A DNA stretch of 64,000 nt from Tetradesmus obliquus (Eukaryota; Chlorophyta; Chlorophyceae; Sphaeropleales; Scenedesmaceae). Each line of letters begins with the position of its first letter. Position 1 is the first letter of the stretch. Positions 1-64,000 of the stretch are shown piece by piece. Below the pieces are notes generated by a model. It saw only the letters and a list, made by a program, of their open reading frames with translations. It searched no databases and was not told the origin of the DNA. Where the stretch lies: NCBI GenBank assembly GCA_030272155.1, contig CP126201.1, forward strand, positions 3,384,501-3,448,500. Reading direction: 5' to 3'. The position numbers and the translations under genes were made by a program.

Positions 1-308
1 GTGAGCCTGCTGCTGTAGCTGCAGCTGCAGTGATATGCTGTTCATAATGCTGTTTGTGGCGGTGTTGATATCACTCTGGCACATGAGCATGGCCTCACAT
101 CAGCTACAGGGCGCCCCACACGGCTTCATGCGACTGTTGGCACTGCCTGACAAGCAGCAGTGCAGGCGCAGAGGGGCTGGGGCCAGCCTGAGACACCCCT
201 CATTTCGCCTGCAGCAACAACATAATGGGCGTAGTTGACACAGTGTATCTTTGTGCTAGCAATGGCGTGGCTGTGAAGCAATCATGTCTCCTTGTGTGTG
301 TCTGCAGG

Positions 309-415
309 TGCTGCACGCAAGCCTCTACTTTGCACAACTGATGTGTCTAGGTGTTCACTCGCCGTGCCGCAGGTGCTGCACCTGCTGCTGCATGGGCTTG
401 CGCAAGCTTCTGGTT
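309..415 (+). repeat. Two spare copies of the exon 469-622 start
   Basis: At about 309 and 372 a 'tgcag/cgcag' acceptor is followed by GTGCTGCAC, as at the working exon start (469). The copy at 372 keeps about 35 bases of exon (through the Leu-rich CTGCTGCATGGGCTT) before diverging; the copy at 309 keeps only the first bases. Neither has a usable donor at the matching place. Confidence 0.6.
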
Positions 416-468
416 GAGGCGCTCTGGTGAAACCTTGGATGTCTGTGTGTATTGTTCTAATGCCGCAG

Positions 469-1906
469 GTGCTGCACCTGCTGCTGCATGGGCTGCTGCG
501 CAAGCCGCTTGATGAAGCTCTGCTGGCTTTCATGCGGCTGGACGAGATGCTGATCGACATTGGGGATGACTTAACAGATTACGAGGATGACGTCATGGCC
601 AACTCCTTCAACATCTACAGGGGTGAGCAAATGTTTAACAGCATGGGCATTGTTGCATCACCAAGTAGGATGGTGTCATGGCCAGCTCAGTCTATGCCTA
701 CAGGGGTTTTTCTAACCTGTTGTAGCATTTGCATTGCTGCGTCATCAGTTACAAGGATGACGGCATGGGCCCTTCCCCTTTTATCTTGAAAGGGGCAATG
801 AACATGGGCTGTTGCCTTCCAGATTGCATGTGTCAAAGGAAAGGGGGCTGTGGCATGCTGGCAGCATACGCTGTGGCACGTGAGGCAGATGTGACTGGCT
901 GCATAATGACAGAGACTGAGGAGCAAACCGAGCCCTGCTGCCAGAGGCCCTGAAAGGACAGTTGCTCTGTGTGATCAAAGCCTAACGCTGCCGTGACTGC
1001 TCTCTGCTCTATGCTGCCTTGTGCTTGCAGGCTTCATCCACTTGTACGGCAAGGAAGCGCCCATGAATTTGGTGAGTGTGAACACGCTGCTGCTTACCTT
1101 CTGCAGCCCTGCCTGCCTGTAACACTGGAGCAGCATAGCATGGTAATGCAGCAGAGGCGCACAGAGCGCCGGTTGATGCCTGCCGTGCAAATATATGCAG
1201 GATACATACGCACTTTGCAGAAGCAGCATTATGCCTGCTGCCTGCTGACGCATGCAGCTGCCTGCCGCCTGCAGCCGTGTCTCCTGCAGGCTGCACGCAT
1301 CTCCCACCTGTGGGCCCACAGAGCACCTGGTCATGCCTGTAAGCTGCTGATGCACGCCGCTGCCTGCCGCCTGCTGTGTTTTGTCTTGGAGGCGGCGCGC
1401 ATCTCACACCTAGAGGACCACACCGCCCCTGACCATGCCTGCTGCCCGCATGCTGCATGCTGCTGCCAACGATTGACCCATGCTTTCATGCCCACAGGTG
1501 CATGAATGTAAACATTGCTCTAGGTTTTTATGGACGACTGACTTCTGCTTGCTGTCCGGCTGTCCTGCAGGCTGCGCGCATCTCCCACCTGGAGGCGCGC
1601 CGCGGCATGCTGCTGGCGCAGCTGCCGCAGGGGCTGCAGCAGAAGGTGCTGAAGCGACAAAAGGAGGCAGCCACAGAGGAAGGTGCGGCGCTGCTGCTGC
1701 TGCTGCTGCTGCTGCAGCGGCAGATACTCTGTAGTTTGACATTGTATTGATTGCTGTAAGCGGCTGTGGCAAGAAGATTGCAGGCAGCCTTGCGTTCAGA
1801 TTTGGGATGCTGTGAGTGGCTGCCGCAAGAGACACCTGTGCGCTCTGACACTGTGCCCTGTTTGACTCATGCCTGTGTGTGCTGGTGCCCTGCCTGGTGG
1901 GTAAGG

Positions 1907-1941
<35 letters not shown>

Positions 1942-2029
1942 AGGAGCGGACAAGTGGGTGTTCCCTGACCCCATACTGGATGAGCCAGCCTACAGGAGGC
2001 ATGTGAGGCAGCTGGAGGGCAGTGCCTGA
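469..2029 (+). CDS. Conserved plant/algal protein of unknown function, 3' part of gene
   Basis: The four 3' exons are 469-622, 1031-1071, 1571-1682 and 1944-2029, with stop TGA at 2027-2029. All junctions are GT-AG and the phases join cleanly (393 nt, 131 codons including stop). The protein part starts VLHLLLHGLLRKPLDEALL, contains an acidic stretch DEMLIDIGDDLTDYEDDV followed by NSFNIYRGFIHLYGKEAP, then AARISHLEARRG, and ends ADKWVFPDPILDEPAYRRH...GSA. The Asp-rich stretch recalls the metal-binding motifs of isoprenoid enzymes, but nothing else supports that, so I assign no function. The 5' end is not resolved: further exons must lie upstream, in the first 468 bases or before the window. The introns contain degenerate copies of exon starts, and a CTG tract runs directly into the last 3' splice site at 1943. 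Confidence 0.7.
1280..1440 (+). repeat. Two spare copies of the exon 1571-1682 start
   Basis: Around 1291-1340 and 1391-1440 the intron repeats the sequence that encodes AARISHL at the start of the working exon at 1571. The first copy is preceded by the same 'cctgcag' acceptor; in the second that acceptor is degraded. After about 25 bases the copies diverge, and both are followed by similar 'gaccatgcctg / gtcatgcctg' sequence. They are partial exon-edge duplicates lying upstream of the functional exon. Confidence 0.65.
1903..1943 (+). repeat. (CTG)n tract ending in a 3' splice site
   Basis: About ten CTG triplets run directly into CAG at 1941-1943, immediately before the last exon (1944). 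The microsatellite takes the place of the usual polypyrimidine tract. Confidence 0.8.
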
Positions 2030-3438
2030 GCTGCTGCTGCAGCGCTGCAGCGCTACGCTCCAGCTGCTTCACTTTGCTGCAGTGCTGCGGCAGCGCTGCA
2101 AACTCTGAGGTCAGCGAACTTTCCAAGACAGATGTATTGGCAGCTTTGCACGTGGTCAAGTGTGCTGCTCCAGCACAGCTTGCGGCGGTCTCTGCTGGCT
2201 CAACAAGGTGCACCTCACACGTGTGAGCAAAGTGCTGCGCAGATGCACGTAGCCCCAGCACACCACACTCACTCCCCCCTCCCTGCAGCTGCATGACATG
2301 CGATTGTCTGCGGCAGCAGCACCCTGAGCTGTGGCATTTCATGTGTTGTATCACCCACAAACCTTTGGGCCAGCTGCCGGTGACCAGCCACACATGGCAG
2401 CAGGCTAGCTGCTGTTTGTTGGGCCTTGCCTGCTCTGCGAGCCCGCCCCTCATGATCAATGCCACCGTAGTTGACAGAAGCGTTGTGATGTGTTCGAAAA
2501 ATCAAGGTCGATGTCGGGCGGTAATTCAAGAGTGAGATCACAAGCCGAACTGGACGAAAGACACCTTGACCGAAGGACCCCAGAAGTCCGAGCATCCTCC
2601 TGGTAGCTTCTTCTTCTAGAACCCCCGCTGCATCGTATCAGTTGATGAATGTTTTGTGCTACAAACGCGTGGCAGCATCCCTGTGCAGTTTCGCGCATCT
2701 ACCAATTACGCTGATCAGACACACCTGAAGCTAGTGACTGGGCGTGCCAAGGTGCAAAAGCCGTGGATCTGAAGCAAACTAATACGATACAGGCTTTGTA
2801 TTATAGTTAGCAGGTGTTCATTGCACCTTGTATCTCCAGTCCGGCAGGCCCGTATCTCGCCGGTACGCAACCTTGACTGTGCCGACTGCTTACACAGCTG
2901 ATCAGGTGAGCTCGGGCCCTTTAAGGTGCACAGACTTCAATCGCAAATCACATCGTCTCGTATTTTGAACTTAGTTTGTGCAGCTGTAGCACTTGCAGCG
3001 GGGCAACATTTGAGCGGCTCAAGTGTCGGTTCCTTGGCAGGTGCAGTCGTTTGTATTGTAGGCCTTCCACGCTTGAAAAGCTCTATATAAACGGTGAGAT
3101 ACCTATACATGCAATTGAAACTCATTATTGCAATGCAGCGATGAGTATGGTCACCCCACCAGGTTGCAGCACCCGGCATGACAGTACACGATATGCACAT
3201 GTAGCCATCGTTGGCGTGCAAACAAGCACCGATAGCATTTACACAGCTTTTACAAGCGCAGCGGCATTGATCGTTGAGCTGCTAGCGGATTCTTCTGAAG
3301 CAGAACTGCTCTGCAGCCTGCCCAGCCTGCAAGTCTGCAACAGCTGTCACAGTGCTCACCCTTTTCCTCGATGCATCGCACCTGCACCTCTGCTGCTGAC
3401 TGCAGGCTGCCCAGCTGCTGTCTTGAACTGTGCAACCG
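2030..3438. other. Intergenic region with a candidate TATA box
   Basis: No convincing gene. The first part is the 3' flank of the upstream gene. The rest should hold the promoter of the first secreted-protein gene; TATATAA at 3084-3090 lies about 350 bases upstream of its proposed ATG (3439) and is a plausible but unproven TATA box. Confidence 0.5.
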
Positions 3439-3842
3439 ATGAAGCCGTGTGTGCAGCTGCTAGCAGTTTCGCTGCTGCTGGTGAGTTGCCAAAGCAGCGC
3501 CACCAGCAGCATTCACAGCAACCACCACTGCACGCGCTGCATGCAGCAAAGCATCTTCTGAAGCATGCCACACAAAAGGCCCAGCTGTTTTTGAGTCAGC
3601 TGCAGCCGTTCGCAGGCAATTTGCGCACGCCTTGGTGCACTGCAGTACAGCCAGTTTCAGCATCAGCTGGCAGCAGCACAAGCTCGGCTGCTCATCAGCA
3701 GCCATGTCAGTGAACTGCTGCTATGCTATCAAGATGCACGAAAACACATCACCCTGCTGCGCTTTTGCTCTTGTCACCTTCCCTGCCACCACGAATTGTA
3801 CAGCTGCAACCCTGCCCCCTCACCACTGCCTTCGCCACCACC

Positions 3843-3877
<35 letters not shown>

Positions 3878-5620
3878 GTCCCTCTGCACCTCCTCCGCCT
3901 ACAGGTGTGCCTCTGCGCCCCAGCTTCTGCTGCTGTCTCTTTGAGGCAGATCCTGCAGGATGGCAATCCCTGGAAAGCATATGCCTTGCAGCAGAGGGGC
4001 GACATGCGAAACAGCAACAGCAACGGCGTGAAGCCCCGTGACCTGACCTACCTGCCCCTGAGTGACAGCTCAGCTGGGCTAACAATCTATGCCACATATG
4101 ACAGCACAGCGGGTGCTATCACCAAAATCAGCGCAACAGGCACCTACCAGTTCTGTGCTGCAACTCCAGGTGAGCAACAGAAGGCTGAGTCGAGTTGGTT
4201 TTACTGTCACCTGCAGGACTGGTGTTGGGCGCAGTTTGATTGGTCGCAGCTTGAAGACAGCACTGCAGGGCGCATCTTTGCCAGCAGCAGCAGCAGCAGC
4301 AGCAGGCTGTCCTGCGCTGCCACCAACCTGCTAGCGACCACCAAAAAAGCCAGCAGCAGCAGTGGAGCCCTCTGCTCATTGCAGCACTACAACATGTGCA
4401 TGGCAGATGCATTGCAGCACAGCAATTGCCAGGCTGGCAAGGTGGCGCCTATGCTGCTGTCACAGCACTGATGAGAATGCCATTCGAATCACACCTCATT
4501 CTTACTGCTGCCGCTGCTGCTGCTGCTGCTGCTGCTGTCTGCTGCTCTGCACACCCCGGCCATCCCCGCAGGCGAGACGCAGTGCGCCGCCGCTGCTGCC
4601 TGCACAGGCAGGTTCGCCACCGACAACCCCTGCTCTGTGTATGGCGGCCTGGGCCCATGCGGCGTAGCCCTGAAGGGTGCCCGCAAGAACAACGGCGGCA
4701 TCACACCAAGCAGCAGCGGCTTCTCCATCAAGGTAGATCTGCGCTCTGCTGAGAGCGGCACCTGTCCCCGTCGCCGCGCCGCAGCCCGGCGGCTGCTGCA
4801 GACGCCGGCAATGCTGACAACTAACACCCCGATGACGACTACCACCCAGATGATCACCCCAACCCTGGCCACCGTTACTAACAATGACGATGACATGGAG
4901 CCAGATCAGACGGTCAACTTGGATGGGGTGGAAGATCCAAGCGAGCTCAAGCCCACTTCAACTGATGATGAGGATGTCAACATGCCGATCCCAACCCCAT
5001 TGCCCACCACCCCCAACAACCCTGTCAAGCCTGGTCAAGTCGTGCCGATCAGCATGCCAACTGCCAACACCCCTATCGTGACCACGACAAACACCCCAAT
5101 CCTCACCACCACCACTGCGCCGCTCACCCCCCAAAACCCCACCAACACCCCTGTCGTCACCACCACCAACACCCCTGTTGTCACCCCGCCCCCTACAAAC
5201 GGACAAGGCGATGACATGGAGCCAGATCAGAACACCCAGTATGATGACACCCTTGATAATGACAACCAGGATGACACAATGGACAACCAGGATGACAACG
5301 AGGACGACAGTGACATCGATGTAACCGTTACTAACACCAGCGGCCCACAGAACACCAACAGCGGCGGCGGCCAGGGCGGTGGCAAGGGCAAAGGCAAGCT
5401 GTCTTACTATGGTGGGCGCTGCGATGTTGCTCTGCTGATCAAGAGCAGTTCGTCACCAGACACGTGTGCATGCTTCAGCGGAGTCACAACTGCAAAGGTG
5501 GGCCGCAGGGCGCCCCGGATGGCATCTGGCAATGGCGGCAGCAACAGGGGGCCTGTGGTCAAGCGCTGGAAGTGCGGCGATCTTGTGCCTAAGGTTGGCG
5601 GCTCTTGCGCATGCTCTTAA
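3439..5620 (+). CDS. Secreted Cys- and Thr/Pro-rich cell-wall-like protein, paralogue 1
   Basis: Exons 3439-3480, 3905-4169 and 4572-5620 give 451 residues with matching phases. Exon 1 encodes only a short hydrophobic leader (MKPCVQLLAVSLLL), and the two paralogues downstream use the same 14-20 codon leader exon ending at a GT donor; this fixed the start. Exon 2 ends in the shared Y.FC.A.PG block. Exon 3 begins GETQC and carries the conserved NPCSVYGGLGPCGVALKG segment, then an Arg-rich stretch (RRRAAARRLLQ), a long Thr/Pro stalk with repeated NTPVVTTTNTP units, two DDMEPDQ motifs and an acidic Asp/Asn stretch, and finally a conserved C-terminal domain (YYGGRCDV...CACFSG...RWKCGDL...CACS). 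The role is inferred: a secreted extracellular-matrix or cell-wall protein with an O-glycosylated stalk. I recognise no named domain. Confidence 0.75.
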
Positions 5621-8600
5621 GCTTGCTGCTTCCTGAAGTACGGCAGCTGCGCTGTGTGAGTGTGCCAGGGATAAGGTTAGGTTAGGTGCCCTGAGCCTAG
5701 CAGGTTAGGTTAGGTGCCCTTAATCCCAACCTATGCGTGCCAGGCTTGTGTTTGGCTGGTGGTGTCAGGTGGCGGTGTTGGTGCAGATCATACTGCTGTT
5801 GTTCTGGGGGGCCGGTGTGTGCGCACAAAGCAGCAGCACCTGCACTTTCAGCTTGTGCATTGCGTTGTGATTAGTGCAGGACACCCTTGGATGCTGCTGC
5901 TGTCGGTTAGGCATGTGTGCAGGCATGGTCGGCAGTTGCTTCATCAGCGGGTGTGTCTCCTGTTGCTCTTGGAGGCATGGGTTTGAGCTTGCAGCGTGGA
6001 GATTGCTGTTTTGCTGGTTGCAGCTGTGCCACAGCTGCAGCTGGGCAGGTGAGGTGTGAGGGGCAGCAACAGCAGCAGCTGCTGCCTCTGCTTTCGAGGC
6101 AGGCACACAGCTGCATTATGCATTGCTGTGGTGAGTGAACAGGCATGTGCTGATGGCACTGCATGGCTTCAACAGCAGTCATGCATCTTGATGCGTGCTG
6201 TGGCTCATGGGTGCATGCACCGCACATGTTGATCCGTACCAGATGGCTGTTGTCGGCATGGTCAAACGCATGTATGCGTTGTATGCAGACCGAGAGTGAT
6301 GCCGTTTTGGCACAGCTTATACCAGCATGTATTGTGCCGCCACTGGCATAAGATTGCATTTGTAGAGCAGCATGTCACCCACAGCAGAGCTATGCTGCGG
6401 AGGGGTGCTCTTGGTCGACAGCTGCAATAGCTGCTTGCACCACAGTATTGGTACTGCCAAAGGAAAGAGTCTTGCGCCACTTACTGCGTGTGCTGCAGTT
6501 GCGGTAGGATGCATGCACAGTTTGTAGGAGATATAGCCCAGCTCTCGGATACCATCTGCCGTGTGTTTTGCTTGCCTAGTGTCGTGTTGCAGATGCAGGG
6601 CCTTGCTACCTCACACAAATGCATGCCATAGGATGGTGCTGCGATGTGTTGCACAGGTGCACGCTGCGCTTTGAGGGTTTTGGGGCGGGGAATAACAATG
6701 CAACAGCGTCGGACGTGCTGGAATCTGATGCACAGGATGCAGCTTGCCCCAAAGCATGGCACAGATGGCTCTCAAATACTGCTTTGAGACAGCAGCTGCA
6801 CCAACGGGGGGCTTCGCAAAGCCTTCGCAGGCTATTGCGCGACGGCTTGGCGTATGCTGCTGGTGCTCGTTGTTTAGGGCTGTCTGCGCTGCGCCAATTC
6901 AGAACTCGACCCATAGCATACACGTTGGCTTGTAGTTGTTCGTACAAAACTGCTGAGGGGCAGCGCAACAACCAGCTGTGTGCTGCCGCCTGCGCAGGAA
7001 TTTTGCATGCATACGTGGTGAATTACTGTTTGGGCGTGCTCCCTGCAGGTTCAGTGCACATGGCTAGCAGATACTCTTACAACTTAATACACGCACAGAT
7101 AGAATAATTGAGTGTCCCTATGGTAGCATGGTTGTGTGGATCCGAACGGCCTTTGCACTGCTTGTGCGCTGCGGTTGATGCACTTTCCTTGGGGCAAGGC
7201 CACTGCAGAGCACCCAGCTGCCGCTGGTGCTGTTGCTGGCCTGATGTTTACTTGGCGCATTGTGCGCAACATGCTTTGAGGATATGTGCAGGCAGCGTAT
7301 GCCTGCTTACACTATGGTTCCACAACCCTGTGTGCCTACCTTTGGTCATGCAACGCATGGATGCCAAGGCGATGTGCCGCGGGGTTGCAGGTTCAGCACA
7401 GACAAGGGGTGTTACGCAGGCTCTGGTGCTAGCGCTTTGCTAATGCTGCACCACCGTTTCTGCAGAGTCACGTGCATAGCCTGTCTAGTGTAGTTGCTTG
7501 CTGTTGTGCTTCGTTGGCGGTTCAAGCTACTCTTCATTTGCTTGATTTGTTGCTGCCCGTCTTGTATTGCTGAAGCTTGCCTTATCTCCACTCAGCAGCT
7601 GAGAAAGAGAGTAAGAACATGCTTGTAGCCACATACTAGCAGGCGTAGCATACAGCACAACATATGCTGTGCATGTTGATCGCTCTTCTTGGCATGCTGT
7701 ATCTCCTTGCAAATGCCCCATGCATGCACAGGCAGCACTGTGCACTGCTGCGGACCGCACAGCAGGATGCGCTGCTGTGGTTTGGGTGAGCTGTGTTTGT
7801 GCTGGCATCATCGTCTGCAGTGAGTAGCACGTTGATGCTGGTGGTGGTCAGGTGACAGCGCAGCAGCACCGCTGCTTGTTGACCATACACACAATAAGCT
7901 GTTAACATGGAGTTTTTCACACACAATAAGCTGTGAATCTTCAACAGCTGCTGAGCCACATGGAGGCGAGAGAGGGATGTGGTGGTTTGGTGAGCACTGC
8001 TTGATTGTGGGCTGATACCCAACTTGCTGCAACAGAGTACCTCACTTGCGGTGTGTGCTGAGCAGCGGTGACTGCATCTGGTGACGGCTGGTGTTAAGCT
8101 GGCCCAGCAACAGTCACCTAAGGTGAAACGTAGTGCCTATGCCATGTAGTTGAATCAGGCTTACTACTGCAGCAAACTCACTGCTACGAGCAGTGCTCTC
8201 GTCACCATGCAAATTTTGAGTGACAGCTGCAGTGACCAGTGGCTGTGGTGACCCTTCCTACTTTTCAGTAGCAGTGCTGCTGCATTAGTTGCATGTGTAA
8301 TTTGAAGTCGAAAGTTTATCTTTTAAACCTGGATTTAGAGCGTGCACGCCCGGCCCGGGTCTTTGCGTACCTGACGCGCAGTGTAGTTGGTTGGGGTATG
8401 TCCCGAGCACAAGACCCTACCACAACGTTTAATATGTAACATCGTATCCACTGCAGCAATGTCGGCTCAATCACCTGCTAACAGCTTTTCAAATGCACCG
8501 CGCTTTGCAAGCGCGCATCCGGTAAGCTACGCTACGTAAATAATTTTAAAAAGTAAACGACTATCACTGCTTCGAGTATGAATACTCAAAAGGAATGCCC

Positions 8601-8941
8601 CACAGCCACAACGCCGGAAAAGTGTAAACTACGGGACCGTGGCACTGCGTGGCTGGTCAGGCTGATGCTCCCAAACTGCCTGCATCAACGTGCAAAGTAG
8701 CAGCACGGACTGTTGTTGTTGCGGCATTATCACTTAAGTGCTGCAGCTTGCCTGTGCTGTAGTGCCCTACCCTGTCCTGTCTCCCAGCCTGCAGCTCAGC
8801 TCAGTGACTCAGCCGCTGAGCTGAGCTGGTGAGGCTGAGCAGGTACCTGCTACCAAGATGTCACCTGCACTTGTGCATCTGATGTCAAACACAGCGGCGT
8901 GCTAGGGATCCCATTGACCAGCCATCCTTTCCCATTCTGTC
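5621..8941. other. Long intergenic region between secreted-protein genes 1 and 2
   Basis: No supported gene; open frames on both strands (for example 6619-7107) are short, rich in Cys/Ala and unlike any family I know. Visible structure: two copies of GGTTAGGTTAGGTGCCCT (5675-5692 and 5703-5720), two copies of CACACAATAAGCTGT (about 7887 and 7919), and an inverted repeat at 8792-8828 near the next gene. Confidence 0.5.
8792..8828. promoter_or_regulatory. Perfect 13-bp inverted repeat upstream of secreted-protein gene 2
   Basis: CAGCTCAGCTCAG (8792-8804) and CTGAGCTGAGCTG (8816-8828) are exact reverse complements separated by 11 bases. The element lies about 115 bases upstream of the proposed start codon, so a cruciform or factor-binding role is possible but unproven. 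Confidence 0.5.
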
Positions 8942-10324
8942 ATGAAGCCACACTCCAACATGAGGCCAGCTGTGCTGCTGCTGGCAGTGCCAATGCTGCT
9001 GGTGAGTGCAAGCAGCCACCATGAGCTCATCAGCATGCCACATACCAACATGTCTACGCGGCTATCAAATGTACATTTACATGTATCCAGCTATTGCACT
9101 CCCTGGTCAGCAAGCACGCAGCATCTCTGCAGCTAATGCGCTGCATGATGCTTTTTTTTTGCAGACCCCTCCCAACTGTGAGGACATACATACACCTTCA
9201 GCAGCAGAGGCCCTCGCTCTCTTCTGCTCTGTGCATGCAAGCCCACTGCACACTACATGAGGCCTCATCATCATCATGTTACCCATCAAGCACTAGCATC
9301 AACTGAATGATGCCTAAGAGACTGAACACAGTGCGCAGACATTCGGCTGGGATCTCATCACTCCTCAAACTTTGGAGTCCAAAGGTGTTGCCTTACATAC
9401 AGGCCCGGCTCGCACACCAGTGCCCCTCTCACCAACTGCATGCTTGCCCAACTGCTGCTGCTGCTGCTGCCGCTGCTGCTGCTGCTGCTGCTGCTGCACC
9501 CGTCACCCGCCCCACCACAGGCATGCATGTGTTACAGCAGCCCCCTTGTTGCTGCTGCTGCTGCTGTCGGCGCCCCTGGCAGGGCTCTGGCAGGCAAGGG
9601 GACAGGCAGGGACAGGCCCCGCCAACAGCAGCAGCAACAGCAGCAGCAGGACAAGACATGGCTCGAAGTGAGTGCCAGCGCCGCCACAATGCATATTGTT
9701 GCGGTCTACGACACAGCAACAAAGGCGGTGACACAGGTCCAGGCAACAGCTGAGTTCCAGTACTGTGACGCAACACCAAGTGAGCTTGCGTAGACTTGGC
9801 GACCCTGGCAGCAGTGTGTTGCATTGTGCATGGCGTGGTGTGCTAATTCAGCAGAGACCCTCTGCTGTCGGACAGCTGTGGGTTGACTTGCAAGAGCCGC
9901 AACATAGTCATGCTTAGAACCTGCTCCGCCATAACCGCGCAAAGAAGAACAGTTTGACGTTGCGTGGCATTGCAAGGACCAAAACATGGGCCTGGTTGGG
10001 AGCTGCTGCGGTTGTTGATGGTTGATGGTTGCGGTGCTTCAGCCACCGCTGCTTGCAGCTGGCCGGTGATACAGGTGGTGGTGGCAATGCTGGAGCTGCT
10101 GCTGTTGCTGCTGCTGCTCCTGCTGCTGCTGCTGCTGCCGCTGCATGCTGCAAACCACTTGCTTACCCTGCCTGTCCTGGCTACCTCCCCTCTCCTTACA
10201 GGCACGACGCAATGCTCGATTGACAACGGCTTGTGCACAGGAGCATTTGCCACCTACGATCCCTGCCAAGCCTGGCCGCAGTATAACTACTCGCCATGCG
10301 GCATCCAACTCAAGATCCCAAAAA

Positions 10325-10384
<60 letters not shown>

Positions 10385-12213
10385 TCTCCCCTGCTGGCGG
10401 TTTTGATGTGTGGCTTGACATGCGCACCACTGGGTTGCCTGCCAGGTGCATGATTGCACGGCGCAGCAACAGCCGCAGAATGCTGCAAGACCCAATGCTC
10501 ACCACCACAACTACTACCGCCACGATTGAGCCACTAGTTGCAATGCCGCCAGTGCTCATCCAGCAGCAAGGGGAAACTGCGGCTGAGTCACCCAGCCCCA
10601 AACCAATTTACCCTGAGCCCCCTCTCCCCTACTTTGACAATGCTGAGTCACCCGGTCCCTATCCCGATTTTCCAGGTCACACTCCTCCTTTTGACTCACC
10701 TAAGCCCTACCCAAGCACAGAACCCCAACTCAGCTTAAGCCCTGGCCCCTGGTTTGAATCACCCAAGCCACCTATTCCATACATTTGGCCTCGAAGCAGC
10801 CCTGGCGTCTTGCCTTGGTGGTGGTTTGTCAACACCAGCCCACCCCCAGGGTTCTGGGATAGCCCAAAACCTGATTTCCTCAACTCACCAGGCCCTGACA
10901 CTAAACCTCTGCAAAGCCCCTGGCCGTGGTTCTGGGAGAGCCCTAGACCTGAGCCCCTTGAGTCACCAGGCCCTGACACTAAACCTATGCAAAGCCCCTG
11001 GCCGTGGTTTTGGGACAGCCCTAAGCCTGAACCCTTGGTCCTGGAGTCACCGCCAGTGTACCCTCGTCCTGCAATGCCAGGTGGCGCAGTAACAGTATCA
11101 CCTGTTCCCGTTGAGAAACCAGAGTACAGGGACCCAGGGGCGTCACCCGAACCTTCGTATCCTCTCCCTGGAATGCCAGGTGGCACAGTGACAATGTCAC
11201 CTGTTCCTGTTGAGAAACCAGAGTACAGGGACCCAGGGGCGTCACCCGAACCTTCATACCCTCTCCCTGGCATGCCAGGTGGCGCAGTGACAATGTCACC
11301 TGTTCCTGTTGAGAAACCAGAGTACAGGGACCCAGGGGCGTCACCCGAACCTTCATACCCTCTCCCTGGCATGCCAGGCGGCACAGTAACAGTGTCACCT
11401 GTTCCTGTCGAGAAGCCACATTACAGGGACCCAGGGGTGTCACCCGAACCTTCATACCGCCTCCCTGGAATGCCAGGTGGCGCAGCGACAATGTCACCTG
11501 TTCCTGTTGAGAAACCAGAGTACAGGGACCCAGGGGCGTCACCCGAACCTTCATACCCTCTCCCTGGCATGCCAGGTGGCACAGTGATAATGTCACCTGT
11601 TCCTGTTGAGCAACCAGAGTACAGGGACCTAGGGGCGTCACCCGAACCTTCATACCCTCTCCCTGGCATGCCAGGTGGCGCAGTGACACCATGCACGACC
11701 CCAGCTGATGGCAGTGACAAGGTTGTGTATACTACACAAGATGGCCTCCCTGAACCTACACCAGCACCCGGCCTGTCACCTGATCCTGTTGGCGGTGGCT
11801 CTGGTGACGCAGGCGGAGATGACAAGACAGGCAGTGGAAGTGGAAGTTCACAGGAGGACCAGGAAGATCAGCAGGAAGATGACCTGGAAGATAGATTGGA
11901 CTGGCCGCCAATCTTCACACCTGGTTACACGCCCCCGGGCACTACAACGTTAGGCGGTGATGCTGGCAGCAGCAGCAGGAAGTTCAAGTTGAAGTATGAG
12001 GGAGGGAGCTGCTTTCTGCACATGCGCTTTGTGCTTGCAGGAGAGGCACCGGGTGCTGGCAGCTGTGCATGCTTCCAGGGAAAGACGCATGCACGCTTGG
12101 GTGCCAAGGCGATGCGTGCTGTGGCTCGGGCTAAGCCCCAGCCGGTGTTTAGCCGCTGGAAGTGCAAGGAGTTGGTGGCGATGGTGTGCCCATCCAATGC
12201 ATGTAGTTTGTGA
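8942..12213 (+). CDS. Secreted Pro/Ser-rich cell-wall-like protein, paralogue 2
   Basis: Exons 8942-9001, 9521-9779 and 10202-12213 give 776 residues in consistent phase. The leader exon encodes MKPHSNMRPAVLLLAVPMLL; a second in-frame ATG at 8960 (MRPAV) matches the start of paralogue 3 better and may be the true start. Exon 2 ends in EFQYCDATPS. Exon 3 opens with TTQCSIDNGLC and YDPCQAWPQYNYSPCG, followed by a 19-residue poly-Gln run, GGFDVWLDM, an Arg-rich segment, and a long Ser-Pro stalk. The stalk includes SPGPDTKP..SPWPWFW repeats and six 33-residue repeats (11074-11667). An acidic segment then leads to the conserved C-terminal Cys domain (YEGGSC...CACFQG...RLGAKAM...SRWKCKEL). The Ser-Pro stalk resembles extensin-type hydroxyproline-rich glycoproteins. 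The extracellular location is inferred from leader and composition. Confidence 0.75.
9456..9497 (+). repeat. CTG-rich microsatellite in intron 1 of secreted-protein gene 2
   Basis: Nearly pure CTG triplets, interrupted by one CCG, end 24 bases before the 3' splice site at 9520. Confidence 0.75.
10326..10382 (+). repeat. (CAG)19 coding microsatellite, poly-Gln
   Basis: Uninterrupted CAG triplets inside exon 3 of secreted-protein gene 2 encode poly-Gln between the conserved PKR and GGFD motifs. The two paralogues lack it, so the expansion is recent or unstable. Confidence 0.9.
11074..11667 (+). repeat. Six tandem 99-bp coding repeats (33-residue unit)
   Basis: Six full units, each beginning MPGG and carrying SPVPVEKPEYRDPGASPEPS with few substitutions, followed by a partial seventh unit at 11668. 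The period is a multiple of three, so all copies stay in frame and the other five frames also stay open by chance. Confidence 0.95.
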
Positions 12214-14090
12214 TTGGCGCACTTTGCTGTGTTGATTTGCTGTTTAGATTGGCTGTGCAGAGGGGCGTTCAAGGACTGTTGGGTGAACTGCAACGCACAC
12301 CTATTTTCTATTTCAACACAGCAGCACGAGCAGTGTGGCTGGCCTTGCTTTGCAGGCGGCGGTGGGTGCGTGGCCTGCTGCTGCATGTGGTTTGTGATAT
12401 GCGAGAGACAATGTGCAAAACGGGGTGTTCAGAGATGTTCAAGGACGGTTGGGTGACGTGCGACGCACAGCAACTTTCATCGCAGCAGCATGGGCAGTGG
12501 GGCTGGCATTGCTCTGCAGGCGGCGGTGGATGCATGCCCTGCTGCTGCCTATGGTTTGTGATATGCGCGAGACGATGTGCAAAGTAGGGTGCATGTGGCA
12601 CTGCAGCAGCACAGGCAGTGGGGCTGGCCTTTGCAAGCGCCTGCTCAGCATCAAGCATGATGCTTAATTAAGTGTGGTTGTAGCTACAGGTAACACTGCT
12701 GGATTGCACCTGTTGGGAGTGACTTGTTGTGAGTGCATGTGCAGCAGTGTCGCTGGCAGCGAGTCACTGCGTATTGCCATGTGTGACTGCAGGTAGCCTG
12801 CCTAGGTGTCTGGTGAACCCTACTTGTAAAGGGGCATGTGTTTACAGAGTGATTGAATTGTGTGCAGAGGGGTGTGGTGGTGAACCTCCACACCAAAGCA
12901 TATAGTTGTTGGTCACAGCTGCTGATTTGACTAGCGGCAGGCTGCCGCCGCGGCAGCCAGGGCTATACAAGGGCTGAGGTCTTCTTCTTGGCATGCTCTT
13001 GACAGTCGTGCATGGAGCAAAAAACGTATGTGCACGATATAGATTGATCTTGAACTCTGGTTGGAGCTTGTGATGCAGCCAGCAGTCTGTGCTGATGCAG
13101 CTGCTGCTCACTGCACAGCACACATATGCATGTGACAGCTGTCCTTCAAGGACACAAAGTTTGCAGGTCGATTCATGAAGCAGCACGGCAATGGTTGCTG
13201 CAAACAGCAAAAAGTATTCATCACGTGTACCGTCAGGGGTAAATGAATTGCCGTGCAGTAAAATTCTGCAGGCAGCAGCAGCTACCAAGGCAGGCGCATG
13301 CACTGCCTGAGGCCTGGGGCGCCACCACGTGTGCACACTGTGTCACCGGGTGCCAGCTTGCGTCCTTCCGGCACACTTTGGCCAATCTTTCCATATGAGA
13401 CGATATACCCTTGGTAGCACTAGTGGCGGCCTTGACAGATTTGCATGGCGCAAACAGTCCAGGTAGCTTTGGCAACTACGACAGTTTCCGCCACGCCGGG
13501 ACATCAATGAAAGCTGACGCCCAGCTCTGTGCAATACAAAAACGTAAAATTGCAACGACATATCAACATACGTTACGGCTCTGTTGAAAGTCCCGTATTA
13601 CTGCGCATCAGGCCAGTTAAGAGATTCCCGGCAGGACAGTTCCGCTACAGGACAAGCGTCTAACCAACCTTCCGGAGGATCGGTTGTCACAGGTCAGCTT
13701 GTATGATCATCAGAATATAGCATCAGCTGCAATAGAACCTGCGTGTCGGTTTTGAAGCGTAGTGTCGGAGAACCGCTGGCTCTTTCCTTGCAGCAACTTG
13801 CCTGCAAAATCGTGTTGTCTAGCATAGCTGCATCTTACGCAGCACTCATCAAACCGAATTTGAGGCCTTGCAGCAGCTTCAGCAAGCAAGGCCCAGCACG
13901 GCACAGCCCACCTTCATCCCACATCATGCCATGCCAGCAGCGGCCAACGCCTGATGACTCAAAGCTGTCTTGTACCTTAACTTGACGGCGGCAGCTGCTG
14001 GCTGCCAGCTACCATACCCAGCACTCTATGCACTCACTCACAGTGCATGCACCTGCTGCTTCACTGTTGCGCTGCTGCAGGTGTCGAGTC
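12214..14090. other. Intergenic region between secreted-protein genes 2 and 3
   Basis: Apart from the tandem duplication at 12268-12640, I see no gene or clear regulatory element. Short open frames on both strands lack family character. Confidence 0.5.
12268..12640 (+). repeat. Tandem duplication, about 170-bp unit, 2.3 copies, downstream of secreted-protein gene 2
   Basis: TTCAAGGACTGTTGGGTGA at about 12268 recurs as TTCAAGGACGGTTGGGTGA at 12438. The following 'GGCTGGCxTTGCTxTGCAGGCGGCGGTGG' block and a GCGAGA/GACxATGTGCAAA block recur at the same spacing, with a partial third unit from about 12570. Each unit contains a TTTGCAG/CTGCAG acceptor-like site followed by GCGGCGGTG, so it may be an amplified 3' UTR or exon-edge segment. 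Confidence 0.75.
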
Positions 14091-15744
14091 ATGAGGCCAG
14101 GGCTGCTGTGGTTGGCAGCTTTGCTGCTGCTGGTGAGGGGTACCCCGGTGCTTGGCACATACTGCACAGTGTCTGCCAAACTTTGCTAGCTGTTGAATGA
14201 GCAGCAGACTAAACCATTATTCTGTACAATAGCATCTGCATGCAGGGCGTTCAAGTGTGGCTTTGTGCTCTGGCACGCGGCCTCACGCTGCTTCTGTGTT
14301 GCTGGTGCGATCACCTTCAAGACATCTGCAGCAACCGGCCATGCGCAGTGCTTGCTTGTCTACCCAATTGTAATTCCGTGCCTGCTGCTGTTTCAATGCC
14401 ATGCGCTCCTGCAGGCACATGTCTTCATCGAGCCAGCTTCTCCTGCAGGCCCTGTGCGGGGCTTAGCCCAGGCCAAAACCCTGCTGGGAAAAGGCAAGGA
14501 GGGCAAGGGCAAGGAAGGCAAGGGTAACAGGGCGCCCAGTGACAGAGTGTACCTGGCAAGGTCACCAACGTTTGCGACCCTGCGCATCAACGCTGTGTTT
14601 GATGCTGCCAAGCAGGCGGTGTCCATGGTTGATGCAACTGCTAAGTTTCAGTACTGCTCTGGCCCTCCAGGTGAGGAAACCATGCCCTTGCCTGCATGTT
14701 TGAATCCTGACAGCGCACAGCCGATAAACCTTCATCCTGCTGCTGCTGCTGCTGCTGCTGCAACCAGAGGCCTTGCACAAACACGGCCGATGTTTCTCAG
14801 CAAAATCCGGCCGCCATTCACAGCCGGGTGCTCAACTGCTGTTGCTGGGCAGTCTGTGAAACAGCAGCTGTGGCTGCTGCTGCTCCTGCTCCTCTCTGCC
14901 AAGCAGGAAGAGGGTGCCGGCGTGCCTGTCTGACTGCCGCTGCTGCTCTGCTGCTGCAACCACTGCACATGCAGGCACCACGCAAGCAGAATGCCCAGAT
15001 CAAACAGGCTACTGCACTGGCCACTTTTCAACCTGGAACCCCTGCCAGGCGTGGCCGCAGTACAACTACCCGCCATGTGGCGTCTTCCTGAAGGCCCCAA
15101 AGCGCCAGCCTGTGTCTACTGCAGGTGGATTTGATATTGGCCTCGACATGCTGCTCACCAAAGAGGCTTCATGCGTGCTGCGCAGGCGCAGCAGCAGCCG
15201 CCGCCGCCTGCTGCAGCCACCAGTGCTGGATACAACTACCCTGGACACCACGAGCATCACTCCACTAGCTGACACCACGCTTGACACCATCGTGACGCCG
15301 ATCCTTGACACAAGCGGTGACACAACCACTGTGCCAGTCCTCGGCACCAGCGGTGGCAATACCATCGTCTACATGCCTGGTGATGTGCCAATGGTAGGCA
15401 CAACAGGCGGTTTGGACATCCCAGTTCTGATCACGCCACTGCCAGGAGATACAATGGATACGCCGATCCTCATCACCCCGCCACCACCTGAAAACCCTGA
15501 GGAGCCTGCAATGGTTGATACTGTTGCACCGCCCGAGATGCAAACCGACAGCACTAACTCTGGCTCAAAGCCAGTCCTGGAGTACCGCGGTGGCCCCTGC
15601 ACTGTAAACATCAAGAACATGCCGACGGCTAACGCATGCGCGAGCTTTTCGGGCACTATCTCAACGAGGCTCGGCAGCAAGGTGTTGAGGAGCCTTGGCG
15701 CAGGCGGCGTTTGCGCGCTGGAGGTGCAAGGACTTGAAGCCTGA
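14091..15744 (+). CDS. Secreted Cys-rich cell-wall-like protein, paralogue 3 (C-terminus probably frameshifted)
   Basis: Exons 14091-14132, 14415-14670 and 14975-15744 give 355 residues. Leader exon MRPGLLWLAALLLL ends at a GT donor exactly as in paralogues 1 and 2. Exon 2 contains a Gly/Lys linker and ends AKFQYCSGPPG. Exon 3 contains ECPDQTGYC, WNPCQAWPQYNYPPCG, LKAPKRQ, GGFDIGLDM, an Arg-rich segment and a short Thr/Asp/Pro stalk. The C-terminal domain begins normally (YRGGPCTV...ACASFSG...RLGSKV) but then leaves the family consensus. In the neighbouring frame the conserved RWRCKDL and following Cys residues continue to a stop at 15803-15805. A one- or two-base change near 15701-15720, or an unseen splice, would explain this. 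Confidence 0.72.
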
Positions 15745-17945
15745 CTTTTGCCGTTCTGATGCGTGCGAGGCGGAGATTCCTCCACTTCCCGAGCCGGGTA
15801 ACTGAGCTGTGCTGTCTTGATGTGTGCGGCGCCTAAATAACCTGGGCTGCGCCTGAGCTGCGTGGGCTGCAGATCCTTCGGTGCTGCACATGGAGTGTGG
15901 AGAGGAATGCCAGGGACGTTGTTTGTTGCGGCGAAAGACAGCAGATTGTTGGTCGCAACAGAATGTGATGCTTGCTGGCTGGGGTCGGTTTGTTTGAATG
16001 CAGAGGATGCTGCTGAGCAAAAACAATAGTGTGCTGGCTGTCCATGTCGGGCACAACATCACGACGTGGCATGTATGAAGCGCTGGCCAGCAGTGTGCTT
16101 CACTGTGCTGCGCGGCAATGAGCGTGCCAGCAAAATGCAGTCGTAAAGACCGTTGAACAGTATTGCAAGTACGCGAGTCGGTGTTCAAAGCATCACCTGT
16201 TTTGGCAGATGCAGCATGCTGGATTGCCTGTGCTGTGGATGTTGTGATTTGCTCTTGGCTCCTTGCAGCACTGTTGTAGGCTGGTGCACGGACTGCTGCA
16301 CACTGAGATGAACAACTGTGGGCAACGGTGGGCTTCTGCATCATAACAGCCAACGGTGAAACCAAGAAAAAGGGCGAAACACAGCAGAGGCAGATGCTGC
16401 CAGCTGACCAGGCGAGCACGGGTCGCAGCTAGTACTCTTTTAATGATGCCAGAAGCTGGAGTGTACAGCATGCATGCTGTCAGATGTCGAGGCATGTTCT
16501 GAGCATGGTTTTACCTGCATGTTGAGCTGCTGCTTGTGGGCGTTTCAGTGGGCGTCAAAGGTCTGAGAGATGGTGTGACGATGGTGTGATGGTGACTACC
16601 TGGCGAAGGTTTCAGTGAAGCTGCATATCCTGGTACTGCCTGATGGGCACAGCGCTTGCCTTACTTTAAGCATTGCATGGTGCTGTACATGCAAACCATA
16701 CACACACGTGCATGCACGCAATACTGTGTCGTTCCACATACACTGCTAATGCACAGCAGGGCGACTGAGCTTTTCCTGTGGTGCTATCAATACTGAGTCT
16801 GCCGCCAGCAGGCAGTGCCAGCGCATGCACGTTGCTGTTCGTGCTGTAGTGCTGAAGAGTTGCCCTGCAGGGCAGCTGCGCTGCTGTCTTGATACGTGAC
16901 TATGCATAGCCTCAGGTTGTACTTGCATAGTGCTTGTTGTGTTGCCGAGCACAGGAAACAGGGGATACACAGCTGGACAGAATATACGTGGCTGGGTTGA
17001 CGGTGTCAAACACTGTGCAATCCTTACTTATACATGGCGGCGGAAAAGCTCTCCGCCCGGCGGGACTCTAGCATTTGAAGTTTCATAGAGAAAATACAGT
17101 ACTGCCCTGTACCTGTCCCCAACACAATGATGGTTTGCAGAAAGAAGCGACTGTGGTATTCTCACTGCTGCACTGTGGTGGATGCCACCACTGCACTTGG
17201 TCAGACTACACCTGTTGGGGTTACTGTCTTGTCACTGAAATTGCATACCGTGTATGGTGGAGCTTGCAGGCAGGTGAATTTACACAACCTGCAGCACTTC
17301 CAACTATGTCACTGCTGGTTTCAAAACATTGTGGTTCATGGTGCATGCCTCGTTGGAGGTTGTTTGCAATGCAAGTGTCGGGCAGCATGTACCCAATGGT
17401 TGACAGCTGGTATATTTCCCGGGGCAACAATATTTTCATTCTCAAACACGATGGTTTTTGACGCCCACCCAGCAGCGGCAGCAGCAGCAGCAGCAGCAGG
17501 ATGTGCAGCAGCAAATGTTGCTGTGACAGCACAGGCAGTAGCAGCAAAACATGTGCTGGTGTGCAGCAGATGTTGATGACAAAAGCACAAGCACAACTTG
17601 GCAAAACTAATGTTCTAAACCGGCACACCGCGTTTTTAAACGTTTGTGTGTTGACGTTCTAGTCACAGTGGCATTGTTGCAGTGCAGCCTGACCGCCTGA
17701 CCTGTCAGGCCAGACGCAAACAAACGAGGTTTCATAACTGCGTTGACTGATACCAAGCAGGAAGCCAGCTACAGATGAAATACAACCATGTACTTTGCAG
17801 CACTGTTATGTTCAGTAGAGCAGGACACAATCCGTTTAGCTGTAGTGGTGCACGGACTTCTTCGCTGTCTCTGGTTTTTCTACAGTACGGTGAACGATTG
17901 TTCGCCGTTTTCTGTTTTATATAGACCGCTCAAAACGAATCACCA
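15745..17945. other. Intergenic region
   Basis: Holds the out-of-frame remainder of the secreted-protein C-terminus (to 15805). The rest shows no gene I can support. A TTTATATAG sequence at 17916-17924 lies 22 bases before the next proposed ATG and could be a TATA-like element, though it sits very close to that start. Confidence 0.45.
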
Positions 17946-19102
17946 TTGATGAGCTTCCCTGCAAGTGCTCTGCTAGGAAACAGATGCAGCAGCCTACCAG
18001 TGGCAGCAGGCGCCCCACGTGGTGGCTCTCGTGGTGGTGCACGGGCAGGTTATCAAATTTGCCGAAACAGCAGCAACCAAACGCCACAGGAGCTGCTTCG
18101 TGAGGACTCTGCCAGCCGTGGAACTGCCACAACACATGCCACCACCCCAAACCCCATCCAGCAGCGGCGTCTGCAGCTGCAGCTGCGGCAAACAGATTTG
18201 ATTTTTCAGCAGCCAGATTCAGTTCCAAGCTCATGCAACCATTTCAATGGCACTTGGCAAGCAGTGGAGGTGCTGCGCGAGCAGGTGGCAGCACTAGGAG
18301 GGTGCTGCTACATGTTCACAGGGGCCACAGCAGCATTCCTGCAAGGCGCTGAAGTCCCTGCACACCAGCTGCAGCAGCAGCTGACCCTCACTGTGCAGTG
18401 GGACTTCATGCAGCAGCTGCACGCGCAGCTTGCAGCACAGTTGCAGCAACCGCCTGGGCCTATAATGCGCTGCCCTGGCGGCCAATTCTTCACAGCTAGC
18501 ATCAGCAACCAGGCAGTACAAATAGCATGTGAGCTCAACACAGTGCTGCAGATGAATCCAAACAGGGTAGCCATAGATCAGCAGCAGAAAAGCAGTAGAG
18601 CAGCCCCTGGCAGGCAGCTATGGTGCGAATCGCTGCTGTCTGTGCGCAGCAGCAGGGGAGCAGCCCCTGAGCTGGTGGCATGCGTGAATGCGCGCTTGCA
18701 GGAAATGCAAGCTGAGCTGACGTACGCAAATGCCCAGGTGAGCAGCAAAGCCGCTGCAGTGCTGTGATGCGTGTACAAGCCTAGCTACGTGCAGGCTCTT
18801 GGGCAGCCTTTCCAGCAGCTACTGCAAGCGGGATGATGTTGGATTGTGCAGCTGTGCTGACATCACCCTGCTCAACTGCTGGTGCCTGCTGAACTTGTGG
18901 CATAAATTCTCTTTCAGAATGACAAAGCGCTCTGTCTTTTTGCGTTGTGGGTGTGCAGGTGTGGGCGCAGGCAGAGGCAGCAGACGCGTGGCTGAACAAG
19001 GTCGGCAGCCCTGCCGAGGCAGCAGCATGGTTGCAGCAGGACCCGCTGCTGCGGCTGGGGCGGCAGCTGTGCAGGCATTTGCCGGAGGACTTGGCAGGTT
19101 GG

Positions 19103-19142
<40 letters not shown>

Positions 19143-20830
19143 TCGCTGCAGTATAAGCGAGTACCAGCTGAAGAGCAGTTGCCGCACGGATTGTGTCAGT
19201 GCACGGCAGCCAGCAGTTGCTGCGGCGCAGGCAAGGGTTTGTTTGACATGATGTTCACCCGCAGCTGCACAAGCCCAACACGTTTGAGTTGCTGTCTATC
19301 ACAACAGTCCACTTGCATCAGTCGCAAGCATTAGTCAATTTAAACAGATGTCCTGAAGTAGGCAGCACCTTCAAATGCACTCTGCAGGTGTCAAGCTGAT
19401 CAACTTGATGGGCTCAAACGGCACCAAAGCAGTCGCAGCAGCACTGATGGGCGCAGCCGTGACATGCGTGGACATCTCACCCTCCAACGCGCAGTATGGA
19501 CAGCAGCTGGCCGCAGCGGCTGGCGTGGAGGTGGCTTTTGTGGTGTCTGATGTGCTGCAGCTGCATCCCAAAGAACATCATGGTGAGCAGCGGTGCAGCT
19601 GGCTGCAGCAGACTGAAAGGTGTGAATGATGCCGCACAATACTGACATATTGGCCTCGCTGTTGCTTCAGCAGCGCTTGTGGTGTCTGATGTGCTGCAGC
19701 TGCTCAGCATGAGTTGCATGGTGAGCAGCTTGTACAGCTGGCTGCAGCAGGCGGCGCAGCTGTGCCAAGTGCCGCGCTGCATCATGCAACATGATGTTGG
19801 GTGGCAGGCGCTGCTGCGGCAGTGTTGCTAGTGCTGGCAGTTGGATCCATGCAACAGCTGGTGTGCATGCAGCAGCGGTACACAGCTGCAGATTGGGTTG
19901 TGGTCCACATGACTGCTTGCACTGCTTACTCCTTGCTCAACCTTTGCATCCCTGAATGTACTGCTGCCTGCATGAACCTGCAGGGCAGTACAATATTGTA
20001 CTGCAGGAGCTAGGCGTGCTGCACTACTTTGCTGACCTGCCTAAATGACTGCTTGCACTGCTCACTCCTCGCTCAAATTTTGCATCCCTGAATGTACTGC
20101 TGCCTGCCTGCACCTGCAGGGCAGTACGACATTGTACTGCTAGAGCTAGGCGTGCTGCACTACTTTGTGGATCTGCTGCCCCTGATGGCCAAAGTGGCGC
20201 AGCTGTTGGCCCCTGGCGGCAGGCTGCTGCTGCGTGAGTTTCACCCAATGTCCACGAAGCTCATTAGCTCAAAGGGCAAGAAGCATAAGGTGGCTGGCGA
20301 CTACTTCTCACAGGTGCGGGAGCTGCCGTGCTTGCCTTTGACAGCAGGTGCTGCAGCTGCGTCTGGAAGTGGAGCAGCTCTGACTACCCGTTGATTGTGT
20401 AGGGTATACACTACATACGTAGTGCGTGGTACATCGTACCCAGCCCCATCTTTAGTGCATTGCTGGGGCACCACTGCCAGCTGGTGCCCTTGAGAGTAAT
20501 GCGACTTCTGCTGTGCGCGGCGTGCTGCGTGCTGAAGTGGATTGTGTGCTGCTGCTGTTCCTGCAGACCTTGGTGGACAGCCAAGTGGCGTACAGCAAGT
20601 ACAACACCAACACCAACAGCAGCAGCAGCAGCGACAGCAGCACAGCAGGCAGAGTGCGCCTGCGGCAGTGGACTCTTGGCGAGGTGGTGAGCAGCGTTGC
20701 TGCTGCTGGGCTGGTGCTGCAAGTGCTTGAGGAGGAGCCGGGAGTGAAGCTGGCTGACGCAGGCCTGCCCAAGCTGTTCACACTTGTGGCTCAAAAGCCT
20801 GCAGGAGATGTACTCGGTTCAAGCAGGTAG
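17946..20830 (+). CDS. Class I SAM-dependent methyltransferase with N-terminal nucleotidyltransferase-like domain
   Basis: Exons 17946-18737, 18959-19097, 19388-19582, 20120-20313 and 20567-20830 give 527 residues in consistent phase. After a low-complexity N-terminus (about residues 1-95), residues about 100-260 contain WQAVEVLREQVAALGGCCYM, GATAAFLQGAEVP and QLTLTVQWDF. This is the pattern I would expect of a degenerate MNT-type nucleotidyltransferase fold (inference, weak). From exon 3 a methyltransferase follows: motif I as LMGSNGTKAVAAALMGAA, acidic cofactor loop VTCVDIS, VVSDVLQL, then YDIVLLELGVLHYF, LLAPGGRLLLREFHP, and a C-terminal RLRQWTLGEVVSSVAAAG...FTLVAQK block. This version of motif I and the ELGVLHYF/EFHP blocks is, from memory, typical of a bacterial (Firmicutes-type) family, so bacterial origin is possible. 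Substrate unknown. Introns 3 contain duplicated exon edges. Confidence 0.8.
19108..19142 (+). repeat. (CAG)n microsatellite just after a donor site
   Basis: About eleven CAG triplets start about ten bases after the donor at 19098 in intron 2 of the methyltransferase gene. If the intron were retained they would read as poly-Gln. Confidence 0.8.
19670..20045 (+). repeat. Spare exon-edge copies in methyltransferase intron 3
   Basis: Two separate events. At about 19678-19760 the end of exon 3 (TGGTGTCTGATGTGCTGCAG) and the following donor/intron are repeated. At 19909-20045 about 130 bases comprising the end of intron 3 and the start of exon 4 are duplicated; the spare copy reads QYNIVL-like sequence but has a shift and a TAG. 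The working exon 4 begins at 20120. Confidence 0.8.
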
Positions 20831-21500
20831 CATGGCCTGGCTGGGTAGCATGGCCTGGCTTCCAGGGGCTGGTTGGCTACTAGCCAGCAGCAAGTCACCT
20901 GTGTGCCTAGTTCTCTTGTGCAGCAGTATGCATGAGCGGGGTTGTAGGGATCAGAAGCCAGCTGTGGTGTTCGTGGCAGGGCTGCATGTGCGAGACGCAG
21001 CTTGCGCTACGTCTCTGCTGACATGTTGCTGGCCACCTGACTGGCGAACTGGCTCCCTTGCGGTGGTACAACAGAACTCAGAAACCCATGTGGCAGCATC
21101 CTCACCGACTTGAACAGTCGGCGTGTCATATGGCTTCTGAGTTGGCAGCCCACAGATCATCTCCTGCTGCAGGCTGTGGAGCAGCAGTAGCAGTAGCGTC
21201 AGTACAATACCTGTACCCCGGCGGTTTGCTGATGTGTAACACATGAGCTGGCCACATGGCACTGCGTTGCCCAGTGACCACCTGTTGCATGCTCTGTATG
21301 TATCAGTATAGCTGCATCACCGCGGAAAGCACGAATTAATCATAGGCGCGTATGTGCCCGTTGAACAGCAACACTGCCCAGGCAGCAGTGAGCGCAGTGC
21401 AATGGGCCCCGTCTGATTGCCTGGAAATGGAGCACAACTGCCTTTAAGATAGACTATGGATATGTGAGGACGGGCAGCAGCTTCAACCAGCAGCAAAACG
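20831..21500. other. Intergenic region
   Basis: 3' flank of the methyltransferase gene and presumed promoter of the PP4R3 gene; contains two tandem copies of AGCATGGCCTGGCT (about 20828 and 20847). No gene seen. Confidence 0.5.
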
Positions 21501-24500
21501 ATGCAGCCCCAGCAGAGTTCCGCTGGGCAACCGCCTGGGCTGCATAGAGTGAAGTTGTATAAGTTAAACGAAACAGGAGGATGGGACGACAAAGGAACTG
21601 GACTAGTAAGCATCGGGCCCATGGAGTTTGCAAACCATGCCTCCAACTCTGTCGGCCTGGTTGTGATCGGAGAAGAAACGCAGAAGATGCTCATGGTGCA
21701 CCGGATCTTGCACGAGGATATTTACAACCGGCAAGGTACGTTGCGTGTGCAGGCGTGGCACATGTGTGCTGCCACTGGGTGCCTGACCCTTGGGGTAGCA
21801 CTGACGTTCATTGCACCTTCCGCGCAGACGAGACCATCATTACTTGGACTGATCCAGACATTGGCACTGATGTGGCGCTTAGCTTTCAGGAGGGGCAAGG
21901 CTGCAATGCCATTTGGTGAGTTGCAGCAGTAGCAGCTGTCAAGCATCTGCTCCGGCAGACGTCTGCTGCTGCAGGAGCCCTTACTGACCCTCAACTGCGT
22001 GATTGCAGGCAGCACATTGTCAGGGTGCAGACAGACGCAGATCCCAAGCACCCAGGTGAGCTGTTGGGGTCGCAAAGCATGGACAGCAGCAGCACCTGGT
22101 GTAGCAGCAAGCGTGAATTCGAATTGCCTGCAGTTGCTGCTATTATGACGTGTGCCTGTTCTGTAGCAATATGCATCAAGACGTGTGTAGGTGACTTGGT
22201 TGTGATGTTGCATGTCTTAGCATGCCACACCGCAAGAACTCAGCACTTGAGCAGCAGCCTGCTGTGGCAGTGTGAGCAAACCTGCATCGCGTGTGTGTTC
22301 ACGCTACCTTGATCGTACAGGCGACTTCACACACTTCTTGGGGCTGCGTCTTGTTGAAAGTAACTGCTGCTCTGCCGTGTTTCCGTCTTATGTTTCTGTC
22401 TGGATGTAGATCACCGGCGGCGGGTGATCGACGAGTTTGATGGGCCAGTGGGTCACCTAGATGGTGCGTACGTGCCCCAGCTTGCGCGCAGCTTTCAGCA
22501 GCAGCAGCAGCAGCTTCAGCAGCACTGTTATGTGCTGGTAGCGTAATCACGGCTAGGGCGCGCTTAAGCAGCCGACGTGTCTTTGCTGCTGGAGGGTATC
22601 AGCCGGCTGCCTCTGTATGAAAGTGCAGTGGCTAGTCTTGCAGGCTGATGGCAGGCATGCGTTAGGGCAAAAGCTCGGCCAGGTCATGTCAGCAGCTGCT
22701 ATTAGTTGATCCCCCTGCAGGTTTTTGACATTCAGCAGTAGACCGCCTGGTGCATGATGTCTGTCATGTGCTGCTGAAGATTCTGCGGCAGTGCAGCAGC
22801 AGCTGTCGTCTTGGCTAGGCCATGCTTTTGCTTGCAGCAGTGTGCAGTGTATGCAGGGTGGTTTGCTTGGCATTTATGTTGGCAAGGCGCGCAATTGTTC
22901 AGCTGCACAACTCGGCTCTGAAACTCCGGCAGGCCTGGCAGTCAGTAGCTGTTGCTGGCTTGTGTGATGCCTAGAACTATACAATGATGCTTATGTTCAG
23001 CTGCAAGGCCCAGCCTAGTGCTCTGCTGACGATGTGATGTTGGTTGCCTGTGTCTGCTGTGCTGCAGGCGACTACCTGCATCATGACGTGGCAGACATGG
23101 CGGGCGCTGGCCACGTTGAGCTGCCAGCAGCAGAAATGGCAAACCTGGAGGAGATTGCCAAGGTGTGGCATGCACCAGAAGATGCAGCAGCTTGCAAACC
23201 ATCAAACATAGCTTACCGGAACGTGCAGCACATGGCACCCTGACAACAGAACAGCAACACCAGCAAGGGCGGCTGCAATGGATGTCTGTGCGCAGCACCT
23301 GCCTCGTTGCATATCGCTGTATTTTGCAGCCAGGCGTGCTGTCACAGTGGTGGTGCTGTTGGTGCTGCTGCTTGTGCTGCAGGTGCTGGCTCACGTGCCA
23401 CCCATGCAGCGGGAGCGAGTGGCGCAGCTGCTGATGATGCCCAACTACCTGCGCAAGCTGCTGGACATCTTCAGGGTGAGGCAGCGCTGTCCTGCAAGCA
23501 GCAGCACAGGCTTCCTGCAAGCAGTGGCGCGGGTGTCCTGCAAGGTGGCAGCAGCAGTAGCGGGCAGCAGGGCGGCAGCTGGTAATGCAGCACGCCACAG
23601 CATTGTTTGTGCGGCTGAGGGCATGGCGCAGCCAACAATGGGCGGCTATAGGCGCATGGGATCGGGCAACAGCTGTGGGGCACAGCATGCATCGCCCTAG
23701 ACACGGCATGCTGCTGTGAATATCACGCTTGCGCCACCATCTGTAGCAGCGATAGCAACGACTGTGCACCACGCCTTACTGTCACCTTTGTTGCCAATCA
23801 CAGCTCGCATGTTGACAAGTTTATGCAACTCTGGTTGCTTGCTGCCTACCTGCCTGCAGCAATGTGAGGACCTGGAGGACCTGCCCAGCCTGCACCACAT
23901 GTTCAGGCTCATGCGCAGCATCATCATGCTCAACGACACGCAGGTGCGTGTGTGCAAGGACTCGAGGCAGCAGCAGCAGCCTTTGCAGCAGCGGAGGCAG
24001 CAGTGGCGGCAGCAGGAGCAGCAGCAGTGCTGGCAGCAGGAGCAGCAGAAGCTGCGGTAGAAATAGGCGATCACGAATGAGCTAGTTGGCTGAGCATGAA
24101 CATGCAGCTGCGGACACTCACAACATGCTTGCAGGAAACCCCGCAGGGCAAATGCAGGCCATGTCTAGCAACTTGTGCGCTACGTGCTCACTGCTACCTC
24201 ACACACTCAACATGTCTTCTGCTCCATGTCTTATGCACTGCTTGATGCTTATTGCTTGATGTCGCATGCCTGCAGCTGCTGGACGAGCTGCTCAACATGT
24301 CTTCTGCTCCATGTCTCATGCACTGCTTTGCCGCGTGCGGTTGGTTTGGTGCCTGCAGTTGCTGGATGAGCTGCTCAAGGAGGAGCATGTGATGGGCGTG
24401 ATCGGCTGCCTGGAGTACGACCCAGACCTGCAGACGCCGCAGCAGCACCGCAACTTCCTGCAGACAGCGGTTGTGTTCAAGGAGGTGGTGCCCATCACCA

Positions 24501-27500
24501 GCCAGGTGGGTGGAGAGGGGCTGCTGCGGGTGCATATAGGGGTGCCTGGAGCTGCTGACAACAGCGAGTGACAGACTGGCAGTTAGAATTCAGTTCAGCA
24601 AAAAGCTTAATGTCATATCATCCGGTTGACTGGCGCGCCGTGCAACACCCAGGCAACATCTGAACTCCAACGCGTTGCTGGTCTCATCCTGGCATCGACC
24701 ACAGCTTATCCAGCTAGTATGCACGTATGCTCACCAAGGTCTGCCATCATGCCATTTTCCCGCCAATTTTCATTCTGCCTGCAGGAGGTGCTGGGCAAGA
24801 TCCACCAGACGTACCGCATCCAGTACCTGAAGGACGTCATCCTCCCGCGCAGCTTGGACGACGCCACGTACGGCACGCTGTCCAGCCTGATGCTGTTCAA
24901 CAATGTGGACGTGGTGCTGGGGCTGTACCAGGACGCCAAGTTCCTGCCGGCGGTGAGTCTGGGCTATAGAGCTGCGGCATGGGGAGGCAGCTGTTGATGA
25001 GTGTAGGTCCAGCAGCAACCAGCCACTTGCGGGAAAGGGATCGTGCAGTGCCGTAGACGAGGCATGTTAGTGCCTATTGTCCAACTCAGTGTGCTGATGG
25101 CCTGCTTTTTCAACACACACAGCGCTGCCTTTGTTACCCGCAACTGTTTTGAGGCGCTATGAAGCTGCGTATTTGGCAAACCGGACTCATTGCGTGTATG
25201 CTTGCTGGTCGTGTTTGCCTGCAGCTGTTTGAGGCTCTGAAGAGCCGCGCGCCTGGCGAGCCGGACTGGGACGACCTGGTGGCCTTCCTGCAGGAGTTCT
25301 GCAGCCTGGCCAAGCACCTGCAGCTGCTGCAGCGCCAGAACCTGTGGAACAAGATGACGCAGCTGGGCATGTTTGAGGTGCGCGCGCGTGTGCAGTCGGC
25401 GAGTCCCTTGCGTCCTTGATATGCGGCAAGGATGTGGGCGCTAGTTCTCGCCGTCTATGCATGCCTTGATCCTGCAAGCTTTTGTGCAGCACTAGCGGCA
25501 GAAAAGGCGCCGCCTACCATCGCGATGCCTGCACCCTTCACAGCAACACCTTTCAAGTAATCAGTCTGGTGGTTGACTGTCTTCATGTTGCCGTTCCCTG
25601 CTGCTGTCAACAACCCTCGCCAGGTCATCACGCGCATCCTGCAGAGCAGCAGCGCGCCAGTGAAGCTGCGTTCGACTGACATCCTGCTGTCAGCGCTTGC
25701 GCACGACCCCAGCCCGCTGCGCAGCTTCCTTGCAGCGCAGCCGGGGCACTCGCTGCTGGACTGCCTGGTGAAGGAGTTTGTGGGCAGCGAGCAGAGCGGG
25801 CTGCCGGAGCAGATAGCGGAGCTGCTGAAGCTGCTGGTAGACCCAGGTGGGTGCGGCGTGTTGGTTCTGCTTGATAAGTGGAGTAGCTGTTGCCGGCAAG
25901 TTTGGGTGCTTGAAGTTTGGCTTTAAACTTGAAGCAGCCGACACTCGTTTGGGACTAGCCAGCCAGCCAGCCACGCGGCGTGCTGTGTGCGGGTGCAGCT
26001 GCCTGCTGAAGTTGCAAAGGCAGCGCAAACGATGCTTGCACAGCCGGCTCATTTGGCATGTTGTAAACGGTTATGTTTTGTGTGCCGCTGGCTTGCTGCT
26101 GCTGTGCTGCAGAGACCATGGAGGGCGCGCTGGAGAAAAATGACTTCATGGATGTCTTCTACAGCAGCTTCATTGAGAAGCTCATAGCGCCAGTGGGCGG
26201 CAGCGAACCGGTAGCAGCAGCAGCAGCAGGCACGGCAGCAGCAGGCGACGCCAGCAACAGCAGCAGCAAGCCGGCAGCAGCAGCTAAGCCTGCGGGCGGC
26301 GGCAGCAGCGCGGCAGCGCCAGCAGCGGCTGGCAAGGCGGCAGCCGGCGGCAGCAGCGGCAGCAGCGATGTGCCAGCGAGCACGATCGGGCTGATCGTGG
26401 ACTTGCTGTGCTTCTGTGTGCAGCACCATGCGTTTTGGGCGAAGTATCATGTACTCAGGTGAGTGTGACATGCAATCTTGGGCGATGCATTATGCTCATA
26501 GAAACATCTGCGCATGCATTACATTGCAATAGGCTGTACAGCTGCACATGCAATCCACTACCACAGCGCCACTGGCAGTACAGCAACAGCACTGCATTAC
26601 GGCAGCTCGCGAGTTTGCGTGGTGCATCATTGCCTTTGTACAGCCGTGGTGCTGCTCCTGCTCAATACCTTGCAGACTGAATTGTGAACAGGTGGCACGC
26701 TGAAGTGCATCATGTTGTTGTTGAACGCCGTGGGTGCCGCTGCATTTTGTGTCTGCCCTGCAGGAAGAACGTTGTGGAGAAGGTGCTGCGGCTGCTGCGG
26801 CGCAAGGAGCGCTGGCTGGTGGTGGCGGGTGTACGCTTCCTGCGCACATGCATAGGTGAGAGAGGGCAGCATGTTGTTGATGGCTGGTCGTTTGCCATGT
26901 GTACAGAGCCTGGTGCAGAGCAGCAGTGGTCACACATTGCTGCATCGGTGCCATGGCAGTGGTTTCAGAGATGGCGCTTACCCAGCCCGGGCTCTTCTAT
27001 TGCTGGGGCCGGCACACTCTTTGCCATTGGGGTTTGATGTTTGGTGGCGTCACAGAACCTTCATTTCATGTTGTCGGCAGGCACCAAGGAGAACTTCTGC
27101 ATGCGCCACCTCATCAAATGGTCAATCATGCTTCACTTCATTATCCTTGTTTGTGTAGTTACCTCACACAACTGTCGATTATCACTCCTGCAGGCACCAA
27201 GGACGACTTCTACATGCGCCACCTCATCCGCAACCAGCTGCTGGACCCCGTCATGGCCGCCTTCTGGGACAACGGCGAGCGCTACAACCTGCTCAACAGC
27301 GCGGTGCTGGAGCTGGTCGAGTTCATACGCAAGGAGAACATCAAGGTGCGCGTTGTTTAATGTGGACATTGTGTGAATGTGTGGTGGCAGCAGCATGGTG
27401 TGATGCTTCTGAGTGCTGTTGCTGTGGGTGGTGCTGGAGCTGGTGGAGTTCATCCGCAAGGAGAACACCAAGGTGCGCAGAGAGTGGAATGCATGGCAGC

Positions 27501-28839
27501 AGCATGGCGTGATATATGGCCTTTCCGTGTGTATTAGGTTCAGTCCCTCGTGTGTGTCTCTGTGCTGTATGCATCTGCTGTTCTGTATGTGTATGACATG
27601 CGAAACTTGCCCCGCGCAAACCACCTGTGGTGGCACGCATTCACGCCGACTCCTGCAATCCTTCCCCTGCACCCCTGCCTGCTGCTCTGGGTGCTGCTGC
27701 AGTCCCTGATTGAGTACCTGGTTGAAAAGTTTGGGGACCGTTTCGCAGAGGTGACCTATGTGGACACCTTCAAGCAGCTGCAGCTGAAATGGGAGCAGTC
27801 CAAGGAGGCTGCAGCAGCAGCAGCCGGCGGCGGCGACGCAGCAGCAGCAGGACCGGATGGCAGCGGGCCGGGCGTCGGCGGGCGGCTGTACAGCAGCAGA
27901 CGGCGGCTGCGGCGAGACGCGCGGGACATGGACAGGGACGAGGAGGATTACTTCTCAGAAGATAGCGTAGAGGAGGAGGGCGGGGCTGGCGGTGCTGCTG
28001 CTGCTGCTGCTGCTGCTGCTGATCGGCAAGAGTCTGGCGCTGCTGCAAGTGCGGGTGCAGCAGCAGCTGCTGGCGGCAGCGGGGATGGGACGAAGCTTGT
28101 CATTAAGGGCTTGTTCAAGCCTGGCAGCAGCAGCGGCAGCGGAGCGGGCGGCGGCGGCAGGGGTGGTAGCGGCAGCAGCAGGGCTGGAGTTGCAGCAGCA
28201 GCAGCAGCAGCAGCGCCTGCTGCAGAGCAGTCTGGCCTTGGTTTGATGCTGGTTCCGTATGGTGATGATGATGATGAGGAGGATGAGCCTGCAGCAGCAG
28301 GGCCTCCCGCAAAAAGTATGAAGGGCCTTGACGGCAGCAGGCAGCAATATGGCGGTGCTAGCCCGCAGCAGCAGCAGCAGCAGGGTGCTGCCGCAGGCAG
28401 TGCTGCGAAGGGCCAGCAGCAGCAGTCTCAGAAGCAGCAGCATCACGCAGCAGACGCGATGGGCAATGGTAGCGCAGGCAGCAGTAGTCAGCAGCAGCAG
28501 CAGTCGCCGGGCAAGCAGAAAGATGGGGGCCAGCAGCAGCAGCAGCATAGCCCAGGCGGGGGTGGGCAGCAGCGGCAGCAGCAGCAGGCAAGTCCAAAGA
28601 ACAAGGCAGTAGGTGAAGGCATGCACAAAGCTGCTGCGGGTGCTGCTGCTGGTGTAGACATGTCTCCTGGGGCTGCTGCTGCGGATGCTGCTGACGACAC
28701 AGCAGCAGGCAAGCACAGCGCAGGTGACGGCGCGTCACCAAGCAAAGCAGCAAAGCAAGCAGCGAAAAAGCCAGCGCAGGTCGAGCAGCAGCCGCAGCAG
28801 CAGCCCAACTCAGCAAGCAGCATGGATGTAGCTGCTTGA
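21501..28839 (+). CDS. PP4R3: Protein phosphatase 4 regulatory subunit 3 (SMEK/Psy2)
   Basis: Fifteen exons: 21501-21735, 21828-21915, 22009-22055, 22410-22463, 23068-23162, 23383-23475, 23860-23943, 24359-24505, 24785-24952, 25225-25377, 25624-25846, 26113-26458, 26764-26855, 27194-27345, 27703-28839. They total 1037 residues, all phases consistent. The N-terminal EVH1/PH-like domain (about 15-110) carries HRVKLYKLNETGGWDDKGTG and ETIITWTDPDIGTDVALSF. The SMK-1 domain follows, with LRKLLDIF, LEDLPSLHHMFRLMRSI, CLEYDPDLQ, QTAVVFKEVVPI and IHQTYRIQYLKDVILPR, then armadillo-type helices to VVAGVRFLRTCIG and FIRKEN. In known systems this subunit recruits substrates to PP4 catalytic subunit and R2 in DNA repair and cell-cycle control. 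The C-terminal exon is about 380 residues of Ala/Gln/Gly/Ser low complexity with acidic patches, making the protein longer than animal homologues (about 800-850). Exon-edge duplicates lie in three introns. Confidence 0.95.
24220..24301 (+). repeat. Spare copy of PP4R3 exon 8 start
   Basis: A 'gcctgcag' acceptor at about 24275 is followed by 19 bases (24276-24294) matching the start of working exon 8 (24359), reading LLDELL. The flanking block CTCAACATGTCTTCTGCTCC also occurs twice (about 24206 and 24291). The duplicated unit is roughly 85 bases. Confidence 0.75.
27081..27119 (+). repeat. Spare copy of PP4R3 exon 14 start
   Basis: Acceptor CAG plus 39 bases reading G-TKENFCMRHLIK, upstream of the working exon (27194) that reads G-TKDDFYMRHLIR. 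No donor follows at the proper place. Confidence 0.85.
27431..27472 (+). repeat. Spare copy of PP4R3 exon 14 end
   Basis: Reads VLELVEFIRKENTK followed by a gtgcgc donor, duplicating the end of exon 14 (VLELVEFIRKENIK, ending 27345) into the downstream intron. It lacks an obvious acceptor. Confidence 0.85.
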
Positions 28840-30658
28840 TGTGTTGCTGCAGGGACCCGGGGTCCACCTTTATCCGTGTGGGCTGCCTAGCTGGCAGCAG
28901 CAGCAGCGACTGAGTAGTAGCGTTGCTGCTGGAGCGTGGCCTGTAGCAGTGCTGGTGTCCTTATGCGTAACTGCGCGCATTTGAGCAGGCCTGTGCGTTC
29001 TGCAGTAGCTGCTGTAGCTGCAGGTTTCAGGGCACACTAGCCATGTTTCAACCTTGACTGTGCCTTTGACTCATTTGTTGCAATTCATGCGCGGCTGGCT
29101 CGAGGCGCTTGACTATTCATACAGCATGGCACGGCTTGTGCTCGAGATGGGCTACTATTGGGGGAGGGGATGCATGCAGGGTGCTGTGCGGGCTTGTGTG
29201 TGTGTATCACCTGCCAGTGCTGCTGTGCCTTTGGCAGTGTGCAGTTGGGGCAGTGGATCGCCACTGCTGCCTGCATCAAGTGCAGTGCTTACAAGGGATG
29301 TGCAGTGCACGTCCCTGATGCATCCGATGACATTGGCTGGGTGGCATTTCTTCAGAAGGCATCATGCAGACGTATTCAAAGGTCCCATGGCTGTACATTA
29401 TGTATTGTGTATGGTGGGGATGTGGTTTGGGGGTTGTGGCGTGTGTTTGCTGCGCTGGTGGCGCAGCAGTATTGCCGCCCATGCCAGCTCTGCCTTCCGT
29501 GTGGGAGCAAGTGCAGCATGCGGTGTGGCCGTGCTGTGTGGTTTTGCAGATTTGTACAGCGCATCAGCACCATGGACAGGATGTGCAGCAACAGCCTGTT
29601 GCCGGCATTGGGTTGCCTTCTATCCCGCAGGCACAGAGTTATGGTGCCTGCCTGGGGTTTTCTGGCATGCCTGAGTCACCGGTAAGGCCTGATCTGCGCA
29701 TGCTGGTGGTGTGGCTGCCATGCTTGTGCCAACTAGCCCTTGCTAGTTGCTTGCTGCTGCCGTTGAAACTGCAAATAGGTGTCAAGTGCAGTGTTGCGGA
29801 TTTGATGTCTGCGTGCAGCAGTATCTGCAACGATTCTGTTGGCCGCCATCGCTGAGCTGGTGCATCATGTGACCAGCGTCCTGTTGGCATGTGAGCTGAG
29901 GCTGCACTGTAACCATCCAGACTCGAACCTTCAAGGTTTGAATGAACAAGCCAACGACAAAGCTAGCCATGAGTGCGAACACATGGGCATTGTGATGACA
30001 CTGCTGCGACGGGCTTGAAACATCACCACTGGCAATGTTAAATTTGTTTGGAAACCAAGCAACTTGGCGTATTGGGCAAAACTGTTACAATCTGCACTGC
30101 CGGTAGGAACACTGAGAGTTCCTACTGTACAGCTGCAGGAGTGCTGCAGCGCTACCAGCCTCAGTTCTGGATCTTGAGCATCATAGCATGATGCTTTGCA
30201 AACAAGCAAGCTGCACACCGCATTCACTGCAAACAAGCAAGCTGCACACTGCATTCAACAGCCCACCTAAAACAGCAGGTGCTTGCTGCACCAAGCCATT
30301 CAACACCTATTTGTGGTTGCTGCTAAAATAATATGCACTGTACGCCATATATCCTGAAGCCTGGCAGCTTGCCAGGCTGGCCAGCACCTCGGCCTGCTGT
30401 ACACAAACCGCTCAGCAGTGGCTGCTCGCTCATAGCCACACAGGTAATTGGCCACCGCAACATTGGCATTTCCCATTCTTTCTACAAGTCTTGCAACACA
30501 GTCACTGCCCTGATATGATGGTGGTGCAGCTGAGCCGTTCTTTGGCCCAGCAGCCGCAACAGTTGACTGGTAATTTGAATCAGTACTGCAGAGGCTCTTG
30601 CAAAATTGAAAGCTCACATGTTGCTGCAAAATCCTGAACCGACGACCTCACAGCACAC
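28840..30658. other. Region between convergent PP4R3 and ARM genes
   Basis: No supported gene. A 206-codon open frame (29054-29674, +) is rich in Cys/Trp/Val and resembles no family I know. A 31-bp tandem direct repeat occurs at 30197-30227 and 30228-30258 (AACAAGCAAGCTGCACAC core). Confidence 0.5.
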
Positions 30659-33600
30659 CTAAACCGCACCAGGCTTGTGCAGCTTGCAGCCTGGCCAGGC
30701 GGGCGTCTTCTGCGGCGGCAGCAGTGGGCTCAGCTGAACGAGCCTGCCATCGACCAAGCTGGTGGCAAAATTGCCGTGCACCTCCACCTCCTGTGCATCG
30801 TGCAGCACCTTGCCAGCATTGTAGGTGGTCAGCAGGCCACCGACTGCGCCAACAGCAATCTTGACAATGAGCTTGTCCGCAAGCAGGTGGCCGCTGCTGC
30901 TGAGGCAGTCGGGAGTCAGCGCCACCTGGTAGCACAGCACATCAATGGCCTTGTTGCCGGGGTTGGTCTTGATGTTGCCTGCAGAACAGAATTCCCATGT
31001 CAGGTACTCATCGCGACAGAACTCAAGGCACAGTGCTGTGCATAGCGCAGCGTTGTCAAGCTGCCAGCAGCATAGCAGCAGAACAGCTTACCATGTGCAA
31101 GGAAATGGCAGACACAGGAGGCGCATGAGTGAAGCGCTGCCCAAACATGCAACTGTTGAGTTACAAGTTTGCTGTTGTGCCTCTGCGCTGTATGCAGCCC
31201 TTATCGTGATGTAAAGTGGCAACTTTCTACAAATCCTGCATTGATGTAACCTCAGTAGAAGCCATCACATAGCCTCAGCAGGCAAGCTGCTGCCGTGCAT
31301 GCACCCTTCATGTCAACTTACGCAGGCTTGCCACCGCATTGGACAGCAGCGTGTTGCGCGGCTGCCTCGTGACCTCCACTGTGCATGGTGAGCTGTCCTG
31401 AGATCCAAACTCTGCAGGCACCTGGCTCTGTGCCTGTGTCTTCACAGACACCAGCGGCACCTCAACCACGCCTGCACTGCCTGGTAGCTGCTTGAAAGAA
31501 GCCTCCCATCCAAGCGTGCCCTTTGGAACCAGCCCCATCTCAAGGCTTTTGAACACATGCTCCTTGTACCTGCAGCAGAAGGGACAACGGTCACATTTTG
31601 GGGCTGTTGCTGTTGTTGAAAGGCTTTTTGCATCATGAGGAGGCATATGTCTTGAGCCAGCCTAGTGCTGTGAGAATGATGGAAGCTTTGCAGCAGAAGT
31701 GTCTGCATAGCTGTGCAATAGGTTGTGGCTGTGGTGATGGTCTGCACGAGTGATTGCCCTGGAAAAGGTGCTGTGCAGCACATACTGCAAGGAGCAGTGC
31801 ACTCACTTGTAGTGGTAGTCGTTCTGGATTGTCCTCCTCTCTACAACGTAGTCAGTCTCGTTGCAGTTGACAGTCTGCAGTGGCTCATGACTGCTGCCGT
31901 CCAGCTTCTGCACCTCCAGCGACAGCCACACCCTGTCCATGAACCCCAGCACCACACCCTTCTGCACGATAGACGTAAGGCTGCTGCCGCCACTGCCTCT
32001 GCCCCCACTGCTGCTGCTGCTAGCAGCATTGCTGCTGTTGCTGCTGCTGCTAACATCATTGGGCTGCTGTACATCCGCTTGGATCTGCTGCAGCTTGAAG
32101 CCTAGAAGCGTTTGGTCTCCCTGCAAACGTGCAGCACGCACAACAAGCACACACGACCAAGGAACACTTGCTGTAAACTTGTTGCGACTGCCCATCTGCC
32201 ATGAGTCGGTTGTGCACGGGGGCAGCAGAGAGCAAGGTCAGAGCTGCGCGAGCTCATTCTCTGCTGCGTAAGCAATGGCTCGGCAGCGGCAGTTTCAGCA
32301 TCGATGCATGTGTTCTGCCAGTCCTTCCTGCACACATTGAAATAACGTGCAGCAGGACACGCACATAAAAGCACAACCAAATCTTCTCAGGTTTCAACAG
32401 AGCTATGCAGGAAGCTTCGCTGCAGCACCCCCTCACCTGCAGCTCCATGCATGCCGCCAATGTGATTTCAACTTTTAGCTTGCATTCAGCCTGCTTCCGC
32501 TCAAAGGCGGCCTTCAGCGTGTCGCCTTTGTTGCCCCTGATGCAGCCAGCGTCAAAGTTGAAGCTCTCGTTGCACCCCCTGTCCCACCAGACGCTTGCGG
32601 GCAGGGCCACCGCAATGCAGGTGTCAACAGGCAACTGGGGTGCAGCAGAGCCGTCAGCAGCAGACGTTGCAATGCCGGCTGCTCCCTGCCCGGCACTGCC
32701 CGCACCCTGGCCCTGCTGCAGCCCAGCTCCGCCTGCTCCGGGCAAGTTGTACCCGATGCTAGGCAACGCCCAACACACAGCAGACTGCTTGCCTTGGTCT
32801 GTCAACGCCCGAGCATCACCACCTTCAGCTGTTGGACTGCTAGCGATGTCTGCAGCACTACTGCTATTGCCTTGCATAATCTGCAGCTCTTCCTCCTGCA
32901 GCAACTGCTGCAGCGACTGCAGGCCATGCGGTGAGGTCAGCAGCAGGTGGTCTGCACCTTCTGCTACCTGCAGATATCCCTGCTCTGCCAACGCTCTGAA
33001 GTAGTATTGCTGCTGCTCCTCTGGCACCTGTTGAAACAGCCACTTGCCTGACAGCAACACTATGCCACTTGTGCACACATTCAGCCATCTGCGGAAGCCA
33101 TCCTCAGTCAGGCCACTGCATGCGCGCAGGCTAGCCAGCCTGGGCCCCTCCACGTTGCTGAGGTCAACCTGCAAGAATGAAACAGCACGGCTTCTGCTGA
33201 GTATGTGCCTCATACCATAGCGTACACATTTGTTACCAAGGGCGCATATACCATAAGCACACTGAGGGAAGCAAAGTCGCGACTACTCCGCATTCAACAT
33301 GTGCACGAGACATTGCATGGGCGCCCTACACAAGCGCTGACCTTACCTGCTGCTGTAAGTTGCGCAGCGCTGCTGCTGCTGCTTCCTGCACAGAGGCACT
33401 GCTGGTGTTCAGCAGCCGCACCAGCGCCTGGACAGCGCCATCTCTGGCAACAAACTGCTGCCTGCCGGCACCATCGTCTGCTGCTATCTCAGCCAGCGCC
33501 AAAGCCACTGCAGCCTGCAAATGGCTGCAGCTGCTGCTCAGCAGCTGTGAAACACCCAATATTGCAGCAGGCTCTGCAGCAAGCAGCCATCTGTTGTTTT

Positions 33601-34855
33601 TGCTCTCTGCTAGACTGCACAGCGCTGCTGCAGCTGCCTCCAACGTGCTTCTGCTGCTGGCCAGGAACATCGCAAAAGAGCATATCACAGCGTGAGTTTT
33701 TGCAAATGCACACTGCAGGGCGTGTTCCTTGGCTGCTGCAAGCTCACTCTGCGCCTGCGCGCCTGCCATCAGCTTCTAAAGTGTGTCAGCTGATGTTGTG
33801 AACTGCTCGCTCTCATAGCTGCAGCCCAAGAGCTCCGCCAGCCTGCCCAATGAGCCATGCTCTGCCACAACATACTCCTCAAGTATGATACCATCTGCTG
33901 CCAAGTTGGCCAGGGCAGTGGCTCCGACCATGCAGATGCGCGGAAGCATGCGCTTGCTGCTGCTGACGCCCAGCACTCCCAGCAGTCACTGGGCGGTCTC
34001 CAGTACTGCTGTCGCGCTCAGGCGAGACTTTCCAGCAACGTTTGCTGACAAGAGAGACAGAGTTGCAGCTGCGGCCTGGCACACTTCTTTGCTGCTGCTG
34101 CTCAGCAGCTCCATAAGGCCGCTGACAATGCCTGGTGCTGCAGCAATCTGCCGCCGGTCACTGTCACACCTTGCAACCAGCTGACGCAGGTTGTCAGCAG
34201 CGAATGCCTGCGTGCAAGGGCTGTAGCTGAGCATGCCCTGCGTGTAAGGGCTGAAGCTGAGCATGCCCTGCGTGTAAGGGCTGTAGCTGAGCATGCCCTG
34301 CGTGTAAGGGCTGTAGCTGAGCATGCCCTGCGTGTAAGGGCTGTAGCTGAGCATGCCCTGCGTGTAAGGGCTGTAGCTGAGCATGCCCTGCGTGTAAGGG
34401 CTGTAGCTGAGCATGCCCTGCGCAAAGCCCTTCACGACTTGTGCCTGTGCTGCCGGGTCCTTCGGCTGACAATACACAGGAGCTGCTGGCAAGCTGCCTG
34501 TTGATGTTGATGACTTGGCGCCCGCTGGCTTTTTGCTTGGGCCTGGCACTGGCTGGTGTGGTGCTGCGATCTTTGAAACTCCAACAGTGCTGTTTTGTTT
34601 GTCTGTTGCTGCTGCTTTTGCTGCTGCTGCTCTTGCTGCTGCTGCTGCTTTTGCTGCTGCTGCTCGTGCTGCTGCTGCTCGTGCTGCTGCTGCAGCCAAA
34701 TTGGCCCGTCTAGCCGCTTTTGGGCTCAACGGGTGCTGCACATACGCAGGCAGTGATGTTAGCTTTGTGCAACCAATGGCTTCACGCTGCAGCTGTCCTG
34801 TTCCAGCTGTGCACCAGGGGGTTGTAAATGAAAACCACAGGCAAATGAACACCAC
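30659..34855 (-). CDS. Armadillo-repeat protein with unknown C-terminal region; two in-frame stops
   Basis: On the minus strand I join about 34855-33347, 33168-32437, 32120-31807, 31569-31322 and 30978-30659; the last four exons join in phase to stop TAA/TAG at 30659-30661. The first part reads an Ala-rich segment, a GMLSYSPYTQ repeat array, then ARM-like helices (LRQLVARCDSDRRQ, GIVSGLMELLSSSSKEV, ATALANLAADG, LGRLAELLG, AAILGVSQLLSSSCSHL, GAVQALVRLLNTSSASV). Two stops lie in this frame: TGA at 33988-33986 and TAG at 33778-33776. The later exons encode LTEDGFRRWLNVC...FRALAEQGYL, then a beta-rich region (VWLSLEVQKLDG, GTLGWEASFKQLP, FATSLVDGRLVQLSPLLP). I do not recognise that region. The start is uncertain; an upstream exon is likely. 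It may be a young pseudogene, or unseen short introns may remove the stops. Confidence 0.6.
34210..34420 (-). repeat. 30-bp minisatellite, seven copies, encoding GMLSYSPYTQ
   Basis: Seven tandem 30-bp units in the N-terminal part of the ARM gene. Units differ at only two or three positions (SFSP, SPCT variants), so the array is recently homogenised. Confidence 0.95.
34605..34695 (-). repeat. CTG/CTT-rich tract encoding poly-Ala with Arg/Lys
   Basis: Imperfect GCA/GCT-type triplets encode AAAARAAAAKAAA-like sequence upstream of the minisatellite. If the real exon starts downstream, this is instead a CTG-rich intron end. Confidence 0.6.
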
Positions 34856-36555
34856 TACACATCAGTGCAGCAATTTGCTGTCGTAATGTAGGCTGGTGTG
34901 CCGTCCTTGTCTCCTGCCAGGCTGGCACGGCTGGCACGAGGTTGACATCAAACTCACCTGGCCTGCTTGCTAAGACAGCTTATGGCAGCAGTGACTGAAG
35001 GCTACAGCTCAAGGTGGCACACTAACCTGCCATGAGCTGTGATTTGAAGCCACGTGTTTGTCCATGGGCTGGCGGATGCCATGTGGCCATGATGAACTTG
35101 CTGCAGACTGGTGCTTAGACAGTGCTGCACCTGAGGTACGTCAACAGAGCATTGGCCTGTAATGCAAAAACCACTGACGACAGGAACGTTACAACTGTTT
35201 CACACTGATGAACCACGCAAATATACCTCTGCTGCACCCACCCAGCAGACATGTCCTGCAGCAACCTGCACACGTCAGGCACATCTAATGCAGTCATCTG
35301 ACCTTACAATGGGAGCTGGCCAGCACCTCATTTGGCTCGCTAGCTTTGCCACTGATGTCTCTTGCAGCTGTTGCAAGCATGCCGTAAATTCTCCGCTGCA
35401 GCATGTTCACACAGCAGGTCGATCTACATCCAGTATGCTGGCCGAGGACCACGTGTCTTACAAGGTAATTACCTTTGTCTGCTGCAGCTGCTGGAGGCAC
35501 GGCTGCCGACTCAGGTCCTGCACAGGAAGTGGTACGCGTTACAAGTTCAATGCAACAAAACTTTCTCGCGATCTACATTCAGTATGCTGGCCGAGGACCA
35601 CGTGTCTTACCTTTGTCTGCTGCAGCTGCTGGAGGCACGACTGCCGACTCACGGCCTGCACAGGAAGTGGTACGCGTTACAAGTTCAATGCAACAACACT
35701 ATCCCGCTGTGGGGAGAAGCGACAAGCAAGCAACAGCACGACGAGGAGTGCGTTGGGCCCGCAGGCGTGCCCAGGTGTGTCACACTTACCGTGAGTATAG
35801 AGCCTGGAGGTATCGCTCCCCATTATATGCGCTGCTGTCAGTCCAAGCAAACTATTCACTAGACTCGGACCACACTAAGCGGACTAGCGTACAGCATGAG
35901 CGGTGAACCCTCGCAAATCCGATGCACGACACCCCATGGGGCAGCCAAAATTGTTTAACCATTGACTTAAGTCAAGAAGCGGCTGATACGACTCTGCCTG
36001 GACTGTAAGGTGCACCGGATGCGGGTGGGTGTAACTAGTGACACCAGTAGAATGGCATGCGTCAGGTACAGGTGCTGTGTTGCCGCGACGTTCGAAGCAC
36101 ATGCGGCAGGTCCATCCACCATGATTTGGAGATGCAGGTGGGCCCCAACTGAAAAAGTCAACAAAACAGCAAATTCTATGTTTGACCAAGCATGTCTAAC
36201 GGCTGCCATGTTGGAATCCGGTTTTGACCAGCCAGGCCTGGTCAGGCTGGGGCATTACACATGCTGTCAATTTTTTTCAGAATTCTGAATGGGGGATCCT
36301 GTGATCCTAGCACCCCATAGGTCCAACTAGCCAACCCCGGGGTTTAACACACCAGCTGCCCTAAACCCTAGGGCCCGCTGTACGGGCGTCTTTTGACTTG
36401 GTGTCTGCACCCCAGCCCCTGTCCACCCAAACTGGGTGGCAGGTGTGCCCAAACCATACCCCCCAATAATTACGTATGCATGACCTTAAGGGGAGAGCAC
36501 CCCAAAGACATGCCAATGAGATGACTGCCCAGCATTGCAGATTTATCGCCGCTAC
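34856..36555. other. Intergenic region with a 149-bp tandem duplication
   Basis: Presumed 5' flank of the ARM gene and 3' flank of the CCNDBP1-like gene. The only clear structures are the 149-bp duplication and one CCCTAAACCCTA telomere-like motif at 36359-36370. Open frames across the duplication are low complexity and not assignable. Confidence 0.5.
35421..35700 (+). repeat. 149-bp tandem duplication
   Basis: GATCTACAT...CAGTATGCTGGCCGAGGACC at 35421 recurs at 35570 with high identity over about 130 bases, including an acceptor-like CTGCTGCAG. The second copy lacks a short segment after GTGTCTTAC. Confidence 0.85.
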
Positions 36556-36965
36556 TGCACTGCTGCTACTGCTGTTCCTCCTCTCCTTCATTGTTAGCCT
36601 CCCGCTGCGCCTGCGCCAGCAGCTCCTGCAGCCGCCCATGCGCTGCCGCCAGCTGGGCAGCCAGGCTGGACAGCTGCAGCAGAACAGGAGTGCAGCCCTG
36701 AGTTCCGGCAACATAGAAGCGCATGCCTTCCTGCCAGGTGATCGTCCCCAACATAGCATCATGATATATGTACTACAGCGGCCCAGGTGGAATGCTGCTA
36801 CTGCTGCTGCTCCTCCTCCTCCTCCTCCTCCTCCTCCTCCTCCTCCTCTCCTTCGTTGTTTGCTTCTTGCTGTGCCTGCACCAGCAGCGCCTGCAGTCGC
36901 TCATGCGCTGCCGCCAGCTGGGCAGCCAGGCTGGACAGCTGCAGCAGCACATGATTCCGGCCCTG
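36556..36965 (-). repeat. Two extra copies of the last CCNDBP1-like exon (3' half plus flank)
   Basis: Segments 36556-36700 and 36790-36965 repeat the minus-strand end of the terminal exon (working copy 37070-37285), reading QLSSLAAQLAAAH.RLQ.LL.QAQ.EANNEGEEE. They also repeat the following flank with CATCATGA and AATGCTGCTACTGC. The period is about 245-255 bases. The second copy has an expanded (GAG/CTC)n run at 36803-36851. Confidence 0.85.
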
Positions 36966-37069
36966 AGTGCTATGTCGCCGGGAGATAGAAGCGCACGCCT
37001 TTCTGCGGGGTGATCTTCCCCAACTTAGCATCATGAATAATGTACCACAGCAGCCCAAATGGAATGCTG

Positions 37070-40000
37070 CTACTGCTGCTCCTCCTCGCCCTCCTCTCCT
37101 TCATTGTTTGCTTCTTGCTGTGCCTGCGCCAGCAGTTCCTGCAGCCGCTCGTGCGCTGCTGTCAGCTGGGCAGCCAGGCTGGACAGCTGCTCTGCGCCAA
37201 CAGCATCTGCATCCGGGCACTCGTCTGCCATGAGCTCTGTTACTTCAAACACAGCAAGTGAGGCGCTGGCCACCTCCTCAAAATCCTGCAAGCACGTTGT
37301 GAATAGCAGGCGCAACAAGCAGCAGGGCAGCAGTGGTGTGTTCGTCTTGCATCAAGGATGATTGTATGCCATGAGCTCTGTAACCTCAAACACAGCGAGG
37401 GGGGCGCTGGCCACCTCCTCGAAATCCTGCAAGCACGTTGTGAACAGCAGGCACAACAAGCAACAGGGCAGCAGTGGTGTGTTCTGTCTTGCATCAAGAA
37501 CGAAAGCCATGAGCTCTGTGACCTCAGAACACAGCAAGTGAGGCGCTGCCCACCTCCTCGAAGTCCTGCAACCACAATCATACAGCAATGTGGCAGCTGC
37601 GCAGCATGCAACAGAACAGGAGTGATGTGTTTGCCTTGCGCCTTGTATGTATGAGATATTGACATGAGCTCTGTCAGCCAGTGAGGCAGACCGTACGCAG
37701 TGAACACCAGCAGCTAGTGAGGCGCTGGCAACATGCCCTCAGAAGCCCTCACCTGTGGTGCGTACACGGCTGCCCCCAGGTCTTCCACTGCCCGCTGCAG
37801 GTGCCTGCAGTGGAACAGGCAGCTCTCCCAGCCCTCCAACACCTCACTTCCCGCCAGCAGCTCACCACCCTGCAAGCGTGACAAGATGGGAAGCAGAGCA
37901 GTGCAGCGAAGCTCAGGACACGTGAGTGATCGAGGGCTAATGGAGTGAGAAAGATGTAGCTTTCCCAGCCCTCCAGCACCTCACTGCAGCCAGCAGCTCA
38001 CCACCCTGCAGGCAACAAACGCAACAGGGCGCAGGGCAGGGCGGAGAAATGTGGAGCACGTGATTGCTTGGGTTCGAAAGCTGCATGTTGGTTGTGCAAT
38101 CTGCTGCCGGGCCCAACACTGTGCCAACCTCTAACAGTCACCGATAGCCAAGCCCATCTAAACAGCACACGTGAGCGCTACAGAAAGGCGACAATCAGGT
38201 ACAGTGAATGTCAGCTGGACAAGCAGGGCATCTTTGCTGCAGCATCGGCTGCTGTGAAGATAGATGCAGAGCTATGCTGCTTGATTGTGCTTCAGTTGCA
38301 AGCCTTACTCGCAGCCCACCTGCAGCAGCGCCCGCCCGAAGGCCTTCAGCGTTGCTGTTGCAGCAGCCACCAGCTCCAAACTGCTGTCCAGCAGCTGCCT
38401 CTCTATGCTGCTCATGCGGCCGCCATCATAGCCATCTAAGCACTCGCTGTCATCATCGTCTTCGCCTTCTGCTGCTGCTGCTGCTTGCTGTTCACTTCCG
38501 TCTGCTGCTGCTGCTGCTGCTGGCTCTGCATCGCCAAACTGCACCTGCTGCTCCTGCTGCAGCTCCTCCATCTGCAGCCAGCAGCAGATGTTACAGCAGA
38601 CAACCAAACAACGCTTTGTTCAGCATCAGAAGGCGAAGTCTTGTGCAGCAGCAGCGACAGCTCAAACAGCTTGCAGCCAGATGTAGCGCCTTGAATGGCC
38701 ATGCATACAGAGCACTGCTGTCGGCTCTAGCAAATCAAGTAGGGTTTCGACAAGCAGCTGCCTCCGCCAACATCATCACGCACTACTTCACCTCGGCTGT
38801 GTTGCACTGCAATCAGCTGCTTTGAAGTCCTGATTCCAGCGCTGCACTGCTAGCCCAGCCAGCCAGCTGCTGCCCGCACCTCCCGTGCTGTGTCCTTCAG
38901 CACTGCCATGACGCCAGCTAGGTTCTTGAACAGGCACGACTTGTTGTCTAGGGGTGCCTTGGACACAGCAGCAATGCCGTCCCACACCATAGCTGCAGCA
39001 GCAGACGCAATGAAGCAGCCACATGTATTTTTCATCAGTCTCAGTTGCCAAAGGCAAGGACAGGCTGCCAGGCACCGTCAAGCAGCATTCAGAGTGATCT
39101 GCTGCTGCAGAGTGCATGCCATGGTGAGCTTGTCTGGCATTTGCAGCTCTCTGCATGCGTGCAGTGGCAGGCTGAAACCAGCACAAGGCGCATCTGAGGC
39201 ACCTCTGTTACTTAAAAGAAGCCCGCGCTCTCACCGACATGTGGCTTCAGGTCCTTGCCGCTCTCCTGCAAGACAAACAGATATACTTTTTGATGCAGTG
39301 ATATACACAACACACAGAAGTACAAAAGAAACCTATGGCACAGCTCCTTTGAAATGACAAACGCCACAATGCAGGCAGCAGAGAGACAGATGTGCTGCCA
39401 GCTGCTGCGCCACAGGTCACCCCCACAAAAGCATTACAAGCTGCACATGCAAAGGCTCTCCTTCTGACACACCCGCATGTACACACATACTTGCTACCGG
39501 GCTACCTTGTGTTGGTTTGCACAGGGCAGCTACTGCTCCTGCAGCTCACCGTCTCCTTCACCAGCATCAGGCAAGGGTTGACCACATCCTGAGCAAGTTT
39601 GACCAGCGCCTTTTCCAGCGTGGGCCCCGCTACTGCTGTGAGGCTGTGGCAGCTGCTGCAGAAGGCCACCACACTCTGCTGCAGGCTGTGAGCTAGGCCA
39701 GCTAGCTGGTCTGCTGGCGGGGTGTCCCCTGAGCACATCAGGCCAACTGCGGCAGCAAGAAAGTAGCAAGATGGTTGCAGCAGAGGAAACAGCAAGGTAT
39801 CAGAGCATGCAAAGGGAGGGCACAGTTGTTCGAATGCCACACTGCTGCAGGAGCAGGACTGTTGCAAAGGCAGAGCTGCGACACCCGCGTCAAAAGGAAA
39901 ACCACAACACAGCAAGAGACAACTTCTGCAAGAACGCTGTTGCTGCAGCTTGCCGCTATGCATTTTGCGTGTATGCATGGTGGGAGCAGTAGTGCAGTAC

Positions 40001-40242
40001 CATGCCACCAACATGCTGGCTGTAGTGCTGTTCAACTGCAGAACTGCAACAGAGCAGGCTGTGCTGGCACCAGCAATGCCTGCCCTGCACTCACTCTTTG
40101 CTGCATCCGCCTTGACGCGCTCGGCCTGCTGCAGCAGCACCTGCTTGCTTGGAACATCTGCAGTTGCTGCTGCAGAGCTCTTGAAGATGTCTAGTGCAGC
40201 CTTGATAGAGTGGTAAACGTCTTTTACCGCGGCTGTTGACAT
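37070..40242 (-). CDS. Cyclin-D1-binding protein 1-like (CCNDBP1/GCIP family)
   Basis: Seven minus-strand exons: 40242-40095, 39746-39550, 39265-39235, 38992-38880, 38571-38320, 37869-37753, 37285-37070. They give 357 residues with every phase matching. N-terminus MSTAAVKDVYHSIKAALDIF followed by KQVLLQQAERVKADAAKS matches the family start. Then come LAGLAHSLQQSVVAFCSSCH and GPTLEKALVKLAQDVVNPCL, AMVWDGIAAVSKAPLDNKSC, an acidic insert (EGEDDDDSECLDGYDGG), SSLELVAAATATLKA-type helices and VEDLGAAVYAPQ. The last exon is a Glu/Gln-rich coiled-coil-like tail. Family members in animals bind cyclin D1 and helix-loop-helix factors; plant homologues are poorly studied. Duplicated edges of the last two exons fill introns 5 and 6 and the 3' flank, so the true 3' exon choice needs transcripts. 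Confidence 0.87.
37365..37570 (-). repeat. Two spare copies of CCNDBP1-like exon 7 start
   Basis: At 37365-37428 and 37505-37570 the minus strand repeats acceptor TGCAG plus DFEEVASAPLAVFEVTELM-type sequence (working copy starts 37285, reading DFEEVASASLAVFEVTELM). The copy at 37505-37570 carries a frame change after AVF. Both precede the working exon in transcription order. The interval between copies is about 140 bases. Confidence 0.85.
37950..38015 (-). repeat. Spare copy of CCNDBP1-like exon 6 start
   Basis: Minus-strand CTGCAGGGTGGTGAGCTGCT and the following GAGGTGCTGGAGGGCTGGGA repeat the start of exon 6 (37869). The copy lies just upstream of the working exon in the transcript. Confidence 0.8.
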
Positions 40243-40858
40243 GCTGCAAGGCTGTTACTTGCTAGCAGTCTGGTTTGTGAAGCTACTTATATGGTATAGA
40301 CGTTATGCTGCCGCCGAGTTGCGCTCTTGACAACAATCAGGCTGATGGGCTGTGGTGTGCTGCTGCAGCCACTGCTGCTGCTGCTGCTCCTGCTGCCGCT
40401 GCTGCTACAGCGTGACTGCTGCAAGGCACGTGGCTGCACCGCTGGCGCTGAGACGGTCAGATGATGCCTCAAAGTATATGTTTCTGAAGAAAGTGCACGC
40501 AGGCACTGCGATCGGGGCGGTGGGTGCGCAAGTAACAAATGGTCGATGGCAAGGATGCGAAGCAGCAGCCCGGTGAAAATGTGTGGTATGAGCTATATGA
40601 CCAATACAACAGCTTTCGACACGCTGCCTATTGACGCAGCGTCAACTTTGTCACTCCTAACCCCCTTCAAACCCTTGCCAGACTCGTTTGGAGACGTGTG
40701 ACTTGCCTCAATTTCAGTCCTGTTCTCTTGCGTTCTATTGTGGAGTTGGCTGTGCAAAAGGCTGTGCGCACCAGTAATGGGCGCCACTTGAAAGATTCCA
40801 CAACCACTCTTGGCTGGTACATCTGCAATCCGGCTCAACCAATTGCTTCAAACAAGTC
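40243..40858. promoter_or_regulatory. Divergent promoter region, CCNDBP1-like (-) and DGDG synthase (+)
   Basis: About 600 bases separate the proposed start codons of two divergently transcribed genes. It contains a CTG-rich run at about 40370-40420. I see no clear TATA box, and an upstream exon of the synthase gene could lie here. Confidence 0.45.
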
Positions 40859-43800
40859 ATGCTTGTGCGGCTGCTGTCACTGGCAGTGCGCTGTGGCGTG
40901 TGTGCGTTCACACTTTCAAGCGCCAATCGCGTAGTCTGCAACAGAAAGCGTGGCGCTGCATTGTTGGGAAAGGGAGGCGCTGGAAAGATCATTATAGTGA
41001 CAACGGCGGCGATCCCATGGCGAACAGGTGCACCGTCTCAATATGTTGACACGTTGCAGCACTGTAGAAGCAGCAGCACTGCTGCTGAGCAGCGCCTGTG
41101 TTCATCCACATCATGGAAGCAGCACGCTCCTGTGAGACGTGCTTGTGCGAATTTGGCTTACACAAGGACGTGGTGAAAGGGCTGCCGTGCCATGTTTGCA
41201 ACTCAGAGCATGCCCGTGTGTGTTGTGGTGTGCAGGCACCGCTGTCAACCCAGCACTGCGAGCAGCGCAGCTGGCAGCTGACACAGAACACGAGGTCGGT
41301 GCACCAGCTGCACGTGCAAAGCAGCAGCCCACCTGCTGACGTTGGAGCAGCCTGCTGCCAGTGTATCATACACACATCTTGCTACCAGCAATTCATCAGC
41401 TGCAACTGCTTTTCCTTAGCTGCCTGCTCTATTTTCCGATGCCGACTGCAGTCATTAACAACAATCCATGCTGACTCAGAACAGCTATACCACAATCATC
41501 TCACAAAAGTAAAACAACATACCAAACAGGTAAACTGCTTTGCCGTAGGTGGTGCTGGTGGTGCCATTCGTGCCAGTGGAGGACCAGCGACTCATCTTCC
41601 CTGAAGGAGTGACATGCAGCACCCCGCAGCAGCAGGAGGCCATCATCAAAGCCTGGGCCCGGGAGCACAGCGGCTTGCAGGAAACTGACTTTACAGTGCT
41701 GTTCTATGCGGCACGGTATTTTCCTGCAAGCCGCTGCATCTTCGCAACAGAAGATGTGTGCCGGCTGCTGCCAAAAGAGCAGGTGGGCTGGGCTGGGGTA
41801 CAGCTGTGACTCATCAGCAGTGGGTGATTCATGTGCCACATGACCTGGCTCCGCAACAGGCAAGCAGCAGTTCACACACGTTTCTTTGTTGTAGATGGGG
41901 GATTATCAGTGCTTCCCCTTTGCAAACTTGAAAATGGGAAGCACTGGTAATCCTCCATCTACAACAAAGCAAAAAATGTCTGCCTGCTAGGTGTCGCTGG
42001 TGGTACTCCATGAGCTTGTGGCCTTGTTCACTCATGCGTTTCCATGAAATGCTGCCGTCCAGGTGTCGCTGGTGCTGCTGGAGGAGCCGGAGCACCTCAA
42101 CTGGTACAGGGCTGGCAGCAGGTGGAGCAACCAGTTCAGGTGTGGTGAGGGTGCTGACCATACCATTGGCTTGGCTGAGTCAAAATCACGAGCAGGGGCA
42201 GCATGCCTTGCAGCAGCGTGTGCCCCTGACCGAGGATGGCCTGTCAGCAGTGCAACATAGTGTGATTGCTGACCACGCGACACCTAGCCCTGCAACCTGT
42301 ACACAGCCAGCCCTTCATTGCAGCCACTGCTTTGACTTGTGCTGTGTTGCACCTGCTGCGCCTGCATCTGCAGCCACGTGGTGGGCGTGCTGCACACGCA
42401 CTACAGCGGCTACGCGGCAGACCTGCCTGGCGGGCCCATCAACAAGGCCGCGGTGGGCCTGGTGTGCCGCGTGGTGTGCCGCCTGCACTGCCACAAGGTG
42501 CGGCGCTAAATGAGCAACATACATAGAAAGCGCATGAAGCACGATGAAGTCATGCACAACACAGCAGCAGTCTGCGGCGCAATGGTGCCAAGTAAGCAAG
42601 ACTGTGGACAGGACATCCACGGCATGTGCTCTGCTGCTCCACCGCTGCTGCTGCTGCTGCTGTTTGCAGGTGCTGCAGCTGTCGCTGCTGGCCAGGGGCC
42701 TCACACGCAGCGCAGTGGTCAACGTGCACGGCGTGTCTGCAAAGTTCATCACGGCAGGGGAGAAGAAGGCAGCGCTGCTGCGCTGGCAGCAGCAGCAGCG
42801 GCACCTACAGGCACTTGAGCATCAGCATCAGCAGCAGGACCAGGATCAGCTGCAGCATAAGCATCAGCAGCAGCAGCAGCAGAAGCATTTTGATTGTGTG
42901 CTGCAGCACAGCAACGACCAACAGAAGCAGCAGCAGCCGCAGCAGGTGGAGCTGGTTGCAGCGTGTGGCCAACCTGTCCAGTCTGCATTCAGCAAGGTGG
43001 GCAGTGCAGGCTACGCAGCATTCCCGGGGTGCCTGCAGGCACCTGCCACACATGCAACATGCACAGAGCGCCAACTCTATACATTCCCACCACATACACA
43101 CTCACAAACCGTGCATCACCCAGTGTTTCACACAAACCTCAGCATGCTGCGTGTCAACTGCACACTGAATTGAGTTCTTTTTGTGTTTGCAGGGCGCGTA
43201 CTTTCTGGGCAAGGCGCTGTGGGACAAGGGCCATGGGGATATGATGGCGCTGCTGCAGGACCACGAGGCCAAGCACGGCCAGGTGTGTGCGTGTGTTGTG
43301 TTGTTGTTGATGTAGAATTTTCATGTTGCATGTATATCTTGTTGTTGTTGGCGATGCGCCCCGTCTATCTGGGCTGCCTCCTGGTGACATGCTGACTTGT
43401 GAACTGTCAGGTGCAAGAACATACCCTGCTGACAGCAAACAAGTTCATACTGCAATGATGGTGTACTTCTCGCGTTGCCCACATGCCCTGCAGGTGCCTG
43501 TTGATGTGTATGGTTCTGGCCCTGACCTGGCATCCATCCAGGCTGAGGCAGCTCACAACAAAACACATATTTAATGTAACAGTCAGGTTGCTTTGTGCTG
43601 TGGGCTGCTGCAGGTGCCTGTTGACGTGTACGGCTCCGGTCCTGAACTGGCAGCAGTCCAGGCGAGGCAGCCAGGAGGGTCATGGCCCTGGCCATCCAAA
43701 GTAACCAACATACCATGATGCTACTGTTGCGCTGTGGGCTGCTGCAGGTCCCTGTTGACGTGTATGGCTCCGGCCCTGACCTGGCAGCCATTGAGGCTGA

Positions 43801-45841
43801 GGCAGCCAGGAGGGGCCTGGCGCTGAGCTTCAAGGGCCAGGCGGACCACTGCTGCCCCGCGCTGCAGGAGTACAAGGTGTGAGGCTGCTTCTGTGGGTGC
43901 ATGCGCTGTGGGTGTGTAGCTTTTATATCATGGATGGTTGTGTGCATCAGTGCTGCCCCACCCTGCAGGAGTTACAGGGTCGTCAAGGGGCTGCTTTGTG
44001 TGTTTGTGGTTGTACTGAAAGCTGTGTGTTGGGTATGAGGGCAGCCAGGAGGGGCCTGGCGCTGAACTTCTTAGGCCAGGCAGACCAGTGCTGCCTAGCC
44101 CTGCAGGAGTACGAGGTGCGGAGAACTGCGCTGTGGCTCTGCTGTTGCGCTGCTGGGTGTTCAGTTCGCCCGAGCGCTGCACATAACAAATTTGCACGGG
44201 TTTGCATGTCGCAAACGCTGCCCTTTCCTGTCTGCATCCCGCAGCTGCACTCTGACCCAGCACAGTACCAACACCCTCCTCTGCCTGCTCTTTCCTTGCC
44301 GGCCGCCAAACCACCGCACTTGTGCACTGCAGGTCTTCATCAACTGCTGCAAGAAGGATGTGCTCGCCACAGCCACAGCAGAGGCGGTGGCCATGAACAA
44401 GTGGGCGCTGCTGCCCCATGCGCCCTGCAACGCCTTCTTCGCGCAGTTCCCCAACGTGCTGCTGTTCAGCAATGCAGCAGGCTTCAGCGCAGCACTGTGC
44501 AGGGCACTCGAAGAGGAGCCACCAGCGCTGAGCGCTCAGCACCTCAGGTGAGGATGTGGGGGCTTTACGGTGTGCTGTGCTTTGATGGTTTAGTAAGGAT
44601 GCAGGGTTGCCGCGCAGCAGGCTTCAGCGCAGCGCTGTGCAAGGCACTCGAAGAAGAGCCACCTGAGCTGAGCGCTCAGCACCTCAAGTGCGTTTGGGGG
44701 CGTTTGGTGTTCTGTGCTTTTGTGGTTCTTGTAAGCATGTGGCGTGGCAGCGCAGTGCTGTGCTGTGCAAGGCACTCGAGCAGGAGCCGCATGCGCTCAG
44801 CGCGCAGCACCTCAGGCGAGGATGGCGACGCTTGCTGTTTTATGCTAGCGTGTGTTGTAAGCTTGTGGGTTGGCAATGCAGCAGGCTTCAGCGCAGCACT
44901 GCGCAGGGCACTCGAAGAAGAGCCGCCTGCGCTGAGCGCGCAGCACCTCAGGTGCGTTTGGGGGCTTTATGGTGTTCTGTGCTTTTGTGGTTTTGTAAGC
45001 ATGCGGGGTGGCAGGGCAGCAGGCTTCAGCGCAGCACTGTGCAAGGCACTCGAAGAGGAGCCACCTGCGCTCAGCGCGCAGCACCTCAGGTGAGATTGTG
45101 GACACTCGCTGTTCTGTGCTTTTGAGGTTTTGTAGGCATGCGGGGTGGCAGCGCATCAGGCTTCAGCGCAGCGCTGTGCAAGGCAGTTGAAGAGGAGCCC
45201 GCTTGCTCATACTGCGCAGCAATCTAGGTGAGGATAGATGCACTGCTTCATGCATATGTCAGCCGCTGCTGTCCTGCGCTATGCTGTTTTTGCAGAGATT
45301 CATCCCTTAGGTTGTCTAATTATGCGTCCGGCTTTGGTGCTACTTTGCTTGCTTGTACAGAGCTGATCTGCGCTGCTGCCACAGCTGCTAGTGCTACTTG
45401 TCCTTGGCCATTGCATCTTTTGCAACCAGCTTCTCGTGTGCTGATCATGGCCCGCTCTTGCTACTTGTATGCTTGCCTGCAGGGAGCTGTCCTGGGCTGC
45501 TGCCACGGAGCTGCTGGCTGCTGCTCTTTTTCAACTACGATTTTCCTTGCTCCTGCGTGGTCTAATCAGTGTTGACGCTGCTACTTTTATTGGATTGCAG
45601 GGAGCTGTCCTGGGCTGCTGCCACAGAGCGGCTGCTTGCTGCCGCCTCTATCCAAGCACAGGAGTGGCCAGGCGCAGCAGCACAGCTGTGGGACGACTGC
45701 CTGTGGGTGCCCTACCGCCTGTTTGCGCTGCTGTTCATTGGAGCACGCAACGCGTTTGCGCCAGCACCCAAGCTGCAGCAGCAGCAGCAGCAGTGCGGAG
45801 CACAGGAGCCGCTGCTGCAGGTGCAGCAGCTGATGGTATAG
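40859..45841 (+). CDS. DGD: Digalactosyldiacylglycerol synthase (GT4 family, DGD type)
   Basis: Ten exons: 40859-41027, 41236-41294, 41549-41782, 42063-42139, 42374-42497, 42670-42996, 43193-43282, 43748-43876, 44333-44547, 45601-45841. They total 554 residues, close to plant DGD2 plus an insert, with all phases matching. The enzyme transfers galactose from UDP-Gal to monogalactosyldiacylglycerol at the plastid envelope to make DGDG. Diagnostic blocks in order: IIIVTTAAIPWRTGTAVNP, EEPEHLNWY, HVVGVLHTHYSGY, VVNVHGVSAKF, GAYFLGKALWDKG, VDVYGSGPDL, VFINCCKKDVLATATAEAVA (donor-binding E-x7-E region), ELSWAAATERLL. Exon 6 carries a Gln/His-rich insert of about 65 residues between GEKKAA and AFSKGAYF, unusual for the family. 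The start at 40859 is the first in-frame ATG; a transit peptide or further upstream exon is possible. Four junctions are flanked by spare exon-edge copies. Confidence 0.95.
41884..41969 (+). ncRNA. 34-bp stem hairpin in DGD intron 3 (miRNA/siRNA precursor-like or miniature foldback)
   Basis: Arms 41884-41917 and 41936-41969 are reverse complements over 34 bases, with an 18-base loop. The two non-identical positions are G-T and T-G, so in a plus-strand RNA both become G-U wobbles and the stem is fully paired; in the opposite strand they would be A-C mismatches. This fits an RNA hairpin processed from the DGD transcript, but a miniature foldback transposon would look similar. No product is proven. 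Confidence 0.6.
41991..42012 (+). repeat. Spare copy of DGD exon 4 start
   Basis: A 'tgctag' acceptor followed by GTGTCGCTGGTGGTACTCC mirrors the working exon 4 start at 42063 (GTGTCGCTGGTGCTGCTGG). It lies directly after the hairpin. Confidence 0.6.
43494..43685 (+). repeat. Two spare copies of DGD exon 8 start
   Basis: At 43494 and 43614 a CTGCAG acceptor is followed by sequence encoding VPVDVYGSGPDLAS and VPVDVYGSGPELAA. The working exon starts at 43748. Both spare copies lose the frame after about 55-65 bases. The period is 120-134 bases. Confidence 0.9.
43950..44116 (+). repeat. Two spare copies of DGD exon 8 end
   Basis: At about 43950-43975 (CAGTGCTGCCCCACCCTGCAGG) and 44041-44116 the intron repeats the end of exon 8. 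The second copy reads AARRGLALNFLGQADQCCLA-LQEYE and is followed by gtgcgg, so it keeps a donor. Confidence 0.85.
44477..45227 (+). repeat. Six-copy array of the DGD exon 9 3' end (about 140-bp unit)
   Basis: The first copy (44477-44547) is the end of the working exon. Further copies end at about 44688, 44816, 44951, 45089 and 45227, each reading AGFSAALCKALEEEPPALSA-like sequence and ending CACCTCAG or a variant, followed by intron-like sequence with GTTCTGTGCTTTTGTGGTT. The third copy is internally shortened. Several copies are preceded by GCGCAG or ATGCAG and could be spliced as cassette exons. Confidence 0.93.
45483..45525 (+). repeat. Spare copy of DGD exon 10 start
   Basis: CCTGCAG acceptor plus GGAGCTGTCCTGGGCTGCTG matches the working exon 10 start at 45601. 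Confidence 0.85.
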
Positions 45842-45909
45842 GAGCAGCTACTGGGTACAGCTGTTAGTGCATATGTGGGTGTGTGGGTGGGTTATGTGTT
45901 GATCTGAGG

Positions 45910-46098
45910 TGTGAGGGAGTGGCCAGGCGCAGCAGCACAGCTGTGGGACGACTGCCTGTTGGTGCCCTACCGCCGTTCGCGCTGCTGTTTACTGGTGCAC
46001 GCAACGCGTTTGCGCCAGCGCCCAAGCTGCAGCAGCAGCAGCAGCGGCAGTGCCGAGCAGGGGAGCCGCTGCTGCAGGTGCAGCAGCTGATGGTATAG
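45910..46098 (+). repeat. Downstream copy of the last DGD exon, frameshifted
   Basis: About 180 bases after the DGD stop repeat the 3' part of exon 10 (EWPGAAAQLWDDCL...LQVQQLMV then TAG) with a small deletion after CCCTACCGCC that shifts the frame. It has no preceding acceptor that would keep the reading frame, so it is probably 3' UTR or flank. Confidence 0.88.
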
Positions 46099-48049
46099 GA
46101 GCAGCTGCTGCAAATGGCTGATGCCGTTGCTTGTGTGTATGCTAGTGTGTGGATTCGGTTATGTGTGTATGTATGGGAGCCGGAGTTGCATGGCTGCGGC
46201 TGTGTACACAGTGTGTTATAGGGTGGTGGTGTGTTACGGAAGTGTGTAGGAGAAGAGTGAAATGCATTGGCATGCAAGTGTGTGCTGCAAGGCTTTGACT
46301 GGATAGGCCAGATGGCCGTCCAAAGCGCCTCAGTGTGTGATTGTTGTGTGATGAGTGACGAGGCGTGATGAAGAATGCCGAGGTCTGTAGTGGACTGCTG
46401 AGGTCTGTATTGTGCAGCCTTGTGGAAAGCCAGTAGCTTGAAGAGGTTTGCCATGCTGTGTGGCTTGCTGCAGATAGGCACTCCGTGCCGATATTCAGGT
46501 GCATTTGTCTGAGTTTCAAGTATGCAGCTGTAGCGCCGAAGACAACAGCGTTGGCAACTGGTGGCATGTGCAGAGTCGTGATGGCAGTGCTACTGCTGCA
46601 GACACCGTGTTAGGATAGAGCGATTAGTGCCAACAATGTACAGTACAAAGCATGGAAGCATGCTATGCTAGCAGTGTAGCTGGCACTTTGTGCAGCGTAG
46701 CTAGCGCTGCATTTAGCACAGTGTGTTCTACGGCGACGGCCATGGAGCTGCTTGCCCCAATCTTCCTACCGCTATCACACATTGCACAGCTGATGTTTTG
46801 AAGTTTGGATTGGCACCATATAACAGCGATACATCATCCTGTGAGCTTGACTTAATTCCATTCCTGCCAACAACGGCAACAGCCACTTGTGTTGCAAGCA
46901 GCTACTTGAGTTGCATGACGCCGTGGTGTGTGTGCATGTGCAGCATGGAGACCATGGTCATGGCGATATCACCAGCCAGGTTCCCTGCACCCCACTGCAA
47001 CAATCCCACGAGGCAATGCACTGTGCTAGCAGACACGGATGCCTTACAACCACACTGACACTGGTGTTACCGGTGTGTGATTTGCTGCCTTTGTGTGCTG
47101 CATCTGCTTTCAGCAGCCCGAGTGTCCAGGCAGGGGAGTTGCGGACATGCTTACACTCTTTACTAGTAAGTAGTATACTGCTCTTGAGTTGCATTTTGCG
47201 GCATCTGCCAGTGGCGTTTAAACCAGGGCATTTTGGCTCGACCAGCCTGCATGTATGCTGCAGCAGTGCATACATCAGTTTAGTAAAAGAGGACAGGGGC
47301 TGAGCACTGGCGTGTCTGCAGTGTGCCTGCTTGCTATGCAAGAGACATGTACGATGGTGTAGTGCTCCTTCCTGTTGCCGCTCCACTGGGGCGTGGGGCC
47401 GATGGCGTTGAGCTATGGCTTAATGGGAAACTCGATGATGATGACGATGTCTCAGTGTGTCATCACTGCACATGGCAGGCCTGAGGTGGCCATGCCGCAG
47501 GCCTGAGGCATGCACTGCCAGTCACTGGCCAGCTATTAGCAGATCATTCCAGTGACAAGGGCGCAGTATGTTGCATCGTGCTGCTGTAAAGTGTGTTACC
47601 TGCAGTTCTTTATAAGTGTTACCAGCATCTCTTTACACTACAGCTGTGAACCCAGCAGGATCACTTCTGGTCCCCACCGTGGCGTCAGTTTGGACCAGGC
47701 ATATGCGTATGGATTCACCGCTAGGGCTTTCATCTGCGAGAGGCTTGTCGCAGGGGAGGGCAAGTGAAGACCCGAATTACTTTAAGTATAGAACCCTTTG
47801 CTGTCATTAGCGTGTTATACTTGCATGGTTAAGAGCGCGGCACAAGTAAAAGCTCATGAAGAGGATTGAGTAGAGGTGCTCGTTTTTTTGCTGCATATAA
47901 GCCTGAATTGATAGTGGACTTCGGCTGCCGCTGGTTCTAGCTGCTATCACTTTGTACTGCCTGCATCTCGCGCGCACGCCTTGCCACGCGGTTGAACTCG
48001 CAGCTGCTTGATTGAATCAATCTGGATCAATAATTTGTTTAGTATTGAC
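46099..48049. other. Intergenic region
   Basis: 3' flank of DGD and upstream region of the LRR cluster. Short open frames (for example 46723-47058 and 46887-47303) have no family character. No clear regulatory element seen. Confidence 0.5.
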
Positions 48050-49254
48050 ATGGTGCGGAGCTTGTCAATAGATGCGTTTGGATTGCGCGAAGCAGATGTG
48101 GGCAGGAACAGCGCTTTTCGTGCAGCCAGCTGCGCATGTGATGCCCACCCTAAACAACCAGTCACCGATGTCTGTGTACTGCTGATGCAGCTGTGTGTCT
48201 GGGCACTTCTGCTTGCTCTCGTCTGCTGCTGCTGCTACTGCTGTTGTCCACAATGATGTTACATGCACTTGGTCACCTGCTTGCTGCGTGCCTGCACCAT
48301 GCTGCCCCTAACTACAGGATGCAGCCATGAATGACCATCTGGGCCTCTCCCTTGCCCTGGAGCACCCAGCACTCAGCAGCAGCCCTCAGGTGCTGTGTGC
48401 AGCAGCACGTGCCTGCAAGGCCTGGAGGCAGGCAGTGCAGCAGTGCGGCGTGCGCAACACAGCCGTGGTGCGGAACGTAGGCAGCTGCTGGCAGCATTCG
48501 GCAGTAGCGGGCAGCTGCCCAGCTTTGCTCAATGGCTGGCGAAGCACGTGGCACTTGTCGACAGCATCAGTGCCTTAGCTGGTCGGCAGCCTAAGGGCTT
48601 CACTGGGACTGAGGGCCTCTCATATCCTGAGGGGCTCACAAACAGTGAGGGCCGGTGGAAGTGGGAAAATCAGGCAGCGCAGCAGCTGCTGCAGCAAGCG
48701 CTGCAGGCAGCAGCAAAACAGGCGGGTGCAGGCACAACAGGTGCAGATGCTGCTGCTGCAGCAGCGCTACCGGCAAGCAGTGATGCAGCTGAGAGTGACA
48801 CCACACAGCAGCAGCAGCAGCAGCAACATGGTTGGCGCCTTGCAAGCTTCAAGTGTGACCTGCCAACAGCACCAGTGCTGCTGTCTCTGCTGCCAGCCTG
48901 CAGCCTCACACACCTGCACCTGCAGCTGCACGATACACCGTACCAAACAGTTGCTGCACAGGCCTCAGAGCATCTGAGCCAGCTTGCGCGGCTGAGCAGC
49001 CTGCAGCAGCTGCACCTGAGCCCTGATGGAGTCTACTGGCTGCCGCCCGGCTGCGTAGCTGACCTTGCGCAGCTCAGCGCGCTGACATCAATCAGGGTAT
49101 CAGGCTGCTGGACTGCTCTGATGCAGGAGCTGGAGCAGCTGCTGGTGCAGCCGCTGCCGCTGCCGCTGCGTAAGCTGGAGGTGGATGTTACGGACACGAG
49201 CAACTGGGTGCCAGAATTCCTACCGAGCCTATCCCACCTCACGCAGCTGACTGC

Positions 49255-49330
49255 ACTCACCTTCATTCAAGACACTCACCTTCATTCAAGACACTCACCT
49301 TCATTCAAGACACTCACCTTCATTCAAGAC
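49255..49330 (+). repeat. Four tandem 19-bp repeats
   Basis: ACTCACCTTCATTCAAGAC occurs four times head to tail. Gene B has a single equivalent, so three copies were added: 57 bases, which preserves the reading frame although each unit reads in a different frame. Confidence 0.95.
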
Positions 49331-49734
49331 ATGACTTCACTTGCCGAAGTTGCACCGTTGCCAGCGCAGCTGCAGGCCTTGCACCTGAACCCGTGCAGAG
49401 ACCTAGCATCGGTGCTGGCGCTGCAGCAGCTGCAGCACCTCACCCTGTGCCCCGACTTTGCAACGCAGCAGCAGCAGCAGCAGGTGCTGGAGCTGGCACA
49501 GCTCCCGTCACTGCAGGAGCTGCACCTGAGGTACTGTGCTAGGGTCTTTGAAGAGGAGCGTGCAGTGCGGGGTGCAGCAGCTGCTGCGCCTACGTGGGTG
49601 CTGCTGCCGCAGCTGCGTGGGCTGTTTGTGGACAAGTCATGGCGCAAGGGTGCAGCTGAAAAGCAGCGGAAGGCAGCCATTGTGGCAGGCGCAGCAGCAG
49701 CAACGCAGCTCATCAGCCTGCGGCTGAAGTTCCT

Positions 49735-49755
49735 TGATGATGATGATGGTGATGG

Positions 49756-49840
<85 letters not shown>
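49735..49840 (+). repeat. (GAT)n microsatellite encoding poly-Asp
   Basis: About 35 GAT triplets with two GGT interruptions, at the point where gene A loses alignment to gene B (which has only EFDEDDGEE here). Confidence 0.95.
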
Positions 49841-49842
<2 letters not shown>

Positions 49843-50508
49843 GCAGGAGGATTAGGGCTTGCAAGTGTTATGATGCTCCTTTGGGCTCACCCGTGCTGCC
49901 AAGGCACAAACGCCACTCTGTGGCAGTTGTATGGGCTTGCGGGGGCTCTTTTGGTTACCAAGGGGGACCCATATCACTGGCTGGTCACCAACGTGAACCA
50001 GGCTGCGATGGGGCTTTAGGAGATGGTGCTGCGAGCAGTGTGCCTGGTGTGCCTAGTGACGCACTGGCGCTGACGGTACTCACTCGGCTGACACGCCTAG
50101 TGCTGAGCGGCACATAGGGTGACTTTGATGCGGTGGGAGCTGCTGCATGTGCTTGCTGCTTGACGCAGCTGCAGCACTTGTGCTTAGGCAGCTGCAAGTT
50201 TGACTGGAACAGCACGGCGCTGCTGGTGGCTGTTGGCCAGCTGCAGCAGCTATAGCTTATTTGTGTCTGGAGGGCAATGGTGGGCTGACGCAGCAGGGGC
50301 TGATGCAGCTGACAGGGCTGTCATGCCTGCAGCAGCTGGCTGTGGATAGGAGTGCGGAGGTGGCTGATGCAGTGGTAGACAGCTTCTGGCGATATTGTAG
50401 GAGGCGTTAGCGCTGCTGCTTGCTGTGGATGCGTGTTGGCAGCGGTTCAATGCATTGTCGGGTGATTGGATTAAGGTTTGATGTCTGATGAGTCAGCAGA
50501 GGTTTGGT

Positions 50509-50625
50509 GCAGCCTGCACAACAGTGGGCGATCTGTATTGCGGCACTGCAGCCTGCACAACAGTGGGCGATCTGTATTGCGGCACTGCAGCCTGCACAAC
50601 AATGGGCGATCTGTATTGCGGCACT
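50509..50625 (+). repeat. Three tandem 39-bp repeats
   Basis: Unit starting GCAGCCTGCACAACAGTGGG, three copies at 50509, 50548 and 50587, nearly identical. The period is a multiple of three, so all frames stay open, but no gene context supports translation. Confidence 0.93.
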
Positions 50626-51330
50626 GCAGGCCGGCCATCCTGCTTGTACTGCATATCCCCCACGACAACAGTGTGCAGCAGCAGGGGGTGCATCATCATC
50701 ATGTTACCCATCATCAGCAAGGGGTGCATGAGTGGACACAGCAGTCCTACTGGTATGAACATTGAGCCGTGACATATCGCTGCATTTGCAGTGTACGAAT
50801 ACGCGTACCCTGCTCAACACGTGGCATGCACAATGTTTGATCGTGTGGTACAGTTCTGCGTGTTGCGGTTCCGCCTGTGAAGTTCACCTGGGGTGGCCAT
50901 ATCACATCTCAGCGAGGCCTGCAGTGCAAGCGGCAGCTGCATGGCATTTGGTTGCGATGTTTATCGCTGTAATCACCAGCAGCATCACCTCTGGTTTCCA
51001 TCATGTCTTAAGCTTGCGCCCTGCTCATGCCAGGCCATGATGGGAGCCTGTAATACTGTTTACTGCCACCACCAGGAGCTATCACCTGCATGATAGTGTG
51101 CGGCAAATAACAAGCGTTGCAGGGCATAAAACTGACGGACAATGATCAACGTGATCTAAACCAATATATTGCTGCACACTCGAGCGCATCTACCGATGGT
51201 ACTCGGTAGCTGCTAGTGCTAGCCGTGATCACATTGGACTGCCGGACCCTCGTGCATGCTCTGCTACGTGGCAGAGCTCGCTGCTCATTCACATCAACTG
51301 ACTGGCTTAATGTCGTCTTCCAGCATCGCT
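50626..51330. other. Spacer between LRR genes A and B
   Basis: No gene seen. Forms part of the duplicated LRR unit; the presumed promoter of gene B lies here. Confidence 0.45.
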
Positions 51331-51507
51331 ATGGAGCGGGGCTCAAAGCAACACGCGGCTGGAGTGCGAGACGGAACAGTGAGCAGGAACAGTGCCATTC
51401 TTGCTCAAGCAGCCAGCTGCACGTGCGATGGCCATTAAATATAGCCATTCACTTCGTGTACTGGAGGTGTAGGTTTGAGGTTCAGCACTGCTCGCCTTGA
51501 TGGCTTC

Positions 51508-51540
<33 letters not shown>

Positions 51541-53489
51541 CACTGTCCCTGAATATCACCACACAGTTTAACTTGCTTGCTACTTGCATGCCCGAAGAAC
51601 ATCTCAAACTGTTTGAACCATGCTGCCCCTACCCACAGGGCGCAGCAGTTACGGTCCCACTGGGCCTCTCCATTGCCCTGGAGCACCCAGCACTCAGCAG
51701 CAGCCCTCAAGTGCTGTGCGCAGCAGCACGTGCCTGCAAGGCCTGGAGCCAGGCAGTGCAGCAGTGCGGTGTGCGTAACACAGCTGTTGTGCTCAGCCGT
51801 GATCAGCTGCTGGCAGCAGCTAGCAGCATCTTTCTGCAGCAGCCACTCAGCTTTGCTCAGTGGCTGCCTAAGCATGCGGCACTCGTCAAAAGCATAACAG
51901 CCATAGCTGCAGTGGACAGTACTGGGCCAGATGGTGTATGGCAAGCTCAGTATTGCAGCGAGTTTGACCTTGAGGCAGCCCAGCAGCTGCTGCAGCAAGC
52001 CCTGCAGGCGGCAGCAGAGCAGGCTGCAAGAGCAGCACGAGCTGGAAATGCTGTGGCAGGGGCTCCGCCGGCAATTGGGGTTACAGTTACAACTCACAGC
52101 AAACAGCAGCAGCAGCAGCAGCAGCAGCATGGCTGGCGCTTGGCCAGCTTTAAGAGTGACCTGCCAGCGGCACCAGCCCTGCTGCCGCTGCTGCCAGCTT
52201 GCAGCTTGACACACCTGCACCTGCAGCTGCAGGACGGCACAGCTGCTGAGCAGGCCGCAGATCAGCTCAGCCAGCTTGAGAAGTTGAGCAGCCTGCAGCA
52301 GCTGCAATTGGAGAGTCCTGAAGCGCACTATGAGTTGCCGGACGGCTGCCTAGCTGGCCTAGCGCAGCTCAGCCAGCTCACAGCGTTCAGGATTGGTGGC
52401 ATGTGGGCCTGCGTGAAGGAGCAGCTGCAGCAGCTGCTGGTGCAGCCGCTGCCGCTGCGTCTGTTGGAGGTGCATGTTGGGGACATGGCTGATGAGCTAG
52501 GCTACATTGCTGATGTGGCTGATGTTGCTGGCATTCCAGCAGCCCTACCCAGCTTATCACACCTCACGCAGCTAACTGAACTCATCCTGATTCAAGAGCT
52601 TCCAAAAGATGCAGCGATGCCAGCACAGCTGCGCGCCTTGCATTTGAACCCCTGCAAAGACCTGACACCTGTGCTGGCACTGCAGCAGCTGCAGCGGCTC
52701 ACTGTCTGTCCTGATCCTGCAGCGCAGCAGCGGGTGCTGGAGTTGGCACAGCTCCCGGCACTGCAGGGGCTGCACCTGAGGCACTGCAGGGAGGAATCTG
52801 CAGCGCAGGATGCAGCAGCTGCTGCAGCTACCTGGGCGCTGCTGCCACAGCTGCGTGGTTTGGCTGTGGAGGAAGCGTGGCTGCGGGGTGCCCCTGACAA
52901 GCAGCAGATGGCAGCCATTGTGGCAGGTGCAGCAGCAGCAACGCAACTCACGAGCTTGAAACTAGAGTTCCTGGAGTTTGATGAGGATGATGGGGAAGAA
53001 AAGTCGAGGCTATGGCAGCAGCATGCAATACCAGTTTGTAGGAAACTGACCAGTCTCAGGGGACTCAATGAGCTGTCATTGCGAGCAGTGTGCTTGACGC
53101 GTGATGATGTACTAGCGCTGAGGGCCCTCACTGGCCTGACACGCCTGGCTCTGAGCTGCTTGTATGTCAGCAGGAAGGAGGCCATAGCAGTTGCGCGTAG
53201 CTTAAAACAGCTGCAGTGCCTTGAGTTTCGGTGGTGCAGTATTGACTTGAGCAGCACGGCACCCTCGCGGAGGTGCAAGTTTGAGCCAAGTAGCAAGGAG
53301 CTGCTGGCGGCTGTTGGCCAGCTGCAGCAGCTGACGTACTTGGGGTTGGTGGGTAACGATGGGCTGGCGCAGCAGGGGCTGATGCAGCTGACAGGGCTGC
53401 CACGCCTGCAGCAGCTGGCTGTGGATAGGAGTGAGGAGGTGACAGATGCAGTGGTAGACAGCTTCTGGCGGCAGTGTGAGAGGCATTAG
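51331..53489 (+). CDS. Leucine-rich-repeat protein B, intact (possible F-box-like N-terminus)
   Basis: Exon 1 51331-51378 (MERGSKQHAAGVRDGT, 16 codons, GT donor) and exon 2 51639-53489 give 632 residues. The two-exon structure is shared by all three cluster members, which supports the short first exon. Exon 2 starts GAAVTVPLGLSIALEHPALS, then ALSSSPQVLCAAARACKAW, a helical segment that recalls an F-box but is too degenerate to call. It continues with a Gln tract and many LRR-type units such as LSSLQQLQLES, LSQLTAFRIGG, LTQLTELILIQ, LQQLQRLTVCP, LPALQGLHLRHC, LTGLTRLALSC and LQQLTYLGLVGNDGL, ending VTDAVVDSFWRQCERH. A role in protein binding, perhaps substrate recognition for ubiquitin ligases, is inference only. 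Confidence 0.82.
51507..51540 (+). repeat. (CTG)n in LRR gene B intron 1
   Basis: CTG-rich run within the first intron. Genes A (48222-48245) and C (54955-54980) have similar tracts at the same place, so the tract predates the duplications. Confidence 0.8.
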
Positions 53490-54779
53490 GGGTTAATCCT
53501 TGCGGTCGTGTCTGTGTGGAGCGGCTCAGCGCTCAAGTGACTTGATGAACATTTCAGCAGTCTGCTAAATCGGTAGGGTCAAACAGCTTCCGGCAGCAGT
53601 GCGGGAAGCAGTAGGGCTTGTGCTTGCTGTTGATGTGTGTCCTCCTGTATAGGGTTTTGTGACGTGTCTTGCTGGTGAGGCTGTGCCTCCTGCTCCCGGC
53701 AATTGGGTTTACCCAGTTGTGCTGTGTGTAGCAAGCCAGTAGGCTTCCGTTCCCCGTGGTAACAAAAAAAGAATGTGTGTCAATGCATTGAAAAGCATAT
53801 CTTGATACCATCGATGAGTGGTTTGAGCAGCCGGCTAGAGCAGCAGCGGTTACTTGCATGTTGCTGGATGCACCCTGCAATACCCCAGGCGGTTGTGCAC
53901 GTTCCAGAGACAAGCCTTACGCAAGCATGCTGCCATTGGCTGCAGCACTGCCATGTGTCTTCAGCTGTTGCGTGTGCTGCCTGGTGGTGGGCTGTGGGCT
54001 GCTGTTGCATGCTTCAGCTCTGCATTGTTGGACATAATGTTGGCTGGGACAAGAAGATGCAGTCAGTCAGTCACACAGGATACCCGTATTTGTGGACAGT
54101 CCATGCCATGGTTTCTTTGTGGGTGTCTTATGCCAGGACCAGCTTGCCACTGGCCTCCTGCTTGGACAACTAAGCGCCTGTGCAAGTCACAGAACGCCAT
54201 GAATGCATGGTAGTAACAGAGAGGTCTTGAAGAGCTGCATGCAAGCCACTTGCATGTCGGCCTACAGATTGTGTTGCTTTGTAGCCACGTCACAGCTTCT
54301 GGTCAGCTTGGCCTTTCATGCAGCTGTGATGGGCTGCTGTCTGCACGTGGTTGCAAGCAGCGCAGGTTGGCGCCACACTGCCGCTGATTGCGTGCATCAG
54401 GTGCAGCTGTATTGTCACTGTAACTGCACACAGCTGATCCTCTTGGTGAATTTTCACTGTGTGTACATAGCTGTAAAGCATTCCGTTTGATACTGTCTAT
54501 GCTCCAGCACGTGGTGCACTGTCCACTGCTGGCGCAGAGCTGTCATGAGCATGTCACAGTGTTCGAAGGCAAGCGCAAGTCGTAGCGAATGAATCTAACA
54601 AAGGAGCTGCAAACACTTGTGGTTCTGCAGCCTTGCGTTCTTGTCATGGTCCTGACCAGTTGCTGCTTTCTCGAGACACCTTATCGCAATCATCTTCCGA
54701 AACTGCCGGGATTACTTGTGGAAAAGATCGGGGCTGCGTTTCCATACCCTGAAGTTCGTGTGTATAATCCAGCATCGCA
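53490..54779. other. Spacer between LRR genes B and C
   Basis: Contains a GTTACCA-type inverted-repeat end at about 53745-53768 (see findings). No gene seen; open frames at 53775-54213 are unassignable. Confidence 0.45.
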
Positions 54780-56853
54780 ATGAATCGGCCTGGTGCACAA
54801 CAAGTGCCCGAAGTGCGAGATGCAGAGGTGAGCAGCACTGTGCTGTTTGCTCAAGCAGGCAGTTTCAAGTACTAGCCATCCCGCAGGACTAATAACTTTT
54901 GACCGTTTTGTGCTGCTCTGGTGTTGCAGTGTTTGGGTCTGCTTGCTTTCGTCTCCTGCTGCTGCTGCTGCTGCTGCTGCCTTGTTGTAGCCCTGCTGCG
55001 CAGCAGGAGCATGCTCCATCTGGATGCTATTACACGGACTCACCTGCTTGCGGTTTGCCTACGTTATGCTGCACTGTCACAAAGGAAGGTGCCACCAAGG
55101 CCCTGCAGTGGCTCTCCATTGCCCTGGAGCACTCAGCACTCAACAGCAGCCCTCAGGTGCTGTGTGCAGCAGCACGTGCCTGCAGGGCCTGGAGGCAGGC
55201 AGTGCAGCAGTGCGGCGTGCGCAACACAGCTGTAGTGCTCAACCCCAACAACACGCTGCAGCAGCTGCACAGCTTTGCCCAGTGGCTGCCCAAGCATGCG
55301 GCCCTTGTCAAGAGCATAACCGCCTTAGCCGAAGTGGAGCCATGGCAAGCTACAACACATATCCATTTTGTGATGGAGGCAGCGCAGCGGCTGCTGCAGC
55401 AAGCTCTGCAGAGGGCAGCGGAGCAGGCGGACATACGCGAAACAGCAGCAGCAGCAGCAGCAACAGCTGCAGCAGCAGCAACAGCTGCTGCGGCAGCGGC
55501 TCTGCCCGCAAGCAGTGATGCAACGTCCAACACCAGCTCACAGCAGCAGCAGCAGCAGCAGCAGCGTGCTTGGCGCCTGGCCGGCTTCAGCTGTGACTTG
55601 CCAGGGGGGGGGGGGGCAGGCCTGCTGCACTTGATGCCTGCCTGCAGCTTAACACAGCTGCGCTTGGAGCTGCAGGCCGGCAAAAATAATGAGTTTAAAC
55701 TGGCCTCCGCACAGCTCAGCCAGCTAGCAAGGCTGAGCAACCTGCAGCAGCTGAGCCTGCACAGCCACTACATACATTTTGAGCTGCCAGACGACTGCCT
55801 AGCCAGCCTCTCGCAGCTCAGCCAGCTGACATCATTCAGGATATCAGGCTCATGGAGGGGCGTCAAGCAGCAGCTGCAGCAGCTGCTGGTGCAGCCGCTG
55901 CTGCTGCGTCAGCTGGACCTGCATGTTGGGGACATGGCAGATTCAAACACAGCCCTGCCCAGCTTAACACACCTTACAAAGTTGACCGAGCTCGTCACGT
56001 CTGAGACGTTGCCCACCGGCGCAGCACTGCCAGCACAGCTGCAGATCTTGCGTTTGGACACGTGCAGAGACTTGGCACCGGTGCGCTGCAGATGCTGCAG
56101 CGCCAGACTCTGTGCCCCCACTCTGCGCAGCAGCAGCAGTGGCAGCAGCAGCAGCAGCAGCAGCTGCTGCAGCTGGCCAAGCTTCCAGCATTGCTACAGC
56201 TGCACCTCCGGTACTATGCTTATTTTGGAGAACAGGCTGCAGCAGCTGACGCACCTACATGAGTGCTGCTGCCGCAGCTGCACGCGCTGAGCATGGAGTG
56301 GCTGCAAAGTGCTGCGGACAATCAGCATCTGTCAGCCATCCTGGCTGGGGCAGCAGCAGCCACTCAGCTTACTAGCCTGCAGCTAGGCTTTGTTCAATTG
56401 GGTTCATGGTTGCAGCTAGATCACGAGGTGCGTCTGTGTGGCAGCTTAACGGGCCCAACAGGAATCAGGGATCTGAAGATAAGAGATGTGTGTCTAGATA
56501 CTGGTGATGTGTTGGCGCTGACAGCGCTTACTAGCCTCACACGGCTGGTGCTGAATAACATGCATTGTGGGGTGGATCAGAAGGAGGTGACTGTGCTTGC
56601 GCGCAGCTTGAAGCAGCTGCAGCACCTTGACTTGAAGAGGTGTGATATTTAATTAGGCAGTGAGGCGATGCTTGCTGCTGTTGGCCAGCTGCAGCAGCTG
56701 ACGTACTTGAATTTGGAGGGCAGCGATGGGCTGACGCAGCAGGGGCTGATGCAGCTGACAGGGCTGTCACGCCTGCAGCAGCTGGCTGTGGATCGCTTCT
56801 CAAACTCTCTAAAAAGCTCCTACAGTATCTACTACAATCTGCGGCGTGACTGA
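54780..56853 (+). pseudogene. LRR gene C, pseudogene with several lesions
   Basis: Exon 1 54780-54827 (MNRPGAQQVPEVRDAE, 16 codons) and exon 2 from 55085 (EGATKALQWLSIALEHSALN) parallel gene B. Lesions: a short deletion at 56079-56090 shifts the frame after RDLAPV; in the restored frame a TGA at 56260-56262 replaces the Trp codon seen in genes A and B (APTWALLPQL type); and a stop at 56650-56652 after LKRCDI removes the last repeats. Recognisable sequence continues to TGA at 56851-56853 (QLTYLNLEGSDGLTQQGLMQ). A 13-base G run at 55604-55616 is also peculiar to this copy. Confidence 0.82.
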
Positions 56854-57742
56854 TCGGGTGTTGGAGAGCTTCTGGATGCAGTGCAGAGGCGTCAATGCTG
56901 CTGCTTGCAGTCGTCATCTGCCACTTTGACAGCTCATAGCTGGCTCTGCAGCGGTGCCTCAGTCTGCTTTCAAAGTAGTACATACAAGTTGTAAACTCCC
57001 TAACAACAGCCTCCCTAACTCCCTAACAACAGCCTCCGGTATGCTTTGAGAAGCAGTCAGCGGCGGCTGGCTGCAGCCTGCAGAACAACAGCGAGGTGGT
57101 AATGATCACGCTGACATTTCTGGGTTGTTACCAAGGGGGACAGTCACGCCGACTACTGTGCTGCTGCTGCTGCAGCTCACATGTATGTACAAGGTGAGAT
57201 CCATAAGCCACAGCGTATAACACCATGTGCACGTCCGACGTTTGACAGTGTGCACGGTTGTGCCGAGTGTCGCGCAGTGCAGGAAGATGTGAAGGGAGAG
57301 TTTGCAGTTTGCATATAAGCGTCTGATCACATTGTTGATGATTTTGCAGGTTGCAGGCACCGGGTTGCGGGCGCATTCAGCATGCAATGAGCAACCAGTG
57401 CCAGTAGGGTTTCGCTCCCCCTGGTAACAAAACAATAGTGCAGTGTCACCTGCCTGGTTGGCCCAGCAAAGGGCCCTGAGACAAAACACGACACTACCAT
57501 CCATCAAGGCCTGCCCTTGTCACCCACAGATTGTGTGTTACATGGCGGAAACGCAGCCCGTTTCCGCGCCAATGACAGCTGTACCTGCAGGCTCTTTGGG
57601 CAAACCACTAAACCAGCCAAGTCACAGCAGTCAGAGTACGGCTAGGCACACACAGTGCACCGCTGCATGCGGCCGCAGCAGGTGCTGACGTTCATGCCAC
57701 AGTTGTGGACGTCACCTTAACAGTAACCTGTCCACTGCAATG
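56854..57742. other. Convergent intergenic region with a TIR-like element
   Basis: Between LRR gene C (+) and the Cus2-like gene (-). Holds a tandem CTCCCTAACAACAGCCTCC pair at about 56996-57036 and a possible miniature element at 57122-57436. Confidence 0.5.
57122..57436. mobile_element. Possible miniature inverted-repeat element
   Basis: TTGTTACCAAGGGGGAC near the left end and CCCCCTGGTAACAA near the right end are imperfect inverted repeats, with no obvious coding capacity between. Related ends occur singly in the LRR spacers at about 49953 (GGTTACCAAGGGGGAC) and 53751 (CCCCGTGGTAACAAA). No target-site duplication was confirmed. Confidence 0.4.
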
Positions 57743-58799
57743 TCAGCTAGCTTCCGTTGGTGCAGCTGCTTCCCCAGCCTGCCCTGCTTCTGTCACATCC
57801 ATGTCATCTGCTGCTGCTGCCGCCACACCATCTACTGCTGCTACTGCATCATCTGCGGCTGCTGCATCTGCAGCGGCGGCATCTGCTGTTGCCGCAGCTG
57901 CTCCAGCTGCGTGCTGCTGCTGCTCCAGCTCCCGGGCAAAGGCGTCCAGCCGCGCAGCCTGCTCCTCCGCTGTCTCTTGCTCCTTCACCTTGATCTGCAG
58001 CAGCAGCAGCAGCAGCATGCGCGTTGGAACAACCAAGCAGTAGGCAGCAAGAGCTGCAGCTAACAGCCTCGACACGCGCTTGCTGTATGGCCGGCACATG
58101 CTTCATGGATCGCAAGCAGCACTTTTGCAGATACCGACTTCAAGCGTCGTCACAATGTCAAACCCTCGCCGTCTGACAGCCACAGTACATGCTATAACTG
58201 TTACTTGCATAACACTTGACTCACGTGGTAGCTGGTGAAGCCGTCCCACATGTGCGCCACAATCTGGTGGCCCCCAAAGAAGCGGCCGTTCATCTTCCCC
58301 AGGCAGGCCTGTGCCGGCTCCTCTTGCTTGAACCGCACAGTGATGATGCCCTGGGGGTGTGAGGCAAACACGCGCACCTGCGGCAGTGACAATGTTCCAG
58401 GAGTTGAGATGGTTTCAAAGGGTGCGCATGCTCCTCCTGATTGCAGCGCACAGTGATGATGCCCTGCGGTGTGAGGCAAACACGCGCACCTGCGGCATAT
58501 GAGGGAATCTGATAGGCGTTTAGTTACTTGCAAATGGGTGTGCAAAATCCCCCTGCTTGAAGCGCTCAGAGATGATGCCCAGGGGGTAAGAGGCACATCA
58601 TGTTCTACCACACAAGTAGCAGTGTGTGTATCTGCAGTTCATGCGTGTTCGAACAGCAGCGCTCCTTCACTCACCTTTTCCACCACCCCCAGTTTGGAGC
58701 ACTCCGCTGCCACATCCGTCTCCAGCTCTGTGGCAAAGCTGTCGCCGCCAGCAGCAGCCTCGTCCAGGGTGAACATGCCCTTGAGCACCACCGTGACCT

Positions 58800-58831
<32 letters not shown>

Positions 58832-61800
58832 GCTCAGTCTTGCCACCAGCAGCAGCCTCGTCCAGCGTGAGCATGCCCTTGAGCACCACTGTCACCTGCA
58901 GCAGCAGCAAAGCAGCAGCAGCAAACCCTTAGCTGCACGCATGACAACAACATGACATGACATCCCATAACAAAGTAACCATGTTACAGCAACTCCACAC
59001 ATCTGTCTGCTCACCCTCTCACGAGGCAGCAAATCATCATAGCCGCCCCAGCCCACCTTGCAGCCCACAGGTACAGCTGCAACCATGATTACACACAATA
59101 AAGTAACAAAGTTGTAACAACAACATATGTTGCAAACCACGCTTGCTCACCCTCTCAGGAGGCAGCACATCATCAACCCGCCTCAGCGCAGCTTGCAGCC
59201 CTCAGGTACAGCTGCAACTATAACTACACGCAAAAAGTAACAATGTTATAACAACAACATAAACAATACAATACGCATACATAACACACTACTCACCCGC
59301 TCAGGCGGCAGAACATCATCAAAGCCTCCCCAGCCCAGCTTGCGCGCCTGCTTCTCTGCCTGACTGAACTGCTTCTTCTTCCCGCCCCTGCCTCCCTTGC
59401 CGCCCCCTCTGCCGCCGCCCCTGCCGCCGCCACTGCCTTTGCTTGCATTGCCGCCGCCTTTGCTGGCATTGCCGCCGCCTTTGCTTGCATTGCTGCCGCC
59501 ACCGCCTTTCTTGTCCTTGTACTGCTGACCCTTCATTTCAAAGCGGGCCACAGTGACTGACAGCGGAGGGCCTACTGCACGCAGTGGGGCACCATCTAGG
59601 ATCTGGCAGGCGATGTCCACTGAGGGTTCCTTGAGGTATGTGACTAAGCCATCACCCTTGAGCATGCCGCTCTCCCTGTCCCTGTAAGAGTGCGCGGTGA
59701 TCAGCAACGGTGTGCAGAAGTTGATCAACATGTGTGTCCACGCAAGTTTCCTGAGGTACGTGACCAAGCCATTCCTTCAGCACGCCGCTCTTGCTGTCCC
59801 TGCAGCAGAAGGATTACGTACGTAGTGCGGCACAAGCGCACAGGTCTGCAGGGCATGCAGCGCACAGGTCTGCAGGGCATGCAGCGCACAGGTTTGCAGG
59901 GCATGCAGCGCACGCACCCCAAGTAGCATGATCCATGCTCATACTCAGAGTATCAAACTCACTTATGGGGCTTGATGTATGGCTGAGCATGAGTGGGTGC
60001 TTTGCGGGTGAGCAAGGCATGCAGATGTAAGCACCGGCATGCTTCACGTGGCAGCATGCGCAACCATATGCGACACCACTCGCCTGTACAGCTTGATGCG
60101 CGGCTGCCCCGCGTCGTCCAGCTTGATGATGCCGCAGCGCGCAAAGTGCTGTGCAGGTCAGCAGGGCATGCAAACATTGTAGACTGGCATGCACATGTGT
60201 GTACACACTTGCCTGTACAGCTTGATGCACGGCTGCCCCGCGTCGTCCAGCTTGATGATGCCGCAGCGCGCAAAGTGCTGTGCAGGTCAGCAGGGCATGC
60301 AAACGATGTAGACTGGCATGCACATGTGTGTACACACTCGCCTGTACAGCTTGATGCGCGGCTGCCCCGCGTCGTCCAGCTTGATGATGCCGCAGCGCGC
60401 AAAGTGCTGCGCCACCTCATCCACGTCGGTGTCATCAGGCAGCCCGGTGACGTACACGCTGGTGTTGACCTGGCGGCGGCAGCAGCAGCAGCAGCAGCGG
60501 AGGCCGGGTGATGTGTTGACAGAAGATTGGCAACGCATGGGGTAGCCTTGGACACAGTGGCTCTGGGTGTGCTTAGCAGAGCAACAGAGGATGCCAACGG
60601 CAAGCAGCAGGGTGAGCGGCAGCCAGTGGAGCATGCAATGCAACGAAGCAGAGCGAGGTGGCGCACGCCCAAATGGGCAGTTGCTGCCTGACCTATGGCA
60701 GCTTTGTGAACTAGTGCAGAAGAAAGAAGGCAAGTAGCGCATTGCTGTGAATGCGCAAGCCTGCTCTGGGTATAGGGTTCATTGTCAGCCATGCGGAGCT
60801 GCTGGGAAGGCAGCTACCCGTGCAAACCTGGAGCCTGTGCAACCGCATATCTGTTACGCAGTGTTGCCTGTGTACGGCACAATGCATGTGCATGTTTACA
60901 GTACGGCATGATTTGGTTCTACAGATCTGCATTGTGGACACGTGTGCTGTCAAGGAGATGTGGTCCGAGCCCACCAAGCTAAAGCAGCACACATGCTGGT
61001 GCAGACGTTAACGATGTGTACTGATTAAAATTGCTTTATGTTGCATGTTGCATGCAGTGCATCATGAAAGATGCCTACAGAAGCAGCATGGCAAGTGCCC
61101 TAGTGGGCGGTTGATCTGCGCACAGCACAGCATAGGCAAAAATAACAACGCCATCTGCCGCGCTGCATGCATCCATCGCCGCCCCGCACAGCTGGGCCTA
61201 CACGATCACTTTATCGTGATCGGAGTTCTGAGACCCGCAGCCTCCCCAATATCGCTCTGTGCTGTAAGCATTCTCAAGACCCTACACCCTCCCCTGGTCT
61301 AACACTGCCTGTGCGCAGGTCAAATATGAACGCCAGGCGCGTCTGTGCAGCTCCGCACGCGCTGCGCCTGCGCCCCAGACACATGAAAGATGCGTTCTAC
61401 ACGTTGGAAGGCGCCCCGCAGGATGGCTGAGGTCGTGGACCTCTGTAGCAGCGATGAAGAGGAGCAGCATGTACTGGGCATCATCACGCTTAACAGCTGG
61501 CTATCGACAGACCATCTCACGCTGTGGGCAGAGCTCATGAACGAGCACGCCGCACGGCAACGAGGGCAGCTAGGGACCGTGCTGTTCTGCGCAGCTCGGC
61601 CCCTCAGCGGTCTGCACGGCAGCATAGGCAGCTTGGGCTTTGCAGCTAGCAACAGTGCTAAGCTGTTTGTGATGCCCTTTGCCCACCGCTCGCACTTCTT
61701 CCTAGTGGGCATTCGCGATGGCGTCGTCAGGTAGGTCCCCACGATGGCAGTCCAGGCCGAGGCTCCTCTCGCAGGACAGGTCTCGGTACCAGTCTTAGCG

Positions 61801-63811
61801 TTTGCATGTGGTTCCGGTTTCCATTAAAACGCTTGCAAGCGGGATCAGCAGCAGAGATCATCACACGGCAGTAGCACAGGGCCAAGCCACAGCATTTGCT
61901 CCGTTCTGTGAGCCCTGCACGTGCACACCCTTACATCCTTCCTTCGAGAACCCACACCCCCAACCCCATCCTGATCTGTGGCTTCCTGCTGCTTGCTGAT
62001 GCGTGCCTGCAGGTACTTCCTAGACCCCATGAGCATGGCGCAGCGCACGCTCAGCGCGTTCCAGAAAGCCAGCATCCGCAGCATCCAGTCAGCAGTAGAT
62101 GGCTGTAGCCCAGACCTGGACAGCATTGCAACAGGCGCAGCAGCCTGGCAGCAGCTGCTGCTGGCGCCGAGCGTGCACCCGCAGTGGCAGGATGCAGCAG
62201 CGGGCGATGGATACAACTGCGGCGTCTTCTGCTGCCTGTACATGTGGGAAATCCTGTACCGCAGGCCCTGGGCAGGTGGTGACGTGGCAACATTCCGGCA
62301 GCATGTTGCGACGCAGCTGGACTGCTGGTGGCAGCCGACAGTCGGCATGAAGCGGCGGCTGCGCAGCAGCAGCTTCTGAGGGTGCGCTGTGATGCCTGCC
62401 GATATTGTCTTTGTTGCCGCTTGTTGCGCGTGCGCGTATGTGCCCCGCGCGCCCCCGTGCCAACGCATTTGTCCGCTGTTGTGCACGGCAAGAGCCTGTT
62501 ATGTGTAGTGTTTGGGATCACAGGCCGCATGCATTGCATCCAATGCGCTGCTGTTGTGAACGCCGTAGGTAGCAGCCACAGCATCTGCACATCGCTGCAG
62601 CAGTGCTGCTGGTGCTGCGGTGGCTGGGCATGTGAATCATCTTTGTTGGCGCCCCATGAGTAGTGTAGTGTCTTTCTCGGCTTGACTTGTTAGGCTGCTA
62701 AGTGCTGACTGTGTAGGCCAGCAAAGGGGAGGGTGGGGTGCATTCATTCTGATGGTGGTGTATGGGGTGTGTAGCAGCAGTGTACCTATCCTGAGCGCGT
62801 GTTCAGAGCACGCATGCCTTGTGAACTGTACAGTATTGTGTACGATACAATTTTTCTTCTTGCATTCTGCAGCCTCCCTGTCATGGAGCTAGCCTAAGTG
62901 TCTGCTGGTTGATTTTCCGCTCAAACCAGTCGTGAAAGCACGCATCATCGTGGCATGACATCACAGGACGTGATAATCTGCTCTGATGAGCAGTAGGGCT
63001 ATGTATAGGCAGCACACTGAAAGCACTATCCGAAGTTGTGTTATTGATGCTGATGAAATCCTTCTTGGTGCGTGTGGAGCGCCCGCTGCACGTTTCATGT
63101 TCCCATACATGTGTGCATGTTGTGGGCGCCTGGTGTCCGTTGCAGAAGCTGCAGTTGCAGCTGCACAGCCAGGATCATGTTGCTGTGGTGTTGTGTGTTT
63201 GCAGCAAACATACCAAGTGTAACATGCCGCACGATCATGTCAACTTGCTGTGGAGTTTCTGCCTTGATTTGACCCATCCCACTGGGACCTGTGGACTGCT
63301 GAGCAGTGAAGGCAGCAGCAAACACAGCCGGCTGTAGAACCCCGTTGCAGTTAACATTTGGAAGATGGCGGCGCTCGACCAACACAACACCGAAACTGCT
63401 ACGGCTTCAAACATGACTACTGCAGTGTTCGCCTTTGCCTCAATGGCGCAACAAGCAAACCTCAACATAACAGCAGCAAACCAGGCGCCTGCTCACCTTA
63501 AGCTCGAACCACCCCTGGCTTAGTAACACGCTCTGCAGCCCCCATAACAGCAGGACGGTCGAACCAGCCCTCTGCCCCAACAGCGCAACAACCACACTGA
63601 AACACCGCCTGTTCACCTTGAGCTCGAACCAGCCTTCTGTTGGGTTGTAGGGGAGGGGGGGGGGTCAAAATCAACAGCGCAACAACTGAACCGCAACAGC
63701 AGCAAACAATGCGCCAGCTCACCTTGAGCTCGAACCAACCCTTGGGCTCCTCAGCCTCCTCCAACTTGCTGCCAGCTGCAGCTGCAGCAGCACCCTCAGC
63801 GCCAGCATCCC
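57743..63811 (-). CDS. HTATSF1-like: Cus2/Tat-SF1-like U2 snRNP splicing factor, 5' end outside window
   Basis: Minus-strand exons 63811-63723 (likely), 60469-60342, 59681-59297, 58797-58675, 58377-58225 and 57994-57743, all phases matching. The first ends GWFELK and joins VNTSVYVTGLPDD, the expected GWF-x(2-6)-NT-VYV-GLP order just before RRM1. RRM1 continues ARCGIIKLDDAGQPRIKLYR and GDGLVTYLKEPSVDIACQIL. A Gly/Lys-rich linker (NASKGGG repeats) leads to KLGWGGFDDVLPPER. The UHM-type RRM2 follows, with VTVVLKGMFTLDE, AAECSKLGVVEK, VRVFASHPQGIITVRF and MNGRFFGGHQI; the R-x-F motif binds ULM peptides of SF3B1 in known homologues. The tail is Glu/Ala-rich. The protein should act in U2 snRNP assembly in the nucleus. 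The intron after RRM1 exon 1 has a GC donor. The 3.25-kb intron 60470-63722 contains another gene on the plus strand. Confidence 0.9.
58436..58592 (-). repeat. Two spare copies of the start of Cus2-like exon 58377-58225
   Basis: At 58436-58497 the minus strand repeats the acceptor plus VRVFASH and GIITVRC/FKQE-type sequence with a lost base. At 58550-58592 a shorter, more diverged copy is seen (CATCATCTCTGAGCGCTTCA). Both lie upstream of the working exon in transcription order. Confidence 0.8.
58798..58832 (-). repeat. (CTG)n tract forming the 3' splice site of a Cus2-like intron
   Basis: On the minus strand about eleven CTG triplets end in CAG directly before exon start 58797. The spare exon copy at 58897 is preceded by its own CTG tract. 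Confidence 0.85.
58855..58897 (-). repeat. Spare copy of the start of Cus2-like exon 58797-58675
   Basis: Minus strand reads VTVVLKGMLTLDEAAAGGKT after a CTG-CAG acceptor; the working copy reads VTVVLKGMFTLDEAAAGGDS. The copy is cut off by the next CTG tract. Confidence 0.9.
58990..59296 (-). repeat. Two spare copies of Cus2-like exon 59681-59297 end plus intron (about 140-bp unit)
   Basis: Copies ending at about 59015 and 59152 read GWGGYDDLLPRER (gtgagc) and a degraded DDVLPPER (gtgagc), followed by related intron sequence rich in AACAACAACAT. They lie downstream of the working exon end (59297). Both keep a donor. Confidence 0.85.
59736..59799 (-). repeat. Spare copy of the start of Cus2-like exon 59681-59297
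   Basis: Acceptor CTGCAG followed by DSKSGVLKE and further related but shortened sequence; the working exon reads DRESGMLKGDGLVTYLKEP. Lies upstream in the transcript. Confidence 0.8.
60084..60342 (-). repeat. Two spare copies of the Cus2-like RRM1 exon end (129-bp unit)
   Basis: Copies at 60084-60150 and 60213-60280 match the last 65 bases of the working exon (ends 60342). Each has a GC donor (AG|GCGAGT or AG|GCAAGT) and also an acceptor-like ACCTGCACAG in front, so each could act as a complete 65-base exon. Confidence 0.92.
61390..62379 (+). CDS. Ulp1/SENP-like (C48) cysteine protease, nested in an intron of the Cus2-like gene
   Basis: Exons 61390-61730 and 62013-62379 give 235 residues; an in-frame ATG at 61423 (MAEVVDLCSS) is an alternative start. 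Known relatives cleave SUMO or related modifiers. The sequence shows the C48 layout: an early Trp (NSWLSTDHLTLW), VMPFAHRSHFFLVGI with the catalytic His, RYFLDPMS with the Asp, and DGYNCGVFCCLYMWE with the nucleophile Cys. The oxyanion Gln expected about six residues before the Cys is Ala here. Near the N-terminus VVDLCSSDEEE looks like a SUMO-interacting motif with its acidic flank (inference). It is short for a SENP, so it may be just the catalytic domain. The gene lies antisense within the 60470-63722 intron of the Cus2-like gene. Confidence 0.83.
62380..63496. other. 3' flank of the protease gene / rest of the Cus2-like intron
   Basis: No gene I can support on either strand; short open frames at 62986-63468 have no family character. 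Confidence 0.5.
63497..63645 (-). repeat. Two spare copies of a Cus2-like 5' exon end
   Basis: At about 63497-63520 and 63614-63645 the minus strand repeats TGGTTCGAGCTTAAGGTGAG-like sequence (WFELK plus donor). The working copy ends at 63723. Spacing is about 115 bases, and the intervening CAACAGCGCAACAAC-type sequence repeats too. Confidence 0.85.
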
Positions 63812-63813
63812 CT

Positions 63814-63849
<36 letters not shown>

Positions 63850-63874
63850 GCAGCAGCAGCAGCAGCAGCCCCCA
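63812..63874 (-). repeat. CTG-rich tract at a probable 3' splice site
   Basis: On the minus strand CTG/GCT triplets run into CTGCAG at 63812 just before GGGATGCTGG. They can be read as a poly-Ala start (ATG at 63902 or 63887). Because other acceptors in this gene sit behind CTG tracts, I prefer intron end, with exon start at 63811. Confidence 0.6.
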
Positions 63875-64000
63875 AATAAGCAGTCATTGAGCATGTTGGC
63901 ACATGCAGCCCACTGGGAGTCTAGTTCCGTGTCAACACACTGTGACAGTGTCAGTGCATAAAAATGTCTCATTGAGGCATAAAATTAGCCAGGCTGCATG

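Follow-up and report, generated by a model that had tools for sequence, protein, structure and literature searches.

The 64-kb window of the Tetradesmus obliquus genome, the whole stretch of DNA that was annotated at first pass, carries 12 gene models of at least 100 aa. Arrays of short tandem repeats were present in seven of them, the number of affected gene loci given in the first-pass annotation. On the forward strand, exon-start arrays occur at 365..526 (period 96; working acceptor 469, spare copy upstream) and 1231..1595 (period 102, 73% identity; working acceptor 1571), followed by an exon-end array at 19538..19750 (period 139; working donor 19583) and an exon-start array at 19909..20176 (period 136; working acceptor 20120), a clean tandem duplication including 75 bp of intron. 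The PP4R3 (SMEK) gene, on the same strand, harbours a probable exon-start array (24206..24378, period 85), an exon-start array whose 39-bp spare copy is 92% identical (27077..27228, period 113; working acceptor 27194) and an exon-end array whose spacer occurs once in the genome (27303..27478, period 127; working donor 27346). The gene finder places a start codon in the first of these. Since the Pfam match starts inside that array and at position 65 of the 497 in the profile, the PP4R3 gene must reach further upstream. The tandem duplication at 35420..35707 (period 149) lies at a predicted small exon of a weak gene model of uncertain strand.

The GCIP gene (reverse strand) has an array at its 3' end, in the last exon (36555..37190, period 265), and two exon-start arrays (37223..37674, period 141, approximately 3 copies; 37821..38013, period 137). 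In the DGD1 gene (forward strand), exon-start copies at 43488..43879 comprise two spares upstream of the working acceptor (43748), and the annotated protein contains the third copy only. They overlap exon-end copies at 43801..44118 (working donor 43877, spares downstream), and the two features were counted as one merged array in clustering. DGD1 also harbours a six-copy exon-end array (44469..45235, period approximately 138-140; working donor 44548, in the first copy), an exon-start array (45338..45642, period 121; working acceptor 45601) and, at its 3' end, an exon-end array with a weak coding anchor (45661..46110, period 255, 93% identity). The Tat-SF1/Cus2 homologue (reverse strand) has exon-start arrays at 58317..58595 (period 113), 58744..58923 (period 98) and 59614..59802 (period 121), and exon-end arrays at 59007..59343 (period 136) and 60077..60412 (period 129, 2.6 copies, 97% identity; working donor 60338). 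A further reverse-strand exon-end array (63440..63742, period 231) belongs to a partial gene model near the window edge.

The window was analysed together with two 100-kb control stretches (C1 and C4), 264 kb on three contigs in all. Local direct-repeat pairs detected by self-BLAST were clustered into arrays, and one Markov-shuffled version of each stretch served as the null. Gene models came from a gene finder trained on the same 264 kb without transcripts; arrays sharing a gene are not independent. Self-BLAST returned 52, 75 and 49 direct pairs in the window, C1 and C4 respectively, vs. 0, 6 and 0 inverted pairs. The shuffled versions gave 0 pairs each, and a shuffling artefact was rejected. 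Clustering resulted in 28, 37 and 14 arrays (79 in total), 9 of which were purely coding; the remaining 70 are the basis of the junction counts. An array was considered anchored when it covered an exon edge supported by coding evidence from beyond its own limits. This was the case for 56 of the 70 (31 acceptor, 25 donor), including 18 of the 24 in the window, where two more arrays resemble exon edges by homology (43488-44118 in DGD1 and 24206-24378 in PP4R3). The splice-junction-spanning duplications described at first pass are thus real. More than 25 spare copies had been claimed, and the automatic count, which over-splits long arrays, was approximately 40 in the 24 window arrays. Anchored arrays reached 28, 32 and 6 per 100 kb in the window, C1 and C4, so the pattern is not peculiar to the window. 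They were distributed over 20 of the 55 genes in the 264 kb, and their clustering in particular genes was not significant given intron number (p 0.08).

Where the exons and introns of a gene are short, a unit of approximately 120 bp is bound to meet a junction often, and the excess might therefore be unreal. The first-pass annotation had proposed this comparison with chance as a check. The test reported here places full repeat units at random; an earlier version using the aligned part only gave a stronger excess and was replaced as less fair. Uniform placement on the 264 kb predicted 35% of units on junctions, while 80% were observed (56/70; p 1.1e-14). Within genes, the expectation was 57% vs. 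88% observed (56/64, counting 5 doubtful arrays as intron-only; p 9.8e-8). In simulated decay, detection was mildly class-dependent (0.69 for junction vs. 0.58 for intron arrays; the simulation sampled the intergenic class approximately 2x too often, and only its within-gene ratios were used). This raised the within-gene expectation to 60%, and the excess persisted (p 1.9e-6). The impression of junction bias comes largely from short exons and introns, because chance alone gives 57% within genes, but chance as the whole explanation is very improbable. Intron-only arrays were 3 of the 70 and intergenic arrays 1 of the 70, against approximately 27% and 31% expected. Uniform duplication followed by survival is not sufficient alone to explain this scarcity.

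Periods of the anchored arrays were narrowly distributed (middle half 113-144 bp; 51/56 within 87-163) and ignored the reading frame (17, 18 and 21 arrays in the three classes modulo three). By contrast, all seven purely coding arrays with periods below 110 were multiples of three; the other two (557 and 634) were not. The exon part of the duplicated edges measured 20-90 bp in 67 of 94, under 20 in 15 and over 90 in 12. Duplication of a whole exon with both splice sites and the frame kept, as in a duplicated cassette or mutually exclusive exon, was not what these arrays showed, although single arrays could be exceptions.

Many pairs have an X-Y-X geometry, two copies separated by an unmatched spacer Y. 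This geometry would suit insertion of a mobile element or introner that generates long target-site duplications. However, there was no convincing spacer family in the 264 kb (short or CAG-rich matches only), nor near-identical inserts at many loci, and the three spacers searched against the genome, with simple repeats skipped, each matched their own place only. We regard such an element as the least probable of the origins considered. Intron flanks were related even where strict homology stops within 10 bp of the splice site: none of 300 mispairings reached the observed mean (18 acceptor and 16 donor edges, 34 edges from 27 arrays). This hidden intron homology led us to reject copying halted exactly at the splice consensus. 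Most X-Y-X pairs probably arose as tandem duplications across a junction, in which the intron half diverges fast; in some, a gap beside the splice site may simply have cut the alignment short. Of 37 anchored arrays with at least 85% identity, 22 had an aligned part covering less than 0.75 of the period; tandem duplications simulated as neutral, under an assumed indel rate, did so in 1% and 12%. Neutral decay of both halves alone is insufficient; intron halves diverge faster than exon halves.

The exon parts of the copies differ by 0 to 18%. Mismatch between working and spare copies was.047,.048 and.128 at the three codon positions (approximately 1:1:2.7; 79 edges, 51 arrays), and.053,.056 and.128, with 2 stops, at the edges without intron-flank homology. 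This pattern fits a nearly neutral spare beside a constrained working copy; the ratio of 2.7:1 exceeds the 2:1 that a spare evolving fully neutrally would show. As the first-pass annotation had noticed, many copies keep a splice site: splice dinucleotides were intact in 21 of 24 clean spare copies, roughly the fraction estimated to survive drift (approximately 83%). Spares might instead be maintained by selection, as alternative or poison exon edges or as splicing regulators. Their exon halves do retain more similarity than the intron halves duplicated alongside, and in 13 clean pairs the acceptor context is pyrimidine-rich (score 0.50 vs. -0.69 in random intron). However, larger or more sharply defined sets give lower scores, 0.05 (n = 46) and 0.19 (n = 18); mismatch is greatest in the first 10 bp beside the splice site (.096); and the near-neutral codon pattern, the disregard of frame and the survival of dinucleotides at about the drift expectation all stand against function. 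Moreover, in the annotated T. obliquus proteins of Tat-SF1, DGD1 and COX15 (3/3), only the exon-contiguous copy is present; at 59614..59802, for instance, the spare reads DSKSGVLK and the working copy DRESGMLK, and the annotated proteins carry DRESGMLK only. These proteins possibly come from strains lacking the spares, and are better proof of the working copy than of spare skipping. A function for the spares is accordingly improbable, and the earlier suggestion that they feed alternative splicing was not supported. The gene finder predicts extra small exons in several arrays and extra introns in some, but those three proteins show one copy. Ab initio gene models in T. obliquus can contain false exons.

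The side on which spares lie (upstream of exon starts, downstream of exon ends) was as first described in 36 of the 40 simple pairs having exactly one predicted junction in exactly one copy; the other 65 of the 105 simple pairs comprised 18 without such a junction and 47 with mixed patterns. The side is uninformative on mechanism, because any tandem duplication across a junction must look so if the gene is to keep working. The pairs are direct and local and include intron sequence, as expected of intragenic tandem duplication. Since the copies carry intron sequence, they were templated by DNA or unspliced RNA and not by mRNA. Among 301 spliced-junction queries, only 7 matches lay off the query's own exons, all CAG-rich or within an array (12 further matches touch the query's own exons); mRNA retrocopies were rejected on this result and on the related intron flanks. 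Genome searches with six genic stretches revealed no second whole copy among the best candidates (at most 40 per stretch; for one stretch, all from one repeat element), and no recent paralogue that could polarise the events among those listed.

We consider it probable (roughly 0.6) that the arrays are ordinary short intragenic tandem duplications, retained at places where the surplus copy can be spliced out. Short duplications, mostly of 87-163 bp, would arise at a high rate within T. obliquus genes. Selection would purge wholly exonic ones whose length is not a multiple of three, while junction-spanning ones would persist, the spliceosome joining the frame-keeping exon edge and the extra copy turning into intron; the spare-side rule would follow because splicing drops that copy. 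Once two copies are present, unequal exchange or slippage could generate arrays of 3-6 copies, and the same exchange may, as a guess, hold exon halves alike while intron halves diverge. The lasting outcome would be longer introns that contain unused copies of splice sites; raw material for a new intron would be supplied only now and then. The narrow unit size is not accounted for by this explanation.

That size, together with the near absence of intron-only and intergenic arrays (3 and 1 among the 70) and the predominance of direct pairs, would speak for targeted duplication at transcribed exon edges, through a DNA-break or template-switch process with a unit of approximately 120 bp around the splice site. 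Young arrays point the same way: 10 of the 15 with at least 93% identity are anchored, 2 more read as exon edges (C1 19096 and 92383), and the remaining 3 have short periods (66-78). However, young arrays are few, the mechanism is hypothetical and the within-gene excess over chance is only approximately 1.5-fold. We hold such targeting to be unlikely, though less so than any other rival. The process would be tied to splicing, to pausing of RNA polymerase, to R-loops or to nucleosomes. In its fuller form, equally tentative, an active border-tied duplication, probably of transcribed DNA, would combine with re-copying of exon edges into the spares by exchange, so that introns would grow as they swallow copies of their own borders again and again; it would concern T. 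obliquus and perhaps green algae more widely. As to the ongoing genome-wide process proposed at first pass, its occurrence in three stretches on three contigs, at all degrees of divergence and with a junction excess, stood; its feeding of alternative splicing did not.

Intron growth or gain by tandem duplication has often been argued from single cases, and here 56 exon-edge arrays occur in 264 kb. If this density holds genome-wide, T. obliquus strains would show junction duplications appearing, spreading, expanding and decaying, and the frequency with which a duplication becomes a new intron or alternative exon would be measurable in them. The copies range from identical to 18% diverged.

Among the papers listed in the literature searches, none described exon-edge duplications in Scenedesmaceae, judged by titles and the start of abstracts; in the available text of two Sphaeropleales genome papers the words 'intron' and 'splice' are absent and 'tandem' does not concern repeats. 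The first-pass annotation knew of no described system, but related ones exist. According to the available part of PMC3887541, tandem repeats in Chlamydomonas and Volvox are enriched near intron-exon junctions, in introns and coding sequence. These are green algae too, but the top motifs given there are mostly short (e.g. GT/AC) and are not exon-edge copies. Intragenic segment duplication, called common in the accessible text of PMC3443670 and PMC4974935, is of the same kind as the T. obliquus arrays, which appear to differ in density, narrow unit size and concentration on exon edges. In the model of intron gain by tandem duplication, duplicate splice signals are supplied, as in T. obliquus; there, however, exonic sequence is doubled and a new intron results, whereas here an existing junction is doubled and an existing intron grows. 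A further case is the potato RdRp gene, in which, as the available part of PMC4974935 describes, a tandem genomic duplication crosses an intron-exon border, as in T. obliquus. That is one case, in which RNA reads reveal that an intron was gained and that the mRNA contains an inserted exon, while T. obliquus has dozens, with the spares apparently dropped within the enlarged intron.

Local direct-repeat pairs numbered 52 in the window, 75 in C1 and 49 in C4 (100-kb control stretches from other contigs of the same genome), while shuffled versions of each yielded 0, so that the exon-edge tandem duplications claimed in the first-pass annotation are indeed present. These pairs formed 79 arrays (local direct-repeat clusters) in 264 kb, 9 of them within coding exons. 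Among the 70 arrays that were not purely coding, 56 were anchored on an exon edge for which coding evidence existed beyond the array itself (31 acceptors and 25 donors; 18 in the window, 32 in C1 and 6 in C4), 5 touched a predicted gene end and 9 were unanchored. At least three of the 14 non-anchored arrays are also read as exon edges (PP4R3 at window position 24206, DGD1 at 43488 and, at C1 92383, the H2TH gene, for which the call drew partly on what we take to be the Fpg motif), and these three were excluded from the counts. Exon-edge arrays occurred in 20 of 55 genes (370 introns) across the 264 kb. Five consecutive intron-poor predicted genes at C4:2087461-2100000 (pieces L020-L021) were without exon-edge arrays; their third-position GC was 0.77-0.89, above most neighbours.

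Gene models were predicted with our own gene finder, trained on the 264 kb made up of the window, which spans C11:3384501-3448500, and the two 100-kb stretches from C1 and C4. The trained splice consensus resembled CAG/GTGAG at donors and CTGCAG/G at acceptors; GC, permitted by the model, stood for GT at 8-11% of the predicted donors. Pfam confirmed the array genes PP4R3, GCIP, an RRM (Tat-SF1) protein, COX15 and two Clp proteases, as well as a kinase, an H2TH (Fpg-type) protein and a DUF4202 protein. DGD1 had no match in the Pfam search and is identified by strong homologues bearing that name. The COX15 predicted in C1 was 98% identical to a T. obliquus COX15 protein over the whole length.

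In the null model, units of the observed periods were put at every array-free position and the exon-only class was removed, leaving the survivable classes. Junctions were duplicated beyond chance in these predicted gene models (56 of 70 arrays vs. 35% expected, p = 1.1e-14; this and the following p-values assume independent arrays and are generous). The remainder comprised 3 intron-only arrays (27% expected), 1 intergenic (31%), 5 at gene ends (8%) and 5 others. Within genes, 56 of 64 arrays (88%) lay on junctions vs. 57% by chance (p = 9.8e-8, the 5 others counted against). Simulated decay gave junction copies a mild detection advantage (0.69 vs. 0.58), and the detection-adjusted within-gene expectation was 60% (p = 1.9e-6). 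The junction excess is real, at about 1.5-fold inside genes.

Anchored periods spanned 87-258 bp, with the middle half at 113-144 and 51 of 56 within 87-163, and disregarded the reading frame (remainders by three 17/18/21). Coding arrays with a short period were all multiples of three (7 of 7), which is what purifying selection predicts. The window contains in-frame coding repeats at 34207-34422 (seven copies of a 30-bp unit, 98% alike) and at 10850-11688 (a proline-rich protein with units of 78 and 99 bp). The exon part of the copy measured 20-90 bp at 67 of 94 edges, and median strict homology was 16 and 20 bp on the intron side vs. 47 and 55 bp on the exon side. GC was intron-like between matched parts (.542 vs..543) and exon-like in the matched part (.609 vs..616). 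Direct pairs predominated, with 0, 6 and 0 inverted pairs in the window, C1 and C4. Multi-copy arrays (3 to 6 copies) exist in DGD1 (window 44469-45235), a Clp gene (C1 19320-19859) and the kinase (C1 66345-67129). A CAG-rich stretch in the DGD1 region (window 42600-42950) has imperfect matches at many genomic places, and three tandem paralogous genes at window 48273-56793 (about 70% identical at the nucleotide level, leucine-rich-repeat-like on visual inspection) include a poly-aspartate repeat at 49735-49842.

Intron flanks were clearly homologous at 53 of 79 edges (51 arrays; acceptor 24/40, donor 29/39). At edges whose strict homology gave out no more than 10 bp from the splice site, the outer flanks nevertheless resembled each other more than mispaired controls did (acceptor n = 18, donor n = 16; 0 of 300 permutations). 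Since homology thus extends into the introns, even beyond an early stop, the edges are mostly junction-spanning tandem duplications. Divergence is greater in the intron half than in the exon half: flank identity was.82 (.72 when mispaired) at a 5% difference between exon parts, and of 37 anchored arrays with at least 85% identity, 22 aligned along less than 0.75 of their period, compared to 1% and 12% in simulations. An mRNA source is unlikely, because 301 spliced-junction queries turned up no convincing duplicate of such a join away from exons; the 7 matches there were all CAG-rich or within an array, and 12 further matches touched the query's own exons. Genome-wide searches (104.66 Mb, 17 contigs) found each of three tested spacers once, ruling out a mobile family among those three. 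Intron gain may have left its mark at C1:1004810-1004867, where the 18 bases preceding a predicted acceptor are an exact repeat of the last bases of the upstream exon and the spliced join matches at 100% over 58 bases. A 145-bp intronic element at C1:1087172-1087316 (L010:7172-7316) adjoins an exon-start array, recurs in at least 39 other genomic places at 92-95% identity and carries repeated GTGAG at the start of one strand; its piece, L010, had no Rfam match at gathering score, and the element may be an introner or a short interspersed element.

Mismatch between the working copy, which is continuous with the remainder of the exon, and the spare in the neighbouring intron was.047,.048 and.128 by codon position (about 1:1:2.7), and.089,.090 and.192 in an overlapping earlier set. 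With 1:1:2 expected for a neutral spare facing a working copy under constraint, these data describe a spare that is mostly neutral, apart from slight constraint or the misassignment of some pairs. Mismatch peaks within the 10 bp adjoining the splice site, which counts against a role in splicing; that spares are functional is considered improbable. The T. obliquus Tat-SF1 (P0121), DGD1 (P0241) and COX15 (P0001) proteins contain a single copy, the exon-contiguous one, as does Scenedesmus sp. Tat-SF1 (P0122). These annotated proteins may themselves be predictions, and some at least come from other strains or species; they confirm which copy works and are weaker evidence for skipping of the spare.

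Duplication is local and direct, is in excess at junctions and leaves a near-neutral spare. Our main reading, at a probability of roughly 0.6, is that these are ordinary short intragenic tandem duplications which survive via splicing. Exon-only duplications would break the frame and then be purged; junction duplications would be tolerated, as one splice-site choice would restore the old mRNA, so that the spare of an acceptor must fall upstream of it and the spare of a donor downstream. Exchange among the exon halves, anchored by the selected working copy, would explain the faster divergence of the intron half and the multi-copy arrays. A duplication process targeted to exon edges is a bolder alternative that we consider unlikely. 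Paired nicks, polymerase pausing, nucleosome spacing and flap processing are conceivable factors for the units of about 120 bp and the scarce intron-only and intergenic arrays.

The first-pass annotation knew of no described system, a claim that did not stand: the kind of event is already known, and what we did not find in the literature searched is the density, unit size and exon-edge concentration seen here. Tandem duplication is accepted as one way in which introns are gained (PMC3443670, PMC2891723), and in green algae tandem repeats are enriched close to intron-exon junctions (PMC3887541). The potato RdRp duplication described in PMC4974935 crosses an intron-exon border in the same manner as the arrays reported here.
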